Of a DNA stretch of 64,000 bases, positions 1-64,000 are shown in pieces. The notes beneath the pieces were generated by a model, which saw only the letters and a program-made list of their open reading frames with translations, did no database searches and was not told the DNA's origin. The stretch's first letter is position 1. Each line of letters starts with the position of its first letter. The position numbers and the translations under genes are program-made. Source of the stretch: Variovorax sp. V93 (lineage in GTDB: Bacteria; Pseudomonadota; Gammaproteobacteria; Burkholderiales; Burkholderiaceae_C); contig NZ_AP028669.1 of assembly GCF_041154485.1 (NCBI RefSeq), positions 3,844,001-3,908,000 of the forward strand, given 5' to 3'.

Positions 1-1
1 C

Positions 2-505
2 AGCGATTCCTTCGGCGGCTTCGGCAGCGTGACCGCGGTGGGCAATGCCAACCTCAACGTGAAGCTCGACTTCGCCAAGCTCTCGTACAAATGGTGGCTC
101 GGCTCGGGCAACACGGTGTTCGGACTCGGCGCCGGCGCGGCCTACTACCGCATCGGCGTCGGCACCAACGCCAACATCGTGGTGAACGGACGGGTCCGCA
201 CCTTGAACGAAGACTCGAGCGATGACGCGATCGCGCCGCTGCTCGAGGTCGGCGTGCGGCATGCCATCACTCCCGACCTGCGCCTGTTTGCCGACCTCTC
301 CGGCGTGCGCAAGGGCGGCGGCCGCTTTCACGGCAGCATCTACAACGCCACGGCGGGCGTGGAATGGTTTCCCGTGAAGAACGTCGGCGTGGTGCTGGCC
401 TATGGCGCCACCAACATCGACATGGCGCGCGACAGCAGCACGGCGGAGACCCGCGTCAAGGTCAAGCTGCACGGACCCTCGGCCTTCCTCAAGGCGCGGT
501 TCTGA
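2..505 (+). CDS. Outer-membrane beta-barrel protein, C-terminal part
   Basis: The reading frame is open from the left edge of the window, so the N-terminus and signal peptide are missing; a GTG at 29 is only an internal codon. The visible ~167 residues alternate hydrophobic and polar residues in short strands (for example VFGLGAGAAYYRIGV and NVGVVLAYGATNI). The protein ends in KARF, a terminal aromatic residue typical of BAM-inserted outer-membrane barrels. I cannot name the family; an OmpW- or porin-like small barrel is possible. It has no visible connection to the siderophore genes downstream. Confidence 0.6.
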   Translation, partial: SDSFGGFGSVTAVGNANLNVKLDFAKLSYKWWLGSGNTVFGLGAGAAYYRIGVGTNANIVVNGRVRTLNEDSSDDAIAPLLEVGVRHAITPDLRLFADLSGVRKGGGRFHGSIYNATAGVEWFPVKNVGVVLAYGATNIDMARDSSTAETRVKVKLHGPSAFLKARF

Positions 506-602
506 GGCCCGCGGCGGCGCGGCGCCATGCCATGGGCGGGCGGCTGCGCGCATAGGTGCTTGCGATCATCGGGGGCCGCGCGCGGGCCCCTATGATCTTT
601 TG

Positions 603-1493
603 ATGTACATCCCAGCCCCCATCCGCTCCAACAAACCCGGCGGTTGCGCCGCCAGTGCGCGCGGCATCCGCAAACCACGCTCGCTTCGCCTTGCCGTCCC
701 GGCGGCGGCAGCGCTGCTGCTGGCAGCGGGCGTACCGGCGCACGCGCTGGTCATCGGCGTGACCGAAGGCGTGAGCTACCAGGCCGCCGAAAGCCAGATC
801 GCACCGCGCTTCGAGCCCATTGCCGAAGTGCTGAGCAAGGCACTGAAGCAGCCCGTGACCATCAAGGTGCTGATCTCCTACGCCAGCGCGCGCGAGGCCT
901 TGAAGGAGCAGCAGGTCGACCTGGCCTTCATCCACCCGGCCCACGTGGCGCTCGAGGCCGTCAAGAGCGGCCGCTACCAGGCGCTGGCCTGGACCAGCGG
1001 CTTCACGGCCTACAAGGTGTCGCTGCTGTGCAAGGAGCCGCAGCCCATCTCCAACTGGAAGAGCATCGCCGGCAAGGGGCTGGTGATGCCCGACGCGGAT
1101 TCGATCACCTCGGTGATCACGCGCGCGATGCTGCGCGAGCAGGGCCTGCAGCCCGCCGCGCTCAAGCTCACCAACACGCGCTACCAGGACGCGGTGCCGT
1201 TCTACGTGCAGAACGGTTTCGCCGCCTATGGCGCCACGGCGGCATCGGGCGTGGTCAAGACCTGGAAGGAGAGCGGCGGCAACGTCTGCGCGGAATCGCG
1301 CGCGGTGCCCATCAAGCAATGGCTGGTGTCGCGCAAGCTCGATGCCGCCACGGCCAGCGCGGCGCGCGACGCCCTGCTGGGCCTTGCGCAAAGCGATGCC
1401 GGCAAGCGCGCACTCGCCACATCGACCTACACTGGCTTTGTCGCACCCTCGGCCGAGGTCGAAACGGCCCTGATGACCTGGCTGGGCATCTGA
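603..1493 (+). CDS. PhnD-like phosphate/phosphonate periplasmic binding protein
   Basis: A 296-residue protein. The ATG at 603 is chosen because it gives a normal signal peptide: a basic stretch (RKPRSLRLA), then a hydrophobic core and an Ala-rich cleavage region ending APAHA-like near residue 48. Starts further upstream would add an unrelated Arg-rich leader. The mature part has the features of PhnD/SsuA-type solute-binding proteins: an early GVTEG strand, VDLAFIHPAHVAL (the ligand-pocket strand), and a later SDAGKRAL/YTGFV segment. It probably binds an oxyanion or phosphonate-like ligand in the periplasm. No permease or ATPase gene is adjacent, so the transport partner is unknown, and a sensory role is equally possible. 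Confidence 0.65.
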   Translation: MYIPAPIRSNKPGGCAASARGIRKPRSLRLAVPAAAALLLAAGVPAHALVIGVTEGVSYQAAESQIAPRFEPIAEVLSKALKQPVTIKVLISYASAREALKEQQVDLAFIHPAHVALEAVKSGRYQALAWTSGFTAYKVSLLCKEPQPISNWKSIAGKGLVMPDADSITSVITRAMLREQGLQPAALKLTNTRYQDAVPFYVQNGFAAYGATAASGVVKTWKESGGNVCAESRAVPIKQWLVSRKLDAATASAARDALLGLAQSDAGKRALATSTYTGFVAPSAEVETALMTWLGI

Positions 1494-1539
1494 CCCCCTG
1501 CGGGCGCGGCGTTCCAACTCCGCTTTTCATGAACCACCC

Positions 1540-2244
1540 ATGACCGACCTGTCCCGCTTTCCCATCACCCAAAAATGGCCCGCGCTTCACCCTGACCGGC
1601 TGCAGCTGTATTCGCTGCCCACGCCCAACGGCGTGAAGGTCTCGATCATGCTGGAGGAGACCGGCCTCGCCTACGAGCCGCACCTGGTGAGCTTCGAGGG
1701 CCACGACCAGATGTCGCCGGAATTCCTCTCGCTCAATCCGAACAACAAGATTCCCGCGATCCTCGACCCCGACGGGCCCGGCGGCAAGCCGCTCGCGCTG
1801 TTCGAGTCGGGCGCCATTCTTCTGTACCTGGCCGACAAGACCGGCAAGTTGATTCCCCAGGATGCCGCCGGCCGCTACGAAACCATCCAGTGGCTGATGT
1901 TCCAGATGGGCGGTATCGGTCCGATGTTTGGCCAGCTCGGTTTCTTCAACAAGTTTGCCGGCAAGGACTACGAGGACAAGCGTCCGCGCGACCGCTATGT
2001 GGCCGAAGCGAGGCGGCTGCTCGGCGTGCTCGACAAGCGCCTGGCCAATCGCGCATGGATCATGGGCGACGACTACACCATCGCCGACATCGCCTCGTTC
2101 CCGTGGATCCGCAACCTGATCGGCTTCTACGAAGCGGGCGAGCTGGTGGGCTTCAGCGAGTTCAAGAACGTGGCGCGGGTGCTCGAAACCTTCGTCGCGC
2201 GGCCGGCCGTCGTGAAGGGTCTGGGCATTCCCAAACGCGGTTGA
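1540..2244 (+). CDS. Glutathione S-transferase family protein (YfcG/Nu-class-like)
   Basis: A 234-residue protein with the two-domain GST layout. The N-terminal thioredoxin-like domain includes LYSLPTPNGVKVSIMLEE, a cis-Pro region KIPAILDP and FESGAILLYLAD, where the ES pair binds the glutathione gamma-glutamyl group. The helical C-terminal domain carries the conserved DYTIADIASFPW N-capping motif. The thiol or disulfide substrate cannot be read from sequence. The closest general resemblance is to YfcG/YghU-type bacterial GSTs with disulfide-bond reductase activity. It lies 46 nt after the PhnD-like gene and is followed by a GC-rich hairpin, so it closes the housekeeping segment left of the siderophore locus. 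Confidence 0.85.
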   Translation: MTDLSRFPITQKWPALHPDRLQLYSLPTPNGVKVSIMLEETGLAYEPHLVSFEGHDQMSPEFLSLNPNNKIPAILDPDGPGGKPLALFESGAILLYLADKTGKLIPQDAAGRYETIQWLMFQMGGIGPMFGQLGFFNKFAGKDYEDKRPRDRYVAEARRLLGVLDKRLANRAWIMGDDYTIADIASFPWIRNLIGFYEAGELVGFSEFKNVARVLETFVARPAVVKGLGIPKRG

Positions 2245-2251
2245 CCGGGCC

Positions 2252-2274
2252 TTCGGGGCGCAGCGCGCCCCGAA
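2252..2274 (+). terminator. Hairpin after the GST gene
   Basis: A perfect 10-bp inverted repeat (2252-2261 with 2265-2274, 3-nt loop) lies 8 nt after the GST stop codon. It is followed by CGAAAACAAAG rather than a T-run, so on the plus strand it is a weak intrinsic terminator or an mRNA-stabilising hairpin. Confidence 0.4.
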
Positions 2275-2381
2275 CGAAAACAAAGCTACTCACTTTCCGA
2301 CTCGAGTGTCTTTTTCAGGCACGCGCACGGGGTTCCCTCGCCTTTTCCAGCTTCGCCCAGAAGCGGTTGAGGTTACACTTC

Positions 2382-2400
2382 AATAAGAATAATTCTTATT
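2382..2400 (+). promoter_or_regulatory. Fur box upstream of the first ECF sigma gene
   Basis: AATAAGAATAATTCTTATT is a perfect 9-1-9 palindrome in an AT-rich island of a GC-rich region. It has the size and geometry of a canonical 19-bp Fur operator. It ends 82 nt before the sigma-factor ATG at 2483 and would overlap its promoter, so iron-loaded Fur would repress the sigma gene. Confidence 0.85.
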
Positions 2401-2482
2401 CAATCATCCGAACCACCCGCACCACGCGCCGGTGGCCGGCCCAGGGAAACCAACACGTTGATGCTTGCGAGAAGGCGATCGG

Positions 2483-3100
2483 ATGCGCGACCTCGTCCAG
2501 GAACTGGTAGCTCACTATGCGGACTTGCGCCGGCAACTGACGCGCGACCTGCGCGACCCGCACTATGCGGCGGACATCGCGCAATCCAGCTTCGAGCGCG
2601 TGTATGCGCACGCGCTCAAGATGAAGGGCGGCGACATCCGCATCGACGCGGCCCCTGAAAGCACCCAGGGCTCCGGCATCGAATCGCCACGCGCCTTGCT
2701 CTTTCGCGTGGCGCGCAACCTGTGCGTGGACGATGCGCGCCGCCGCAAGGTGGCACAGGACTGGGTCGGCACGCATTTCAACTCGGGCTCGCGCCAGGTG
2801 GTGCCGTCCTGCGAATACATCGCCGCGCAGCAGCAGGTGCTGGCGCGCGTGGTCGAGACGCTTGAAAAGCTGCCGCCCCGGCGGCGCGAAGTGTTCCTGC
2901 TGTTCCGGGCCTACGGACACACGCGCGCCGAAATCGCCCAGCAGCTGAAGATCACTGAAATGGCGGTCGCCAAGCACCTGCTGCGCGCTGCCATCGACTG
3001 CTCGCGCGTCTTCGCCCGGCTGCGTTCGGAGCTGATCGAGCAGCCGGTCATCTCGACGCGCCCGGGCTTCGACGCAAGCTTCGCCGAAGACTTCGCCTGA
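2483..3100 (+). CDS. ECF sigma factor (FecI-type), iron-starvation regulator
   Basis: A 205-residue protein with sigma region 2 (HYAADIAQSSFERVYAHA ... RVARNLCVDDARRR) and region 4 (LEKLPPRRREVFLLF, then the HTH around HTRAEIAQQLKITEMAVAKHL). The start is the ATG at 2483, which has GAGAAGG 8 nt upstream; an in-frame TTG at 2465 is less likely. A Fur box precedes the gene and a DUF4880-like mini-gene follows 15 nt after the stop. It should direct RNA polymerase to siderophore genes when iron is low. Whether it or the second sigma factor at 40263-40808 reads the TGAAC-N16-CGTC sites cannot be told from sequence. Confidence 0.88.
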   Translation: MRDLVQELVAHYADLRRQLTRDLRDPHYAADIAQSSFERVYAHALKMKGGDIRIDAAPESTQGSGIESPRALLFRVARNLCVDDARRRKVAQDWVGTHFNSGSRQVVPSCEYIAAQQQVLARVVETLEKLPPRRREVFLLFRAYGHTRAEIAQQLKITEMAVAKHLLRAAIDCSRVFARLRSELIEQPVISTRPGFDASFAEDFA

Positions 3101-3115
3101 CGGGCCGGCCGCATC

Positions 3116-3331
3116 GTGGCAAGCGTCCCGAACGAGAAACTCATCGAGCGTGCCCTCGCGCTGATCGTGGAGAGCGAGATCGCTGCGCACGACGCCGCCA
3201 TGGCGGCCCGCCTGGCGCTTGCGCGGTGGCGCAGCCGGTCGGCGGAGCATGCGGCCGCGGCCCAGGAAGCGCGCCGCCGCTGGGATGCCCTCGGCGGCAT
3301 GGCTGCGCAGTTGCGCGGGCTGCGGAAGTAG
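3116..3331 (+). CDS. Small FecR N-terminal (DUF4880)-like protein
   Basis: A 71-residue soluble protein starting at a GTG 15 nt after the sigma gene. It has the DUF4880-type outline, an N-terminal helix (ERALALIVESE), then W-RS-R-S-EH-A-A and a late W-D-ALG motif. This is the segment that FecR anti-sigma factors use to contact their sigma factor. It has no transmembrane helix and no periplasmic FecR domain, so it cannot receive a receptor signal the usual way. I infer a cytosolic modulator of the adjacent ECF sigma factor. Similarity is by eye and is the weakest of the three such proteins in the locus (others at 3349-3585 and 39963-40166). Confidence 0.6.
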   Translation: MASVPNEKLIERALALIVESEIAAHDAAMAARLALARWRSRSAEHAAAAQEARRRWDALGGMAAQLRGLRK

Positions 3332-3348
3332 CGTGGGCGCCCTTGCCC

Positions 3349-3585
3349 TCACTGCAGGCGCCCCTCTTCGTGGCACGCCTGTTCCAGCACGGGCTTGATC
3401 AGCGCGGCCCCGGTCAGTGCCCAGAGGGTGAGCACGTCGTTCAGCGCGCCGATGTTCCCGGGGTCCACGCCGAGCCAGCGGATGAGCTCTTCGGCGCGCT
3501 CCGGCGAGGGCGCATCGTGCAGCGTGCGAAAGAGCGTCCACGCGGCGTCGAAAGCGGGATCGTCGGGCACACGGTCACGCATCAT
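3349..3585 (-). CDS. Small DUF4880-like protein coupled to the exporter gene
   Basis: A 78-residue protein. Its ATG overlaps the stop of the ABC exporter gene in an ATGA junction, so the two are translationally coupled. The pattern AFDAAWTLF - RWLGVDP - A - LWALTGAALI matches the FecR N-terminal DUF4880 outline (Trp-rich helices around a W-L-x-x-D-P turn). It has no membrane helix or signal peptide. It converges with the plus-strand DUF4880-like gene, leaving 17 nt between them. Its pairing with an exporter rather than a sigma gene is unusual. It may still bind a sigma factor, or may be an adaptor of the biosynthetic machinery. Confidence 0.6.
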   Translation of the reverse strand: MMRDRVPDDPAFDAAWTLFRTLHDAPSPERAEELIRWLGVDPGNIGALNDVLTLWALTGAALIKPVLEQACHEEGRLQ

Positions 3586-5273
3586 GCAGCCAGGCTTTCC
3601 AGCGGGACGTACGCCTTGTCCTCCTCGATCTTTCCGGCGCGCATCGTGACCACGCGGTCGGCCAGGTGGAAGTACCTGTCGTCGTGCGAGATCACCACCA
3701 GCAGATGCCCCTTGGCGCGCAGTTCGGGCAAGAGCTCCGTGTAGAACAGATGCCGGAAGGCCGGATCCTGGTCGGCGGCCCATTCGTCGAACACCAGCAC
3801 CGGGCGGCCTTCCAGGTATGCATGCACCAGCGCCAGCCGCTTGCGCTGCCCGGTCGAAAGATCGGTGGTGGTGAAGGCGCCGTCCTTCACGCTCACCTTG
3901 TGCGCGATTTCCAGGCGTTCCAGGTAGGGCAGCGCCGTCTGCGGCAGCGTGGCCGTGCCCGCGCCCTCTTCGCCGGCCGCCAGATCCTCGAACAGGTAGA
4001 AGTCCGAGAACACCGTCGTGAACAGCTGCCTGTAGTCGTCGCTCCCTTCCGGCGTCACCACGCCGCCGTCGAGCAGCACTTCGCCGCCGTGCGGTGCATA
4101 GAGGCCGAGCAGCAGCTTGATCAGCGTCGTCTTGCCGGAGCCGTTGTCGCCCACGATGAACACCATCTCGCCGGGCCGCAGCGACAGGTCGATCGGCCCG
4201 AGCGTGAAAGCCTCGCCGCCCTCGGGCGCATCGAAGCCGTAGCGCACGCCGCGCATGGCGATCTCGCGGTTCAGCATCACGCCGTTGGAGGCGCGCTCCA
4301 GGTGCAGGTGCGGCTCCGGCGTTGCAAAGCGCGCCGACAGGTCGGCGATGCGCCGGAACGCGATCTTGGCCCGGCCCACGCCCGGCAGCGCGCCCGCGAT
4401 CTGGTCCACCGGTCCCTTCAGGAACAGCATCACCAGCACGAAGCCGCTCAGCACCGCGGGCTCGGTCGGCCGGAACGCGGCCCAGCCGAGGATCAGCGCG
4501 ATCAGCAGGAAGAACAGCGCCGAGCCGAAGGCCGTCGCCATCACGTAGGTGTTGATGGCGCGTCCGTTCACGGTGCGGATGTTGTCCACGATGCGCTCGA
4601 TCTGCCCGCCGAACATCCGCGTGCGGCGCGCGCGGTGCATGCGGAATTCCTTCGCGCCTTCGCTGATCGCGCGGTAGGTCTTGTGCAGCTGCTCCTCGCA
4701 TTCGCGCGCCTTCCAGAAACCCGCCTCGGCGCGCACCTGCGCGCGCGTCTGGATGGTCGCGCCGATCGCGAGCGCCACCACCAGCAGGCAGAACAGCGGC
4801 AGCGACAGGTACGCGAGGTACGCCAGGCAGCCCAGCGCAATCGCGAACGCGATGAGCGTGGACGACAGCACGAAGGCCACGTCGCTGATCATGTCCACGT
4901 CCTGCGACAGCACCGGCATCAGCCGATGCGTGCGGTAGCGCTCCAGCGCATCGATGGGCGCCGAGAGAATCTTCTGCGCGAGGCTCTTGCGCACCTGTGC
5001 CACCAGCCGCTGGCCGACGAAGTTGGTCGACACGTCCGAGGCCATGCGCCCCAGCAGCGCCACCGCGCACAGCCCGACGAAGGTCAGCAGCAGCCCGCCC
5101 GCCATGCCGCCCTCTCGGTTGAGCACCTGGTTGATGGTGCCCAGCAGCGCGACGGTGGCCGCACCCGCGCTGATGCCGGTGACCGCGGACAGGACAATCC
5201 ATGGAAAAAAAGGCTTGAGCAGGCGCCCGAGCTCGGAGGTGTGGCCACGGGGGGCCGTGGTGGTCGGTGTCAT
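3582..5273 (-). CDS. Cyclic-peptide/siderophore export ABC transporter (PvdE/SyrD type)
   Basis: A 563-residue half-transporter with a fused ATPase. The first ~330 residues hold about six transmembrane helices (for example FFPWIVLSAVTGISAGAA and SALFFLLIALILGWAAF). The ATPase has Walker A GDNGSGKTT near residue 374, signature LSTGQRKRLAL, Walker B VLVFDEW and H-loop VVISHDD. Family members such as PvdE move NRPS siderophores or precursors across the inner membrane. The start at 5273 is chosen because the upstream extension is Arg-rich and non-conserved in character. A TGAAC-N16-CGTC site lies 96 nt upstream on the same strand, and the small gene 3349-3585 is coupled downstream. Confidence 0.85.
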   Translation of the reverse strand: MTPTTTAPRGHTSELGRLLKPFFPWIVLSAVTGISAGAATVALLGTINQVLNREGGMAGGLLLTFVGLCAVALLGRMASDVSTNFVGQRLVAQVRKSLAQKILSAPIDALERYRTHRLMPVLSQDVDMISDVAFVLSSTLIAFAIALGCLAYLAYLSLPLFCLLVVALAIGATIQTRAQVRAEAGFWKARECEEQLHKTYRAISEGAKEFRMHRARRTRMFGGQIERIVDNIRTVNGRAINTYVMATAFGSALFFLLIALILGWAAFRPTEPAVLSGFVLVMLFLKGPVDQIAGALPGVGRAKIAFRRIADLSARFATPEPHLHLERASNGVMLNREIAMRGVRYGFDAPEGGEAFTLGPIDLSLRPGEMVFIVGDNGSGKTTLIKLLLGLYAPHGGEVLLDGGVVTPEGSDDYRQLFTTVFSDFYLFEDLAAGEEGAGTATLPQTALPYLERLEIAHKVSVKDGAFTTTDLSTGQRKRLALVHAYLEGRPVLVFDEWAADQDPAFRHLFYTELLPELRAKGHLLVVISHDDRYFHLADRVVTMRAGKIEEDKAYVPLESLAA

Positions 5274-5368
5274 GCAAAGGCTCTTTCCGCCCACCCGGGG
5301 CAAAACGGCTTGAAAACGGCCATGCCCCGTCGACATCGCCCGGGCGGCTGCACGCCGCTTACTGCATA

Positions 5369-5393
5369 GACGGCTGGGTCCCGGCAATGTTCA
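5369..5393 (-). promoter_or_regulatory. Candidate ECF sigma promoter for the exporter
   Basis: On the minus strand TGAAC (5393-5389) is followed after exactly 16 nt by CGTC (5372-5369), then TAT. The same spacing and both boxes occur at 6250-6274 and 39941-39965, each upstream of a siderophore operon. The layout resembles the PvdS/OrbS iron-starvation promoters (-35 TAAAT-like, N16, -10 CGT). Confidence 0.65.
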
Positions 5394-5406
5394 TGCGATG
5401 TGACGG

Positions 5407-6252
5407 ATGAACACCACCGCCGCCAAACCGTCTTCAAGGGATGCATTCCCCGCACCTCTTGCAGGCCGCCTCGTGATCGCGCTGCTGGAACCCCTGTTCC
5501 CGGGCGCACTCGCCGTGCATGCCGAACGGCTGCAGTGCGCGGACGCGGTACCGGCCGACGCGCTGTGCGTGGCCGAGCTGGCGCAGTCGCCTTCGCTCCT
5601 GGCCGACGTGCTGCGCCTTCATGCCCGCGCACGTGGCGCGGCCGGCGCGCGCGACCTGCGGCCGGTCGCCTCGGCGTGGAGCCTGGACTACCTTTCCGCG
5701 CTGCTGCCGCCCGTGGTGGCGGCCGCCAGCGTGCTGCAGCATGTGTTTCCGGTTTCGGCGGAGCACATCTGGGTGCGGCTCGACGACAAGGGCGCACCCT
5801 CGAGCTTTCATGTGCTGCATCCGGGCGATGCGCGGCGCGGCGCGGACACCGCGCAGCGCTATGCGCCGCTGCTGTGGCAGCACCTGCAACCGCTTTTTTC
5901 CGCCTTGTGCAGCCTCACGCGGCTTGCGCCCAAGATCCTGTGGGGCAACACCGCGCGCCACCTCGAACCGATCTTCGACATGGCGCTGGCCGCGACCGGC
6001 GGTGCAGCCCACATCGCGCACGACCGCGATCGCCTCCTGCACCACCCCGCCTGGCCGGACGAGGCCCGGCCGGTCAACCCGCTGCACGCCCGCCGCCGCG
6101 AGGTACGGCCGGTCGACGCCGGCCAGGGCCGGCCGGTCAAGCTGCACCGCCAGTGCTGCCTCTACTACCTGCTTCCGTGCGAGGACTACTGCGGCGCCTG
6201 CCCGCTCGCGCCGCAGCACCGCAAGAGCGCCGGCGAAATCCTGCAGCCGTGA
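5407..6252 (+). CDS. FhuF-like siderophore-iron reductase [2Fe-2S]
   Basis: A 281-residue cytosolic protein. The C-terminus carries the diagnostic FhuF iron-sulfur motif C-C-x10-C-x2-C (CCLYYLLPCEDYCGAC), and the body has the family feature LAPKILWGNTAR. FhuF-type proteins use the [2Fe-2S] cluster to reduce hydroxamate-bound ferric iron so that the metal is released inside the cell. It is divergent from the exporter gene with 133 nt between them. No clear Fur box or TGAAC-N16-CGTC site faces it, so its own promoter remains unidentified. Confidence 0.85.
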   Translation: MNTTAAKPSSRDAFPAPLAGRLVIALLEPLFPGALAVHAERLQCADAVPADALCVAELAQSPSLLADVLRLHARARGAAGARDLRPVASAWSLDYLSALLPPVVAAASVLQHVFPVSAEHIWVRLDDKGAPSSFHVLHPGDARRGADTAQRYAPLLWQHLQPLFSALCSLTRLAPKILWGNTARHLEPIFDMALAATGGAAHIAHDRDRLLHHPAWPDEARPVNPLHARRREVRPVDAGQGRPVKLHRQCCLYYLLPCEDYCGACPLAPQHRKSAGEILQP

Positions 6253-6274
6253 ACAGATGGCGCGCTGCCACGTC
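6250..6274 (+). promoter_or_regulatory. Candidate ECF sigma promoter for the hydroxamate operon
   Basis: TGAAC (6250-6254), 16 nt, CGTC (6271-6274), located 73 nt before the formyltransferase ATG and overlapping the FhuF stop codon. It shares TGAACAGAT and ACGTCTT with the site upstream of the NRPS operon (39941-39965), a much closer match than the two boxes alone. Confidence 0.7.
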
Positions 6275-6346
6275 TTCTCCTGAAGGCCCCACGCCCGCTT
6301 GTTCCCAAGCCAACTCCAACGCCGATCCATCCTTCACGCCACACCC

Positions 6347-7192
6347 ATGTCCCAGGCAAAGCTCGTCTACATCCTGTCCTTGAGAAACGCGGCCGCCGAC
6401 AAGGCCGGCCAGTGCATCGACTTCAAGGGCACGCAGCGCTACATGGCGTCCCCGCTCGAATACCTGGCCAAGGCACTGGACGAAAGCTCGCTGGGAGCGG
6501 CCTATTCGCTCGAAGGCATCGTCTACGACGACGACGAAGGCTCGCCGCGGGACCGCGCGGCGCTGCAGGACTACGGCTTCTCCTGCCAGCCCGGCCGCCA
6601 GTGGATCTTTCCGGGCGACCTGAAGGCGCAGGGCAAGCTGCTCAACGGCATGCTCCACGCGGTGCCGTCCGAGTACCGGCGGCTTCCGCTCGACGCGAAA
6701 GAGCGACCCGCCGCCAAGAGCGCCTTCGAGCGCCGCCTGCTGGACAAGCTGCTCACGCTGCAGGCCGACATCGTCGTGCTCGACGGGCTCCTGGTCATCC
6801 TGGACGAACTCGTGCGCCCGGGTGCGCCCTTTCACCGCAGGATCGTCAACATCCACCCCGGCATCACGCGCATCGAGTCGCCCTACGAGCGCCGCGGCGC
6901 CTGCGCCACGCTCGATGCGCTGCACGGCGCCAAGGGCCGCAAGGTCGTGAACTGGCAGACGATGGAAAGCGTCCCCGCGCCGCTGCTCCTGAAGACCGGC
7001 GCCTCGCTGCACTACGTGGACAACGGCATCGACTCCGGCGAGGTCATCCACGACGTGCTCGGCACGCACATCGACCCCACGGACTCGATCCTCGAGCTGC
7101 GCTGGAACAACTTCAACCACAGCCTCTTTCCGGCACTCCACCAGGGCCTGGCCCTGCTCGCGAGCCACCGGTCCACCGAAGGAACCCCATGA
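6347..7192 (+). CDS. N5-hydroxyornithine formyltransferase (PvdF-like)
   Basis: A 281-residue member of the formyl-tetrahydrofolate-dependent transferase fold. It carries NIHPGITRIESPYERRG, the HPG(I) catalytic segment typical of the family, and VLDGLLVILDELV before it. PvdF-type enzymes transfer a formyl group to N5-hydroxyornithine, producing a hydroxamate iron ligand. The ATG at 6347 is preferred over an upstream in-frame ATG at 6299, because the latter adds a non-conserved stretch and would place the start closer to the promoter at 6250-6274. Its stop overlaps the next gene in an ATGA junction, and an acyltransferase and an ornithine N5-monooxygenase follow. Confidence 0.85.
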   Translation: MSQAKLVYILSLRNAAADKAGQCIDFKGTQRYMASPLEYLAKALDESSLGAAYSLEGIVYDDDEGSPRDRAALQDYGFSCQPGRQWIFPGDLKAQGKLLNGMLHAVPSEYRRLPLDAKERPAAKSAFERRLLDKLLTLQADIVVLDGLLVILDELVRPGAPFHRRIVNIHPGITRIESPYERRGACATLDALHGAKGRKVVNWQTMESVPAPLLLKTGASLHYVDNGIDSGEVIHDVLGTHIDPTDSILELRWNNFNHSLFPALHQGLALLASHRSTEGTP

Positions 7193-8229
7193 CCCTCACC
7201 TCCTACGCCGACGGCACGCCGCACGACATCACCCTGGACGGCGAGATGCTCGCCGTGCGCAGCCGCCAGGGCGGCAGCCGCTCGCTCTGGAAGCTCGCAG
7301 CCGGCGGGGCCGATGCCGCGCTCCAATGGGTCGACGGCAGTGCGGCCTCCACCCCTCACCTGCTCGCGGCGCTGGAAGCCGCCTTCGAGTACCGCCCCGC
7401 GCACAAGAGCCTCGCGGTGGCGGCGCCCGCGCCGGCCGAGGAGCTGACCCACACCGGCGTCCTGCTGGCGTCGCCGGACGGCGGCGTGCGCGCCTTTCGC
7501 GACATGCTCTGGCAGCAGCCGCGCCTGTGGCTTCCCACCGTGCATGCCCCGATGGCGCAGCGCTATGCGCTCACCAACGGCAAGGTGCATCCGCTGCGCA
7601 CGCCCAAGCCGCGCGGCGTGCTCTACCAGCGCTTCATTCCGTGGCTCGGCAAGACCTTCTCGTTTCGCAGCATCGACCTCGAGCGCGACCTGGACATCTT
7701 CAACCGCTGGATGAACGACCCCGACGTGGCTGAGATCTGGGACGAGGAAGGCGACCTGGACAAGCACCGCGCCTACCTCTCGGGCATCGAACGCGACCCG
7801 CACATGTACTCGATGATCGCGAGCTTCGACGGCGAGCCCTTTGCCTACTTCGAGATGTACTGGGCCAAGGAAAGCCGCATCGCGCCCTTCTACGACGTGC
7901 AGGACTACGACCGCGGCTGGCACGTGCTGGTCGGCGAGCCGTCGTTCCGCGGCAAGGCCTGTGCCACCGCGTGGCTCACCTCCATCTCGCACTACATCTT
8001 CCTGTGCGACCCGCGCACCCAGCGCGCCGTGGGCGAGCCGCGCATCGACCACGTGCAGCAGATCCGCAACCTCGACAAGTCGGGCTACGCCAAGGTGAAG
8101 GAGTTCGACCTGCCGCACAAGCGCGCACAGCTCGTGATGATGCTGCGCGAACGCTACTTCATCGACGGCCTCTGGCTGCCGCGCAGCGACGCGCCGGCGG
8201 CAGCAGCCGCGTCCGCCACGCCCGTTTAA
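7189..8229 (+). CDS. GNAT-family siderophore acyltransferase (IucB/AlcB-like)
   Basis: A 346-residue protein coupled by an ATGA overlap to the formyltransferase gene. Residues ~160-335 form an AlcB/IucB-type N-acyltransferase domain (LDIFNRWMNDPDVAEIW; FAYFEMYWAKE; GWHVLVGEPSFRGK; C-terminal KVKEFDLPHKRAQLVMM). The N-terminal ~150 residues match the extra domain often seen in hydroxamate siderophore acetyltransferases. The usual reaction is acetyl (or other acyl) transfer from CoA to the N-hydroxyl amine of ornithine or lysine. Having both this and a formyltransferase implies two kinds of hydroxamate or an alternative acyl end-group. The acyl donor cannot be read from sequence. Confidence 0.82.
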   Translation: MTLTSYADGTPHDITLDGEMLAVRSRQGGSRSLWKLAAGGADAALQWVDGSAASTPHLLAALEAAFEYRPAHKSLAVAAPAPAEELTHTGVLLASPDGGVRAFRDMLWQQPRLWLPTVHAPMAQRYALTNGKVHPLRTPKPRGVLYQRFIPWLGKTFSFRSIDLERDLDIFNRWMNDPDVAEIWDEEGDLDKHRAYLSGIERDPHMYSMIASFDGEPFAYFEMYWAKESRIAPFYDVQDYDRGWHVLVGEPSFRGKACATAWLTSISHYIFLCDPRTQRAVGEPRIDHVQQIRNLDKSGYAKVKEFDLPHKRAQLVMMLRERYFIDGLWLPRSDAPAAAAASATPV

Positions 8230-8264
8230 CCCGCTCAACCGCTTCGCAGCAAAAGGAATCCGCC

Positions 8265-9596
8265 ATGGTCATTCACGACGTCATCGGCATCGGCTTCGGC
8301 CCCTCGAACATCGCGCTGGCGATCGCGCTCGACGAGAAGCGGCGCGAGGGACGCCGGCTCGACGCAATGTTCATCGAGAAGCAGCCCACCTTCGCCTGGC
8401 ACAAGGACATGATGCTGGAGCATGCGCACATGCAGATCTCCTTCCTGAAGGACCTGGCCACGCTGCGCAACCCGACCAGCCGCTTCACCTTCATCAACTA
8501 CCTGCACGAGAAAAGGCGCCTGCAGGACTTCATCAACCTGAAGACCTTCTTCCCGAGCCGCCACGAGTTCAACGACTACCTGGCCTGGGCCGCCGCGCAG
8601 TTCGAGGATGCCTGCGTCTACGGCGAGGAAGTGTTCGAGGTGCTGCCCGAGCGCGAGGCCCACGGCGGCGACGTGACGCTGCTGCGCGTGCGCTCGCGCG
8701 ACCGCACGGGACACGTGAGCGAGCGCCTCGCGCGCAACCTCGTGGTGAGCATCGGCGGCATGCCCAACATTCCGGACTGCTTCCGGGCGCTGCGCAGCGA
8801 CCCGCGCGTGTTCCATTCGAGCAGCTACCTGCAGGGCATCGCCGCGCAGGACGGCGCGCAAAGAATCGCCATCGTCGGCGCCGGCCAGAGCGCCGCGGAA
8901 ATCTTCATGGACCTGCAGGGCCGCCCCCATGCGCCGCAGGTCGACCTCGTCATGCGGGCCCGCTCCATCCGCCCCTCGGACGACAGCCCCTTCGTGAACG
9001 AGGTGTTCAACGCCGAGTTCACCGACTACATGTACAGCCGGCCCGACGACGAGCGCGCCGCCCTGCTCGAGGAATTCGGCCACACCAACTACGCAGTGGC
9101 CGACCTGGAACTGATCCAGCAGATCTTCAAGATGTTCTACCAGCAGAAGGTGCGCGGCGAAAACCGCATGCGCTTCCTGCGCCGGCACGACATCCACGCC
9201 GCCCACGCCACGGCCGAGGGCATCCACCTGACCATGTGCGACCGGAACACCGGCCGCGAAAGCACCTCGCGCTACGACGCCGTGGTGCTCGCCACCGGCT
9301 ACGCACGCGAGCAGCACAAGGAACTGCTGACCTCCCTCGCGCCGTACCTGGATGGTTTCTCGGTGGACCGCCACTACCGCGTGCGCAGCACCGGTGACTT
9401 CCGCCCCGCCATCTTCCTGCAGGGCGCCTGCGAGTCCTCGCACGGCCTGAGCGACACGCTGCTGTCGGTGACCTCGGTGCGTACGGGGGAGATCGGCAGC
9501 GCGCTGCTGAAGGCCATTCCGGCGATGCCGGGCACGGCGGGCGCGGCCAGCGCCGCCAACGCCGGCCGGAGCGAGCGCCAGGCCGTCCGCGTCTAG
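8265..9596 (+). CDS. L-ornithine N5-monooxygenase (PvdA/SidA family)
   Basis: A 443-residue flavin N-hydroxylase. It has the FAD motif GIGFGPSNIALAIA at the N-terminus, the NADPH-binding GAGQSAAEIF near residue 205, and the late ATGY motif (VLATGYAREQ). PvdA-type enzymes hydroxylate the side-chain amine of free ornithine with NADPH and O2, the first committed step to the hydroxamate. The start ATG at 8265 has AAAAGGA 8 nt upstream. It is the third gene of the formyltransferase operon, 35 nt after the acyltransferase. A short GC-rich region and the TonB receptor follow. Confidence 0.93.
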   Translation: MVIHDVIGIGFGPSNIALAIALDEKRREGRRLDAMFIEKQPTFAWHKDMMLEHAHMQISFLKDLATLRNPTSRFTFINYLHEKRRLQDFINLKTFFPSRHEFNDYLAWAAAQFEDACVYGEEVFEVLPEREAHGGDVTLLRVRSRDRTGHVSERLARNLVVSIGGMPNIPDCFRALRSDPRVFHSSSYLQGIAAQDGAQRIAIVGAGQSAAEIFMDLQGRPHAPQVDLVMRARSIRPSDDSPFVNEVFNAEFTDYMYSRPDDERAALLEEFGHTNYAVADLELIQQIFKMFYQQKVRGENRMRFLRRHDIHAAHATAEGIHLTMCDRNTGRESTSRYDAVVLATGYAREQHKELLTSLAPYLDGFSVDRHYRVRSTGDFRPAIFLQGACESSHGLSDTLLSVTSVRTGEIGSALLKAIPAMPGTAGAASAANAGRSERQAVRV

Positions 9597-9778
9597 GCCG
9601 CCGCCGAGGCGCGGCGGTGCGCGTGGCGGGTACGTGCTGAAGCATTTGGTACAGGGTGTCTCTCTTTTTGTAGTTCAAACGTCTCATGTACGGAAGCGCC
9701 AGAACTGCGGGATACGGCAGGCCTTGCGCTGAAACCCGAACACGTCGTTTTTTCACTGCTCCTGGAGTACCTCAACCT

Positions 9779-11947
9779 ATGCGTCCCCTGCCCCGACCCC
9801 GCCTGCTGAGCGCCGCGCTTGCCTCGGCCTTCGGAACCGCCTGCACCCTCTGGGCGGCCCCCGCCTTCTCGCAGGACAGCAACCTGCCGGCGGTGACCGT
9901 CACGGCCGATACGGAAGCATCGGCCAAGGGCCATGTGAGCGGCTACGTGGCCAAGCGCAGCGCCACCGGCACCAAGACCGACACCCCGATCCTGGAAACC
10001 CCCCAGTCGATCTCGGTGGTCACGGCCGACCGCGCGGCCGCCATCGGCGCCACCACCGTGAAGGACGCGCTGGGCTACACCCCCGGCGTGAGCACCACCG
10101 TCTTCGGCGCCGACTCGCGCTACGACTGGATCTCGATCCGCGGCTTCGACGGCTACGCGCCGGGCTTCTACCTGGACGGCATGCCCCTGCGCAACAACGG
10201 CAACTGGGGCGTCTGGCAGATCGAACCCTACGGCATGGAGCGCATCGAAGTGCTGCGCGGACCGGCCTCGGTGCTCTACGGCCAGGCCAGCCCCGGCGGC
10301 GTGGTCAACGTGGTGAGCAAGCGCCCCACCACCGAGCCGCTGCGCGAAGTGCAGCTGCAACTGGGCAGCAACCACCGCACCCAGATCGCCGCCGACTTCT
10401 CCGGCCCCATCGATGCCGAAGGCAAGCTCAGCTACCGCCTGACGGCCGTCGGCCGCGACAGCAAGCTGCCGGCCGCCAGCATGGACGACGACCGCTTCTA
10501 CATCGCGCCCTCGCTCACCTGGCGCCCCTCCGCGGACACCACGCTCACGCTGCTGTCGCACTTCAACCGCGTGCGTGGCGGCGTGTACACGCGCGGGCGC
10601 CCGACGGTCGGCTCGCTGATTCCCACGCGTTTCGGCAACTACATTCCCGACTCGCTCTTCGTGGGCGACCCCAACTTCAACCACTTCGACGTGGACCAGT
10701 GGATGGTCGGCTACGAGTTCGAGCACCGCTTCAACGACACGTTCACCGCGCGCCAGAACCTGCGCTACGGCCGGCTCGACGTCGACTACGGCGCCGTGCA
10801 GGGCCGCGCGATCGTGCCGCTCAACGGCAATGTCTCCGATCCGCGCAACTACCAGATGCTGCGCCGGAGCATCTCGGGCAGCCGCGAGAGCGTCTCGACC
10901 TTCACGCTGGACAACCAGCTCGAAGCCAACTTCGTCTCGGGCGACTGGAAGCACAAGGTGCTGATCGGCCTGGACCACCAGCGCACCGGCATCGAGCAGG
11001 CCAGCTACAGCGGCGGCAGCGCACCGAGCATCAACATCTACGCGCCCGTGTACGGCGGTCCGTTCTTCGTGCCCGCGCCCTATGTCGACGCCAACACCCG
11101 CCTGACGCAGACCGGCCTGTACATCCAGGACCAGATCAAGTGGGGCGAGCGCTGGAGCCTCACGCTCGGCGGCCGCTACGACCGCGCCTCCACGATCATC
11201 CACAGCAACCTGGACGGCACGCGCAGCGACATCCCCGAGCACAAGTTCACCAAGCGCGGCGGCCTGGTCTACACCTTCCCGAGCGGCTGGGCGCCCTACC
11301 TGAGCTACTCCGAATCGTTCTCGCCCTCGGCGCGCCTGAACCCGGACACCAAGAGCCCGTTCAAGCCCGAGACCGGCCGCCAGTACGAAGCCGGCGTGCG
11401 CTACCAGCCCGTGGGCACCACCGACAGCTACAGCGCCGCCATCTTCGACCTGCGCCGCCAGAACTACATCACCGCCGATGCCAACTTCCGCCCGCGCCAG
11501 ACCGGCGAGGTGCTGGTACGCGGCCTGGAGTTCGAAGCGGCCTTCCAGCCCGTCAAGCGCATGAACGTGACGGTGTCCTACGCCTACACGCCCAAGGTGG
11601 AGATCACGGCCAGCAGCACGCCGAGCGAGATCGGCACGCCGCTGCTCGCGGTGTCCAGGCACCGCGCCGCGCTCTGGGCGGACTACCGCTTCGACAACGG
11701 CATCAAGGTCGGGCTGGGCGCACGCTTCAACGGCTCGAACCGCGGCGACCTGAACAAGGCGCCGATCCAGGTGCCTTCGTACACCTTGTTCGACGCGATG
11801 ATCGGCTACGACATCGACCGCTGGAGCCTTGCGCTGAACGTGCGCAACCTGACCGACAAGACCTACTTCGCGAACTGCGACCAGTACGGCAATTGCTATT
11901 ACGGCGACCAGCGCAAGGTCACGGCCACGGCCACCTACCGCTGGTAA
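9779..11947 (+). CDS. TonB-dependent ferric-siderophore receptor
   Basis: A 722-residue outer-membrane receptor. It begins with a basic signal peptide (MRPLPRPRLLSAALASAFG ... AFSQ) and the TonB-box-like LPAVTVTA about residue 40. A plug domain follows (TPILETPQSISVVTADR; GFYLDGMPLRNN; IEVLRGPASVLYGQASPGGVVNVVSKRP), then a 22-strand-type barrel ending in ATATYRW with a terminal aromatic residue. The FhuA/FpvA-like plug places it in the hydroxamate/mixed-ligand siderophore receptor group. There is no N-terminal signalling extension (FecA-type), so it is not expected to trigger cell-surface signalling. This agrees with the lack of a full FecR in the locus. The ATG at 9779 is preferred over one at 9686. 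Confidence 0.93.
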   Translation: MRPLPRPRLLSAALASAFGTACTLWAAPAFSQDSNLPAVTVTADTEASAKGHVSGYVAKRSATGTKTDTPILETPQSISVVTADRAAAIGATTVKDALGYTPGVSTTVFGADSRYDWISIRGFDGYAPGFYLDGMPLRNNGNWGVWQIEPYGMERIEVLRGPASVLYGQASPGGVVNVVSKRPTTEPLREVQLQLGSNHRTQIAADFSGPIDAEGKLSYRLTAVGRDSKLPAASMDDDRFYIAPSLTWRPSADTTLTLLSHFNRVRGGVYTRGRPTVGSLIPTRFGNYIPDSLFVGDPNFNHFDVDQWMVGYEFEHRFNDTFTARQNLRYGRLDVDYGAVQGRAIVPLNGNVSDPRNYQMLRRSISGSRESVSTFTLDNQLEANFVSGDWKHKVLIGLDHQRTGIEQASYSGGSAPSINIYAPVYGGPFFVPAPYVDANTRLTQTGLYIQDQIKWGERWSLTLGGRYDRASTIIHSNLDGTRSDIPEHKFTKRGGLVYTFPSGWAPYLSYSESFSPSARLNPDTKSPFKPETGRQYEAGVRYQPVGTTDSYSAAIFDLRRQNYITADANFRPRQTGEVLVRGLEFEAAFQPVKRMNVTVSYAYTPKVEITASSTPSEIGTPLLAVSRHRAALWADYRFDNGIKVGLGARFNGSNRGDLNKAPIQVPSYTLFDAMIGYDIDRWSLALNVRNLTDKTYFANCDQYGNCYYGDQRKVTATATYRW

Positions 11948-11966
11948 GCCGCGCAGCGGCCTCCAA

Positions 11967-12011
11967 ACGCAAAAAAGGGACGCAGCTGGCGCTGCGCCCC
12001 CTTTTTTGCGT
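11967..12011. terminator. Bidirectional terminator between receptor and NRPS operon
   Basis: A 45-nt hairpin with two nested perfect stems: an outer 13 bp (ACGCAAAAAAGGG with its complement at 11999-12011) and an inner 6 bp (11981-11986 with 11991-11996). A-run and T-run flank the GC core, so it works as an intrinsic terminator for both converging transcripts, the receptor on plus and the NRPS operon on minus. Confidence 0.88.
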
Positions 12012-12024
12012 GGTTCCTTCCGGC

Positions 12025-15000
12025 TCAGGCCGATTGCGCGGCCAGGCCTGCCTGCACGGCGCCATGCGCCGCATCGGCCTCGCGCAGCAGCCCCTTCAGC
12101 GCAGCGCACAGCGCGGGATGGCGAACGATGTCCAGGTGATCGGCCTGCGGCAGCACTTCGGCCGAGACCACCGGCGCGTGGTCGGCCCAGTTGCGCAGCG
12201 TCTCCTCGCGGCGCAGCGAGCTGTCCGCGAGGAACACGTGCAGCGGCAGCGGTGAGCGCGCATAGGTGTAGCGCGCGGCCTGCGCGCGCTTGTCGAGCGT
12301 CGTCCACAACAGGTACTCGGCCGCCTCGTCGCCGGTGCCGTCGAGCGGCAGCGGCTGCGCCGAATCCAGCACCTGCTCGGCCACCCAGGCAAGTTCCTCG
12401 TCGTCCATGCGGGCGAAGAGCGCCTTCCAGTGCCCGGCCATTTCCGAGCGGCCCAACCACTCCGAGAGCACCTCGTCGGCCTGGGCGCGCCGGGCAGCAT
12501 CGAGCGGCGTCGAGGCGCGCAGCGGCGCGGTCTCGAACACGTCCAGCATGCCGGTGAACACGATCTCGATGCGTCCCTGCAGTTGCCGCGCGAGTTCGAA
12601 GGCCAGGTCGCCACCCGACGACCAGCCCAGCAGCGCGCAGCGCCCCTCGGTGGCCGTGGCGAGGATGAAGCTCGCGTACTCGGCGGCCAGCGCCTGCAGA
12701 TCGAAACCGCGCCAGCGCTTGCGCGTGTAGACGTGGCTCACGAAGCCGTACACCACGCGCTCGCCCTGCAGCGCCTGCGCGAGCGGCAGGAACTCGCGCG
12801 TGTTCACGATGAGTCCCGGCAGGCAGAACAGCGGCACGCCGGTGCCGCTCGCGCTCAGGCAGACGGCGTCGTGCGAACCCTCGAACTTCTGCCGCAGCCG
12901 CTCGGCGAGGCTGCCGAGGCTGCTGGCCTGCATCACATCCGGCAGGCTCAGCTGGCCGCCGCCGGGCAACTGCTTGCGGATGCGCGCCACCAGCTTCAAG
13001 CTCAGGATGGAGTCGCCGCCCAGCGCAAAGAAGTTGTCGCCGCGTGCAATGCGGTCCACGCCGAGCACCTGGCTCCAGATGCGGGCCAGCGCCTCTTCGG
13101 TCGCGCCCCGCGGGGCGTCGAAAAGCCGCGCGGGCTCGGGCTGCGCCGGGCGCGGCAGCGCCTTGCGATCGATCTTGCCGTTCGCCGTGAGCGGCAGCGC
13201 GTCGAGCAGCACGATGCGCTCGGGCACCATCCACGCCGGCAGGCTGTCCGCCAGCGCGTGCCTCAGCTGTTCCACGTCGGGCGAACCGCCCGGTCCGGCA
13301 ACCACGTAGGCGCGCAGCACTGTGCTCTCCTGCGCGCCCTGCTCTGCAACGACCACTGCATCGGCCACGCCATCGAGTTCGCGGATGCGGCCCGCCACTT
13401 CGCCCGGCTCGACGCGGTAGCCGCGAATCTTCACCTGGTCGTCGCTGCGGCCCAGAAACTCCAGCGTGCCGTCGCTGCGCTGGCGCACGCGGTCCCCCGC
13501 ACGATACAGGCGTTGGCCGTCGCCGAAGGGGGAAGCAACGAAGCGGTCGGCGCAAAGACCGGCGCGTGAAAGATAGCCGCGCGCCACGCCGGCACCGCCG
13601 ATGTAGAGCTCGCCCGCCATGCCGGGCTGCACGGGCTGCAATGCGTCGTCGAGCACCCAGGCGTCCATGTTCGCAATGGGTTTGCCCAGCGGCAGGCTGC
13701 CGGCTCCGTCGGCCTGCGCCGGCGCCGCATGCGTCAGCATGCCGACCGAGGTCTCGGTCGGCCCGTAGTGGTTGAAGATGCGCAGGTCCGGCCGCAGCGC
13801 CCGAATGGCCTGCAGCGTCGCGGCGTCCGTCGCCTCGCCGCCCAGCACGAGCGTATGCGACGGCAGCACCGCGGCCGCGCGCTGCGCGTTCAGCAGGCCC
13901 TTCAGATGGCTGGGCACGATCTTCAGCACGCCGGCGCGCGTCTTCGCCATGCCGTCCGCAAATGCATCGGGATCGAAGGCCGCGTCGCTCGAGACGAGGT
14001 GCAGCGCACCGCCCGAGCACAGCGCACCGAACAGCGAGGTGTGGCCCAGGTCCGCCGCGACGGTGGACACCATCGCGAAGCTCTCGTCCTCGGGCAGCGC
14101 CAGCCGCTCGAGCACGCCCTGCACGTAGTTGGCCAGCGCGCCGTGGTGAACGACCACGCCCTTGGGCCGGCCGGTCGATCCCGAGGTGTAGATCAGGTAG
14201 GCGGCCTGCGCAGGATGCACCGCACGTGCACGGTGCGGCACGAAGCCGCCCGGCACGTCGAAGCCCACCTGCAGGCACGGCAGCGCGGCCTGCCGCGGCT
14301 TGCCGCCGGACACCAGCACCAGCACAGCGCCGCAATCGGCCAGCAGCTCGTCGATGCGCTGCTGTGGCAGCGCCGGGTCGATGGGCACGTAGACGCCCCC
14401 GGCCTTCAGCACCGACAGCGCCGCCAGCACGAATTCGGGCGTGCGCTCGATGCAGACGGCCACGCGCTGCTCGGTACCGATGCCGCGGCTTTCGAGCTCG
14501 GCGGCCCAGTGGCCGGCAGCGCGCGCCAGTTCATCGAAGCTGTGCGCGCGGTCGCCGAAGGTGAGCGCCGTCGCGCCGCGGCGCCTTGCGGCCGCCTGGT
14601 CGAACAGGGCCAGCACGTTGTCGGCGGGCCAGCAGGCGCGTTCCCCGCGCAGGCTCGAATCGCCGGCCAACTGCATGCCGCTCAACGCGCGCGCCGGATC
14701 GGCCGCAACCTGCGCCGCCAGGCTGCGCAGCGCATCCGCCAGCCGCTCGATGGTCGCATGGTCGAAGATGTCCACGGCATACGCCAGAACGAAGGACAGT
14801 GCACCGCCGGCGTCAACCAGGTCGAAGCTCAGGTCGAAGTGCACTTCGTCCACGCCGATGCCGTGCGCGGCAGCCGCCGGATCGGCGGGCACAGCCCCCG
14901 CCGCCTGCTGCGTCGACTTGATCTGGAACAGCGGATGCAACCCCGGCGTACGCTCCAGCGCCAACGCCTCGACGAGCATGTCCAACGGCAGGTCCTGGTG

Positions 15001-16098
15001 GCTCTTGGCTTCGAGCACGCGCTCGCGCACCTGCGACAGCAGCGCGACGAAGCCGGCCGCGGGGTCCACCTTCATGCGCAGCACCAGCACGTTGGTGAAG
15101 TGGCCCACCAGGGCAGCCAGCTCGGGGCGGTCGCGCGTGGTCGACGGCGAGCCGATGCACACGTCACGCTCGCCGCTGTAGCGGTAGACCAGGAGGCCGA
15201 GCAGCGCAATCGCCACCATGTACGGCGATGCGGCCTGCTTGCGCGCCAGCTCCTTCAGGCGCTGCGACACATCCGGCGGCAGCGCGAAGCTGATCTGCCC
15301 GCCGCGCGCATCGCGCACCCTTTGGCGCGGACGGTCCAGCGGCAGCGGCGTGCTTTGCGGCGCACCCCGCAGTTGTTCGCGCCAGTACGCGGTTTGTCTT
15401 TCGAGTTCGCCGGCTTCGAGCCACTGGCGTTGCCACACGGCGTAGTCGGCGTACTGCAGGGCCGGCGCCGCAGGCTGTGCACTTCCCGCGGGCGCGGCGA
15501 GCAGCGCCTGCAGTTCGGCGACGAGCAGCGCCACCGATTGGCCGTCGGCCGCGATGTGATGCACCGCGAGAAAGAGTTCGGGCACGCCGTCGGCAAAGAC
15601 GTTCAGCTGGCCGCGGAACACGGGGCCATGCTCCAGATCGAACGGCCGCGCACCGAACTCGGTGGCGGCACCCGCAAGCTCGCGCTCGCTGTCCGCGCGC
15701 GAGCCAGTCCATTCGCGCACCACCCAGCCGAAGCGATGCCCGGGGTCGATGTGCTGCAGCGGCTGCCCTTCGGCGCCGGCCGGGTAGGTGGTGCAGAGCA
15801 CCTCGTGCCGCGCCACCAGTTGGGCGAGGCAGGCTTGCACCTGCTGCGGCGTGCACGACAGGGGCAGTGCCAGCCGCCCCGACAGGTTGTACGCGGGCGA
15901 CTGCGGCGCGCGCTGCCACACCAGCCACAGGGCGCGCTGCGCATAGGCCACCGGCACCGGCGCTGCGGGATCGCGCGGCACGATGGGCAGCGCGTCGAAA
16001 CCCACGCCGCTCGCGCGCAGCTTCTCGAGAAACACGCGCTGCTTGGCCGCAGGCAAGGCAGCGAAGCGGCGCGAGAGCGCGGTCATTTCCAGGCTCAT
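12025..16098 (-). CDS. NRPS termination module C-A(Asp)-T-TE
   Basis: A 1357-residue last protein of the assembly line. C domain ~35-440 has HHIAADG near 182. A domain ~460-965 has [14 protein letters not shown] and [10 protein letters not shown] domain carries FFALGGDS near 1029. The C-terminal type I thioesterase ~1080-1340 has GWSSGG near 1160 as the nucleophile elbow. The A-domain pocket, read by eye on GrsA numbering, is DLTKVGHVGK, the standard aspartate code. With the TauD/SyrP-like hydroxylase in the operon this predicts a beta-hydroxyaspartate unit at or near the C-terminus. The TE releases the chain by hydrolysis or cyclisation. Its start overlaps the preceding gene's stop (ATGA). 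Confidence 0.92.
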
Positions 16099-19000
16099 AG
16101 GTCTTCCATCTCCAGTTCGCCCAGGAGGGCATCGATGCGCTCGACGCCGCGGTCCTGGGAGACCGTGGCGCCGTCTGGCGGTTCAGTGGCCACCGCGGCC
16201 ACGGCGACGGCGAATGCCATCAGCGAGGGTTGCTCGAACACCGTGCGCAGCGGCAGCTCGATGCCGAAGCGCCGCTTGGCGCCCGATACCAGTTGCACCG
16301 CCAGCAGCGAATGGCCGCCGAGCTCGAAGAAGTTGTCGTGGCGCCCGACGCGCTCCACGCCCAGCACCTCGGACCAGATCGCCGCGAGTGCGGTCTCGGC
16401 CTCGCCCTGCGGCTCGGCATAGGCCGTGTCGCTCGCGAGTTCCGGATCGGGCAGCGCCTTGCGGTCGGCCTTGCCGTTCGCGTTGAGCGGCACCGCGTCG
16501 AGCCGCACGATGGCCGAGGGCACCATGTAGTCGGGCAGGTGCTGCAAGAGCCGCTCGCGCAGCACCGCGACATCCACCTCCCGGCCGGCCCGCGGCGACA
16601 CATACGCGACGAGCCGCGCCCCCGCCGGGCCGTCCTTGGCCAGGACCACCGCTTCGCGCACCTCGGGCTGGGCCTGCAGCTGCGCCTCGATCTCGCCGAG
16701 TTCGATGCGAAAGCCCCGGATCTTCACCTGGTGGTCGATGCGCCCGAGGTAGTCGAGCTGGCCGTCGGCACGCCAGCGCACCAGGTCGCCGGTGCGGTAC
16801 AGCCGGCTGCCCGGCTCGCCGAACGGTGCGGCGATGAAGCGCTCCGAACTGAGGCCGGCGCGGTTGAGATAGCCCCGCGCCAGGCCTGCACCGGACACGT
16901 GCAACTCGCCCGGCACGCCCACGGGCAGCGGGTTGAGGTCGCTGTCCAGCACCCACAGGCCGAGGTCCGGGATGCACACGCCCACGGGGCTGCGCTTCTG
17001 TTCGAGATCGGACCGCACGATGGACCGGTAGGTCACGTGCACCGTCGTCTCGGTGATGCCGTACATGTTGACCAGCTGCGGCTGCGCATCGCCGAAGCGA
17101 TCGATCCAGGGCCGCAGGCTCTCCGGCTCCAGCGCCTCGCCGCCGAAGATCACGCAACGCAGCGAAAGGCGTTCGCCATCCTCCAGCGCCGGGCTGTGGG
17201 CCAGCTGGCGGAAGGCCGATGGCGTCTGGTTCAGCACGGTCACGCGCTGTGCGCGCAGCAAGGCCACGAAGTCGTCGGGCGAGCGGCTCACCCAGTACGG
17301 CACGATCACCAGCTTGCCGCCAGTGCACAGCGCGCCGAAGATTTCCCACACCGAGAAGTCGAACGCGTAGGAATGGAAATTCGTCCACACGTCCTGTGCG
17401 CCGAAGCGGAACCAGCCGTCGGTGGCGCCCAGCAGTCGCGCCACGTTGCGGTGCGTGAGCTGCGCGCCCTTGGGGCGGCCGGTCGATCCCGAGGTGTAGA
17501 TCACGTAGGCGAGGTGGTCGGCGTGCACCGCCCATTCGGGTGCGTGCGCCGGTTCGGCGCGCAGGTCGAGCGTGTCGAGCTCCAGCACCTGCAGGGCATC
17601 GCCCGCCGGGAGCTTCGCCTTCACATGGCTTTGCGTGAGCAGCAGGCGGATCGCGCTGTCCTCGATCATGTAGGCCAGCCGGTCGGCCGGGTACTCGGGG
17701 TCCAGCGGCACATAGGCGCCGCCGGCCTTCAGGATCGCGAGCAGGCCCACCACCATCTCGATGGAGCGCTCGACCGCGATGCCGACTTTCACCTCGGGCT
17801 TCACGCCGAGCGCGACCAGCCGGTGCGCCAGCCGGTTGGCACGGGCGTCGAGCTCGCCGTAGCCGAGCGTCTCATCGCCGAGCACGAGCGCAATGGCCTG
17901 CGGATTCGCCTTGGCCTGGCGCTCGATCCAGCGGTGCACGGGTTCGACATCGCCCCTTGTATTGCGCATCGCCTCACCCGGCGGCGGCAGCGTGTCCGCA
18001 AGCCCCATGTCCCCCAGCCGCGCGTCCGGCGCGTGGGCCAGCAGCCCGAGCAGCCTGTCCATGTGCGCGGCCAGCGCGCCCACCGCTGCCTCGTCGAACT
18101 GGCTGCGCGCGTGGCTGTAGCTCAGCACCAGCGTGTCGCCCTGGTGCACGGAAAGGGTCAGCGGATAGTTCGTTTCCTCGCGGTTGCGCACCTCGCCGAA
18201 GCGCAGGCCGCCGGGCGCCTGCTGTTTCAGCGCCTGATCGAGCGGATAGTTCTCGAACACCACCAGGCTGTCGAACAGGTCCTGTCCGCCCTGCCCCGCC
18301 CAGCGCTGCACTTCGTAGAGCGGCGTGTGCTCGTGGTCCTGCGCCGCGAGGTTGCGCGCCTGCAGCGCCCGCAGCCAATCGCCCACGCGCTGGTCCGGCT
18401 GCAACGTGGCGATCACCGGCAGCGTGTTGATGAACAGGCCCAGCATCTGCTGCGCGCCGGGAAGATCCACCGGCCGGCCCGCCACGGTGGCACCGAAGCT
18501 CACGCTGCGCTGTCCCGTATGGCGCGCCAGCAGAAGCGCCCACGCGGCCTGCACCAGCGTGTTGAGGGTCACGCGTTCGCGCCGGGCCGCTTCGAGCAGC
18601 GCGCGCGTGCGCGGCGCGTCGATCTCGTGGCGGTGCATGCCGTGCCCGCCCTGTTCGACCGCTGGCTTGGGCAAGGTGTTGGCCAACCAGGTGGGACCTT
18701 CGAGGCAGGCGAGTTCCTGGCGCCAGTGGTGCTCGTCGGCAGCGCCGTCGCGCCCTTGCAGCCACGCGATGTAGTCGGCATAGCGCCCGCCGGGGGCCGC
18801 GGGTGCTTCGCCCGCGTAATGCCGCAGCACCTCGCCCATGAGCTGCGACGTGCTCCAGCCGTCGAGCAGCAGGTGGTGCATGGTCCAGACGAAGTGGTGC
18901 CGCTCATCGCGAACGCGCACCACCACGAGCCGCATCAGCGGCGGCCGCGCGAGGTCGAAACCCTGCGCAAGCTGCTCGGTGGCCAGCGCGTCCAGGGCCC

Positions 19001-22000
19001 TGGGCGCATCGACGCGCCCCCGCCAGTCGTGTTCGGCCAGCGGCACCTCGACCTGCCTTGCCACCCATTGCCACCCAGCTTCGCCCTGGACGAATCCGGT
19101 GCGCAGCACCTCGTGCCGCTCGAGCACTGCGCGCCAAGCCGCCTTGAAGCGTTCGGCATCGAGCCCGTCGATGTCCACGCGCAACTGGTTCAGGTAAGCG
19201 CTGCCGCCGGGCGCGAACAGGCTGTGGAACAGCATGCCGGCCTGCATCGGCGAGAGCGGGTACAGGTCCGCAAGGTTTGCCACCGGCAGCGCCAGCGCGT
19301 CGAGCTGCGGCTGGTCGATGGCGGCCAGCGGAAAATCCGCCGGCGTCACCCCTTCGGCACCGCTTGTGCAATGCCGCACCAGCGCTTCGAGTTCCTCTCG
19401 GAAGCGCTGCATCCAGCCCACGACCGCGTCGCGGTCGTGGCGTGCGCGGCTGTAGCTCGCGCGCAGCGAGAGCTCGCCGCCGTAGACCTGGCCGTTGATC
19501 GAGAACTCGTGCGTGAGCGGCGCGGCGCCATCCACCGGCGCGCCGCTGGGCTCCTGCGCGAGGCTCCATTGCGCCTGCGCATCGGCACCGCTGTTGTCGA
19601 ACTGGCCGAGGTAGTTGAAGACCACCTGCGCCCTGGGCAGTGCGCGCACCGCCTCGCGCTGCGCGGCATCGCCCAGATGCTTGAAAATGCCGTGCCCCAC
19701 GCCCTTGCGCGGAACGCGGCGCAGGTTTTCTTTCACGCGCTTGAGCGCCTCGCCTTCTGCGCCGAGCGGATCGAGCGCCACAGGGAACAGCGCGGTGAAC
19801 CAGCCGACCGTGCGCGACAGGTCGATGTGCGCGAACAGGTCTTCGCGTCCGTGGCCTTCCAGGTCGACCAGCAGCCTGTCGTGCCCGCTCCACGCGCACA
19901 GCGCGCGGCCCAGTGCCGTCAGCAGGAGGTCGTTGGCCTGCGTGCGGTAGGCCGCGGGTGCATCCTTCAGGAACGCCTCCGTGGTGGCCTTGTCGAGCCG
20001 CCACTCGACGCTCTCCTGGTCGGCCGCGGTGTTCGATCCATGCGGACGCATGCATGGCAGCGCAGCCGGCACGTCGGCCAGCGCCTGCCAGTGGGCGAGC
20101 TCGCCGCCATGGGCCTTTGCATAACCCTGCAATGCGACGGCCCAGTCCTTGCAGCTGCTGCCCGCAGCGGGCAGCGCGATGGCCTGGCCCGCAAGGCTCT
20201 GCCGGTACGCGGCCTGCAGGTCTTCGAGCAGGATGCGCCACGACACGCCATCGACCACCAGGTGGTGAACGACCAGCAACAGCCGCGAGTCGCCGTCCGG
20301 CAGCTCGACGGCGAGCGCGCGGACCAGCGGGCCGTGCGCCAGGTCCAGGCTGCGCTGCGCCTCTTCGCACAGCGGCGCCACCTGCGCGGCATCCGCCGCG
20401 CGCCGCACCCACACCAGCTCCGCGAACTGGTCTTCGGGCACGGTCTCATAGCTTTGGTGCCACAGCCCGCCGGCGTCCTGCCGGTAGCGCAGGCGCAAGC
20501 TGTCGTGTTGCTGCACCACCGCGCGCAGCGCCTGCCTGAAGGCCGGCAATTGCAGCGGCTCGCGGTTCTTCAGCAGCACTGCCTGGTTCCAATGCGCGCG
20601 CACCGGCATGTCCATCCCGAAGAACGCATGCTGGAACGGCAGCAGCGGGGCTTCACCCTGCACATCACCCACCGGGGCAAGCAACGCATCGGCCGGTGCC
20701 ATGACAGCCGCGAGCTGCGCCACCGTCTGCCGCTCGAAGATCTGCCTGGGCGCGACCTTCCAGCCCGCCAGCCGCAGGCGCGCCACGATCTGCAGGCTCA
20801 GGATCGAATCGCCGCCGAGCTCGAAGAAGTTGTCGTCGCGGCCCACGCGCGAGAGACCCAGCACATCGGTCCATACCGCCGCAATGGCCTCTTCGGCTGC
20901 GCCCTGCGGCGGCTCGAAAGCCTTGCCGTGTTCGGCGGCCGGCTCCGGCAGCGCCTTGCGGTCGACCTTGCCGCTCGGGGCGAGCGGCAGCGCGTCGACC
21001 ACCACCAGCGAGCCCGGCACCATGTAGTCGGGCAGCGCGCGGGCAAGCCGCTCCTTCAGCACGGCCGCGTCGGCGAGCCGGCCGTCCCGCGGCGACACAT
21101 AAGCCACCAGCCGCGCACCGCTCGGCCCGGGCCTTGCGACCACCACCGCTTCGCGCACTTCGGGCTGGGCCAGCAGTTGCGCCTCGATCTCGCCGAGCTC
21201 GATGCGAAAGCCCCGGATCTTCACCTGGTGGTCGATGCGCCCCAGGTATTCGAGCTGCCCGTCGTCGCGCCATCGCACCCAGTCGCCGGTGCGGTAGAGG
21301 CGCCCGCCTTGCGCATCGAAGGGATTCGCCACGAAGCGCTCGGCCGTGAGCGGCGCGCGGTGCAGGTAGCCGCGCGCCAGGACCTCGCCGCCGAGGTACA
21401 GCTCGCCGGCCACGTTGCGCGGCACCAGGTTCAGGTCCACGTCGAGCACGTAGGCGCTGCGGTTGCCCACGGGCCGGCCGATGGGCGCATAGCCCTCGGA
21501 GAATGTCGCGGTGTTTGCAACCTTCCACAGCATCGGCGTGACGACCGCCTCGGTCGGGCCGTAGCCGTTGATCAGCAGCGCGGGCTTCAGGTGCCGGCAC
21601 ACGGCGTCGAAGCCTTCGCGCGACATCGCCTCGCCGCCGAAGGAATACAGGTGCACCGGTGGGCAGCGGCCGGTGTCGCGCGCCCAGTTGGCCAGTTGCC
21701 GCAGGTAGGCCGGCGGGAAGCCGGCATTGGTCACGCCGTGGCGCTGCATGGCGTCGAGCGTCTGCTCGGCGCTCCAGAGCGAGGCATCGCGCAGGAGCAG
21801 CGATGCGCCGCAGCACAGCGCCGTAAAAAGCCGCTCGTGCGCCCCGTCGAACGAGAACGACAGGAAGTGCAGCTCGCGCGACTGCCGGCCCATTTCATAG
21901 AGCACCGCGGTTTCCACGCAGTGCGCGGCGAACGGGCCGTGCGACACCATCACGCCCTTGGGCATGCCGGTCGAACCCGAGGTGTAGATGATGTAGGCGA

Positions 22001-23965
22001 GGTTGCCCGCATGCACGGGCACATGGGGTGCGTTGTCGGGCTCGCCGGCCAGGTCGGCGGTGTCCAGCTGCAGCACGCGCAGGCCGTCCCGCAGCGGCAG
22101 GCCCGCCATCACATGGCTTTGCGTGACGAGCAGCGCAATACTGCTGTCCTCCACCATGTAGGCCAGGCGGTCGGCGGGATACTCCGGATCGAGCGGCACA
22201 TAGGCGCCGCCGGCCTTCAGGATGCCGAGCAGGCCGACCACGATATCGGGCGAACGCTCCACCGCGATGCCGACGCGCGTCTCGGGCTTCACGCCCATCG
22301 CGATCAGCCGGTGCGCCAGGCGGTTGGCGCGGCGGTCGAGTTCGCCGTAGCTCAGCACCTCGTCGCCGAAGAGCAGCGCGGGCGCATCCGGGTTGGTCTT
22401 CGCGTGCCGGGCCATCAGATGGTGCACAGGCTCGGTGCTGCGATCACCGGAACCGTTCACGCCCCAGTTCGCGAGCCGTTCCTTTTCACCCGCGGTGAGC
22501 ATGTCGATGTCTCCCACCGCTTGCTCGGGCCGTTCGGCAAGCGCGCGCAGCACGCCCAGGTAATGCGCGGCCATGCGGGCGACGGTCTCGGGGTCGAACA
22601 GCTCCTGCACCACATGAAAGCTCGCCTGCAGGTGGCCCTGCGCATCTTCGACGGTGCTCAGGGTCAGCTCGAACTGGGCCACCTGCGTGCCGATCTCATA
22701 GTCTTCCAACGTGAGGCCAGGCAGCGTGGCAAGCGCCGCGTTGTCGCGGCGCTGGTGGTTGAACATCACCTGGAACAGCGGTGCCGTGCCCAGGCTGCGT
22801 TCGGGCTGCAGGGCTTCGACCAGCTGCTCGAACGGCAGGTCCTGATGGGCCTGTGCGCCGAGTGCCGCCTCGCGGGTTTGCTGCAGTGCCTGCCGCAGGC
22901 TGGTGCGGCTGTCGAGCACATTGCGCAGCACCTGCGTGTTGACGAAGAAGCCGATGACGCGCTCCGACTCCACCCGGTGCCGGTTGGCCACGGGCACGCC
23001 GACGCGGATGTCCTGCTGCGCGGTGTAGCGGTGCAGCAGCACCTGCAGCGCAGTGAGCAGCACCATGAAGAGCGTGCTGCCCTCGGCCTGCGCGCGCCGG
23101 TGCAGCACATCGGCCAGGGGCAGCGGCAGCGCCAACTCGTGGCGGGCAACGCTGTACTTGCCGTCGCTGCGCCGCGCGTGGTCCGTGGGCAACTGCAGCA
23201 CCGGATGCGCCGCGCCCAGCTGCGCCTTCCAGTAGCCGAGCTGGCGATCCTTCTCGCCGGCTTCGAGCCAGTGGCGCTGCCACAGCGCGTAGTCGGCGTA
23301 CTGGATCGGCAGGGGGGCGAGCCGCGGCGCCTGCCCGGCCGCGCGCGCACGGTATTGCGCGACGAATTCGTCGACCAGGATCTGCATCGACCAGCCGTCC
23401 GACACGATGTGATGCATGACGACGACCAGCAGGTGCTCGTCGGCGGCCAGGCGGATGATTGCGACGCGCAGCAGCGGCCCGGCCGTGAGATCGAAGGGCG
23501 TTTCGGCCAGGCGCACGGCCTCTTCCCGCGCGCGGGCGTCGCGAGCTTCAGCCTCCGGGCCCGAAAGATCGGTCAGCGGAATCTCCAGCGTCACGCCCTC
23601 CCGTATCCGCTGTTCGACATGGCCGCCGGCATCCGCCTGGAACACCGTGCGCAGCGACTCATGGCGTTCGAGCAAAGCGTCGAAGCTGGCCTGCAGCGCC
23701 TGCCGGTCGAGCCGGCCCTTGAGCTTGAGACCGCCCGAGATGTGATAGGCCGAACTGCCGGGCTCCAGCTGCCACAGGAACCATTGGCGCAGTTGCGCAT
23801 ACGAGGCGGGGCACTGCGCCTGCGCAGCCGCATCGCGCGCAAGAATCGGAAACTGTCCGATGGCCAGGCCCTCCGCGCGGATCTTCTGGTAGACCGCGCG
23901 GCGCTGCGCGGGGGCGAGGCCCGAGAAGCGTTTGCCGATGTGAAGGTGGGTTGCCGTGATTTCCA

Positions 23966-23966
<1 letters not shown>
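16095..23966 (-). CDS. NRPS C-A-T-E-C-A(Thr)-T
   Basis: A 2623-residue bimodular synthetase. Module 1 has C (HHIVSDG near 185), A (SFDGAHE near 706), T with LGGDS near 1050 (the form usual before epimerases) and E (HHLVVDG near 1240; [25 protein letters not shown]). Module 2 has C with [13 protein letters not shown], usual after an E domain, and HHLLLDG near 1700, then A (FDFSVWE near 2205) and T (LGGHSL near 2550). By eye the first pocket is DGEGSGGVTK, whose acidic position 239 fits a basic, ornithine-type residue. The second is DFWNIGMVHK, canonical Thr. The product segment is therefore D-Orn-type - Thr. The ATG at 23966 (TGATG junction) is preferred over an in-frame TTG at 23969. Confidence 0.92.
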
Positions 23967-27303
<3,337 letters not shown>

Positions 27304-27307
<4 letters not shown>

Positions 27308-30300
27308 GGTGCGCTGCCTTCGGTGGTTTCTGCGGTTTCGGCTTCGCGTTCGATGTCCTCGATCAGGCGCAGCTCGACCAGGGTCGCCAGCTCGGCGATG
27401 GTCGGCGCCTTGAAGAACGCGGCGGGATGCAGCTCCACGCCGTAGGCCTTGCGTACGCGGGCCAGCAGGCGAATGGCGAGCAGCGAATCGCCACCCAGCT
27501 CGAACAGGTTGTCGTGCACGCCCACGGGCACGATGCCCAGCGCATCGCTCCAGAAGCCGGCAAGCACGCCTTCCAGCTCGCCTTCAGGGGCGGCATACGG
27601 CGTCTGCAGCACGGGGCGCGAATGGCCGGTGCGCAGCTCGGCTGCGGGCGCGTCGTCGAGGGAATCGAACAGGTCGTCGAGCGGCCTGAGCCGCTGTGCC
27701 AGCGGCGAGGCGGACACGATGGTCTGCGGCAGGTCGGGGCCGTTGGCGATGCGCTCGAAAGCGAGCACGCCGGTGCGTTCGTCCAGGCCCACGCCCTCGG
27801 GCAGGTCCATGTCGACGGCCACGCCAACGTCGCGCCACGCGTCCCAGTTGACCGAGAACAGCGGCAGCGGCGAACTGCGGCGGCTGGCCGTGGCAAGTGC
27901 GTCCAGGTAGGCATTGGCAGCGGCGTAGTCGCTGCGGCCGAGGCCGCCGATGAGCACCGAGATCGACGAGCAGAACAGCACGAAGTCCAGCGGCTCGGCG
28001 CGCAGCGCGTCGAGCAGCGCGAGCGTGCCCGCGATCTTGGGCGCGAAGGCCGCTTCGACCAGTGCCGGCGTGCGCTGGGCGATCATGCCGCGGTCGGGGT
28101 GCACGACGGCATGCACCACGCCGTGGACTGCGCCAAAGCGTGCGTGCACGGCCGCGAGCGCGGTGCGCAGCTGCGCGGCATCGTTCACGTCGGCCGCGAG
28201 CGGCAGCACCTCGGCGCCGTCCGCTTCGAGATCGATCAGCTGCTGCAGCTTGCGCCGCAGCACCACGGGCTGGGCAGCATCCGCGACGAGGCGCTCCCAA
28301 TCGCCGCGCCCGGGCAGGGGCGTGCGGCCGAGCAGCACGAGCTTCGCTTTCCAGGTGCGGCTCAGGTAGCGTGCCATCGCAAGGCCGACACCGCCCATGC
28401 CGCCGGTGATGAGATAGACGCCGCCTTCGCGCAGGCGCTGCCTCGCGGCGGGCGCGGGCACATCGGACAGCGGCACATAGCGCTTGAGCCAGCGATGCGG
28501 GCCGCGGTAAGCCACCAGGAATTCATCGGGCGCCGCCCATGCCTCGTCGGCCACGCGGCGCGCGAGCTCGGCCTCGGCTGCACTCTCGGCTGCGGGCAGC
28601 ACCACGTCCACGACGCGGCAGGCAATCGATGGGTACTCCTGGCCCAGGATCTTCGCGAGGCCGAGCAGCGTGGCCTTCTCGGGTGCGAGCGGCTCGGTGC
28701 CGGCAACGTCTTCGACCCGGTCGGTCACCACATTGAGCGCAATGGTTCCGCGGCCCGCTGCGCCTACCGCATCGAGCCCGTGCGCGAGTGCGAGCAGGCT
28801 GAAGTAGCCGGCCTCGAAGACTTGCGCGTGCGATGCCGCGGGCCGGTCGCCGTCCAGGCTCCACAGGTGATGCAGGCGCAGCACCGGCCCGGCTTCGGCT
28901 TCGACCTCGCGCAGCAGTGCTTCGTGGTCGGAGCGCTCGGCTGCGCGCAGGGCGTACTGGCCCGGCGCGGTGCGGGCAAAGCGCGGCCCGCGCAAGGCCA
29001 GCACCACTTTTTCACCGCGCTCGCGCAGGGTGCGCGAGAGCCGGTCGGTGAAGCTGTTTGCATCGCCCAGCACCAGCGTGCAACCTGCGCGCGCGCCCTG
29101 CTTTCCTGCGGGTACAAGCGGTGCGCTGCGCTCCCAGCGGAGCGTGTAGAAGAGGCTCGGCGAGGTGCTCTTCGCAGGCTGCGCGGCCTCGCCCGCCTCG
29201 ATCCAGAAGCGCTTGCGCTGGAAGGCATAGGTGGGCAACGGCACGCGGCGACGGCTTGCGCCCTCCGCGCGGCATGCCGCCCAGTCGATGTCGACGCCCG
29301 CGGTCCAAAGCCCGGCCACGGCAATGGCCAGTTGCTGGGCGTTGCGCGCCGTTTGCTGCGGGTGGGCCTGGCTCGCCCAGATGCCCGCGGCCTCGCGGCT
29401 TTGCGGATGCTGGCGCGCGAGGCCCGCAAGCGTCTCGCCGGGGCCCACCTCGAGCACCACGCGGCCGGGCGCGGCGAAGATCTCGCGCAGGCCGTCCGCG
29501 AAGCGCACGGTTCCGCGCAGATGGCGGCCCCAATACGCCGGGCTGGTTGCCTCTGCTTCGGTGATCGGCTGGCCGGTCGCATTCGACAGGAAGGGAATGC
29601 GCGGCGCATGGCGCGGCAGCGAAGCGATCAGCTGCTCCAGCTCGGCCACGATGGGATCGACCAGGCTCGAATGCGAGGCGATGGCCACATGCAGGCGGCG
29701 CGGCAGTTGCTGGCGCGCGCGCAAGGCCTCCTCCGCGCGCTCGATGGCGTCCACCGGGCCGGCCAGCACGCAGAGCTGCTCGCCGTTCACCGCCGCCAGG
29801 TCGCAGCCGTCGCGAAGGAATTCGGCCAGCGCCGATTCGGGCAGCGACACCGCCGTCATCGCACCCGCTGCGAGCGTCTGCATCAGGCGGCCGCGCGCGG
29901 CGACGATGCGCAGCGCGTCTTCGAGCGAGAACACGCCCGACAGGCAGGCCGCCACGTATTCGCCAAGGCTGTGTCCAAGCATCAGCGCGGGCTGTACGCC
30001 GCAGCTCATCCACCAGCGCGCCATCGCGTACTCGACGGCGAACAGCGCGGGCTGCGCGTATTCGATGCGGAACAGCCGCTCGTTCGCTGCGGCTTCGTCG
30101 CCGTCGGCCGGGAACACCAGCGCGAGCAGGTCGATGCCGGTGCCGGCCTTCAGCAACGCCGCGCAGCGGTCGAACTCTTCGCGGAACACGGCGCTGTCCC
30201 GATAGAGCGCCTCGCCCATGCGTGCATGCTGCGTACCACCGCCCGGAAACAGAAACACCACCTCGGGCGCGGCGGCGGGCACGCGCGACGAGCGGGTCAT

Positions 30301-31866
30301 CGGCGAAGCCAGCATTTCCGAGGCCATCGCCGGCTGGCTGGCCACCACGGCACTGCGCCACGCGAAGGGGCGGCGTCCGCTCTGCAGCGTGTGGGCCACA
30401 TCGTCCAGCGCCAGTTCCGGATGGGCTTGCAGATGCGCCGCGAGTTGCGATCGGCCCTGCACCAGCGCTGCTTCGTCCTTTGCCGACACGGGCAGCACCT
30501 GCCAGCCGGAAGCGGTCCGTGCCGCGGGAACTGCCGGCGCCTCTTCGAGCACCACGTGCACGTTGGTGCCGCCGATGCCGAACGAGCTCACGCCCGCACG
30601 GCGCGGTGCCTCGCCCTCGGGCCACGGGCGCAGCTGCGCATTGACGTAGAACGGGCTGGAGGCGAAATCGATCTGCGGATTGGGGTTTTCGTAGTGCAGG
30701 CTGGGCGGCAGCATGCGGTGCTTGAGCGCCATCACCGTCTTGATGAGCCCGGCCACGCCGGCTGCGGCGTCCAGATGGCCGATGTTGGTCTTCACCGAAC
30801 CCACGGCGCAGAAGCCGCGGCGCGCGGTCTCGGCGCGGAATGCCTGCGTGAGCGCGGCGAGCTCGATGGGGTCGCCGAGCGTGGTCGCGGTGCCATGCGC
30901 CTCGATGTAGCCGATGGTGTCGGCCGGCACGCCCGCGATGAGCTGTGCCGCGCGGATCACCTCGGCCTGACCGTCCACGCTGGGCGCGGTGAAGCCGACC
31001 TTGGCGGAGCCGTCGTTGTTGGCTGCGGTGCCCTTGATGACCGCATGGATGGTGTCGCCGTCGCGCAGCGCGTCGTCCAGCCGCTTGAGCACCACGATGC
31101 CCGCGCCGCTGCCGATGACGGTGCCGGCCGCCTTGGCGTCGAAGGCGCGGCAGTGGCCGTCGGGCGAAAGGATGGCGCCAGCCTGGTAGCGGTAGCCACC
31201 TTCCTGCAGCAGGTTGAGCCACACGCCGCCGGCCAGGGCCATGTCGCAGTCGTGGCTCAACAGCGCCTGGCAGGCCGTGTGGACCGCGACGAGCGATGTG
31301 GAGCAGGCGGTCTGCACCGTGACCGCGGGGCCGCGCAGGTCGAGCTTGTACGACACGCGGGTGCACAGCGAGCCGCCCGAGTTGCCGCTCATGAGGCCCA
31401 GCAAGTCGGCGATGCCGCTCGCCGCCCCGAGGCCGAACGACGGCAGCAGGTTGCGGATGAGGTACACGTTGGCGCCCTCGCCCGCATACACGCCGACCTT
31501 GCCCGGCCAGCGGGCGGCGTCGCAGCCCGCGTGCTCCAGCGAGGCCCAGGCGCACTCCAGGAAGATGCGCTGCTGCGGATCGAGGGTTTCGGCCTCGCGC
31601 GGCGAGTAGCCGAAGAAGCCGGCATCGAACTTGTCGAAGCCCTCGAGCATCACGCCGGCCTTCACGTAGTCGGGATCGTCCAGCAGCGACTGCGGCACGC
31701 CTTGCGCGCGCAGCTGCTCGTCGGTGAAACGGGAGACCGAGGCCACGCCGTCCCGGATGTTGCGCCAGAAGGCGTCCACGTCGTCGGCGCCGGGAAAGCG
31801 CCCGGCCATGCCGACGATGGCGATCTCGATGCCGCTCGGCTCGGAGGGTTCGAAGGGTTGGGACAT
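27304..31866 (-). CDS. Type I PKS module KS-AT-KR-ACP
   Basis: A 1520-residue module. KS has the active-site Cys in QTACSTSLV near 192 and the two His in EAHGTATTLGDP and NIGHLDAAAG. AT has FPGGGTQHARMG and GHSLGEYVAACL near 632. KR (structural half ~880-1130, catalytic half from GGMGGVGLAMARYL near 1157 to SDYAAANAYLDAL near 1315) is apparently active. ACP carries LFELGGDSLLA near 1455. There is no DH, ER or methyltransferase, so one extension with ketone reduction is expected. It would turn the preceding amino acid into a gamma-amino-beta-hydroxy acid (statine-like) unit. The AT specificity loop reads IASHSS, between malonyl (HAFH) and methylmalonyl (YASH) patterns, while GHSLGE favours malonyl. 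Confidence 0.92.
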
Positions 31867-34800
31867 CAGTTGACTCTCTCTGCCGCTTTGCGGCGTTGAA
31901 GCATGGCGGCGCGCTGGCGCAGGGCCCGGTCGTCGCCGGCCGCGGCCGCGGTGGCCGATGCGGCGGCGCGCGCGGGGGCCTGCTCCAGCCACTGGACCAA
32001 GGATTGGACGGTGGGGTACTTGAAGAGATTGACCACGGGGATGGCGGTGTGCAGCCGGTCTTCCAGCAGCCGGTGCGCGCGGATCAGCAGCAGCGAGTGG
32101 CCGCCCAGGTCGAAGAAGTTGTCGTGCAAGCCGACCTGCGCGACCTGCAGCACCTCGGACCACACCGCGGCCACCGTCTGCGCAACATGGCCTTGCGGCG
32201 CCTCGTAGGCCTGGCCGCCGGCAATAGCCGGTTCGGGCAGTGCCTTGCGGTCCACCTTGCCGTTGGCGTTCAGCGGCAATGCATCGAGCACCGCGAAGGC
32301 GCGCGGGACCATGTAGTCGGGCAGCGCCTGCGCAAGCCGGTCTTTCAGCACCGCGGTGTCGATGGCCTCGCCCGCATGCGGCGCGAGGTAGGCAACCAGC
32401 CGCGCACCGGCGGGGCCTTCCTTGGCGATTACAACGGCTTCGCGCACGGCGGGCTGTGCAAGCAGCTGCGCCTCGATCTCGCCGAGCTCGATGCGAAAGC
32501 CCCGGATCTTCACCTGGTGGTCGATGCGGCCCAGATACTCCAGCTGCCCTTCGCCGTTCCAGCGCACGAGGTCGCCGGTGCGGTAGAGCCGCCCGCCGCC
32601 GGCGCCGTCGAACGGATCGGCCACGAAGCGCTCGGCACTCAGGCCGGCCCGCTTCAGGTAGCCGCGCGCGAGGCTGATGCCGCCCAGGTACAGCTCGCCC
32701 GCCACGCCTTGCGGCACCGGATTGAGATCGGCATCCAGCACGTGGGTGCTGGTGTGGCTGATCGGCTTGCCGATGGGCACCTGGCTCCGGCCGTCGTTGC
32801 GGCAGGCCCAGTGCGTCACGTGGATCGTGGTCTCGGTGGGGCCGTAGAGGTTCTGCAGGCCCGCGCCGTGCAGGCGCACGAGCGTTTCCTTCTGGGTCTC
32901 GGCCGGCATCGCTTCCCCGCCGCAGATGATGTGGCGCAGGCGCGTGCTGGTCTCGATGCCCTCGTGCGCAAGAAAGGCCTGCAGCATCGAGGGCACGAAG
33001 TTGAGCGTGGTGACCTGGTGGCGCTGGATCAGTTCGACCAGTCGCGCAGGGTCGCGGTGATCGCCGGGGTTGGCCACCACCAGCCTTGCGCCCGCGGTCA
33101 TCGGCCAGAACAGCTCCCACACGGACACGTCGAAACCGAACGGCGCCTTGTGCAGCACGGTGTCGGCGCGCGTGAGCTTGTAGATGCCCTGCATCCACGC
33201 CATGCAGCTGTGCAGCGCGCTGTGGCGGATGGCCGCCCCCTTGGGCTTTCCGGTGGAGCCCGAGGTGTAGATCACGTAGGCGAGGTTCTCGATGTGCAGG
33301 CCGACCTGCGGATCGCTCTCGGGCTCGGCGCTGAAATCGGCGGCGTCCACCTCCAGCACCGTGAGTCCACGACGGTCGGGCACGCAATCGGCGAGGCTGC
33401 TCTGCGTGAGCAGCAGGCCGATGCCGCTGTCCTGCACCATGTAGGCCAGGCGCTCTGCGGGGTATTCGGGGTCCAGCGGCACATAGGCGCCGCCCGCCTT
33501 CAGCACGCCCAGGATGGCGACGACCATTTCGATTGAGCGCTCCATCGCGATGCCCACGAGCACCTCGGGCTTCACGCCCAGCGCGATCAGCCGGTGCGCC
33601 AGCCGGTTGGCGCGGCGGTTCAGTTCCGCGAAGCCGAGCGACTCGTCGGCGTAGAGCAGCGCGGTGGCATCAGCTTGCGTGCGGGCCTGCCGCTCGATCA
33701 TGCGGTGCACGGGCTCGGGCTGCGGCTCGCGATGCTCATTCACGCCCCACTGCGCGAGCCGTGCCTGCTCCGGCGCGCCGAGCAGCGCGATGTCGCCGAC
33801 GGGTTGATCAGGACGATCGGCCAGCGCCTGCAGGACCGCGACGTAGTGGCCGGCCATGCGCGCAATGGTGTCGGGCTCGAACAGCTCGGCCGCGTAGATC
33901 ACGGCGAGCGAGAGCTGGCCGCTGGGCCGCTCGCGCGCCTCGAGCGTGAGCTCGAACTGCGCCGCGAGATCGGGCAGCGCATGCTCTTGCGCGGCGATGC
34001 CGGGCAACTGGCCGAGCGCGCGGTAGTCCTCGAACAGGTGGTTGAACATCACCTGGAACAGCGGCGTGCGGCTCAGGCTGCGCTCGGGCTGCAGCATCTG
34101 CACGAGCTGCTCGAAGGGCAGATCCTGGTGCGCCTGCGCGCCCAGCACTGCATCGCGCGCCTGCGCGAGCACGCTCGATGCGCCGAGGCGGCCATGGATC
34201 GGATTGCGCAGCACCAGCGTGTTGACGAACAGGCCGACCACGCCTTCGGATTCCACGCGGTTGCGGTTGGCAATCGGCGCGCCGATGCGGATTTCTTCCT
34301 GCCCCGTGTAGCGGTGCAGCAGCGCCTGGAAGCCCGCCAGCAACACCATGAAGAGCGTGGCGTTGCCGCCATCCGCGGTCTTGCGCAACTGCGCGAGCAG
34401 GCTCGCCGGGAGTTCGAAGGCATGGCGCGCGGCGCTGTAGCCGGCCTGCGGCTTGCGCGGGTGGTCGGTGCGCAGGTCGAGCACGGCGTGCGTGTCGCCG
34501 AGTTGCGCGCGCCACCAGGCCAGCTGCCGCTCGCCCTCGCCTGCCGCCAGCCACTCGCGCTGCCAGAGCGCGTAGTCGGCGTACTGGATTCGCGGCGCGG
34601 GCACGCGCACGGCATTGCCCTTCAGGTGCGCTGCGTAGCCTGCGGCCAGTTCGTCGATCAGCAACTGCATCGAGGCGCCGTCGGACACGATGTGATGCAT
34701 CACCACGGCGAGCACATGCACCTCATCGGCGATGCGGATCAACGCGGCGCGCAGCAGCGGGCCTTGCGTGAGGTCGAAGGGCTGGGCCTTGAGGCGCCGC

Positions 34801-37181
34801 GTGGCTTCTTCCAGTTGCGCATCGGCTTCGGCCTCGGGGCCGCGCAGGTCGACCAGCGACAGCGGCACCGAGCCGGCCGGCTTGATCCATTGCTCCACGC
34901 TGCCATCGACGCCGGCACTGAACACCGTGCGCAGCGATTCATGGCGCGCCACGAGATCATCAAAGGCCGGCTGCAGCGCATCGACCCGCAAGGCGCCAGT
35001 GAGGCGCAGCGCGCCGCTCACGTGGTAGGCCGGACTCCCGGGATCGATCTGCCAGAGGAACCATTGGCGCTCCTGCGCGTGCGAGAGCGGCAACGGCAAC
35101 AGCCGCCGCTCTGCGGAGAGAACGGCGATGGGCGCGGGCTGCGGGTGCACGCCCTGCAGCTGCAGTTCGCGGATGGCCGCCGCGCAATCGCGAAGGCGCG
35201 GCTGCTCGAAGAGCCTGCGCGCGGGAAAGCCGATCTGCCAGCGCGCGCCGATGCGCGCAGCCGCCTGCGTGGCGGTGAGGGAACTACCGCCGCAGTTGAA
35301 GAAGTGGGCATCGCGGCCGAGCGCACGGTCGTCGCCGTACCTGCAGACCTCGCGCCAGATGGCGGCGACGGCCTGCTCGACCTCGTCGAGCGGCGCCTCG
35401 GCAACGGCCTCGACCGGGCCTCCGCGCACAAAGGCGCCGTGCTGGTAGACGGCATACGCGTCGGCACTGCCGTCGAGCCAGCCCGCACGGCAGGCACTGC
35501 GCTGCAGCTTGCCGCTGGTGGTCTTGGGCATGCCCCCCGGATTGAGCAACAGCACGGCCGACAGCGTCTCGCCGAACACTTCGCCCACGGTGGCACTCAG
35601 CGCATCGACCAGCGCCGCGGCCGGCACCAGCTTCTGCATGCTGCGCGACACTTCGGCGGCCACGCCGATGCCCTCGCCTCCCGGCCCTTGCGTGGCGAAG
35701 ACCGCGACGCGGCCCTTGCGCACGGCATCGACCTCGGCCTCGATGAGCCGCTCGATGTCCTGCGGGTAGATGTTGTGGCCGCGGACGATGATCAGGTCCT
35801 TGATGCGGCCGGTGACGTAGAGCTGGCCCTCGTGCATGAAGCCGAGGTCGCCAGTGCGCAGCCAGCGCTGGCCGTCCCGCTCGACGAAGGTCTCGCGCGT
35901 CTCGCGCTCCTTGCCCCAGTAGCCGTGGCCGATGCTCGGGCCGCAGGTCCAGATCTCGCCGATCTTTCCGGGGGCCGCGGCCGAGAGCGATTCGGTATCG
36001 ACGATCTCGAGGCGATGGCCGGGCGCGACATCGCCGCAGCCGACCAGCGTCGCGCCCTCGTCCGCCGGGGTTCCTGCGCCGCTGGCGAGGCCGGCGGCGG
36101 AAAACGTGGGCGCAACCAGTCCGCCGCCCCGGCGGCCGCCGGTGACGAAGAGCGTCGCTTCGGCGAGGCCGTAGCAGGGATAGACGGCCGCCGGGTCGAA
36201 GCCCGCGGGTGCGAAGCGCGAGATGAACTCGATTTCGGTATCGGCGCGCACGGGTTCGGCGCCGGTGTAGGCCACGCGCCAGCTCGACAGGTCCAGCCGG
36301 GCCAGTTGCGCGTCCTTCACGCGCTCCAGGCACAGGCGGTAGGCAAAGTCGGGGCCGCCGCTGAGCGTCGCGCGATGGCGCGAGATCAGTTCGAGCCAGC
36401 GCACCGGACGCTCCAGGAAGTAACCCGGAGAGCTGAGCACCAGCGGAATGCCGCTGTAGAGCGGCTGCAACAGTCCGCCGATCAGACCCATGTCGTGATA
36501 GAGAGGCGCCCAGGAGACGAAGCTGTCGCCCGGCCCGACACCCATGCTGCGCTGGATCGCCTCCTCATTGGCCATCAGGTTGCCGTGCGTCACGATCACG
36601 CCCTTGGGCGCCGAGGTGGAGCCCGAGGTGTATTGCAGGAAGGCGACGTCGCCGCCGGCCGGCTCGAAGGGGGCCCATCCGTCGGCCAGCGCGATGTCCA
36701 CGGTGTCGACGGCGACGATGTCCGCATCGCCGAACTGGCGCGAGCCCGCGCTCGTTGCATTCATCGCGCGTGCCATGGCGTCGGAGGTCAGCACGCAGCG
36801 CGCCTGCGAATCGGCGGCGATGCCGCTCAGCCGTGCGAGGTGCTGCGGGCGCGCCGATTCCGGCGGGAACACCGGCACCGCGATCACGCCCGCGTAGAAG
36901 CAGGCCAGCATGCCCACCGCGTAGTGGTCGCCGTTGTCCAGCATGACCAGGGCGCGCTCGCCCCTGGCGAACTGCTGCTGCAGCCGGGCCGCAAGTGCGC
37001 GCACGCGGCGCTCGAAGGCGCCGTAGCTGATCGGCTCCGCGTGGTCCTCGCCATCCGCCGCGCTCACAACGGTGAGCCAGACGTCGTCGTGCCGCGTGTC
37101 GGCCAGTGTGCGGAGGTGCGCCACGAAGTTCTTCGGGCGCGGCGAGATCGGCGCCTGCAGCGCCTGCGTTTTCTTTTCCAT
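31866..37181 (-). CDS. Loading protein FAAL-ACP-C-A-T
   Basis: A 1771-residue initiator of the lipopeptide. Residues ~15-585 are a fatty-acyl-AMP ligase ([53 protein letters not shown]). An ACP follows ([10 protein letters not shown] near 630), then C (HHIVSDG near 830), A (FDVSVWE near 1350; YGPTETTIH) and T (FFDLGGHSL near 1690). FAAL activates a free fatty acid as acyl-AMP and loads the ACP without CoA, and the C domain N-acylates the first residue. The A pocket read by eye is DVWNIGLIHK, a mix of the Ser and Thr codes, so Thr, Ser or a close relative is likely but not settled. The ATG at 37181 is 20 nt after the hydroxylase stop. Confidence 0.9.
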
Positions 37182-37201
37182 CCTGCGGACTCCCTGCTTT
37201 T

Positions 37202-38194
37202 CTAGAAGCGGCCCAGATTGCCGTACGGCTCGGCCATGGCCACGATCACCTTGCGCGGCCCCTTGAACGGCGAGCGCGCATGCGCCACCAGCATGTTGTC
37301 GAGCATCAGCACGTCGCCCTCCTCCCACGGGAAGGCCACCGTCTCCGCATCGAGCACGGCGCGCACCTCTGCGAAGATCTCATCGCTGATGGTCGAGCCG
37401 TCGGCAAAGAAGGTGTTCCGCGGCACGTTCTCGATGCCGTAGATTTCTTCGAGCACTTCGCGCTCCTCGGCCTCGCGCGCAGAGATGTGGAACAGGTGGG
37501 CCTGGTTGAACCACACCTGCTCGCCGGTCACGGGATGCGTCTCCACAGCCTGGCAAAGCTGCCGGGTGCGCAGGCCGCCGTCGTCCTTCCATTCCCACGA
37601 GATGCCCGAGCGCTCGCAGAAGGCCTGGACTTCGGCGCGGCTTTCGGTGTTGAACACTTGCTGCCATGGCACGTCCATCTCGCCGAAGTTGCGCACGTAC
37701 AGGATGCCGGGCTCGAAGCGCTTGCGGATGTGCCCGGGCATGCGGCGGTAGACGGCGCGGCTGTCGGCAATGGGTGTCTCGCCGCCCTCGGGCGAGGCGG
37801 TCACGCAGTGGAACCAGATCTTCATCGGCCACTCGCGCGTGTAGGCCTGCTCGTTGTGCAGCGGGATGCTCTGGTGCGCCGGGTATTCGGTCGAGGTGTA
37901 GACACCTGCGCCGGTGGAGGCCGACACCGCGGAGCGCGGCGTGGAGGCGAACTCGTACTTCAGCAGCGGATGGCCGAACGACGAGGCGAACTGCTGGAAA
38001 GTTTCCACCGCCGGCACCGAGAAGCCGCGCAGCAGCACGCCGCCGGCGACAAGGAGCGACTCCTCGATCTGCGGACGCAGGCGTTGCACCGCCGAGAGCA
38101 GGTCTTCGCCGGCATGCGCGGGTGTCATGAGGACCGGGAGGTCGGAGCCGGCGGGCGCCTTGCTGCGCACGAACCGTGTGAGCGTTTCATTCAT
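37202..38194 (-). CDS. TauD/SyrP-like Fe(II)/2-oxoglutarate aspartyl beta-hydroxylase
   Basis: A 330-residue TauD-superfamily dioxygenase. The metal-binding pair H-x-E is in PLHNEQAY near residue 119 and the distal His is in [17 protein letters not shown] near 313; the following Arg would bind 2-oxoglutarate. In syringomycin and siderophore pathways this family hydroxylates the beta-carbon of aspartate while it is held on the T domain. The terminal module activates Asp, so the natural substrate here is Asp-S-T of 12025-16098. Beta-hydroxyaspartate is an alpha-hydroxy-carboxylate-type iron ligand and makes ferric complexes photoreactive. The gene overlaps the PPTase stop by ATGA and directly precedes the FAAL-NRPS gene. 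Confidence 0.85.
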
Positions 38195-38880
38195 GTCGAT
38201 TCCTTGGCACGCCACGCGAGCGCGGCGGCATAGCCCGTGGGCGCATCGAGCGCCACGGCTTGAAGACCGGACCATTCGGCAACGGCGCATTCGAGGACGT
38301 ATCGCCCGTTCGCACCGGAGTGGATGCCGATGGATTGAAGGTGCTCGGCCACGCCGACGCCGACGGCCTTCAGCACCGCCTCCTTGCCCACCCAGCGGCT
38401 GTAGAGGGCCTGCAGTGGATCGCCGGCTTCCTGCAGCGCGCGGCGTTCGCTGCCGGTGAAGGCGAGCGAAGCGACGGCCTCGGCGTCGACGTCGCTCCTG
38501 CAGGCCTCGATGTCGATGCCCACCGCGCTGACCACGCGGGGATCGGCGAGTGCGATGAGTGCATGAGCGCCCGAGTGCGAGACGTTGAAGAGCGTCGCAT
38601 CGCCACCGGCCACGTCGAGGAAGGGCTTGCGATGCAGGCCCGCCGCGAACCGCACGTCGGCCGGCTGGCAGCCCACGCGCCGCGCAAGCAGGCCGCGAAG
38701 GGCCGCGCGCGTGGCCGTGAAGCGCACGCGGTCGGCGGTGCGCGCATATCTGTCGGCCTGCGCGCGCTCGGCGAGTGCCAGCAGCCGGCGCTCGGCCGAG
38801 ACATCGGCGTCCAGGTCGAAGTCGAGGCGGTAGACCTCGATGCCTGCGGGAAGCGGGTCAGGCCAGGACACGGGACGCAT
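38191..38880 (-). CDS. Sfp-type 4'-phosphopantetheinyl transferase
   Basis: A 229-residue pseudo-dimeric Sfp-type enzyme. It has the three family motifs: HRKPFL with FNVSHSGAHALIAL, the Mg-binding GIDIEAC, and WVGKEAVLKAVG. It transfers phosphopantetheine from CoA to the serine of the T/ACP domains (seven in this assembly line), making them active. Its ATG at 38880 lies 23 nt inside the thioesterase gene and its stop overlaps the hydroxylase ATG, so it is translated as part of the operon. Being dedicated to the cluster, it lets the locus work independently of the primary PPTase. Confidence 0.9.
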   Translation of the reverse strand: MRPVSWPDPLPAGIEVYRLDFDLDADVSAERRLLALAERAQADRYARTADRVRFTATRAALRGLLARRVGCQPADVRFAAGLHRKPFLDVAGGDATLFNVSHSGAHALIALADPRVVSAVGIDIEACRSDVDAEAVASLAFTGSERRALQEAGDPLQALYSRWVGKEAVLKAVGVGVAEHLQSIGIHSGANGRYVLECAVAEWSGLQAVALDAPTGYAAALAWRAKEST

Positions 38881-39595
38881 GGCGCGCTCCTGCAACGGCC
38901 TGGCCGAGTCGCTCGGTGAGCGCGGCCAGGAATGCTGTTTCGCGCTGCCGGATGAAGAAGTGGCCGCCGTCGAACCAATCGAGCGTGAAGACACCCCCCG
39001 CCTCGGCCGACCATGCATGGACGGAAGCCGCGTCGATGTCGTCCTCGCGCCCGGCAAAGACATGCACGGGCATGGGCAGCGGCGCATCTTCGCGGTATCG
39101 GAAGCTCTCGCACACGCGGTAGTCGGCGCCGAGCATGTCGAGCGTGATGCGCATGAGCTCCGCGCTCGCGAACACTTCCTCGGGCGTTCCGCCCTGCCTG
39201 CGCAACTCGGCCGTGAGCGATGCGTCGTCGGTCTTGCCTGCGAAGCGCGCAGGATCGCGCCGCGAAGGCGCACAGCTGCCGGAAGCCATCAGCGCAAGCG
39301 GCAATGGGCGCCCCAACGATTGCAGCCGGCGGGTGATGCCGTAGGCCAGCAACGATCCCATGCTGTGGCCGAAGATCGCGAACTCGCCGCGCAGCGCCTC
39401 GGCCTGCTCTACGCAGACCTGCGCAACGAGCTCATCGAAGTTCCGGACCAGGCGCTCGGACAGCCGGCCCCCACGGCCGGGCAACTCCACGGGCACGATG
39501 CGGAGCCAGCGCGGCAGCAGCCGCCGCCAGCGCAGGTACATCGTTGCGCTGGCGCCCGCACAAGGCAGGCACAGCAGCGAGACGCTCGCGTCCAC
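38858..39595 (-). CDS. Type II thioesterase (GrsT-like)
   Basis: A ~245-residue alpha/beta hydrolase. It starts LLCLPCAGASA, carries the nucleophile elbow GHSMGSLLAYG, and has the catalytic His in GGHFFI. This is the editing type II TE that removes stalled or wrong acyl groups from carrier domains. The start is GTG at 39595, or alternatively TTG at 39604, whose codon overlaps the MbtH stop in a TTGA junction; no ATG is available. It overlaps the PPTase gene by 23 nt. Confidence 0.88.
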   Translation of the reverse strand: MDASVSLLCLPCAGASATMYLRWRRLLPRWLRIVPVELPGRGGRLSERLVRNFDELVAQVCVEQAEALRGEFAIFGHSMGSLLAYGITRRLQSLGRPLPLALMASGSCAPSRRDPARFAGKTDDASLTAELRRQGGTPEEVFASAELMRITLDMLGADYRVCESFRYREDAPLPMPVHVFAGREDDIDAASVHAWSAEAGGVFTLDWFDGGHFFIRQRETAFLAALTERLGQAVAGARHASRVLA

Positions 39596-39600
39596 GCGCG

Positions 39601-39861
39601 TCAACCCGCCGCGGCTTGGGCTGCGATTCCTCCGGTCGCCGGGTTCTGCTGCGCCATCCACTCGCGCAGCGAACGCGGACGCATGTCGGTCCAGTTCTGC
39701 TCGACGTGGGCAAGCACGGTCTTCTTGTCGCCCTTGACGCCTTCTACCGCCGTCCAGCCCTTCGGCACGGCCTTCCAGTGGGGCCAGATGGAATACTGGT
39801 CTTCGTGGTTGACCAGAACGATGAAGGTCTCGTCTTCGCGATCGAAGCAACTCGTCGACAT
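39601..39861 (-). CDS. MbtH-like protein
   Basis: An 86-residue protein with the MbtH signature: NHEDQYSIWP, P-x-GW (VPKGWTAVEG), and WTDMRPRSLREWM. MbtH proteins bind NRPS adenylation domains and are often needed for their solubility and activity. First gene of the nine-gene NRPS/PKS operon. AAGGA lies 10 nt upstream of the ATG, and a TGAAC-N16-CGTC promoter-like element lies 80 nt upstream. Confidence 0.93.
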   Translation of the reverse strand: MSTSCFDREDETFIVLVNHEDQYSIWPHWKAVPKGWTAVEGVKGDKKTVLAHVEQNWTDMRPRSLREWMAQQNPATGGIAAQAAAG

Positions 39862-39940
39862 GGGTGCGTCCTTATGCGGTTGAACAGGATGAAAGGCGAG
39901 TCGACGGCCGGCTGGCCATCTCGTCGCTCCTGATCAACAA

Positions 39941-39965
39941 GACGTTTCAGGACACGATCTGTTCA
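39941..39965 (-). promoter_or_regulatory. Candidate ECF sigma promoter of the NRPS/PKS operon
   Basis: On the minus strand TGAAC (39965-39961), 16 nt, CGTC (39944-39941), then TTG. It is positioned 80 nt before mbtH and just overlaps the end of the DUF4880-like gene. It shares TGAACAGAT and ACGTCTT with the formyltransferase promoter at 6250-6274. It would drive a transcript of about 28 kb. Confidence 0.72.
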
Positions 39966-40166
39966 CTCCGCAGCGGCCGGCGGCACCAGTCCGGCCAGCA
40001 GCCACAGCCGGGCGGCTCTGTCGTAGGCCTTGCGGTGCCGGGGATCGGCAAGAAGCCAGGCCGTCATCTCGGCCCGCGCGCGGGCATCGAAGCTCTCGTG
40101 GTCGTACTCGCGCTGCACCCACTGCCATGCGGTGCTCCAGATGGGGTCGTCCTGTTCTTGTGTCAT
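39963..40166 (-). CDS. Small DUF4880-like (truncated FecR) protein
   Basis: A 67-residue protein between the second ECF sigma gene (96 nt upstream) and the NRPS operon promoter. It fits the DUF4880 outline well: AWQWVQREY, then MTAWLLADPRHRKAYDRAARLWLLAGL (Trp helices around W-L-x-x-D-P). Full FecR proteins have this domain followed by a membrane helix and a periplasmic domain; here both are absent. It is probably a sigma modulator acting in the cytoplasm. It is the best DUF4880 match of the three small proteins. Confidence 0.7.
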   Translation of the reverse strand: MTQEQDDPIWSTAWQWVQREYDHESFDARARAEMTAWLLADPRHRKAYDRAARLWLLAGLVPPAAAE

Positions 40167-40262
40167 GCGTGAAGGGTGTGAGGCATCACGCGACAGTACA
40201 TCGGCACGTCGCGCGGGGGCTAAGGCTTTTACCCTACACCAAGCCCACGGGCGTGCAAAGAC

Positions 40263-40808
40263 TCAGTCGTCCTCGAGCAGGCGGCCGCATTCCTTGATCG
40301 CCTGCGCCGCCTCGGCAATCAGGCCGTTCACCAGCCCAAGCGCGCATCCCAGGCGCTGCGCGATGTCGCGCTGGGTGAGCCCTTCGAGCCGGTAGAGCTC
40401 GAACACCAGGCGCGTGCGCGCAGGGAGCCCGGCGAGCACCTTGTCGATGGCCTGGATCGCCTGGCGTTCGCGCATCAGGCGATCGGGGGTGGGCGCACCG
40501 GCGACATCGAGCACTTCGACATCGACATCGAAGGTGCGGTAGTTGGCCTCGACGGTGTGGCGCCGGCAGCAGTCGAGCGCGACATTGCGCACGACCTGGC
40601 AGCAATAGCCGATCGGCCGATCGGCCTTGCGTACGCAAGGGCCGTCGGTGATCTTGAGGTAGGCGTCCTGCACGACATCGTCGGCCAGCTCCGCGGTGCG
40701 AACGATTCTTCGCGCCACGCGCAGGAGCTGAGCACGATTTGCGATGAAGACCTCCGCGAGCGTGGGCTCCGAAAGGTGCAGCGCGCTGTCGATCGGCTCT
40801 CGCATCAT
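40263..40808 (-). CDS. ECF sigma factor (PvdS/OrbS-like)
   Basis: A 181-residue sigma factor. Region 2 is around AELADDVVQDAYLKITDG and VVRNVALDCCRRHTVE. Region 4 is around LAGLPARTRLVFELYRLEGLTQRDIAQRLGCALGLVNGLI. The region between, with YRTFDVDVEVLDVAGAPTPDR, resembles iron-starvation sigma factors such as PvdS, OrbS and MbaS that control siderophore NRPS operons. It sits directly upstream of the NRPS operon with a Fur box 87 nt before its ATG. It is the stronger candidate for recognising the TGAAC-N16-CGTC sites, because PvdS-like factors read CGT-type -10 boxes. The start may be either of two adjacent ATGs. Confidence 0.9.
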   Translation of the reverse strand: MMREPIDSALHLSEPTLAEVFIANRAQLLRVARRIVRTAELADDVVQDAYLKITDGPCVRKADRPIGYCCQVVRNVALDCCRRHTVEANYRTFDVDVEVLDVAGAPTPDRLMRERQAIQAIDKVLAGLPARTRLVFELYRLEGLTQRDIAQRLGCALGLVNGLIAEAAQAIKECGRLLEDD

Positions 40809-41112
40809 GCGAGGCGGGGCACGGATCGCCCAAGAGAACGTCGGCGAGGATGCAGACAGGTGAACATGAAGCCGCTACTCCTGAAGTATTCAATGCAAAT
40901 GAGAACTATTACTACTTGTGGGTACAAAAAAACCCGATATCCCGCCCTCTTCGTGTCCCATGTCCGTTAGACGTTTGAGCACGCAAAAGCGAGACAGGCG
41001 AGTGCCGGAAATCGGCCGGTCCGCTCATCGATGGTGGAGCGCCTGCATGACGGCAGGATGATCGGGTCCACCGCGCAACTAGAATTCCGCCCCTTTCCCC
41101 GATCCCTGCCCC
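40809..41112. other. Intergenic region with divergent promoters
   Basis: 304 nt between the second sigma gene (minus) and the ParB-like gene (plus). It contains one AT-rich island with the Fur box at 40895-40913. I see no ORF with coding character and no hairpin. The ParB-like promoter must lie in 40920-41110 but no clear -35/-10 pair stands out. Confidence 0.6.
40895..40913 (-). promoter_or_regulatory. Fur box upstream of the second ECF sigma gene
   Basis: GCAAATGAGAACTATTACT on the plus strand agrees with the classical 19-bp Fur consensus at 13 of 19 positions. It sits in an AT-rich patch 87 nt upstream of the sigma-factor ATG. With the box at 2382-2400, both regulators of the locus are under predicted Fur control. 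Confidence 0.78.
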
Positions 41113-41967
41113 ATGAACATCGTCGTCAACGAAGAACTCAAAGCCTATATCGATCCATTGACTCCGGAGGAGCACGAGGCGCTGGAACGCAGCATCCTCA
41201 CCGAAGGCTGCCGCGACGCACTGGTGCTATGGGGCGACGTGCTGGTGGATGGCCACAACCGCTACGGCATCTGCCAGAAGCACGGGCTGCCGTTCCAGAC
41301 GGTGCAGAACACGCGCTTCAAGACCATCGAGGACGTGCACCTGTGGATGATCGACCAGCACCTCGGGCGGCGCAGCATCTCGGACTTCCTGCGCGGCGTG
41401 CTGGCACTCAGGAAGAAAGACATCGTCGACGAGCGCCGTGCGCGCGCCTTGGCCGAGACGGCGCCGTCGGACGGCGACGGCGCGCCCTTCGATGCCGATG
41501 CGCCTGCTGCCGAGTCGTCTGCCGGCAGCGCCGCGGTCCTGCCCCCGCCTGCCCCCTTGAGCAGCCGCGAGGCCATCGCGAGGGCCGCGCGCCTGAGCAG
41601 CAACCAGGTCGTGATGATCGAGAAGATCCAGAAGCAGGCCGCGCCTGAACTGGTGGCGGCCGTGAAGTCGGGCGTGATCTCCATCAACACGGCGGCGGCC
41701 GTGGCGAGCCTGCCTGCCGAAGAGCAGGTGTCGGCGGCGAATGCGGGCAAGGACGAACTCAGGCAGGCCGCCAAGCGGGTTCGCGAGGCCAAGCGCAAGC
41801 CGCGCGAGGAGTCGGCCGAATCGGATCCGGCCGATCCATCTGCCAGGCAGCCCGACACTGTTCAGCTGCTGGAACAGCGCGTGGCCGAACTCACGGCCGA
41901 GAACGAGGGCCTGCGCCAGCAAGTCGCCGAACTGCAGGCGCAGCTGGCTACAGCCGGATCTCGGTGA
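41113..41967 (+). CDS. ParB/RepB/Spo0J N-terminal-domain protein
   Basis: A 284-residue protein. The first ~115 residues resemble the ParB/Srx nuclease-like domain: LTPEEHEALERSIL, then LVLWGDVLVDGHNRYGICQKHGL, with the DGHNR motif. A KorB-type helical middle follows (SSREAIARAARLSSNQVVMIEKIQKQA) and a C-terminal coiled coil (VQLLEQRVAELTAENEGLRQQVAELQAQL). No parA or parS site is nearby, so it is a stand-alone regulator or partition-like protein. The 3' end overlaps the convergent lipoprotein gene by 20 nt. Confidence 0.75.
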   Translation: MNIVVNEELKAYIDPLTPEEHEALERSILTEGCRDALVLWGDVLVDGHNRYGICQKHGLPFQTVQNTRFKTIEDVHLWMIDQHLGRRSISDFLRGVLALRKKDIVDERRARALAETAPSDGDGAPFDADAPAAESSAGSAAVLPPPAPLSSREAIARAARLSSNQVVMIEKIQKQAAPELVAAVKSGVISINTAAAVASLPAEEQVSAANAGKDELRQAAKRVREAKRKPREESAESDPADPSARQPDTVQLLEQRVAELTAENEGLRQQVAELQAQLATAGSR

Positions 41968-42532
41968 TCTTCGCGCCCGACAGCGAAACGCCCGCTTCCA
42001 GCCCCACATTGGTCAAGACGAAGCCGACCACCGGCTGGCGCAGCGTGTTGGTGTCGATGCTGCCGTTCGCGCCCATGGTTGCGGCGGCCACGGTGGCATC
42101 GGCCCCGGCCGTCCATCCCTTGCTGTTGCGGAACTTGTCGAGCGCGGCCTGCGTGGTGAACACGTAGATCACGGCCTTCGACTGGGCGCCGGCCTGGAAG
42201 CCGATCGAGCCGGCAGTGGTGCTGTAGTAGGCCTGCGTGCGGCCGTTCACGCGCAGCGCGCCCCGGCCGTATTCGGCGCCGATGCCCATGCTGGCGCCGA
42301 CCACGGCGGGAAACACCAGCACGCCGCTGGATGAGGAAACAACCTCGCGCGAGCCCTTGACCGTGTCGTACAACTTGGACAATGCGGCGTCGACCTGGGC
42401 ATCGATCGATGCACGCGTGGAAGCGCTGCTGGCCTGGTCCTGGGGCCGCGTGGTGGTGCAGCCCACCACCGCGGCACCGCCCACTGCAACGGCACACGCA
42501 AGCGCAAGGCTTCGGAACTGGATGGATCGCAT
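41948..42532 (-). CDS. YSC84/SYLF-domain lipoprotein
   Basis: A 194-residue protein. The ATG at 42532 is chosen because AAGGAGAG lies just upstream and it gives a lipoprotein signal peptide ending AAVVGC, the lipidated Cys. The mature part matches the bacterial SYLF/YSC84 family: SREVVSSSSGVLVFPAVVGAS, GIGAEYGRGAL, YYSTTAGSIGFQAGAQ, DKFRNSKGW and a C-terminal GVSLSGAKITEI. SYLF proteins bind lipids; bacterial members are envelope lipoproteins of unsettled role. Its last codons overlap the end of the ParB-like gene on the opposite strand. Confidence 0.82.
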   Translation of the reverse strand: MRSIQFRSLALACAVAVGGAAVVGCTTTRPQDQASSASTRASIDAQVDAALSKLYDTVKGSREVVSSSSGVLVFPAVVGASMGIGAEYGRGALRVNGRTQAYYSTTAGSIGFQAGAQSKAVIYVFTTQAALDKFRNSKGWTAGADATVAAATMGANGSIDTNTLRQPVVGFVLTNVGLEAGVSLSGAKITEIRL

Positions 42533-42866
42533 GACGCTCTCCTTTGCTGGCTGGAACGATGGAAAGGCCGAGGCGCTTTCTTTCGCGGCCTCGGCAGCCT
42601 GTTCGAACACTCATGCTAAGACCGCAAAATACCGCTGAAGCCGACTTGGGAAAACGGCCTACGCGAAGTCGAGCCATCCAGGAACGATGGGCCCGATCGG
42701 CCGCCCCATGACTGGGCCGATTGGCGGCTGGAGCCCTTGGGCGCCGGCTGGCCATGCGCGCGAGAATTACCAGGGCGCAGCCAACATGGTTCCGTCACGC
42801 GCCTGCGCGGCGTGGAAGAATGAAGCTCCTTCTTCCAGCGCCGCCAACGCAGGCGGCCCCGACGCC
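42533..42866. other. Intergenic region between lipoprotein and M20 peptidase genes
   Basis: 334 nt holding the divergent promoters of both neighbours. The stretch 42686-42730 contains two imperfect copies of a GGGCCGATyGGC motif. No RNA gene, hairpin with T-run or convincing operator was seen. The peptidase frame is open back to 42687, so a longer N-terminus cannot be excluded. Confidence 0.45.
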
Positions 42867-44162
42867 ATGCCCCAGCCCGCCGAAGACCGGATCAGCGAAG
42901 CCGCCATCGTGGAGGCCGCCCACGCGCTGCGCGCGCCGGCCGTTCGAATGCTCGAGCAGCTCGTTGCGCATCCTTCGCTGCTGGGGCACGAGCAAGATGC
43001 ACAGGCCTTCATGGCCCAGTCCTTCGCGAAGCTGGGCCTGCGCGTCCACCAGTTCGAGATCGACGAGCAAAAGATCCGCCGGCATCCGGGCTACTCGCCC
43101 TCCATCGCCTCGTACGAAGGGCGCACCAACGTGGTGGGCATTCACCAGCCCCGCGGGCCGCAGAAGGGCCGCTCGCTGATCTTCAACGGCCACATCGACG
43201 TGGTGCCGACCGGCGCCGAGCTGCTCTGGAAGCACCCGCCTTTCCAACCCGTGATCGAGGGCGACCGGCTCTACGGCCGCGGCGCAGCCGACATGAAGGC
43301 CGGCATTGCGGCCTACACGATGGCGTATGCGGCGCTGCAATCGCTCGGGCTCGAACCGGCATCGCCGGTGTACTTTCAGTCGGTGGTGGAAGAGGAGTGC
43401 ACGGGCAACGGCGCGCTGGCCTGTCTGGTCGAGGGCTACCGTGCCGACGCGGCCATCATCCCCGAGCCGCTCGGCGGCGTGATGACCTGCCAGATGGGCG
43501 TGCTGTGGTTCGCGCTCGAGGTGCTGGGCAAGCCGGTGCACGCCTCGGTGGCCCAGACCGGTGTCGGCGCGATCGACTTCTCGCTGTACCTTTTCTCGGA
43601 ACTCAAGAAGCTCGAGCAGCGCTGGAACGAGCCTGCCAATCGCTATCGCAGCTACGCGCATCACGCGCATCCGATCAACTTCAACCTCGGGAAGATCCAG
43701 GGCGGCGAATGGGCTTCGTCGGTGCCCTCGGCATGCCGCAGCGACATCCGCATCGGCTTTTATCCCGACATGAACGTGGCCCGCGCCAAGGCCGAAGTCG
43801 AGGCCGTGCTGGCTGCCGCCTACGCCGCGCATCCGGCTCGCGAGAGCCTGCGCTACCGGCTGATCTACGAAGGCTTCCAGGCCGACGGCTTCGACCTCGA
43901 CCTGGATTCGCCGATCGTCACCGAGCTCTCGAAGTGCCACCAGGACATCGTCGGGCAGGCACTCGAACCCACGGCCTTCACGGGCACGACGGACGCGAAG
44001 TTCTTCAACATCTATGGGCAGACGCCCGCGGTCTGCTATGGCCCCACGGGCTCCAGCATCCACGGCATCGACGAGTGGGTTTCCATCGACAGCCTGGTGC
44101 AGGTGAGCGCCGTGCTGGCGGTGTTCATGGCGCGCTGGTGCGGCGTCGACCGCATCGATTGA
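42867..44162 (+). CDS. M20-family metallopeptidase (ArgE/DapE/acetylornithine deacetylase-like)
   Basis: A 431-residue enzyme if the ATG at 42867 is used; earlier in-frame ATGs add a stretch with no family character. It has the co-catalytic zinc layout: FNGHIDVVPTG (His, Asp), GRGAADMKAG (bridging Asp), the catalytic EE in VVEEECTGNGAL, an Asp/Glu in IIPEPLGG and a late His in GSSIHGIDEWV. The middle lid domain carries KPVHASVAQTGVGAID. Members remove N-acyl groups or cleave small peptides; the exact substrate is not readable. Confidence 0.85.
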   Translation: MPQPAEDRISEAAIVEAAHALRAPAVRMLEQLVAHPSLLGHEQDAQAFMAQSFAKLGLRVHQFEIDEQKIRRHPGYSPSIASYEGRTNVVGIHQPRGPQKGRSLIFNGHIDVVPTGAELLWKHPPFQPVIEGDRLYGRGAADMKAGIAAYTMAYAALQSLGLEPASPVYFQSVVEEECTGNGALACLVEGYRADAAIIPEPLGGVMTCQMGVLWFALEVLGKPVHASVAQTGVGAIDFSLYLFSELKKLEQRWNEPANRYRSYAHHAHPINFNLGKIQGGEWASSVPSACRSDIRIGFYPDMNVARAKAEVEAVLAAAYAAHPARESLRYRLIYEGFQADGFDLDLDSPIVTELSKCHQDIVGQALEPTAFTGTTDAKFFNIYGQTPAVCYGPTGSSIHGIDEWVSIDSLVQVSAVLAVFMARWCGVDRID

Positions 44163-44273
44163 TCGAGACCGAAGAAGTGTTGTGTCATAGCCGCGTGGCG
44201 AAGCTCGTTTTACGATGCAGCCACGTCGTTCGCGTGGACGACCCGAACCCGCAAGGAAAGTGAATCAAAAAGG

Positions 44274-45506
44274 ATGCATCCGCTGAATCTCGCCCTCTTC
44301 GATGCACTTGCGGCGGGCTTCGCTCCCTCGCCCGCAATGCTTCAGCTGGCGTCGGCCATCGCGCTGGGTTCGTCGTGGGCATGTGCAGTGGTTCTTGCCT
44401 GGGTCGCGTGGCGGCGGGTCGCGCAGCGGCCTTGCGTGCTGGCGGTGCTGGCCGCCGGCGGTGCGGCTTCACTGATCTCGCAGGAGATCGCTGCCTCCGT
44501 GGGCATGCCCCGTCCCTTCATGATGGGGCTGAGCCCTGCGCACGTTCCCCACGGCCTGCGCGCGGGGCTGCCCAGCACGCATGCCTCGGTGATGTTCACC
44601 ATGGCCTTCATGCTGCTGCGGCGGCGCTCGACGCGCGACGTCGGGCTCGTCATTCTTGGCGCGGCCGTGGCCACGGGCTGGGCTCGCATCCATGTCGGCA
44701 TTCATTTTCCGTTCGATGTCGCGGCAGGTGCGCTGCTGGGTGCGGCCATTGCCGCGGCGCTGTTTGCGATGCAGGCGATTGCGCCCAAGCTCGCTCCCCA
44801 CGTTGCAGCAACCCTGGCGCGGCCGTTGCGCGTCCTGGCCGACGGCAGGGCCGGGCCATGCCTGATGCTGGTGTTCGTCTTCGCCGCTGCCTGGGTCGGC
44901 CTGAACACGCCGCAGGCGATCGGGCCGGCGGTGCTGGAGGAAAACGGGCCCGTCGAGAAGAGCACGGTTCTCCTGTACCTGGCCGCGGTGCTGTGCGTCT
45001 TGATGGTTCGCGTGGCGTTTCTCTCGCGGCCGGACCGCGTGGCCATCTGCGTCCTGCTTCTTGCGTTCGCGGCCCGGGAGGCGGATTGGCATCTGGCGCA
45101 TTGGGGCACCAGCTTGCTGGAAGCACCGCGCTCGCACGTTCTTGCGGCAATGGCCGCCTTCGCGCCCGTCGCCATTGCGGCCGGGTGGCTGGCCGGACGC
45201 GCCTGGTCCGCAAGCCGTGCGATGCGCGCCTGGCGGCAATGGCGGCCCGAAGCCACGACCTCGCTGACCTTCGTCGCGGTCATCGGGGCTGCGATCATCC
45301 TCGATCAGGCACCCTTTTCCTTTGCGGAGCAGCCGGGCTTGGTCGACGCAGGCTCTGCTACGGCCTTTCGCGGCTACCTGATGCTCAGCTTCGAGGAAAT
45401 CCTGGAACTGGCCCTGCCGGTGCTCGCGCTCCTGGCCCTCCTGCAGGCGAGACTGGGTGGGAGCCGGGATTCGGCTCCCGGCGGCATCAAGCGCTCGTAC
45501 GCATAG
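44274..45506 (+). CDS. PAP2-superfamily membrane phosphatase with extra membrane domain
   Basis: A 410-residue polytopic protein. The first ~190 residues hold the PAP2 active site: RP in VGMPRPF, PSTH in GLPSTHASVMF, and R-x5-H-x3-D in ARIHVGIHFPFDV. This fits an undecaprenyl-pyrophosphate or phosphatidate phosphatase facing the periplasm. The remaining ~220 residues contain about five further hydrophobic helices of unknown function. Most single-domain bacterial PAP2 proteins are 180-250 residues, so this looks like a fusion. The ATG at 44274 is very close to an AAGG, so GCAAGGAAAG at ~44251-44260 is the likely ribosome site. Confidence 0.8.
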   Translation: MHPLNLALFDALAAGFAPSPAMLQLASAIALGSSWACAVVLAWVAWRRVAQRPCVLAVLAAGGAASLISQEIAASVGMPRPFMMGLSPAHVPHGLRAGLPSTHASVMFTMAFMLLRRRSTRDVGLVILGAAVATGWARIHVGIHFPFDVAAGALLGAAIAAALFAMQAIAPKLAPHVAATLARPLRVLADGRAGPCLMLVFVFAAAWVGLNTPQAIGPAVLEENGPVEKSTVLLYLAAVLCVLMVRVAFLSRPDRVAICVLLLAFAAREADWHLAHWGTSLLEAPRSHVLAAMAAFAPVAIAAGWLAGRAWSASRAMRAWRQWRPEATTSLTFVAVIGAAIILDQAPFSFAEQPGLVDAGSATAFRGYLMLSFEEILELALPVLALLALLQARLGGSRDSAPGGIKRSYA

Positions 45507-45528
45507 CGCGAAGAAGCCCAAAGAAAAA

Positions 45529-45556
45529 CGGGTTGCACCATTTCTGATGCAACCCG
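45529..45556 (-). terminator. Terminator of the tRNA cluster
   Basis: A perfect 9-bp stem (45529-45537 with 45548-45556) with a 10-nt loop. Read on the minus strand it is followed by TTTTTCTTTGGG, so it ends the minus-strand tRNA transcript. It may also slow the converging PAP2 transcript. Confidence 0.8.
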
Positions 45557-45565
45557 CTCTTTGAC

Positions 45566-45642
45566 TGGCGGAGTGGACGGGACTCGAACCCGCGACCCCC
45601 GGCGTGACAGGCCGGTATTCTAACCAACTGAACTACCACTCC
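45566..45642 (-). tRNA. tRNA-Asp (GTC)
   Basis: 77 nt including an encoded CCA. The minus-strand cloverleaf starts GGAGTGGTAG, has anticodon loop CTGTCAC (GTC) and the T-loop GGTTCGAGTCC. The acceptor arms pair fully. Confidence 0.95.
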
Positions 45643-45711
45643 TGGTAGACAACGTTCACTCCTTGCGGAGCCAAGTGCTGACGACTTGTGCCTGCTTCAC
45701 TTGCGCGAAAC

Positions 45712-45787
45712 TGGCGACCCTACGGGGATTCGAACCCCGGTAGCCACCGTGAAAGGGTGGTGTCCTAGGCCTCTAGACGATAGGGTC
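45712..45787 (-). tRNA. tRNA-Glu (TTC)
   Basis: 76 nt including CCA. On the minus strand it starts GACCCTATCG, has the anticodon TTC in CCCTTTCACGG, and the T-arm CCGGGGTTCGAATCCCC. It lies close to gltX, which encodes the synthetase that charges tRNA-Glu. Confidence 0.95.
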
Positions 45788-45839
45788 AAAACCTTAGGAA
45801 CCGTGCTGCGATCAGCACTTATCTTCTCGACACTTTTGA

Positions 45840-45915
<76 letters not shown>

Positions 45916-45971
45916 ATTTGACTTTCAGGCTTTTCTTTTCAGAATCACCCTGCGTCGCTGTCGAGCCTCAA

Positions 45972-46002
45972 ATTATAGACCGAAAAATCAGGCCCTTTTC
46001 AA
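45972..46002 (-). promoter_or_regulatory. Candidate sigma-70 promoter of the tRNA cluster
   Basis: A perfect TATAAT (45977-45972, minus strand) lies 57 nt before tRNA-Ala. TTGAAA (46002-45997) is upstream at a rather long 19-nt spacing and falls inside the 3' end of gltX. The perfect -10 box in GC-rich DNA is the main evidence. Confidence 0.5.
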
Positions 46003-47376
46003 ACGCTCGACAACTTTTTCACGAGAAAAGATTGCGAGCACCGAATCGAGGGATGGCGTCTGCGGTGTTCCCATCACGAGGACACGAACCGGCATGGCCA
46101 ACACGGGCATTTTCACCGAATGCGCGGCCAAAACTTCCTTGATGGCCGCGGCGATCGAAGCTTTTTCCCACGCAACGCTCGCGAGCCTCTCGGCGAGCGT
46201 TGCGATGACGGGCTTCACCGCATCGGTCACGTGCTGCGCGAGGTCGGCTTCGCCCGGCGTCACGTCCGCGTAGAACGCGGCGGCCCAGTCGGCCAGCGCG
46301 ACCGTGGTTTCGCAGCGGTCCTTGAAGAGCGCGCAGATGGCGGGCAGGCGATCGTCGGCTTCGATGCCGCGCTTTTTCAGCTGCGCGGCCACCAGCGGCG
46401 CGAGCTCCGCGTCGGCCTTGGCCTTGATGTACTGCGCGTTGACCCATGCGAGCTTCGCGGCGTCCCACTGCGCGGGGCTCTTCGAAAGGTGCGAGCCGTC
46501 GAACCAGCTCACCATCTGCTCGCGCGTGAAGAGCTCGTCGTCGCCGTGGCTCCAGCCCAGGCGCGCAAGATAGTTGAGCATGGCTTCAGGCAGGTAGCCG
46601 TTCTCTTCATAGGCGGTGACGCTCACCGCGCCGCGGCGCTTGGAGAGCTTCTGCCCATCGTCGCCCAGGATGACCGGCACGTGGCCGAACGCAGGCAGCG
46701 GTGCACCAAGCGCGCGGAAGATGTTGATCTGCCACGGCGTGTTGTTGATGTGCTCGTCGCCGCGGAACACATGCGTGATGGCCATGTCCCAGTCGTCGAC
46801 CACCACCGCGAAGTTGTAGGTGGGCACACCGTCGGGCCGCAAGATGATGAGGTCGTCGATCTCGCGGTTGTTGATGGTGATCTCGCCCTTGACGAGGTCG
46901 TTCCAGCTCACGTCGCCTTCGGGCGGGTTGCAAAAGCGCACCACGGGCGGCACGCCTTCTGGCACGGGCGGCAGCACCTTGCCGGGCTCGGGGCGCCAGC
47001 GGCGGTCGTACAGCGTCTTCTCGCCGCGCGCGCGCTGCGCCTCGCGCATCTCGTCGAGCTCGGCCGGCGTGCAGTAGCAGTGGTAGGCCGTGCCGGCCGC
47101 GAGCATCTGCGCGATGACTTCGCGGTAGCGCTCGAGGCGCTGCATCTGGTAGATCGGGCCTTCGTCGTAATCCAGGCCGAGCCAGTGCATCGAGGCGAGG
47201 ATCTGGTCGGTCGAGTCCTGCGTGGAGCGGGCCACGTCGGTGTCCTCGATGCGCAGCACGAACTCGCCGCCATGGTGGCGCGCATAGGCCCATGAGTAGA
47301 GCGCGGTGCGCGCCGTGCCCAGATGAAGGAAACCCGTGGGGGATGGTGCGATGCGGGTGCGTACTTTGCCGGTCAT
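45988..47376 (-). CDS. gltX: Glutamyl-tRNA synthetase
   Basis: A 462-residue class I synthetase with the HIGH-type signature in [19 protein letters not shown] and the KMSKS-type signature KLSKRRGA. Other family segments are [16 protein letters not shown] and [13 protein letters not shown]. It charges tRNA-Glu with glutamate in the cytoplasm. It lies 4 nt after metZ on the same strand and upstream of the tRNA genes, forming the end of the folC-purF-metZ-gltX run. Confidence 0.97.
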
Positions 47377-47380
47377 TTCG

Positions 47381-48622
47381 TTATCGTGGATTCAGGGTGC
47401 TCAGACCGCGCGCAATGTCGGCCTTGATGTCGTCGGCGTGCTCGAGGCCGACTGCGAGGCGGATCAGCCCCTGGCCGATGCCAGCCGCCTGGCGCTGCGC
47501 CTCGGTGAGGCGGCCATGCGAGGTGGTGCCCGGGTGCGTGATGATGGTCTTCACGTCGCCGAGGTTGGTGGCAAGGCTCACCACGCGCGTGCTGTTCATG
47601 ACATGGAAGGCATTGGCGCGCGCCGTCTCGGGCGAGTCGCCGACCACGTCGAACGACACCACCGCGCCGCCCTGCCCCGACTGCTGCTGCATCGCCAGTT
47701 CGTGCTGCGCATGCGAGGCGAGCCCGGGGTAGTAGACGCGTGCGATGCCCGGCTGCTTCTCGAGCCATTGAGCAATGTCCATCGCGTTCGCGCAATGCGC
47801 CTTCATGCGGATGCCGAGCGTCTCGATGCCCTTGAGCACGACCCACGCATTGAACGGTGCCAGCGCCATGCCGGCGGTGCGCACGATGGGCCCGAACACG
47901 TCGACGATGAGCTTCGAGGGACCGCAGATCGCGCCCGCCATCACGCGGCCCTGGCCGTCGAGGTGCTTGGTGCCCGAGTGGATGACGAGGTCGGCGCCCA
48001 GCGCCGCCGGACGCTGCAGGATCGGCGTGCAGAAGCAGTTGTCGACCGCCAGCAGCGCGCCCGCCGCATGCGCCACATCGGCCAGCGCGCGAATGTCGCA
48101 GACCTCGGTCAGCGGGTTGGTCGGCGTCTCGGCAAACAGCAGCTTGGTATTGGGCTTCACGGCTGCGCGCCATTCGGCCACGTCGGTCTGCGACACGAAG
48201 GTGGTCTCGACGCCGAACTTGGCGAACTCCTTGCCGAACAGGTTCAGCGTGGAGCCGAACACCGAGCGCGAGCAGACCACGTGGTCGCCGGCCTTGAGCA
48301 GGCCCATGCACATCATGAGGATCGCGCCCATGCCGGTGGAGGCGCCGATCGCCGCTTCCGTACCTTCGAGCGCCGCGATACGCTGCTCGAAACTGGTCAC
48401 GGTCGGATTCGAGGTGCGCGAGTAGGTGAAGCCCGGCTCGGTGCCAGCGAAACGGCGCATCGAGGTTTCGGCGTCGGGCTGCACGAAGCCGCTGGTCAGG
48501 AAAAGCGCGTCGGAATGCTCGCCGTACTGGCTCGGCGCGAGCCCGGTGCGCAGCGCGAGCGTCTCCGGATGCAACCCGGGCGGCAGTGTTCGTTCTTCGT
48601 CGGTCACTTCGTCTGCTCTCAC
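47381..48622 (-). CDS. metZ: O-succinylhomoserine sulfhydrylase
   Basis: A 413-residue PLP enzyme of the Cys/Met metabolism family. The PLP lysine is in [11 protein letters not shown], with the phosphate-binding YSRTSNPT and the later [14 protein letters not shown] and TTSHGR. MetZ makes homocysteine directly from O-succinylhomoserine and sulfide; a cystathionine gamma-synthase is the alternative reading. The GTG at 48622 overlaps the purF stop (GTGA), which strongly supports this start and suggests coupled translation. Confidence 0.88.
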
Positions 48623-50121
48623 TCGCTGTGGTTGGGAAGCGCCAGGCGCGAAGAATCCTCTTCGGTCTCTTCGACGCGCGGACGGTTGCCGTTCATGCGC
48701 GAGATGGCTTCGGTGTCGATGTCGCCGGTCACGTACACGCCGTCGAAGCAGGAGGCATCGAAGCCGTCGAGCTTGGGGTTGAGCGAGCCGATGGCACGCT
48801 TCATGGCGTCGACGTCCTGGTAGATCAGCGCGTCGCAGCCGATCAGTTCGCGGATCTGCTCGACCGTGCGGTCATGCGCCACCAGTTCGTCCTTGGTGGG
48901 CATGTCGATGCCGTAGACGTTGGGGTAGCGCACGGGCGGTGCCGCGCTGGCCAGGTAGACCTTGCGCGCACCGGCGTCGCGCGCCATCTGCACGATCTCG
49001 CGGCTGGTGGTGCCGCGAACGATGGAGTCGTCCACCAGCAGCACGTTGCGGCCCTTGAACTCGCTGGCGATCACGTTGAGCTTCTGGCGCACCGACTTCT
49101 TGCGCACGCCCTGCCCCGGCATGATGAAAGTGCGGCCGACATAGCGGTTCTTCACGAAGCCTTCGCGGTACGGAATGCCCAGCAGGTGCGCGAGCTGCGT
49201 GGCGCTCGGGCGGCTCGATTCAGGGATGGGAATGATCACGTCGATCTGGTTCGGCGGCACGGTGGACACCACGCGCTTGGCCAGCGTTTCGCCCAGGTTG
49301 AGCCGCGCCTGGTACACCGAGATGCCGTCGAGCACCGAGTCGGGCCTTGCCAGGTAGACGAACTCGAAGATGCAGGGGTTGAGCGTGGGCGCCTCGGCGC
49401 ACTGCATCGAATGCACGTTGCCCTGCAGGTCGATGAACACGGCTTCGCCCGGCGCGATGTTGCGCTCGAACACGTGGCCCGAACCCTCGAGCGCCACCGA
49501 TTCGCTGGCCACCATCACGGTGCCGTCGGCACTGCGGCCCATGCAGAGCGGACGAATGCCGTACGGGTCGCGGAAGGCCAGCAGCCCGTGGCCGGCGATC
49601 AGCGAGACCACGGCATAGGAGCCGCGCAGGCGCTTGTGCATGTTCTTGACCGCGGCAAACACCTCGGCCGGATTCAGCGGCACGCCGCGCGACGCGCGCT
49701 CGAGCTCGTGCGCGAGCACGTTGAGCAGCACTTCCGAATCGCTCTCGGTGTTGGTGTGGCGGTGGTCGGTGGAGAACAGCTCCGAGCGCAACGCATGCGC
49801 GTTGGTCAGGTTGCCGTTGTGCACCAGCACGATGCCGAAGGGCGCGTTCACGTAGAAGGGCTGTGCCTCTTCCTCGCTGTAGGCGTTGCCCGCGGTCGGG
49901 TAGCGCACCTGGCCCAGGCCCACGCTGCCCGGCAGCGCGCGCATGTTGCGCGTGCGGAACACGTCGCGCACCATGCCCTTGGCCTTGTGCATGAAGAACT
50001 TGCGCTCCAGCAGGGTGACGATGCCGGCCGCATCCTGGCCGCGGTGCTGCAGCAGCAGCAAGGCGTCATAGAGCAGCTGATTGACGGGTGCGTTGCTGAC
50101 AACGCCGACGATTCCACACAT
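48619..50121 (-). CDS. purF: Amidophosphoribosyltransferase
   Basis: A 500-residue first enzyme of purine synthesis, converting PRPP and glutamine to phosphoribosylamine. The N-terminal nucleophile is Cys2 (MCGIVGVV). The glutaminase domain has LGQVRYPTAG and VHNGNLTNA. The PRPP loop is VLLVDDSIVRGTTS. It lies 12 nt after cvpA, the order known in many Proteobacteria, and overlaps metZ by GTGA. Confidence 0.97.
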   Translation of the reverse strand: MCGIVGVVSNAPVNQLLYDALLLLQHRGQDAAGIVTLLERKFFMHKAKGMVRDVFRTRNMRALPGSVGLGQVRYPTAGNAYSEEEAQPFYVNAPFGIVLVHNGNLTNAHALRSELFSTDHRHTNTESDSEVLLNVLAHELERASRGVPLNPAEVFAAVKNMHKRLRGSYAVVSLIAGHGLLAFRDPYGIRPLCMGRSADGTVMVASESVALEGSGHVFERNIAPGEAVFIDLQGNVHSMQCAEAPTLNPCIFEFVYLARPDSVLDGISVYQARLNLGETLAKRVVSTVPPNQIDVIIPIPESSRPSATQLAHLLGIPYREGFVKNRYVGRTFIMPGQGVRKKSVRQKLNVIASEFKGRNVLLVDDSIVRGTTSREIVQMARDAGARKVYLASAAPPVRYPNVYGIDMPTKDELVAHDRTVEQIRELIGCDALIYQDVDAMKRAIGSLNPKLDGFDASCFDGVYVTGDIDTEAISRMNGNRPRVEETEEDSSRLALPNHSE

Positions 50122-50133
50122 GAACGATTCCTC

Positions 50134-50619
50134 TCAGGGCAGGTAGCTTGCCAACTTTTCAGGCAGCGCGGGTTTCAGGCCCTGCAATGCCGCATCGAGA
50201 ACATTGGCGCTGTGCGATTCGTGCCACCAGGCACTGTCGCTCAACGCCAGCAAATGAACAATGACCGCCAGCACGAGCAGGGCAACCACACCCCGCGCCG
50301 CTCCGAAGGCCCCACCCAATATCCGGTCCACCGGCCTGAGGCCGACAGCCGCAATCAGCTTGCGCGTCAGCGCCGCCACCAGGCCCACGCCGAATACCAC
50401 GCCAACAAACACCAGCACAAAGGCCAGCGGATAGCGCCAGGTGGCCTGCGGGTCGCCGAAGGGCAGCCAGGCCGCCACATCCGACGCCAGCCACTGGGCG
50501 GCAATGAATGCAGCCACCCAGCCCGCCAGCGAAATCACCTCGAACACCAGGCCCCGCACCAGGCCGAACAGCATCGACACGAGAACGAGCGTGACAGCAA
50601 TCCAGTCGAGCAGGGCCAC
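50134..50619 (-). CDS. cvpA: CvpA family membrane protein
   Basis: A 161-residue protein with four predicted membrane helices (for example DWIAVTLVLVSMLFGLVRG and AARGVVALLVLAVIVHLLAL). The motif RPVDRILGGAFGAARG between helices 3 and 4 is typical of CvpA. It is in the conserved dedD/SPOR-cvpA-purF order. CvpA is needed for colicin V export in E. coli; its general role is an envelope one. Confidence 0.9.
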   Translation of the reverse strand: MALLDWIAVTLVLVSMLFGLVRGLVFEVISLAGWVAAFIAAQWLASDVAAWLPFGDPQATWRYPLAFVLVFVGVVFGVGLVAALTRKLIAAVGLRPVDRILGGAFGAARGVVALLVLAVIVHLLALSDSAWWHESHSANVLDAALQGLKPALPEKLASYLP

Positions 50620-50637
50620 GGCGGCGGGCGATGGCTA

Positions 50638-51498
50638 CTACAACGTGAGGATCGCGGCCGACAAAGACAAGCCCTTGACCTTCTCGGCGGCCTTGTCCGC
50701 CTCGGCACGCGAGCCGAACGGGCCGACACGCACACGCGTGCGCTCGCCATCGGCCGTCTTGGCCACGTGCACATAGGTCTTGAGACCGGCCTTCTCGAGT
50801 TTCTGCCGCACTTCGCGGGCCTTGTCGGCATCGGCAAAGGCGCCGACCTGCACCACGAAGCGGCCGCCGTCTTCGGACGCGGCGGGCTTGGTGCTGGTGT
50901 TGGACGGCTTGCCTTCGAGCAGGGCGCGCGCGCGGTTGCCGTCGTCGGCCGAGGCCGGCTTGGGGGCTGCGGGCTTGGGTTCGGGTTTGGCTTCCGGCTT
51001 GGGCTTCGGCTCGGGTTTGGGTTCCGGCTTCGGCTCGGGTTTTGGCTCGGGCTTGCGCTCCGGCTTGGCTTCGGCCGCGGGCCGCGTCTCGGCCGCAGGC
51101 GTGCTGGCCGCCGGCTTGCCGGAGTCGGTGATTTCGGTGCCGTCGGCACGCTCGGTGATCATGCCGCCGCTCCCGGACGGTGCCGTGGCCACGCGGGTGC
51201 CGGGGTCGGCCGCGCCGGTCGCCGGTGCGGCGGGCGCAGGCGTGGCGGGCACCGGCAATGGCTTGACCTTGTTGCGATCGGGAATCTCGATCGGAATGTC
51301 GACCGCAATGGGGCGCGGCTGGGTGTCGAACAACAGCGGAAATCCGATCACGCCAAGCAGCACCAGGACCGCCGCGCCCACCAGCCGGTGGCGCGCACGG
51401 CGACGCATGGTTTCGACACTTTCCGCGGGGACGGCGGCCGGTGCGCTGCGTCCTTCGTTGCCTTGCGGGCCGCGCGTGCGGAACTTGAAAAACGCCAT
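50638..51498 (-). CDS. SPOR-domain inner-membrane protein (DedD-like)
   Basis: A 286-residue protein. It has a short basic cytoplasmic head (MRRRARHR), one membrane helix at ~39-58, a long Pro/Lys/Glu/Ala-rich periplasmic linker and a C-terminal SPOR domain at ~212-286 (RFVVQVGAFADADKAREV ... RVRVGPFGSRAEADKA). SPOR domains bind denuded peptidoglycan at the division septum, and DedD holds this genomic position next to folC and cvpA. The linker contains a low-complexity Glu-Pro-Lys-Pro repeat tract. Confidence 0.88.
   Translation of the reverse strand: MAFFKFRTRGPQGNEGRSAPAAVPAESVETMRRRARHRLVGAAVLVLLGVIGFPLLFDTQPRPIAVDIPIEIPDRNKVKPLPVPATPAPAAPATGAADPGTRVATAPSGSGGMITERADGTEITDSGKPAASTPAAETRPAAEAKPERKPEPKPEPKPEPKPEPKPKPEAKPEPKPAAPKPASADDGNRARALLEGKPSNTSTKPAASEDGGRFVVQVGAFADADKAREVRQKLEKAGLKTYVHVAKTADGERTRVRVGPFGSRAEADKAAEKVKGLSLSAAILTL
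50971..51066 (-). repeat. Tandem EPKP-type coding repeat
   Basis: About 96 nt encoding residues ~145-176 of the SPOR protein as repeated Glu-Pro-Lys-Pro tetrapeptides. At DNA level it is built of 12-nt near-identical units. It is likely to vary in copy number by slippage, in frame because the unit is a multiple of three. Confidence 0.75.
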
Positions 51499-51560
51499 GA
51501 AGTTCGATCCCTGAAGGAGTGCAGCGAGGTGTGTGCCAGATGGTGCGGACGGGCCGGCGA

Positions 51561-52856
51561 TCAGCCGCCGGGCAGCAGGTGTTTGGCTTGCAGCCGCGGA
51601 GTGCCATGCTCCAGCACGCCACCCACGGTGAAGAACGATCCGAAGACCACGATTCTATCAGCGGGGTCCGCGTGCTCGATGGCTGCGCGCAGCGCTTCCA
51701 TCGGGCTCGCATGCACGCTGCCGGAGACGTCGGTGCGGGCGTTCTGCGCCTGCCAGCGCGCGAGCAGATCGCTCGCCTTGGCGGCGCGCGGCGTCGGCAG
51801 GTCGGTGAAGTACCAGCGGTCGATCATCGGCCCGATGCGCGCGAGGATCGGGGCCAGGTCCTTGTCGGCCATGACGCCGAACACGCCGTGCGTGGTGGGG
51901 TAGAAACCCATCGCGTCGAGGTTCTCGGCCAGCGCCGCCACCGCATGGGCGTTGTGCGCCACGTCGAGCACCAGCGCGGGCTCGCCCGGAACGATCTGGA
52001 AGCGGCCGGGCAGCTCGACCATCGCGAGCCCCGTGCGCACCGCCTGCGCGGTGATCGGCAGCCGGGGCCGCAGTGCTTCGAGCGCCGCAAGCACGCCCGC
52101 GGCATTGAGCAGCTGGTTGGCGCCGCGCAGCGCCGGATAGGCCAGCCCGCTGTAGCGCCGGCCGCGGCCCGACCAGCCCCACTGCTGCTTGTCGCCCGAC
52201 AGATTGAAATCGTGCCCGAAGCGCCAGAGGTCGGCGCCGATGGCCGCTGCATGGTCGACCACGCTTTGCGGCGGCATCGGGTCGCTCACGATGGCGGGCT
52301 TGCCCGGGCGCATGATGCCGGCCTTCTCGAAGCCGATGCTTTCGCGGTCGGGGCCGAGATAGTCCATGTGGTCGAGGTCGATGCTGGTGATGACCGCGCA
52401 GTCGGTGTCGATGATGTTGACCGCATCGAGCCGGCCGCCGAGCCCGACCTCGAGAATGGCCACGTCGGGCTTCTCTTCGATCATGCAGCGCAGGATGCCC
52501 AGGGTGGTGAACTCGAAGTACGTCAGGGGCATGTCGCCCCGGGCCACTTCCACCGCCTCGAAGCTTGCTATCAGTTTGGAAGCATCGACCGCCTCGCCCG
52601 CCAGCCGCAGCCGCTCCTCGAAGCGCACCAGGTGCGGCGACGTGAAAACCGCCGTGCGATAGCCGGCATGCGTGAGGATCGATTCGAGCATGGCGCAGGT
52701 CGAACCCTTGCCGTTGGTGCCGGCCACGGTGATCACCGGGCAGTCGAAGCGCAGGCCCATGCGGGCGGCCATCTCCTTGGCGCGGTCGAGGCCGAGCTCG
52801 ATGTTCTTGGGATGGAGTTGCTCGGCGCGCGCGAGCCAGTCGTTAAGGGTTTCCAT
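51561..52856 (-). CDS. folC: Dihydrofolate/folylpolyglutamate synthase
   Basis: A 431-residue Mur-ligase-fold enzyme. It has the P-loop TVAGTNGKGSTCAML, TSPHLVRFEERLR, LEVGLGGRLDAVN (metal-binding), and VLDVAHNAHAV near the C-terminal domain. It adds glutamates to folates and makes dihydrofolate. The ATG at 52856 gives the usual N-terminus (METLNDWLARAEQLHP); upstream starts add an unrelated leader. First gene of the folC-SPOR-cvpA-purF run. The usual upstream accD is not here; a divergent ArsC-like remnant and the prophage occupy the position. Confidence 0.95.
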   Translation of the reverse strand: METLNDWLARAEQLHPKNIELGLDRAKEMAARMGLRFDCPVITVAGTNGKGSTCAMLESILTHAGYRTAVFTSPHLVRFEERLRLAGEAVDASKLIASFEAVEVARGDMPLTYFEFTTLGILRCMIEEKPDVAILEVGLGGRLDAVNIIDTDCAVITSIDLDHMDYLGPDRESIGFEKAGIMRPGKPAIVSDPMPPQSVVDHAAAIGADLWRFGHDFNLSGDKQQWGWSGRGRRYSGLAYPALRGANQLLNAAGVLAALEALRPRLPITAQAVRTGLAMVELPGRFQIVPGEPALVLDVAHNAHAVAALAENLDAMGFYPTTHGVFGVMADKDLAPILARIGPMIDRWYFTDLPTPRAAKASDLLARWQAQNARTDVSGSVHASPMEALRAAIEHADPADRIVVFGSFFTVGGVLEHGTPRLQAKHLLPGG

Positions 52857-52925
52857 GGAGCCCGGCATTGTCGCCGACCCGGAAAGCGCCCGGCGCCCCA
52901 CGTTTTATCGGCATCATTGGCATCC

Positions 52926-52955
52926 ATGACAACCCTCTACGGCATTCCGAATTGA
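52926..52955 (+). pseudogene. 5' remnant of an ArsC/Spx (YffB)-family gene cut by the prophage
   Basis: An ATG at 52926 opens MTTLYGIPN, then a TGA at 52953. The N-terminus of YffB/ArsC-family proteins is typically M-x-TLYGIxNCDT, where the Cys follows the Asn directly. Here the codon after AAT is TGA instead of TGC. The host gene therefore appears to continue on the far side of the inserted element, beyond the window. Confidence 0.72.
52941..52954. other. Candidate left attachment site (attL)
   Basis: GGCATTCCGAATTG is the last stretch that still fits the ArsC-like coding sequence before it diverges, and integrase-encoding DNA begins right after. I propose the crossover core lies in these ~14 nt. 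A second copy should flank the other end of the element, outside this window. Confidence 0.5.
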
Positions 52956-53093
52956 AAGTGGCTGCGGTGTTCCCGCATGTTCCCGCGTTTCCGTGAAGTG
53001 GCGATTTCCGAGGGAAGCAGGCCTCCAATTAGGCCCAACGACTTCTCTCTGATTCCCGGCTGTTCCCGCGAGGTTCTAGCTGGATTCCTAGCC

Positions 53094-54251
53094 ATGACCA
53101 CATTCGCGTTCACCAAATCAAAAATCCTCAGCGCCGGTCCCGGCGAGCACACGGACTCCGAGCGGTCCTACCTTCGCCTGTATGTCACCGACAAGGGCAA
53201 GCGCACCCTCGGCGTTTACAAATGGAGCCCCGAGCTTCAACGGCCCGTCCGCATTTCGCTGGGCGAGTACATGGGGGAAGAGGCGTCAGTACTCCGGGAC
53301 CGAGCGCTTGAGGTCTTTCGGGCTCACGAAGTGAAGGCCAAATGCCGCAAGGCAGGCTTACCGGACCCGGAGAAACCGCTCATCCTGCGCGAGTACCTGA
53401 CGGCGTACACGACTGCGCTCAAAGCCGATCCGACGACTGGGGACCCCCGGTGGGCCGAAAAGATTTTCAATCGCTTCTACAAAGACTGGCTGGACAAGCC
53501 CTTGGCGTCCATCACACAGGCCATGCTAGACGACCGCCATTCGCGAGCAGTTGTCGCGAACGGGCCTTCGGCGGCTGGCAGGGCAGCGAAAGCTTTTAAG
53601 GCTGTTTTTTCCTATGCGCGGAAGAAGCGCGGCTATCAGGGCCGGGACATTACCCTCGGCCTCAAGATTCAGGAGTCCCCGCAGCGCACCCGAATACTGG
53701 ACAGCGACGAACGCGCACGCGTCATTGCCGCCCTTGACGACCCTACCCTCCTTCCCTACGTGAAGCCATTCATCCGGCTGCTCATGCTGACCGGAGTCCG
53801 CTGGGGCAACCTCGCGTCAGCCCGCTGGGAAGACATGGACCTCGACACAGGCGAGTGGCTCATTCCCTGGCAGAAGAGCAAAAACCGGGAAGAAATCCGC
53901 GTGCGCTTGCGGCCCGATGCCGTCCAGGTGCTCAAGGACTGGGCTGCGTACCAAGAACTGGACGGTACTGCCGGGGAATGGGTCTTCCCCTCCCCCAAAA
54001 ACTCCAGCAGCGGTCATATCGAGGAGCCTTCATTCGCATGGAACCGCGTGCAGGAACTTGCCGGACTGAAGAAGCACGCAACCCTGCACGATCTACGGCG
54101 CACGTTCGGCTCCACGCTGCTACAGGCGGACGTGCCAATGGCTGTAGTGCGGGATGCGCTCGGGCATAAGTCCATCGCCGTCACAGAGAAGCACTACGCG
54201 TTCTTGAACAAAAGAGCCATCGACTCGCACATCGACCGAGTGACGTTGTGA
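53094..54251 (+). CDS. Tyrosine recombinase/integrase
   Basis: A 385-residue phage integrase. Catalytic residues are visible: Arg in LLMLTGVRWGNL, His-x-x-Arg in ATLHDLRRTFG, the LGH of DALGHKSIAV and the nucleophile Tyr in EKHYAFL. A SAM-like core-binding domain covers ~95-190. The ATG at 53094 is chosen because the upstream in-frame codons look non-coding. Placed 140 nt from the proposed attL, it would catalyse integration into the ArsC-like gene and, with an excisionase not seen here, excision. Confidence 0.92.
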   Translation: MTTFAFTKSKILSAGPGEHTDSERSYLRLYVTDKGKRTLGVYKWSPELQRPVRISLGEYMGEEASVLRDRALEVFRAHEVKAKCRKAGLPDPEKPLILREYLTAYTTALKADPTTGDPRWAEKIFNRFYKDWLDKPLASITQAMLDDRHSRAVVANGPSAAGRAAKAFKAVFSYARKKRGYQGRDITLGLKIQESPQRTRILDSDERARVIAALDDPTLLPYVKPFIRLLMLTGVRWGNLASARWEDMDLDTGEWLIPWQKSKNREEIRVRLRPDAVQVLKDWAAYQELDGTAGEWVFPSPKNSSSGHIEEPSFAWNRVQELAGLKKHATLHDLRRTFGSTLLQADVPMAVVRDALGHKSIAVTEKHYAFLNKRAIDSHIDRVTL

Positions 54252-54281
54252 ACGCGCTATCCTCGCTTCGGAGGACACAAA

Positions 54282-54680
54282 ATGAAACACTTTTCGATCG
54301 CCTGCGTTATGGCGTTGGCTGGGGCGGCGGCGCATGGGTTTGAATATGAACTCGTCTTCGATCAATCGTGCAGCTACAAAACGGAATCGCGTAGCTTCCC
54401 TTGCGAGAAGACAGACCACCCCCTCACGGTGGTCACCAAACAACGCGGCAAGTGGTTTGGTCGGAATCCAGGCAGCAATCAGCGGATTGAACTTGGGCTA
54501 GTACGCGAAGACCAATACAGCGTCATTCTTCAAAATCCCGTGTACTTCAGCGGGGTCAGCCTACTTCATCTGATGAAGAAAACCGGACGCTTTTATTGGA
54601 CCGAAACGGCCTACTCCGATGTGCTCGAAGCGGATGATGCAACGGTTAGAGTCGGACGGTTCAAGCTCCATACAAAGTGA
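54282..54680 (+). CDS. Hypothetical secreted protein, prophage cargo
   Basis: A 132-residue protein with a clear signal peptide (MKHFSIACVMALAGAAAHG). The mature ~113 residues contain two Cys (CSYKTESRSFPC) that could form a disulfide, and mixed beta-rich sequence. I do not recognise the family. It lies 30 nt after the integrase and 6 nt before a membrane-protein gene on the same strand. This is the position where temperate phages often carry lysogenic-conversion genes. Confidence 0.6.
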   Translation: MKHFSIACVMALAGAAAHGFEYELVFDQSCSYKTESRSFPCEKTDHPLTVVTKQRGKWFGRNPGSNQRIELGLVREDQYSVILQNPVYFSGVSLLHLMKKTGRFYWTETAYSDVLEADDATVRVGRFKLHTK

Positions 54681-54686
54681 GGGCCC

Positions 54687-55124
54687 ATGGAGAGCCGAAT
54701 CCCGCTACCTACCGACAATATCTACAAGTTCTACGCTTTGTTCGGACTTCTTGTATTCATCTTCTCGATAGGCGGCGTAATTGCAGTCCAGAGAAGCACC
54801 AACGACTTCATGTACAAGTCGCTCATCGATCTAGAGGCGGTCAAGTCGGTTGAGAAACCCACGGCAGCTGACACTATCAAGAAGCAATTGCTTGAGCGGC
54901 TGATTGACGTAGCCAAGAGTGACAAGGACTACTTCAACAATTCGCTTTCCGCGCTTGCCGCCGTGGGATTCTTTCTCATGGGGTTTGGATTCTTCAAATG
55001 GCATCGCGAGATACAACCGCTGCAAGACGAAATGCTCAACCTGCAGGTTGCGAAGCTGCGCAGCGAAGTGCAAGCTATTTCCCCGCCGCACTCACCCGCT
55101 CCGCCGCCAGCAAATCCGCCCTAA
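54687..55124 (+). CDS. Hypothetical two-helix membrane protein, prophage cargo
   Basis: A 145-residue protein with two hydrophobic segments (YALFGLLVFIFSIGGVIAV at ~14-32 and ALAAVGFFLMGFGFF at ~89-103). A helical hydrophilic region lies between them, followed by a coiled-coil-like tail (LQDEMLNLQVAKLRSEVQ) and a Pro-rich end. Not recognised. It forms an apparent two-gene unit with the secreted protein at 54282 and overlaps the convergent phage gene by 50 nt. Superinfection exclusion is a reasonable guess for such a pair, not something the sequence shows. Confidence 0.6.
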   Translation: MESRIPLPTDNIYKFYALFGLLVFIFSIGGVIAVQRSTNDFMYKSLIDLEAVKSVEKPTAADTIKKQLLERLIDVAKSDKDYFNNSLSALAAVGFFLMGFGFFKWHREIQPLQDEMLNLQVAKLRSEVQAISPPHSPAPPPANPP

Positions 55125-55566
55125 TACGCGCAGGTCTGATCTCCCCCCGCAGGTACTTGACCTTGACCTGAAGCGCCACGTCCGGGTCGAGCCCCACGTA
55201 CAAAAGATGGTGGATGAACGTGGGGCTCACGACATAGGCAAGGTCGTCGTCGGCAAGCCCTTGCGCCACGATGGCGAGCATCAGTTCTTGGCATGCCTCG
55301 ATGGGCGTGTACGGCAGGCCGGGGCGCAGCGGCGGGAGGTCTGGACCGACCGGCCCCTTGTGTAAGGTCGCCTTCGGTAGATCGAGCCCCGTAAACGCGC
55401 CGACCGGGCCGGACGGTACCCGAGTACCCTCCCCGCCCGCCGTCGCTGCCAGCGCCGATCTGCCAGCTTGCACGGGGCATTGATCGGGGGGCTCTACGGG
55501 CGAAACTTCCGGACTACCCTCCGAAAGCGCCTCTACATTTGTGCAGAACGGCGTTGAATCCACCAT
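55075..55566 (-). CDS. Hypothetical phage protein
   Basis: A 163-residue protein starting at the ATG at 55566, with a strong AAGGAG 6 nt upstream. The N-terminal half is Pro/Gly/Ser-rich and probably unstructured. The C-terminal ~80 residues are helical (IEACQELMLAIVAQGLADDDLAYVV ... VALQVKVKYLRGEIRPARIRADLL). Not recognised. It is the last gene of the minus-strand phage block and lies 7 nt after its neighbour. Confidence 0.6.
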   Translation of the reverse strand: MVDSTPFCTNVEALSEGSPEVSPVEPPDQCPVQAGRSALAATAGGEGTRVPSGPVGAFTGLDLPKATLHKGPVGPDLPPLRPGLPYTPIEACQELMLAIVAQGLADDDLAYVVSPTFIHHLLYVGLDPDVALQVKVKYLRGEIRPARIRADLLAAERVSAAGK

Positions 55567-55573
55567 TCGCTCC

Positions 55574-55948
55574 TTAGTGCTTGGTGGCTCCAGCGCTCTC
55601 TTCACGAATCCGCTGCGCCTCCGCAACGATGGCGAGGCACACCTGGTCCTGGTCGATGCCCGCCGCCGACGCAGGGTGGATCGTGACCAGATCGCCGATG
55701 TCGATGCCGACCGAGAGCATGTATTCCAGCATTTGAAGCAGCGCCCACGTGACGGCTGTGTCTAACCGCCCGAACCGCCCTCGCATGCTGGCGACCATCT
55801 GATTGCCTTGTGCGTCCACGGACCGCACGCTCATCGAGTACGCGTCGGGGCCAACCTCCGGATGATCGAACAGATGGCCGATGTAGACGTGGTCCTCGAT
55901 GGCGAAGGTGCCGAGATACGCGACGTGCCGGGAAGGATTAGAAGCCAC
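55574..55948 (-). CDS. Hypothetical phage protein
   Basis: A 124-residue protein. The start codon is GTG at 55948, overlapping the upstream gene's end by 11 nt and preceded by AAGGAA. It contains a compact alpha/beta sequence (HVAYLGTFAIEDHVYIGHLF; TAVTWALLQMLEYMLSVGIDIGDLVTI) without known motifs. It is embedded in the phage block, so a virion or regulatory role is possible but unproven. Confidence 0.6.
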   Translation of the reverse strand: MASNPSRHVAYLGTFAIEDHVYIGHLFDHPEVGPDAYSMSVRSVDAQGNQMVASMRGRFGRLDTAVTWALLQMLEYMLSVGIDIGDLVTIHPASAAGIDQDQVCLAIVAEAQRIREESAGATKH

Positions 55949-56222
55949 GGGGTTCCTTGTCTCGTTGAGCGAGGCGCGCGACCAACTCTGCGGCGATAGC
56001 GGAGGTGTCCGATTTGTCCGCCGAAGCCAACGTGGCGGAGGGGGTGCCGGTTTGCCCCATGATGGTGACGGGAGGGTTGGGACGAACGGTCGAACGCCGT
56101 GCCTCTATGAGGCGGCTGGCTTCGTCGGCCATCCACCGTTCGCGTTGCCGCAACTGCTCGGGGGTCAACTTGTAGTGCGGTTGTCCTGAGAACGGTATCG
56201 CGCTTGGGTTCACGAAGCTCAT
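55938..56222 (-). CDS. Hypothetical small phage protein
   Basis: A 94-residue hydrophilic protein with a helical core (TPEQLRQRERWMADEASRLIEARR). Its ATG overlaps the stop of the 564-residue gene (ATGA) and its 3' end overlaps the next gene, so it is translated as part of the block. No function recognised. Confidence 0.6.
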   Translation of the reverse strand: MSFVNPSAIPFSGQPHYKLTPEQLRQRERWMADEASRLIEARRSTVRPNPPVTIMGQTGTPSATLASADKSDTSAIAAELVARLAQRDKEPRGF

Positions 56223-57913
56223 TGCGCCTCCTGAGTCGAGGGGTTCTGGGTCGCCATGGCTCGGGCCACCTGGGGCACCAGTTCCTTCAACCGGTCGCCC
56301 ACGGCGGGAATTTGAGCCGCGAGTTGTTCGAGCGCCGTCCGTTGGCCGGCTGGCGGCAGCGACGCGATATGGCTGATGACTCTGTCTGGCACGACACCCC
56401 GAAGCCCATTCACCAAGAACGACATGCCGGGGCCCGAGTAGAGCGCCGCAGCGAGCGTTGCTCCCGCAGCAGGCCCACCCAGAGATACCCCTCCCGCCGC
56501 AGCCGCGCCCAGCAAGGCTCGACCTGCCGTGCCGCTGTCGGGCACAGTATTCGGCAGCACGCTCTGACCGGCACGATTGAGAGCGCCGGGCGTTTGGTTG
56601 TATTGGCTGCTGGCCCGGTTGAGCTGACGGGGCGTGAACTGGCCGGTGGCGCTCTTGTCAGCCGCGCTGACGACAGGCAGCAGGTTGCGATAAGCGCTGC
56701 GGGCCGCGCCGAGCACCTTGATCGCCTCCGGCGTCACGCCCTCAACCGTGTCCCGCAACGACGCTTGAAGCTGGTACAGAGCCTCGCCCAACGAATGGTC
56801 GGCGGGGTTCATCGAGGCGCTGTTCTTTCTTGCGAGAAAGCCAATCTCGGAATCGATGCCCTTCGCCACGTCACCGCTGATCGGGCCGCCGCGCTGCGCC
56901 GCTTCGCTGATCGCAGGCATGATCTTCTGGGCCGCGTATTTCATGATCGCGCCCTTCTGCTCGTCCGTGATGAGCGGGATTTTGTCGATGGACACGAGGG
57001 CACTCGACAGCGCCGTTTTCACCTTATTCGGCTGAATGAAGGTCTGCGGGAGCACGCGGTCATATGCATCCGAAACGACCCTGCTCGCCTGCTCGACCGC
57101 CTCCGCGCCGGAACCCTTGACGGTGACGCCGAGCGGCTTGAGCGCGGCATTGATTTCTGCGTTGCCGTATTCGCTGATGGAGCGGCCACGGGCGTACTTG
57201 ATGACGCTGCCCACGAGTGGGATCGACGTGGCGCTGTCCTCTATGCCGCGAACGGCGCTGCCGATGGGACCATCCCCGAACAATTGCCCCGGTGTCGGCC
57301 GCACGCCAGCGTCAATAAGCGCTTGGGCCTCTTTGGAAACGAACGGCCGAGCCAAGCCCCCGAGCGTGCGCGTGAGCACCCTGCCGCCAGCCGCCCCGGC
57401 CCCGCCTGCGAGCGCCGCAGTGCCGCGTTCGTCGGGTTCAGCAGTTCCAGCGGCATAGCCTGCGTTTGCAAGGATGTCGGCGGTCGCCGGAGCCATGCGG
57501 CCGAGTGTTTTAGCGAGTACCTTGCCGCCGAGCGAGGTTGCGCGTCCAATCGGAACAGCGGTGGCGGCGACTTCGCCCGTGATTTCCCCCACCTTCCCCG
57601 CAGCGCCCAAGGCCTCTTTGTTGGCTTCGTAGGTGGCGAGGTCCGCCCTGCGCGCCCTGCCGTTGTCACCGGTCTGGCTGAAGGTCATCGCATCAATGGG
57701 CGATCCGGGCGGGAAAATCTTGTCCCGCAGCCGCGCCGCCGAGCCGCCAACGCCGGTCATGAACCGCTCGGTGGCTGACATCCCCTCGGCTGGATTGGAT
57801 GCGGACTCCTTCGGCGGGAACTGCTTGCGAAGCACCGCTGTGATCGCGTCGTCATCCATGTCATCCGGGAACGAGCCGGTAGACCCGTCCGGGAGCGCGA
57901 TGAGCTTCGCCAT
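56219..57913 (-). CDS. Large phage virion protein, probable DNA-ejection protein
   Basis: A 564-residue protein. The N-terminal MAKLIALPDGSTGSFPDDM and the following D-D-D-AITAVLRKQF match a short motif common at the start of podovirus/siphovirus injection or internal virion proteins. The body is rich in Ala/Gly helices with glycine-zipper stretches (ALAGGAGAAGG; LLGAAAAGGVSLGGPAAGA), as expected for proteins that insert into the envelope. A role as an internal ejection protein (P22 gp16/gp20-like) is inferred from composition, size and neighbours. Confidence 0.55.
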   Translation of the reverse strand: MAKLIALPDGSTGSFPDDMDDDAITAVLRKQFPPKESASNPAEGMSATERFMTGVGGSAARLRDKIFPPGSPIDAMTFSQTGDNGRARRADLATYEANKEALGAAGKVGEITGEVAATAVPIGRATSLGGKVLAKTLGRMAPATADILANAGYAAGTAEPDERGTAALAGGAGAAGGRVLTRTLGGLARPFVSKEAQALIDAGVRPTPGQLFGDGPIGSAVRGIEDSATSIPLVGSVIKYARGRSISEYGNAEINAALKPLGVTVKGSGAEAVEQASRVVSDAYDRVLPQTFIQPNKVKTALSSALVSIDKIPLITDEQKGAIMKYAAQKIMPAISEAAQRGGPISGDVAKGIDSEIGFLARKNSASMNPADHSLGEALYQLQASLRDTVEGVTPEAIKVLGAARSAYRNLLPVVSAADKSATGQFTPRQLNRASSQYNQTPGALNRAGQSVLPNTVPDSGTAGRALLGAAAAGGVSLGGPAAGATLAAALYSGPGMSFLVNGLRGVVPDRVISHIASLPPAGQRTALEQLAAQIPAVGDRLKELVPQVARAMATQNPSTQEAQ

Positions 57914-57916
57914 GGC

Positions 57917-59155
57917 TTACTCCAGCCGACCAGTTGCGGGGTTGTAGACCCGAATCTTGGGGGCGGGCGCGGACTGCTGATCGGTAGCGGCCTTGACTGC
58001 ATCGCGGATCGATGGCCCGGCAGGCGGCTGCGCGGGTGCTGGGCCGTTCGCGGCGCGACTCATGATCCGACGCACCTGCTTGAGCGCAGCAAGGCGCGTC
58101 TCGGTTGGCAACTCCTTGTTCGCGAGTTCGCCACCCTGCTTCTTGAGAAACGCCAAGTCCGCGTCCGACACCTGACCGGCCATGCGGGGAATGTTCGCCA
58201 CGATCCCGTTCGCCACGGTTTCCAGAGCGGCGGCGGCTTTCGCGCCTTCCGTCGAAATGCCTGCAGCACCGGCGATAGCATCGCGGAGCGAACCGACCTT
58301 GGAACCCGTGGCTGTCTTCAGCAGCGTTTCGGCCTCGTTCAGGTCTTCGAGCGCCTTGGCCGCGTTGCTCTTGTTCTCTCCCTGCTTCGTGCGGTCCGCC
58401 GTGAGCGATGCCGTCTCTCGACCGATGGCGCCAAGGGGACTCACTTCCCCCGTGAGCTTATTGACCCGATACGCGCTGCCTTGTGCGTCTTGAACGATCT
58501 GGTAATTGCTGGCCTTGTCGCTGCTCCCGCCGCTATTGGCCCGCACAGCCGCGGCAAGCGTGCGCCGAAGGTCGTTGGAGTCGCCTGCGAGGTCACGCCG
58601 CAACTGCTCGTTGGCAGCGTCATGCTCGCGCTTGTATTCCAGGTCTTCCTGCTGCCTACGCCGAGCCTCCGCAATGGTTTCGGCACGGGCCTCCTTGCGA
58701 TCGGTGCGGACCGCGACCCGCTCCGGTTCGTTGACAAGCTGATCCTTGGCGTAGTCCATCATGAGGGACCGCAGCGCGGGAATTTGAGCGCCCTGTTGGG
58801 CCCAGGCGAGCTTGGTCGGTTGCGGGGCATCGTCCGAAGGTTTCGACGCCATGTGCCGGTTGACAGCCTGCATCTCATACTTGTCATACCCGGTCTGGTC
58901 GGCGTCCAAGCCCTTCTTCTCCAACGCTTGCGTGAGTTGCTCGACCAGTGGGGTCAGCATCTGCGCTTTGGATGGGGCCACGTAGTAGCCCGAGACCATT
59001 TGCCCCTGCGGTGCGGCTTTCTCCCGGGCGGCCTTGATCCGCTCCTTGAGGTCGGCTTCGCGGTCACGCAGGCGATGCTGCTGCAGGATGAGTGAGGCAT
59101 TGCCAAAGCTGGCGGGCAGTTGGTCAACGTCGCCGTAGTAGTCCATTGAAGACAT
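57917..59155 (-). CDS. Phage virion protein, probable ejection/internal protein
   Basis: A 412-residue, strongly helical, charged protein with a long coiled-coil stretch (DRKEARAETIAEARRRQQEDLEYKREHDAANEQLRRDL). It ends KIRVYNPATGRLE, a tail I associate with phage DNA-injection proteins. GGAG precedes the ATG at 59155. It is 3 nt upstream of the 564-residue gene; the two probably act together in the virion. Confidence 0.55.
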   Translation of the reverse strand: MSSMDYYGDVDQLPASFGNASLILQQHRLRDREADLKERIKAAREKAAPQGQMVSGYYVAPSKAQMLTPLVEQLTQALEKKGLDADQTGYDKYEMQAVNRHMASKPSDDAPQPTKLAWAQQGAQIPALRSLMMDYAKDQLVNEPERVAVRTDRKEARAETIAEARRRQQEDLEYKREHDAANEQLRRDLAGDSNDLRRTLAAAVRANSGGSSDKASNYQIVQDAQGSAYRVNKLTGEVSPLGAIGRETASLTADRTKQGENKSNAAKALEDLNEAETLLKTATGSKVGSLRDAIAGAAGISTEGAKAAAALETVANGIVANIPRMAGQVSDADLAFLKKQGGELANKELPTETRLAALKQVRRIMSRAANGPAPAQPPAGPSIRDAVKAATDQQSAPAPKIRVYNPATGRLE

Positions 59156-59167
59156 GGTGTGCTCCTG

Positions 59168-59638
59168 TTACTCGTTGCCCTGCGTACCCACGACATTCAC
59201 CGCCGCCTCGATGTGATCGCGCAACGTCTCCGGGGGCAGCGGGCGATCCGCGTCCGTACCCATTCGTTGCTGGAGCGCATCGGTCAATTGCTCGTCCTCC
59301 AGCCGCTGGTTGGCCTCACGGAGATAGGCCATCACCTCAGGATTGGCGGCGCGGTCGGGGCGGTGCGTATCCCGGGGAGCGAACGGCATCGCGAGACCAG
59401 CGGCCCACGCCGGGTTCGCCTTGTGGTCTTCATCGGTCATCGATGAGTTGTTGATCGCGTCAGGCCGAGCACGCTCCCCGTTCTCGGCGCGGCGGAACTG
59501 TTGAAAGTCCCGAACGAAATGTTTGTATGCCTCGGGGTTCGATTTACGCAGCAATTTGAGGTGCGTGAGGATGCCGGGCCGCGATAGCACCGCCATCTCA
59601 TCGTCGGCCAGATAGTTCGGGTGGATGTTTGGAGGCAT
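59168..59638 (-). CDS. Phage virion-associated protein, hypothetical
   Basis: A 156-residue helical protein (MPPNIHPNYLADDEMAVL; HLKLLRKSNPEAYKHFVRDFQQF; EVMAYLREANQRLEDEQLTDAL). The ATG at 59638 has AGGAG upstream and lies 1 nt after the preceding gene's stop. Its size and place next to two ejection-like proteins make a third, gp7-like, member plausible. Confidence 0.55.
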   Translation of the reverse strand: MPPNIHPNYLADDEMAVLSRPGILTHLKLLRKSNPEAYKHFVRDFQQFRRAENGERARPDAINNSSMTDEDHKANPAWAAGLAMPFAPRDTHRPDRAANPEVMAYLREANQRLEDEQLTDALQQRMGTDADRPLPPETLRDHIEAAVNVVGTQGNE

Positions 59639-59639
59639 T

Positions 59640-60224
59640 TCAACTCCTGTGGGTTGCGGGTTTCCACGGCTGCGGACCCGTGTGAGAAATGGATGCACCG
59701 GGCGAATACATCGGGGTGCGTTGCTCTTGCTTGCGGAACCGCGACTCAGCGGCACGAGCCGCGTCAGCGACTCCGAAATACTCGGCCAGCAGCGGGGGCA
59801 AGCCGATCAAGCCGGACTCGGGGCTGTCCTTCACGTACGGGCGCAATTCCTCGTCGGGGGTGAGAGGCACATGCTCTGGGTGATTCGGCGAGAACACCGG
59901 CATAGGCGTCGGCGTGCGCTGGGGGCTCTTCGGCAAAGCGACTTGAGAGAGCGCGGCTTCAACCGTGGTGAAGGCGGCGTTCAGGGACGCGTCGGGCTTC
60001 AGCCGAGGGAAGTGGGCTTTGCGCAGATGGGGATAGAGCCGATCCATAGCCGCTGGATCGGCGGCGAACGCTTCAAGCAACTCACGCTCGGCTTCAACGG
60101 CGTGGCGCTCATAAATTTGCAGCGATTGATGCAATCCATCTTCCCTAGCGAGCCGCTCCCTGCCACCATCTGGGTACGTCCCGTTACTTGCAGAATCAAC
60201 GGCTGACAAAGAATTCCGATTCAT
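59640..60224 (-). CDS. Hypothetical phage protein, first of the minus-strand block
   Basis: A 194-residue hydrophilic protein with a helical N-terminal half (LHQSLQIYERHAVEAERELLEAFAADPAAMDRLYPHL) and a Pro-rich C-terminal half (SPQRTPTPMPVFSPNHPEHVPLTPDEE). Not recognised. It starts just beside the AT-rich divergent region shared with the Abi-type gene. Confidence 0.55.
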   Translation of the reverse strand: MNRNSLSAVDSASNGTYPDGGRERLAREDGLHQSLQIYERHAVEAERELLEAFAADPAAMDRLYPHLRKAHFPRLKPDASLNAAFTTVEAALSQVALPKSPQRTPTPMPVFSPNHPEHVPLTPDEELRPYVKDSPESGLIGLPPLLAEYFGVADAARAAESRFRKQEQRTPMYSPGASISHTGPQPWKPATHRS

Positions 60225-60297
60225 TTCGCAATTGCCTGAGAATATTTAATTCTCGCCGAATTACGAAAATCGGTAAATTAAAATCGATAATTGAGGG

Positions 60298-60318
60298 AAT
60301 TAGGTTTTACCCCTAATT
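60298..60318. promoter_or_regulatory. Inverted repeat in front of the Abi-type gene
   Basis: AATTAGG and CCTAATT (60298-60304 and 60312-60318) are separated by 7 nt and end 7 nt before the ATG at 60326. A second inverted repeat, GAGAAT-N5-ATTCTC, lies at about 60238-60254. They could be operators, or a hairpin hiding the ribosome site; the gene has no visible Shine-Dalgarno sequence. Confidence 0.5.
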
Positions 60319-60325
60319 GGTGAAA

Positions 60326-61246
60326 ATGGTTTACAACCTTTATTCAAAAAGAAAACGGCAGCTCGAAAAAGAAACTTCCGATATATTTACCTACGATAAT
60401 TTTCCTAGCGCGTTTCGAGTACAAGTCATATATTTATGGAATTACGGCTTCGGAGACTCTCACTTCCCCGAGATTTACGAATGCTACAATATAATTGTAA
60501 AAATACTTCGCGAGGAATCCGGAAAATTTGCTTTGATCGACTTGGGGTACAACGGAAAAACCTCGTCCGAAGAATTGCAAGGATATTTACTCAGCAGCAT
60601 TGGTCCCAGCCAAATTCTAGATGCAATTGAGCTCTCATTCAGGGTAATGAATGAGATTGCCCGCAAGAAGTATTACGCTCGCCGTCCAAATGCAAGCGCA
60701 TTTGTTGATAAGGCCATCAACGATCTCAACACAAGATTTCGCGAGCACAGCATCGGATACCAATTCTCAAACAATGAAATAATAAGAATTGACTCCGAAT
60801 TAATTCATGCCGAAGTTGTTAAACCGACGTTAAAGTTACTGAGCCAACCTCACTTTAAAGGTGCCCAGGAAGAGTATTTAAAGGCGCACGAACATTACCG
60901 GCATGGAAACTCCAAGGAGGCTCTTAACGAATGCTTAAAAGCCTTCGAAAGCGCGATGATGAGTATCTGCAAAAAGCGCGGCTGGGCCTATGAGCCGAAG
61001 GACAATGCCAAGACGTTGATCGGAATCTGCTTCGCCAATCATCTGATACCCAGCTTCTGGGAATCTGAGATGACAGGGTTGCGAGCACTGCTGGAAGGCG
61101 GGGTTCCCACGGGCAGGAATAAGCTGGCGGGCCACGGGCAAGGAGCGGAGCCGGTAAGCGTGCCACCGCATATCGTGAGCTATATCATGCACATGACTGC
61201 TGCGAATTTAAAATTCCTCGCAGAAGCAGATGCTGCGCTAGGATAA
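60326..61246 (+). CDS. Abi_C-domain protein (STM4504/CBY_0614-like), probable phage defence
   Basis: A 306-residue soluble protein. The N-terminus (MVYNLYSKRKRQLEKE, DIFTYDNFPSAFRVQVIYLW) matches the opening I know from the STM4504/CBY_0614 family. The C-terminus, around VPTGRNKLAGHGQG and continuing VPPHIVSYIMHMTAANLKFLAEA, matches the abortive-infection C-terminal (Abi_C) domain. The DNA is much more AT-rich than its neighbours, which suggests recent import. It reads opposite to the phage block and forms a two-gene unit with 61248-61688. A resident prophage would use it against competing phages; this is inference. Confidence 0.72.
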   Translation: MVYNLYSKRKRQLEKETSDIFTYDNFPSAFRVQVIYLWNYGFGDSHFPEIYECYNIIVKILREESGKFALIDLGYNGKTSSEELQGYLLSSIGPSQILDAIELSFRVMNEIARKKYYARRPNASAFVDKAINDLNTRFREHSIGYQFSNNEIIRIDSELIHAEVVKPTLKLLSQPHFKGAQEEYLKAHEHYRHGNSKEALNECLKAFESAMMSICKKRGWAYEPKDNAKTLIGICFANHLIPSFWESEMTGLRALLEGGVPTGRNKLAGHGQGAEPVSVPPHIVSYIMHMTAANLKFLAEADAALG

Positions 61247-61247
61247 G

Positions 61248-61688
61248 ATGCAAACCAGCGATTGGATTTCTTTAGGTGCACTCGCAGTTTCCCTGGCGAG
61301 TGCGGGGTTCACCGCCTTCTATGCGCGCGCACAGCACCAACTCAACAAGATTCAGTTGGCCGAGAAACAGGCTGCGATGGAGGACGCAAAGAAGGCAAAG
61401 CTCACGGCTCTGCTTCACGGCAATCGCATCATTTCCTTTAGACTGGAAATTATTAACTCGGGACAGAGCGCCGCACGCAATGTTCAACTTATTCTTGAAC
61501 AAGGTCTTGTTCCTACGTCGCCTCTAGGTGACGTTTTTCCTCTCACGCGACTACTGCCTGGAGGGCGGGTCTTTATAGACCTGAACGAACCAGAAAAGTG
61601 GGATGGCCATACTTGCGAATTGATGTGGGAGGACAGCGCTGGGAGTCACGTCCAACCGACCCCAATCAATCGCATCAAGATGCGATGA
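61248..61688 (+). CDS. Membrane-anchored small protein, partner of the Abi_C gene
   Basis: A 146-residue protein whose ATG lies 1 nt after the Abi_C stop. One N-terminal membrane helix (ISLGALAVSLASAGFTAFYA at ~7-26) is followed by a short coiled coil (QHQLNKIQLAEKQAAMEDAKKAK). A beta-rich domain follows (ISFRLEIINSGQSAARNVQLIL ... FIDLNEPEKWDGHTCELMWED). The topology suggests a membrane sensor or effector for the Abi protein. I know no named family for it. Confidence 0.65.
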   Translation: MQTSDWISLGALAVSLASAGFTAFYARAQHQLNKIQLAEKQAAMEDAKKAKLTALLHGNRIISFRLEIINSGQSAARNVQLILEQGLVPTSPLGDVFPLTRLLPGGRVFIDLNEPEKWDGHTCELMWEDSAGSHVQPTPINRIKMR

Positions 61689-62109
61689 TGCAACGTCGAT
61701 AGCTGCATGCACTTCCAATGGCAGCTTGCGGACGCCTCACGTTGATGTGTGCACCGAACACTGTGTACTCGACCGAGGGGCTCAACACAGTACAGCCACC
61801 CACCCGGCCCCGCCGCTTCATGGGTATGGCTGTGAAGGCTTGGTCAGCCCACCCCCATGGCGAGCCTGCCGCGTGTCGCGCATGGTCGTGCTGGGTCATG
61901 GATCAGAGGCAGCAGAGCTCAACCTTCAGGTGCGCCTAACCACCCTGTCGCAGAAGGCCCCGGCGCACACGCTCTTCCCCTTCGGAACGCCGTCATCATT
62001 GCACCGCAATGACTTAGCTCTGCGTGGCTATTCGGTGGACTAGACCCGAGTCGCTCGACGCGAAAATCGGGCCGTAGGCGCGCTATCGCCCGGACCGATA
62101 CCCGAGTAC
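61689..62109. other. 421-nt region without a supported gene
   Basis: GC-rich again, in contrast to the Abi genes. Short ORFs exist on both strands, for example a 74-residue minus ORF from 61899 and a 105-residue plus ORF from 61726. None has a good ribosome site or recognisable motif. The minus ORF, with WADQAFTAIPMKRRGRVGG, is the least unlikely. No hairpin terminator was seen after the Abi pair. Confidence 0.4.
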
Positions 62110-62598
62110 CTATTCGCCGGGAAAGCCGCTTCTGCCAGCCTCTGGCAAGGCCGGATCGTCATGAGCGGTTTCGACGCTCGGGGCGGTTTTAGGGGTCGCG
62201 TCGGTCACGGCCGCTAAGCCCGTCTCGATGAGCTTCACGGCATCTGCGCCGAGCCGGTACGCGTGACGCTGGGCAGTGATCCATGGCATTTCATCGAGTC
62301 GGATATTGACCGTTGGTGACGCTGTCTCAGGCACCACTGCCTTGGCCAGAATCTTGTCGAGCAACTCAGGATTGCGCTTGAGATAGGCCGCACCGCCCAG
62401 CTCGATATACGCCTGCCGCGCGTCATTGCGCAACAGATCGCGCAGCGCGAGCGGAGGCGCATCAGCGTCGATGGGTGCGGCAGGCGCGACAGCGACTTCC
62501 ATGGTCCGAGGGCCGCCGATCTGCTCCCGAGTACAGAGGCCGGCTTCATAGTCGCTCACGAGCCAAGTGGTGGGGTCCAGGGGGTCCATCATCTTCAT
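62110..62598 (-). CDS. Hypothetical phage protein near the replication region
   Basis: A 162-residue protein with an acidic N-terminus and a helical middle (LRDLLRNDARQAYIELGGAAYLKRNPELLDKILAKAV; AQRHAYRLGADAVKLIE). Size and composition would suit a small terminase or a DNA-binding accessory protein, but no HTH is obvious. It starts 30 nt downstream of the iteron cluster on the minus strand, so it may share a transcript with the helicase. Three nearby Met codons (62598, 62592, 62589) are possible starts. Confidence 0.55.
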   Translation of the reverse strand: MKMMDPLDPTTWLVSDYEAGLCTREQIGGPRTMEVAVAPAAPIDADAPPLALRDLLRNDARQAYIELGGAAYLKRNPELLDKILAKAVVPETASPTVNIRLDEMPWITAQRHAYRLGADAVKLIETGLAAVTDATPKTAPSVETAHDDPALPEAGRSGFPGE

Positions 62599-62627
62599 CC
62601 TTGATTTATTTGGGATTTAGGGGATTT

Positions 62628-62759
62628 CTAGGGGGGTTTAGGTAGGTTCTAGGGGGGTTCTAGGTAGGTATCGCTAGAGGGCGTAGGGGGGTTAGGTAGG
62701 ATTTCTCAGGGGTCTGAACTCGGGACGGTACGTCCCGGAGAAGCGGCCCTAACCCCCCT
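62628..62759. repeat. Iteron cluster and palindromes, candidate replication origin
   Basis: Three direct repeats of TAGGGGGGTT followed by TAGGTAGG-type ends lie at 62628-62646, 62649-62668 and 62683-62700. The last copy's AGGGGGGTTAGG is repeated inverted and perfect at 62748-62759. Between them lies a perfect 7-3-7 palindrome (62721-62737, CGGGACG/CGTCCCG). More C-rich copies run on to about 62850, followed by an AT-rich patch (62816-62830). The layout, directly next to a helicase gene, suits a phage origin with initiator-binding repeats. Confidence 0.6.
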
Positions 62760-62868
62760 AACTCCCCTATCTCCCCTAGACCTCTCGGAACCCTTACGGA
62801 ATAAGGCTTAGGCGCTATATTTTTTATAGCCCTTACTCCCCTAAACCCCCCTAAGCTATGCGGTCGCA

Positions 62869-64000
62869 TCAGTACTTCTCCCCAACGAGCTTGCGAAGCG
62901 CATCGATCTGCTCGAATGGATTGCCAGCAATCGCCCGCTCACGCAGTTCATACAGTTCCTCAGTGCGCTGCCTCCCATCCGGCTGCTTTGCGTTGAGCTT
63001 GCGGGTTCCGAACGCTGCGCGCATCCGCTGTCCGACCGACTTGAGCCCAACGGGGCTCGTGGGGTTCACGCCCCTGTAGAGCTTCAGCACATCCGTTGCC
63101 GAAAGGTGTGTGATGCCCTTGATCATTTCTTCGGGCAGATCACAGGCGGCCAGCGTCACTTCGACGTTGCGACGCAGCGAGGTCACGAAGCCGTCAATGT
63201 CCCGGGTCGAGTCGCCGATCAGCGCATCCGTAAGCCACCGGGTCGACATCGCATCCGCCGAAGCATCGAACCGGCTCAAATCTCGCGCACGCAACGCGGT
63301 GATGAGATCGCGCGGGCCAGTGGTGAACAGCCATGACCAACGTTCATTCCACCACGCTATGTCCTTCTTGCCCCAGGGCGCCAGGTCGGGATCGTGCTTC
63401 GCCATCTTCGGGTCAAGCCGCACGACAAACGAGCGTCGGCGCATCCCGTCATCGAACGTCCACGGCGGCGCGTGGTTCGCGAGCGCGACGGTCAGGCAGT
63501 TTCGATCCACGGTGCGGATATCGACGCCTTTCATCTCCAGCTGCCGCGTGCTGCTGTTTGGGTCCGCATCCTCCTTCAGCAGGCTGACCGCGCGCGACTG
63601 CTGCTGCTTGTCCATGCTGCTCGGCACTTCCTCGATCAGCGCAACGCGCGCGAGCTTCATGTGCGAGTTGAAGCCGTTGCTGTACTGCTCGATAGTGAGA
63701 CTCACCGCGTGGACGCCGAGAAGACCACGGAAAGCATGCGCGATGAAGTTCTTCCCCACGCCGCCATCGCCGTACAGGTAGGCGGTCACGGCAAGAGCGC
63801 GTTCCGGGTGCTGTACCACGCTCGCCATGAGGTCAAGGAAGTAGTTGCCCTCCTTTTCGCCCATCGCCTCGCGCACCATGTCGAAGAAGTAGCGCTGCGC
63901 GCGCTCTGTACCGGCCTCGATGTCGGCATTGGCGGTCCAAGGCTCGGCGTCAAATCCGCGCCACAGATTGAAGTTGTAGCGCTGCTCGCCCGCGCTCGCA
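62869..64000 (-). CDS. D5/DUF5906-like primase-helicase, C-terminal part
   Basis: The gene runs off the right edge; its N-terminus is missing (the frame stays open through GEQRYNFNLWRGFDAEPW to position 64000). The visible ~376 residues contain a superfamily-3 type P-loop, YLYGDGGVGKNFIAHAF, an acidic pair in ALIEEVPSS (Walker B-like), and the sensor segment VALANHAPPWTFDDGMRRRSFVV. These are the marks of phage/plasmid D5-type helicases, which unwind the origin for DNA replication. The P-loop has Asn after GK rather than Ser/Thr, as known in DUF5906 members. Confidence 0.8.
   Translation of the reverse strand, partial: ASAGEQRYNFNLWRGFDAEPWTANADIEAGTERAQRYFFDMVREAMGEKEGNYFLDLMASVVQHPERALAVTAYLYGDGGVGKNFIAHAFRGLLGVHAVSLTIEQYSNGFNSHMKLARVALIEEVPSSMDKQQQSRAVSLLKEDADPNSSTRQLEMKGVDIRTVDRNCLTVALANHAPPWTFDDGMRRRSFVVRLDPKMAKHDPDLAPWGKKDIAWWNERWSWLFTTGPRDLITALRARDLSRFDASADAMSTRWLTDALIGDSTRDIDGFVTSLRRNVEVTLAACDLPEEMIKGITHLSATDVLKLYRGVNPTSPVGLKSVGQRMRAAFGTRKLNAKQPDGRQRTEELYELRERAIAGNPFEQIDALRKLVGEKY

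Follow-up and report, generated by a model that had tools for sequence, protein, structure and literature searches.

Which siderophore does the large NRPS-PKS locus of Variovorax sp. V93 produce, and does it belong to a type that is already known? We analyzed a stretch of 64,000 nucleotides of contig NZ_AP028669.1, referred to as the window. As the preliminary description had claimed, coding frames and Pfam/NCBIfam scans reveal a complete FAAL-started NRPS-PKS siderophore locus at positions 2382-40913, flanked by two Fur-like boxes (Table 1). Domain order, substrate codes, gene set and homology are established directly.

Table 1. Genes and elements of the siderophore locus, in window positions
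Feature	Position	Strand	Basis
Fur-like box, perfect palindrome, before ECF sigma gene	2382-2400	no strand	13/19 to consensus
ECF sigma factor (second regulator)	2465-3100	+	PF08281
Small conserved ORF	3349-3570	-	no Pfam hit; homologs by exporter in relatives
Cyclic-peptide-type ABC exporter	3582-5387	-	TIGR01194, 625 bits
FhuF siderophore-iron reductase	5407-6252	+	TIGR03951
Formyltransferase (hydroxyornithine formyltransferase by context)	6299-7192	+	PF00551
GNAT N-acyltransferase (hydroxyornithine acetyltransferase by context)	7189-8229	+	PF13523
Ornithine N5-monooxygenase (Orn/Lys N-oxygenase)	8265-9596	+	PF13434, 8e-125
TonB-dependent siderophore receptor	9686-11947	+	TIGR01783
NRPS C-A(Asp, DLTKVGHVGK)-PCP(GGDSI)-TE	12025-16098	-	domain scan, code alignment
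NRPS C-A(Orn-type, DGEGSGGVTK)-PCP-E-C-A(Thr, DFWNIGMVHK)-PCP	16095-23969	-	domain scan, code alignment
NRPS C-A(Ser, DVWHVSLIDK)-PCP	23966-27307	-	domain scan, code alignment
PKS KS-AT(IASHS, methylmalonyl-like)-KR-ACP	27304-31866	-	domain scan; AT motif from translation and near-identical loci
FAAL-ACP-C-A(DVWNIGLIHK, probably Orn)-PCP	31866-37181	-	domain scan, code alignment, structure matches
Standalone aspartate β-hydroxylase (TauD family, DelD-like)	37202-38194	-	PF02668
Phosphopantetheinyl transferase (PPTase)	38191-38880	-	PF01648
Type II thioesterase	38873-39597	-	PF00975
MbtH-like protein	39601-39861	-	PF03621
67-aa DUF4880 (FecR N-terminal) stub	39963-40166	-	24.4 bits, just below cut-off 25
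Possible iron-starvation-sigma promoter (TAAAA-N-CGT)	40204-40231	-	pattern match; suggestive
ECF sigma factor (first regulator)	40263-40808	-	Pfam/NCBIfam scan
Fur-like box before first ECF sigma gene	40895-40913	no strand	12/19 to consensus

The assembly line shares its order and codes with that of acidobactin

Alignment recovered all five A-domain codes that had earlier been read by eye, and the residues proposed from them (Ser, an Orn-type residue with an E domain, Thr and hydroxylated Asp) are upheld, together with the place of the KS-AT-KR unit after the first module. Paracidovorax (Acidovorax) citrulli DSM 17060 is the published source of acidobactin (PMC4598715). Its five-protein line and that of the window are identical in domain order and in 5/5 A codes, both following the order FAAL-A-PKS-Ser-Orn(E)-Thr-Asp-TE. 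The same paper names neighboring N-acetyl- and N-formyltransferases together with an Asp β-hydroxylase as a feature of acidobactin and vacidobactin (PMC4598715), and the window has adjacent genes for the two transferases as well as the hydroxylase.

Beyond the line, the acidobactin cluster carries homologous sigA, MbtH, TauD, TonB, acyltransferase, formyltransferase, FhuF, exporter, N-oxygenase and PPTase genes. Its hydroxylase is standalone, as in the window, whereas the N-oxygenase and PPTase genes sit elsewhere. Identity by gene ranges from 41 to 82%, with 78% for the hydroxylase, 70% for the formyltransferase, 65% for the PKS, about 58% for the terminal protein, 48% for FhuF and 41% for the PPTase. 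In the P. citrulli stretch compared, no homolog above threshold was found for the type II TE, the second sigma factor or the small ORF. The small ORF, which has no match in the Pfam scan, has homologs beside or near the exporter gene in T529, DS1452, EL159 and the Variovorax boronicumulans cluster. We estimate a probability of about 85% that the locus is a siderophore cluster of the vacidobactin/acidobactin type. The cluster type has most likely been described already, as acidobactin/vacidobactin rather than variochelin.

The extender unit of the PKS

Within this type, the AT motif may point to vacidobactin. Its motif is IASH in the window and in the V. boronicumulans line, VASH in the delftibactin-type line and VAMH in the acidobactin strain. 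The printed products of the variochelin and delftibactin lines carry methylmalonate-derived units (PMC10999976, PMC11472818). Vacidobactin of Variovorax paradoxus S110 is described as "methylmalonate-incorporating acidobactin" (PMC4598715). The motif of the window fits vacidobactin because it resembles those of the two lines with methylmalonate-derived units, unlike VAMH of the acidobactin strain. Judged by its motif against these three reference lines, the window AT would be of the methylmalonate type. The predicted ketide of the delftibactin-type line is printed as 'Mal' in PMC13122642, although the delftibactin unit is 2-methylated.

Alternative products, first residue and acyl tail

The preliminary description had likened the locus to variochelin and had left the first residue unnamed. 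The cluster of V. boronicumulans NBRC 103145, which we take to be the type strain BAM-48, indeed shares with the window the FAAL-A-PKS start, an identical AT motif in the first-module PKS, one Asp, and Ser and Orn-type modules, two of them Orn-type. It also has homologous sigma, MbtH, PPTase, type II TE, N-oxygenase, acyltransferase, exporter and FhuF genes. However, its modules differ in number and order, with Asp-Ser-Pro-Orn-Orn after the PKS, and the window has neither a Pro-type module nor two terminal Orn-type modules. Its TauD domain is fused behind the PKS, whereas the window hydroxylase is standalone; its first code is DAEDLGAITK, which corresponds to Arg in the printed variochelin structure; and the 60 kb compared yielded no formyltransferase. 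The order of the modules and the first code rule out the variochelin assignment, and we give a variochelin-type lipohexapeptide almost no chance. For the vacidobactin/acidobactin type, an ornithine as first residue would give two hydroxamates plus β-hydroxyaspartate, that is, a hexadentate ligand. The code DVWNIGLIHK occupies the Orn position in the delftibactin-type line G327 (line order from PMC13122642), a line assigned by module order only, with its Ser module in a contig gap. Position 2 is corrected to ornithine in PMC4598715, and on these two grounds the first residue is most likely ornithine. Threonine, with only one Orn built in and two bidentate ligands in the siderophore, would suit a code that is three positions off the Thr code DFWNIGMVHK of the same line. 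It is unlikely in view of the same two grounds and of the sister clusters, where DVWNIGLIHK replaces the Asp ligand. The comparison points to ornithine for this code in Comamonadaceae siderophore lines, although the nearest textbook code is Thr.

A further question is whether the product keeps its fatty acid. The first domain matches FAAL structures: its best hits include FadD32, FadD23, FadD28 and a PDB entry titled Fatty Acyl-Adenylate Ligase, and the 7r7 and 3kxw entries that rank above these bear synthase names. A lipopeptide with the vacidobactin scaffold and an N-acyl chain of C12-C14, retaining the FAAL-loaded fatty acid, would accord with this domain and with the lack of an acylase family among the cluster ORFs in the Pfam scan. 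Moreover, variochelins retain C10-C14 tails (PMC10999976), and delftibactins occur both untailed (A) and C12/C14-tailed (C-F), according to PMC11472818. On the other hand, the isolated acidobactins and vacidobactins are very polar, eluting with 2-9% acetonitrile (PMC4598715). The window FAAL clusters with that of the acidobactin strain, apart from the variochelin-type and delftibactin-type FAALs (support 93/93, below the starred level), and two genes of the penicillin amidase family lie elsewhere in the genome, outside the window. A FAAL is present, but with published relatives that are polar the term lipopeptide is unproven, and we consider a tailed main product possible but doubtful. The relatives compared comprised 18 FAAL rows and 16 PKS rows, G102 and G091 having been dropped from the latter as their matches were too short. 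A Rhizobacter FAAL from the same module type falls outside the window/acidobactin group. The window, acidobactin, variochelin-type and delftibactin-type FAALs are 60-67% alike, and their sequences do not decide the chain length.

AT motifs and A codes are predictors of a substrate, and unforeseen substitutions are reported for variobactin in PMC4598715. The V. boronicumulans line ends with DGECTGGITK twice, which resembles DGEGSGGVTK, and the printed variochelin structure contains two acylated hydroxyornithines. The delftibactin-type Arg code DGEYHGAVTK is also of the DGE..G.VTK kind, and DGEGSGGVTK could in principle be an Arg rather than an Orn code.

Probable hydroxylation of aspartate and possible exchange in the terminal module

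The window combines a standalone DelD-like hydroxylase with an Asp carrier bearing GGDSI, the motif reported for DelD interaction in PMC11472818. The hydroxylase is 81% identical to its homolog in the delftibactin-type cluster. In V. boronicumulans, where TauD is fused, the Asp carrier reads GGHSL.

We notice that in sister clusters of Variovorax the last module retains its PCP-TE but has a different C-A pair, in which an Orn-type code replaces the Asp code. The hydroxylase is missing from these sister clusters. We speculate, at roughly even odds, that recombination exchanges the last chelating group of this siderophore family as a cassette: only the terminal C-A pair would be swapped between Asp and Orn types, with PCP-TE and all other modules kept, and in Variovorax the standalone hydroxylase would be gained or lost alongside. 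If so, cassette exchange would switch a photoreactive β-hydroxyaspartate siderophore to a trihydroxamate, and would have occurred at least two to three times. The natural series (Asp versus Orn end module; AT motif ASH versus AFH or AMH) could be used to probe ligand choice against iron photoreduction. Among the matches listed from the literature on Variovorax nonribosomal hydroxamate/ornithine peptides, we found no name for the Orn-ended cluster type, a weak absence.

Regulatory elements

Scored against the Fur consensus, the 19-bp palindromic box before the second sigma gene reaches a value (13/19) attained in two of 20 simulated windows, and it is kept at the same position in T529 and DS1452. 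The other box, at 12/19, is by score alone no better than chance; it is kept 5' of the first sigma gene in the same two relatives. The TAAAA-N-CGT motif, presumably the promoter pattern of iron-starvation sigma factors, lies at the same place in T529 among six relatives compared over the sigA-MbtH interval. In the V. boronicumulans cluster a single copy lies at another place in this interval, and four of the six lack the motif between sigA and MbtH. The element is suggestive of a sigma-dependent promoter.

A proposed pathway

From the features above we infer substrates, chemistry, regulation and product as follows. Under low iron, Fur would leave both boxes and the ECF sigma factors would turn on the locus. 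FAAL would put an acyl starter onto the first ACP, module 1 would add ornithine, and the PKS would add and ketoreduce methylmalonate, yielding a 4,7-diamino-3-hydroxy-2-methylheptanoate unit. Ser, D-Orn (through the E domain), Thr and Asp would follow, the hydroxylase acting on Asp bound to the GGDSI carrier, and the TE would free the chain as a linear product or a depsipeptide. The N-oxygenase and the acetyl- and formyltransferases would convert both Orn side chains to hydroxamates, which together with β-hydroxyaspartate may bind Fe(III) as a hexadentate ligand. Export would be served by the ABC exporter, uptake by the TonB receptor and iron release by the FhuF reductase.

Comparison with known siderophore systems

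Delftibactin and delftichelin of Delftia, as presented in PMC11472818 and PMC13122642, resemble the window in the FAAL/CAL start, the PKS after the first module, the standalone DelD, the GGDSI motif and N-acyl or N-formyl hydroxyornithine. However, their line is longer, Asp comes straight after the ketide, and Thr, Gly, Arg or Pro residues are added. The acidobactin cluster differs from the window in the AT motif. Vacidobactin of V. paradoxus S110, likened here by its description, shares its genus with the window and has the acidobactin scaffold with methylmalonate (PMC4598715) that the window AT suggests. The vacidobactin assignment would prevent rediscovery: the product should first be sought as a polar compound of the vacidobactin type, not as a variochelin lipopeptide.

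Organization of the siderophore locus

Coding frames were called across the window, the proteins were scanned against Pfam and NCBIfam, and A-domain codes were extracted by alignment. The preliminary description had proposed a complete siderophore locus between two Fur-like boxes, and we found each part that it listed. Alignment also recovered all five codes that had been read by eye (DVWNIGLIHK, DVWHVSLIDK, DGEGSGGVTK, DFWNIGMVHK and DLTKVGHVGK).

All 19 bp of the first box form a perfect palindrome, which scores 13/19 against the Fur consensus, a score attained somewhere in 2 of 20 simulated windows. The second scores 12/19 against the same consensus, a value also reached by chance. V. beijingensis T529 and V. 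paradoxus DS1452 both keep the two boxes in position ahead of the corresponding sigma genes. In the PKS, the window shares 99% identity with V. beijingensis T529, 96% with V. beijingensis 502 and 95% with V. paradoxus NBRC 15149. Genome G014, classed as the same species, has its terminal module at coordinates identical to those in T529. Outside the locus, a lower-GC stretch lies beyond the integrase and Mur-ligase-family genes, with GC down to 50% at 60–62 kb.

Positions of features in the window
Feature	Position	Remark
Fur-like box	2382-2400	
Gap between convergent genes	11948-12024	receptor and terminal NRPS genes converge here; holds an inverted repeat that includes stretches of A and of T, probably a two-way terminator
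Fur-like box	40895-40913	
Integrase gene	52977-54251	adjoins Mur-ligase-family gene
AbiJ_NTD4/DUF7014 ORF	60317-61246	profile scan
DUF5906 ORF	62869-63879	profile scan
Likely mobile island	52977-63879	possibly includes a phage-defence gene

Kinship with the acidobactin cluster and probable vacidobactin type

We compared the window with 50 related loci of a genome collection, with longer stretches around seven of them, and with a second set of ten Variovorax genomes in which the terminal protein is diverged. The locus belongs to a known kind of siderophore cluster, very probably the vacidobactin type. The cluster of P. citrulli DSM 17060, named as the acidobactin source in PMC4598715, equals the window in its protein-by-protein domain string and in all five codes. 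Homologues are also present there for the tailoring enzymes (TauD hydroxylase, 78%; N-oxygenase, acyltransferase and formyltransferase), for the TonB receptor, ABC exporter and FhuF, and for the sigma factor, MbtH and PPTase; for the type II TE, the second sigma factor and a small ORF, the P. citrulli stretch gave no homologue above the thresholds used. PMC4598715 also describes the vacidobactins of V. paradoxus S110 as 'methylmalonate-incorporating acidobactins'. If the count starts with the FAAL and skips the ketide, the DVWNIGLIHK domain would take position 2 and the Asp domain position 6.

ASH-type AT motifs pair with methylmalonate, and AFH-type motifs with malonate. The motif is IASHS in the window and in V. 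boronicumulans, VASHS in the del-type line (a delftibactin-type cluster, so identified by module order only) and VAMHS in the acidobactin strain. According to PMC10999976 and PMC11472818, the products matching the V. boronicumulans and del-type lines, respectively, contain methylmalonate-derived units. Because IASHS resembles the motifs of these methylmalonate lines and the acidobactin strain has VAMHS, the AT motif favours the vacidobactin version over the acidobactin version.

The first domain of the assembly line matches FAAL structures. Isolated acidobactins and vacidobactins elute at 2–9% acetonitrile (PMC4598715), and hence are not long-chain lipopeptides; delftibactins occur both untailed and with C12/C14 tails (PMC11472818). 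The FAAL tree puts the window together with the acidobactin strain and its relatives (support 93/93, below the starred level) and separates it from the FAALs of the variochelin and del types. The FAAL of Rhizobacter, whose cluster is of the window's type, also falls outside this group.

Predicted residues and metal ligands

The module order of the del-type line was taken from PMC13122642, and its Ser module falls in a contig gap. In this line DVWNIGLIHK stands at the Orn position and DGEAVGGVTK at the last position. The residue of the first A domain, which the preliminary description had left unassigned, is therefore most likely ornithine, judged from the code. With ornithine there, the three bidentate ligands expected of a hexadentate siderophore would most likely be two Orn-derived hydroxamates and β-OH-Asp. 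The DGEGSGGVTK domain is closer to the two Orn codes than to the Arg code, but its Orn assignment is not beyond doubt, since the del-type line has DGEYHGAVTK at its Arg position.

The Asp carrier has the GGDSI motif in the window, in the del-type line and in each of the four further Asp-ended clusters compared (those of P. citrulli, T529, EL159 and Rhizobacter). PMC11472818 reports that this motif figures in the interaction with DelD, a standalone hydroxylase. The window hydroxylase shares 81% identity with the one in the del-type genome. In V. boronicumulans, where TauD is fused, the Asp carrier has GGHSL.

Distribution and proposed exchange in the terminal module

Among 101 Variovorax genomes, 49 have a PKS match (E <= 1e-250) and 22 a terminal-protein match (E <= 1e-200). 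Seven of the latter show at least 74% identity, 12 are full-length at 43–45%, and G061, G012 and G089 are partial or lower. The standalone hydroxylase is present at 89% or more in all seven high-identity genomes and at 78% in G061, and searches of the 12 genomes with the 43–45% protein gave no hydroxylase match at E <= 1e-60. Every one of the 11 examined among these 12 (DS1452 and ten others; all but G071) ends in DVWN(I/L)GLIHK-PCP-TE.

Compared with the terminal protein of the window, the 11 Orn-ended proteins share 32–37% identity in C and 38–40% in A, versus 64–72% in PCP and 62–66% in TE; the Asp-ended P. citrulli protein shares 57, 59, 64 and 60%, respectively. As C and A are strongly diverged and PCP and TE are not, the C-A pair alone seems to have been exchanged. 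End-type changes number at least three on the FAAL tree and two on the PKS tree. Two observations count against strict coupling of end and hydroxylation: P. anthurii (L064-L065) has retained a TauD gene (59%) although its end code is of the Orn type, and the terminal carrier of G102 retains GGDSI.

The sister clusters (L061-L063 of DS1452; L077-L096 of the ten genomes) combine the Orn-type terminal C-A pair with a mostly AFH-type AT: the motif ends in AFHS in DS1452 and in 8 of the 10 diverged-end clusters, while G092 gave no pattern match and G102 no PKS. In G102 (L077-L078), the 38 kb retrieved yielded no PKS; instead, an NRPS module with DGEDHGTVTK follows module 1, the reverse of a 'PKS insertion'. 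The PKS reading frame of G091 (L089-L090) is divided into two open frames, which may point to a broken or wrongly assembled copy. The P. anthurii line is shortened to FAAL-A, PKS, Ser-type and Orn-type-TE, and the stretch retrieved for it contains no Asp A domain.

Comparison with variochelin

The preliminary description had pointed to variochelin as the nearest relative, which proved to be the wrong name. V. boronicumulans NBRC 103145, which we take to be the variochelin strain BAM-48, differs from the window in its first code (DAEDLGAITK instead of DVWNIGLIHK) and in its TauD domain, which lies behind the PKS in the same protein, whereas the window has a standalone hydroxylase. After the PKS come modules for Asp, Ser-E, DVQFLAQVVK, DGECTGGITK and DGECTGGITK-TE, and comparison over 60 kb of its cluster turned up no formyltransferase.

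A variochelin-like FAAL-PKS-TauD cluster with the first code DIWHVSLIEK (L019) is carried by a plasmid, pVarWS11_2 from Variovorax sp. WS11, which suggests that such clusters may move between strains.

The variochelin structure, as given in PMC10999976, comprises Arg with methylmalonate, one β-OH-Asp, Ser, Pro and two acetyl-hydroxy-Orn. This composition matches the V. boronicumulans line and not the window.
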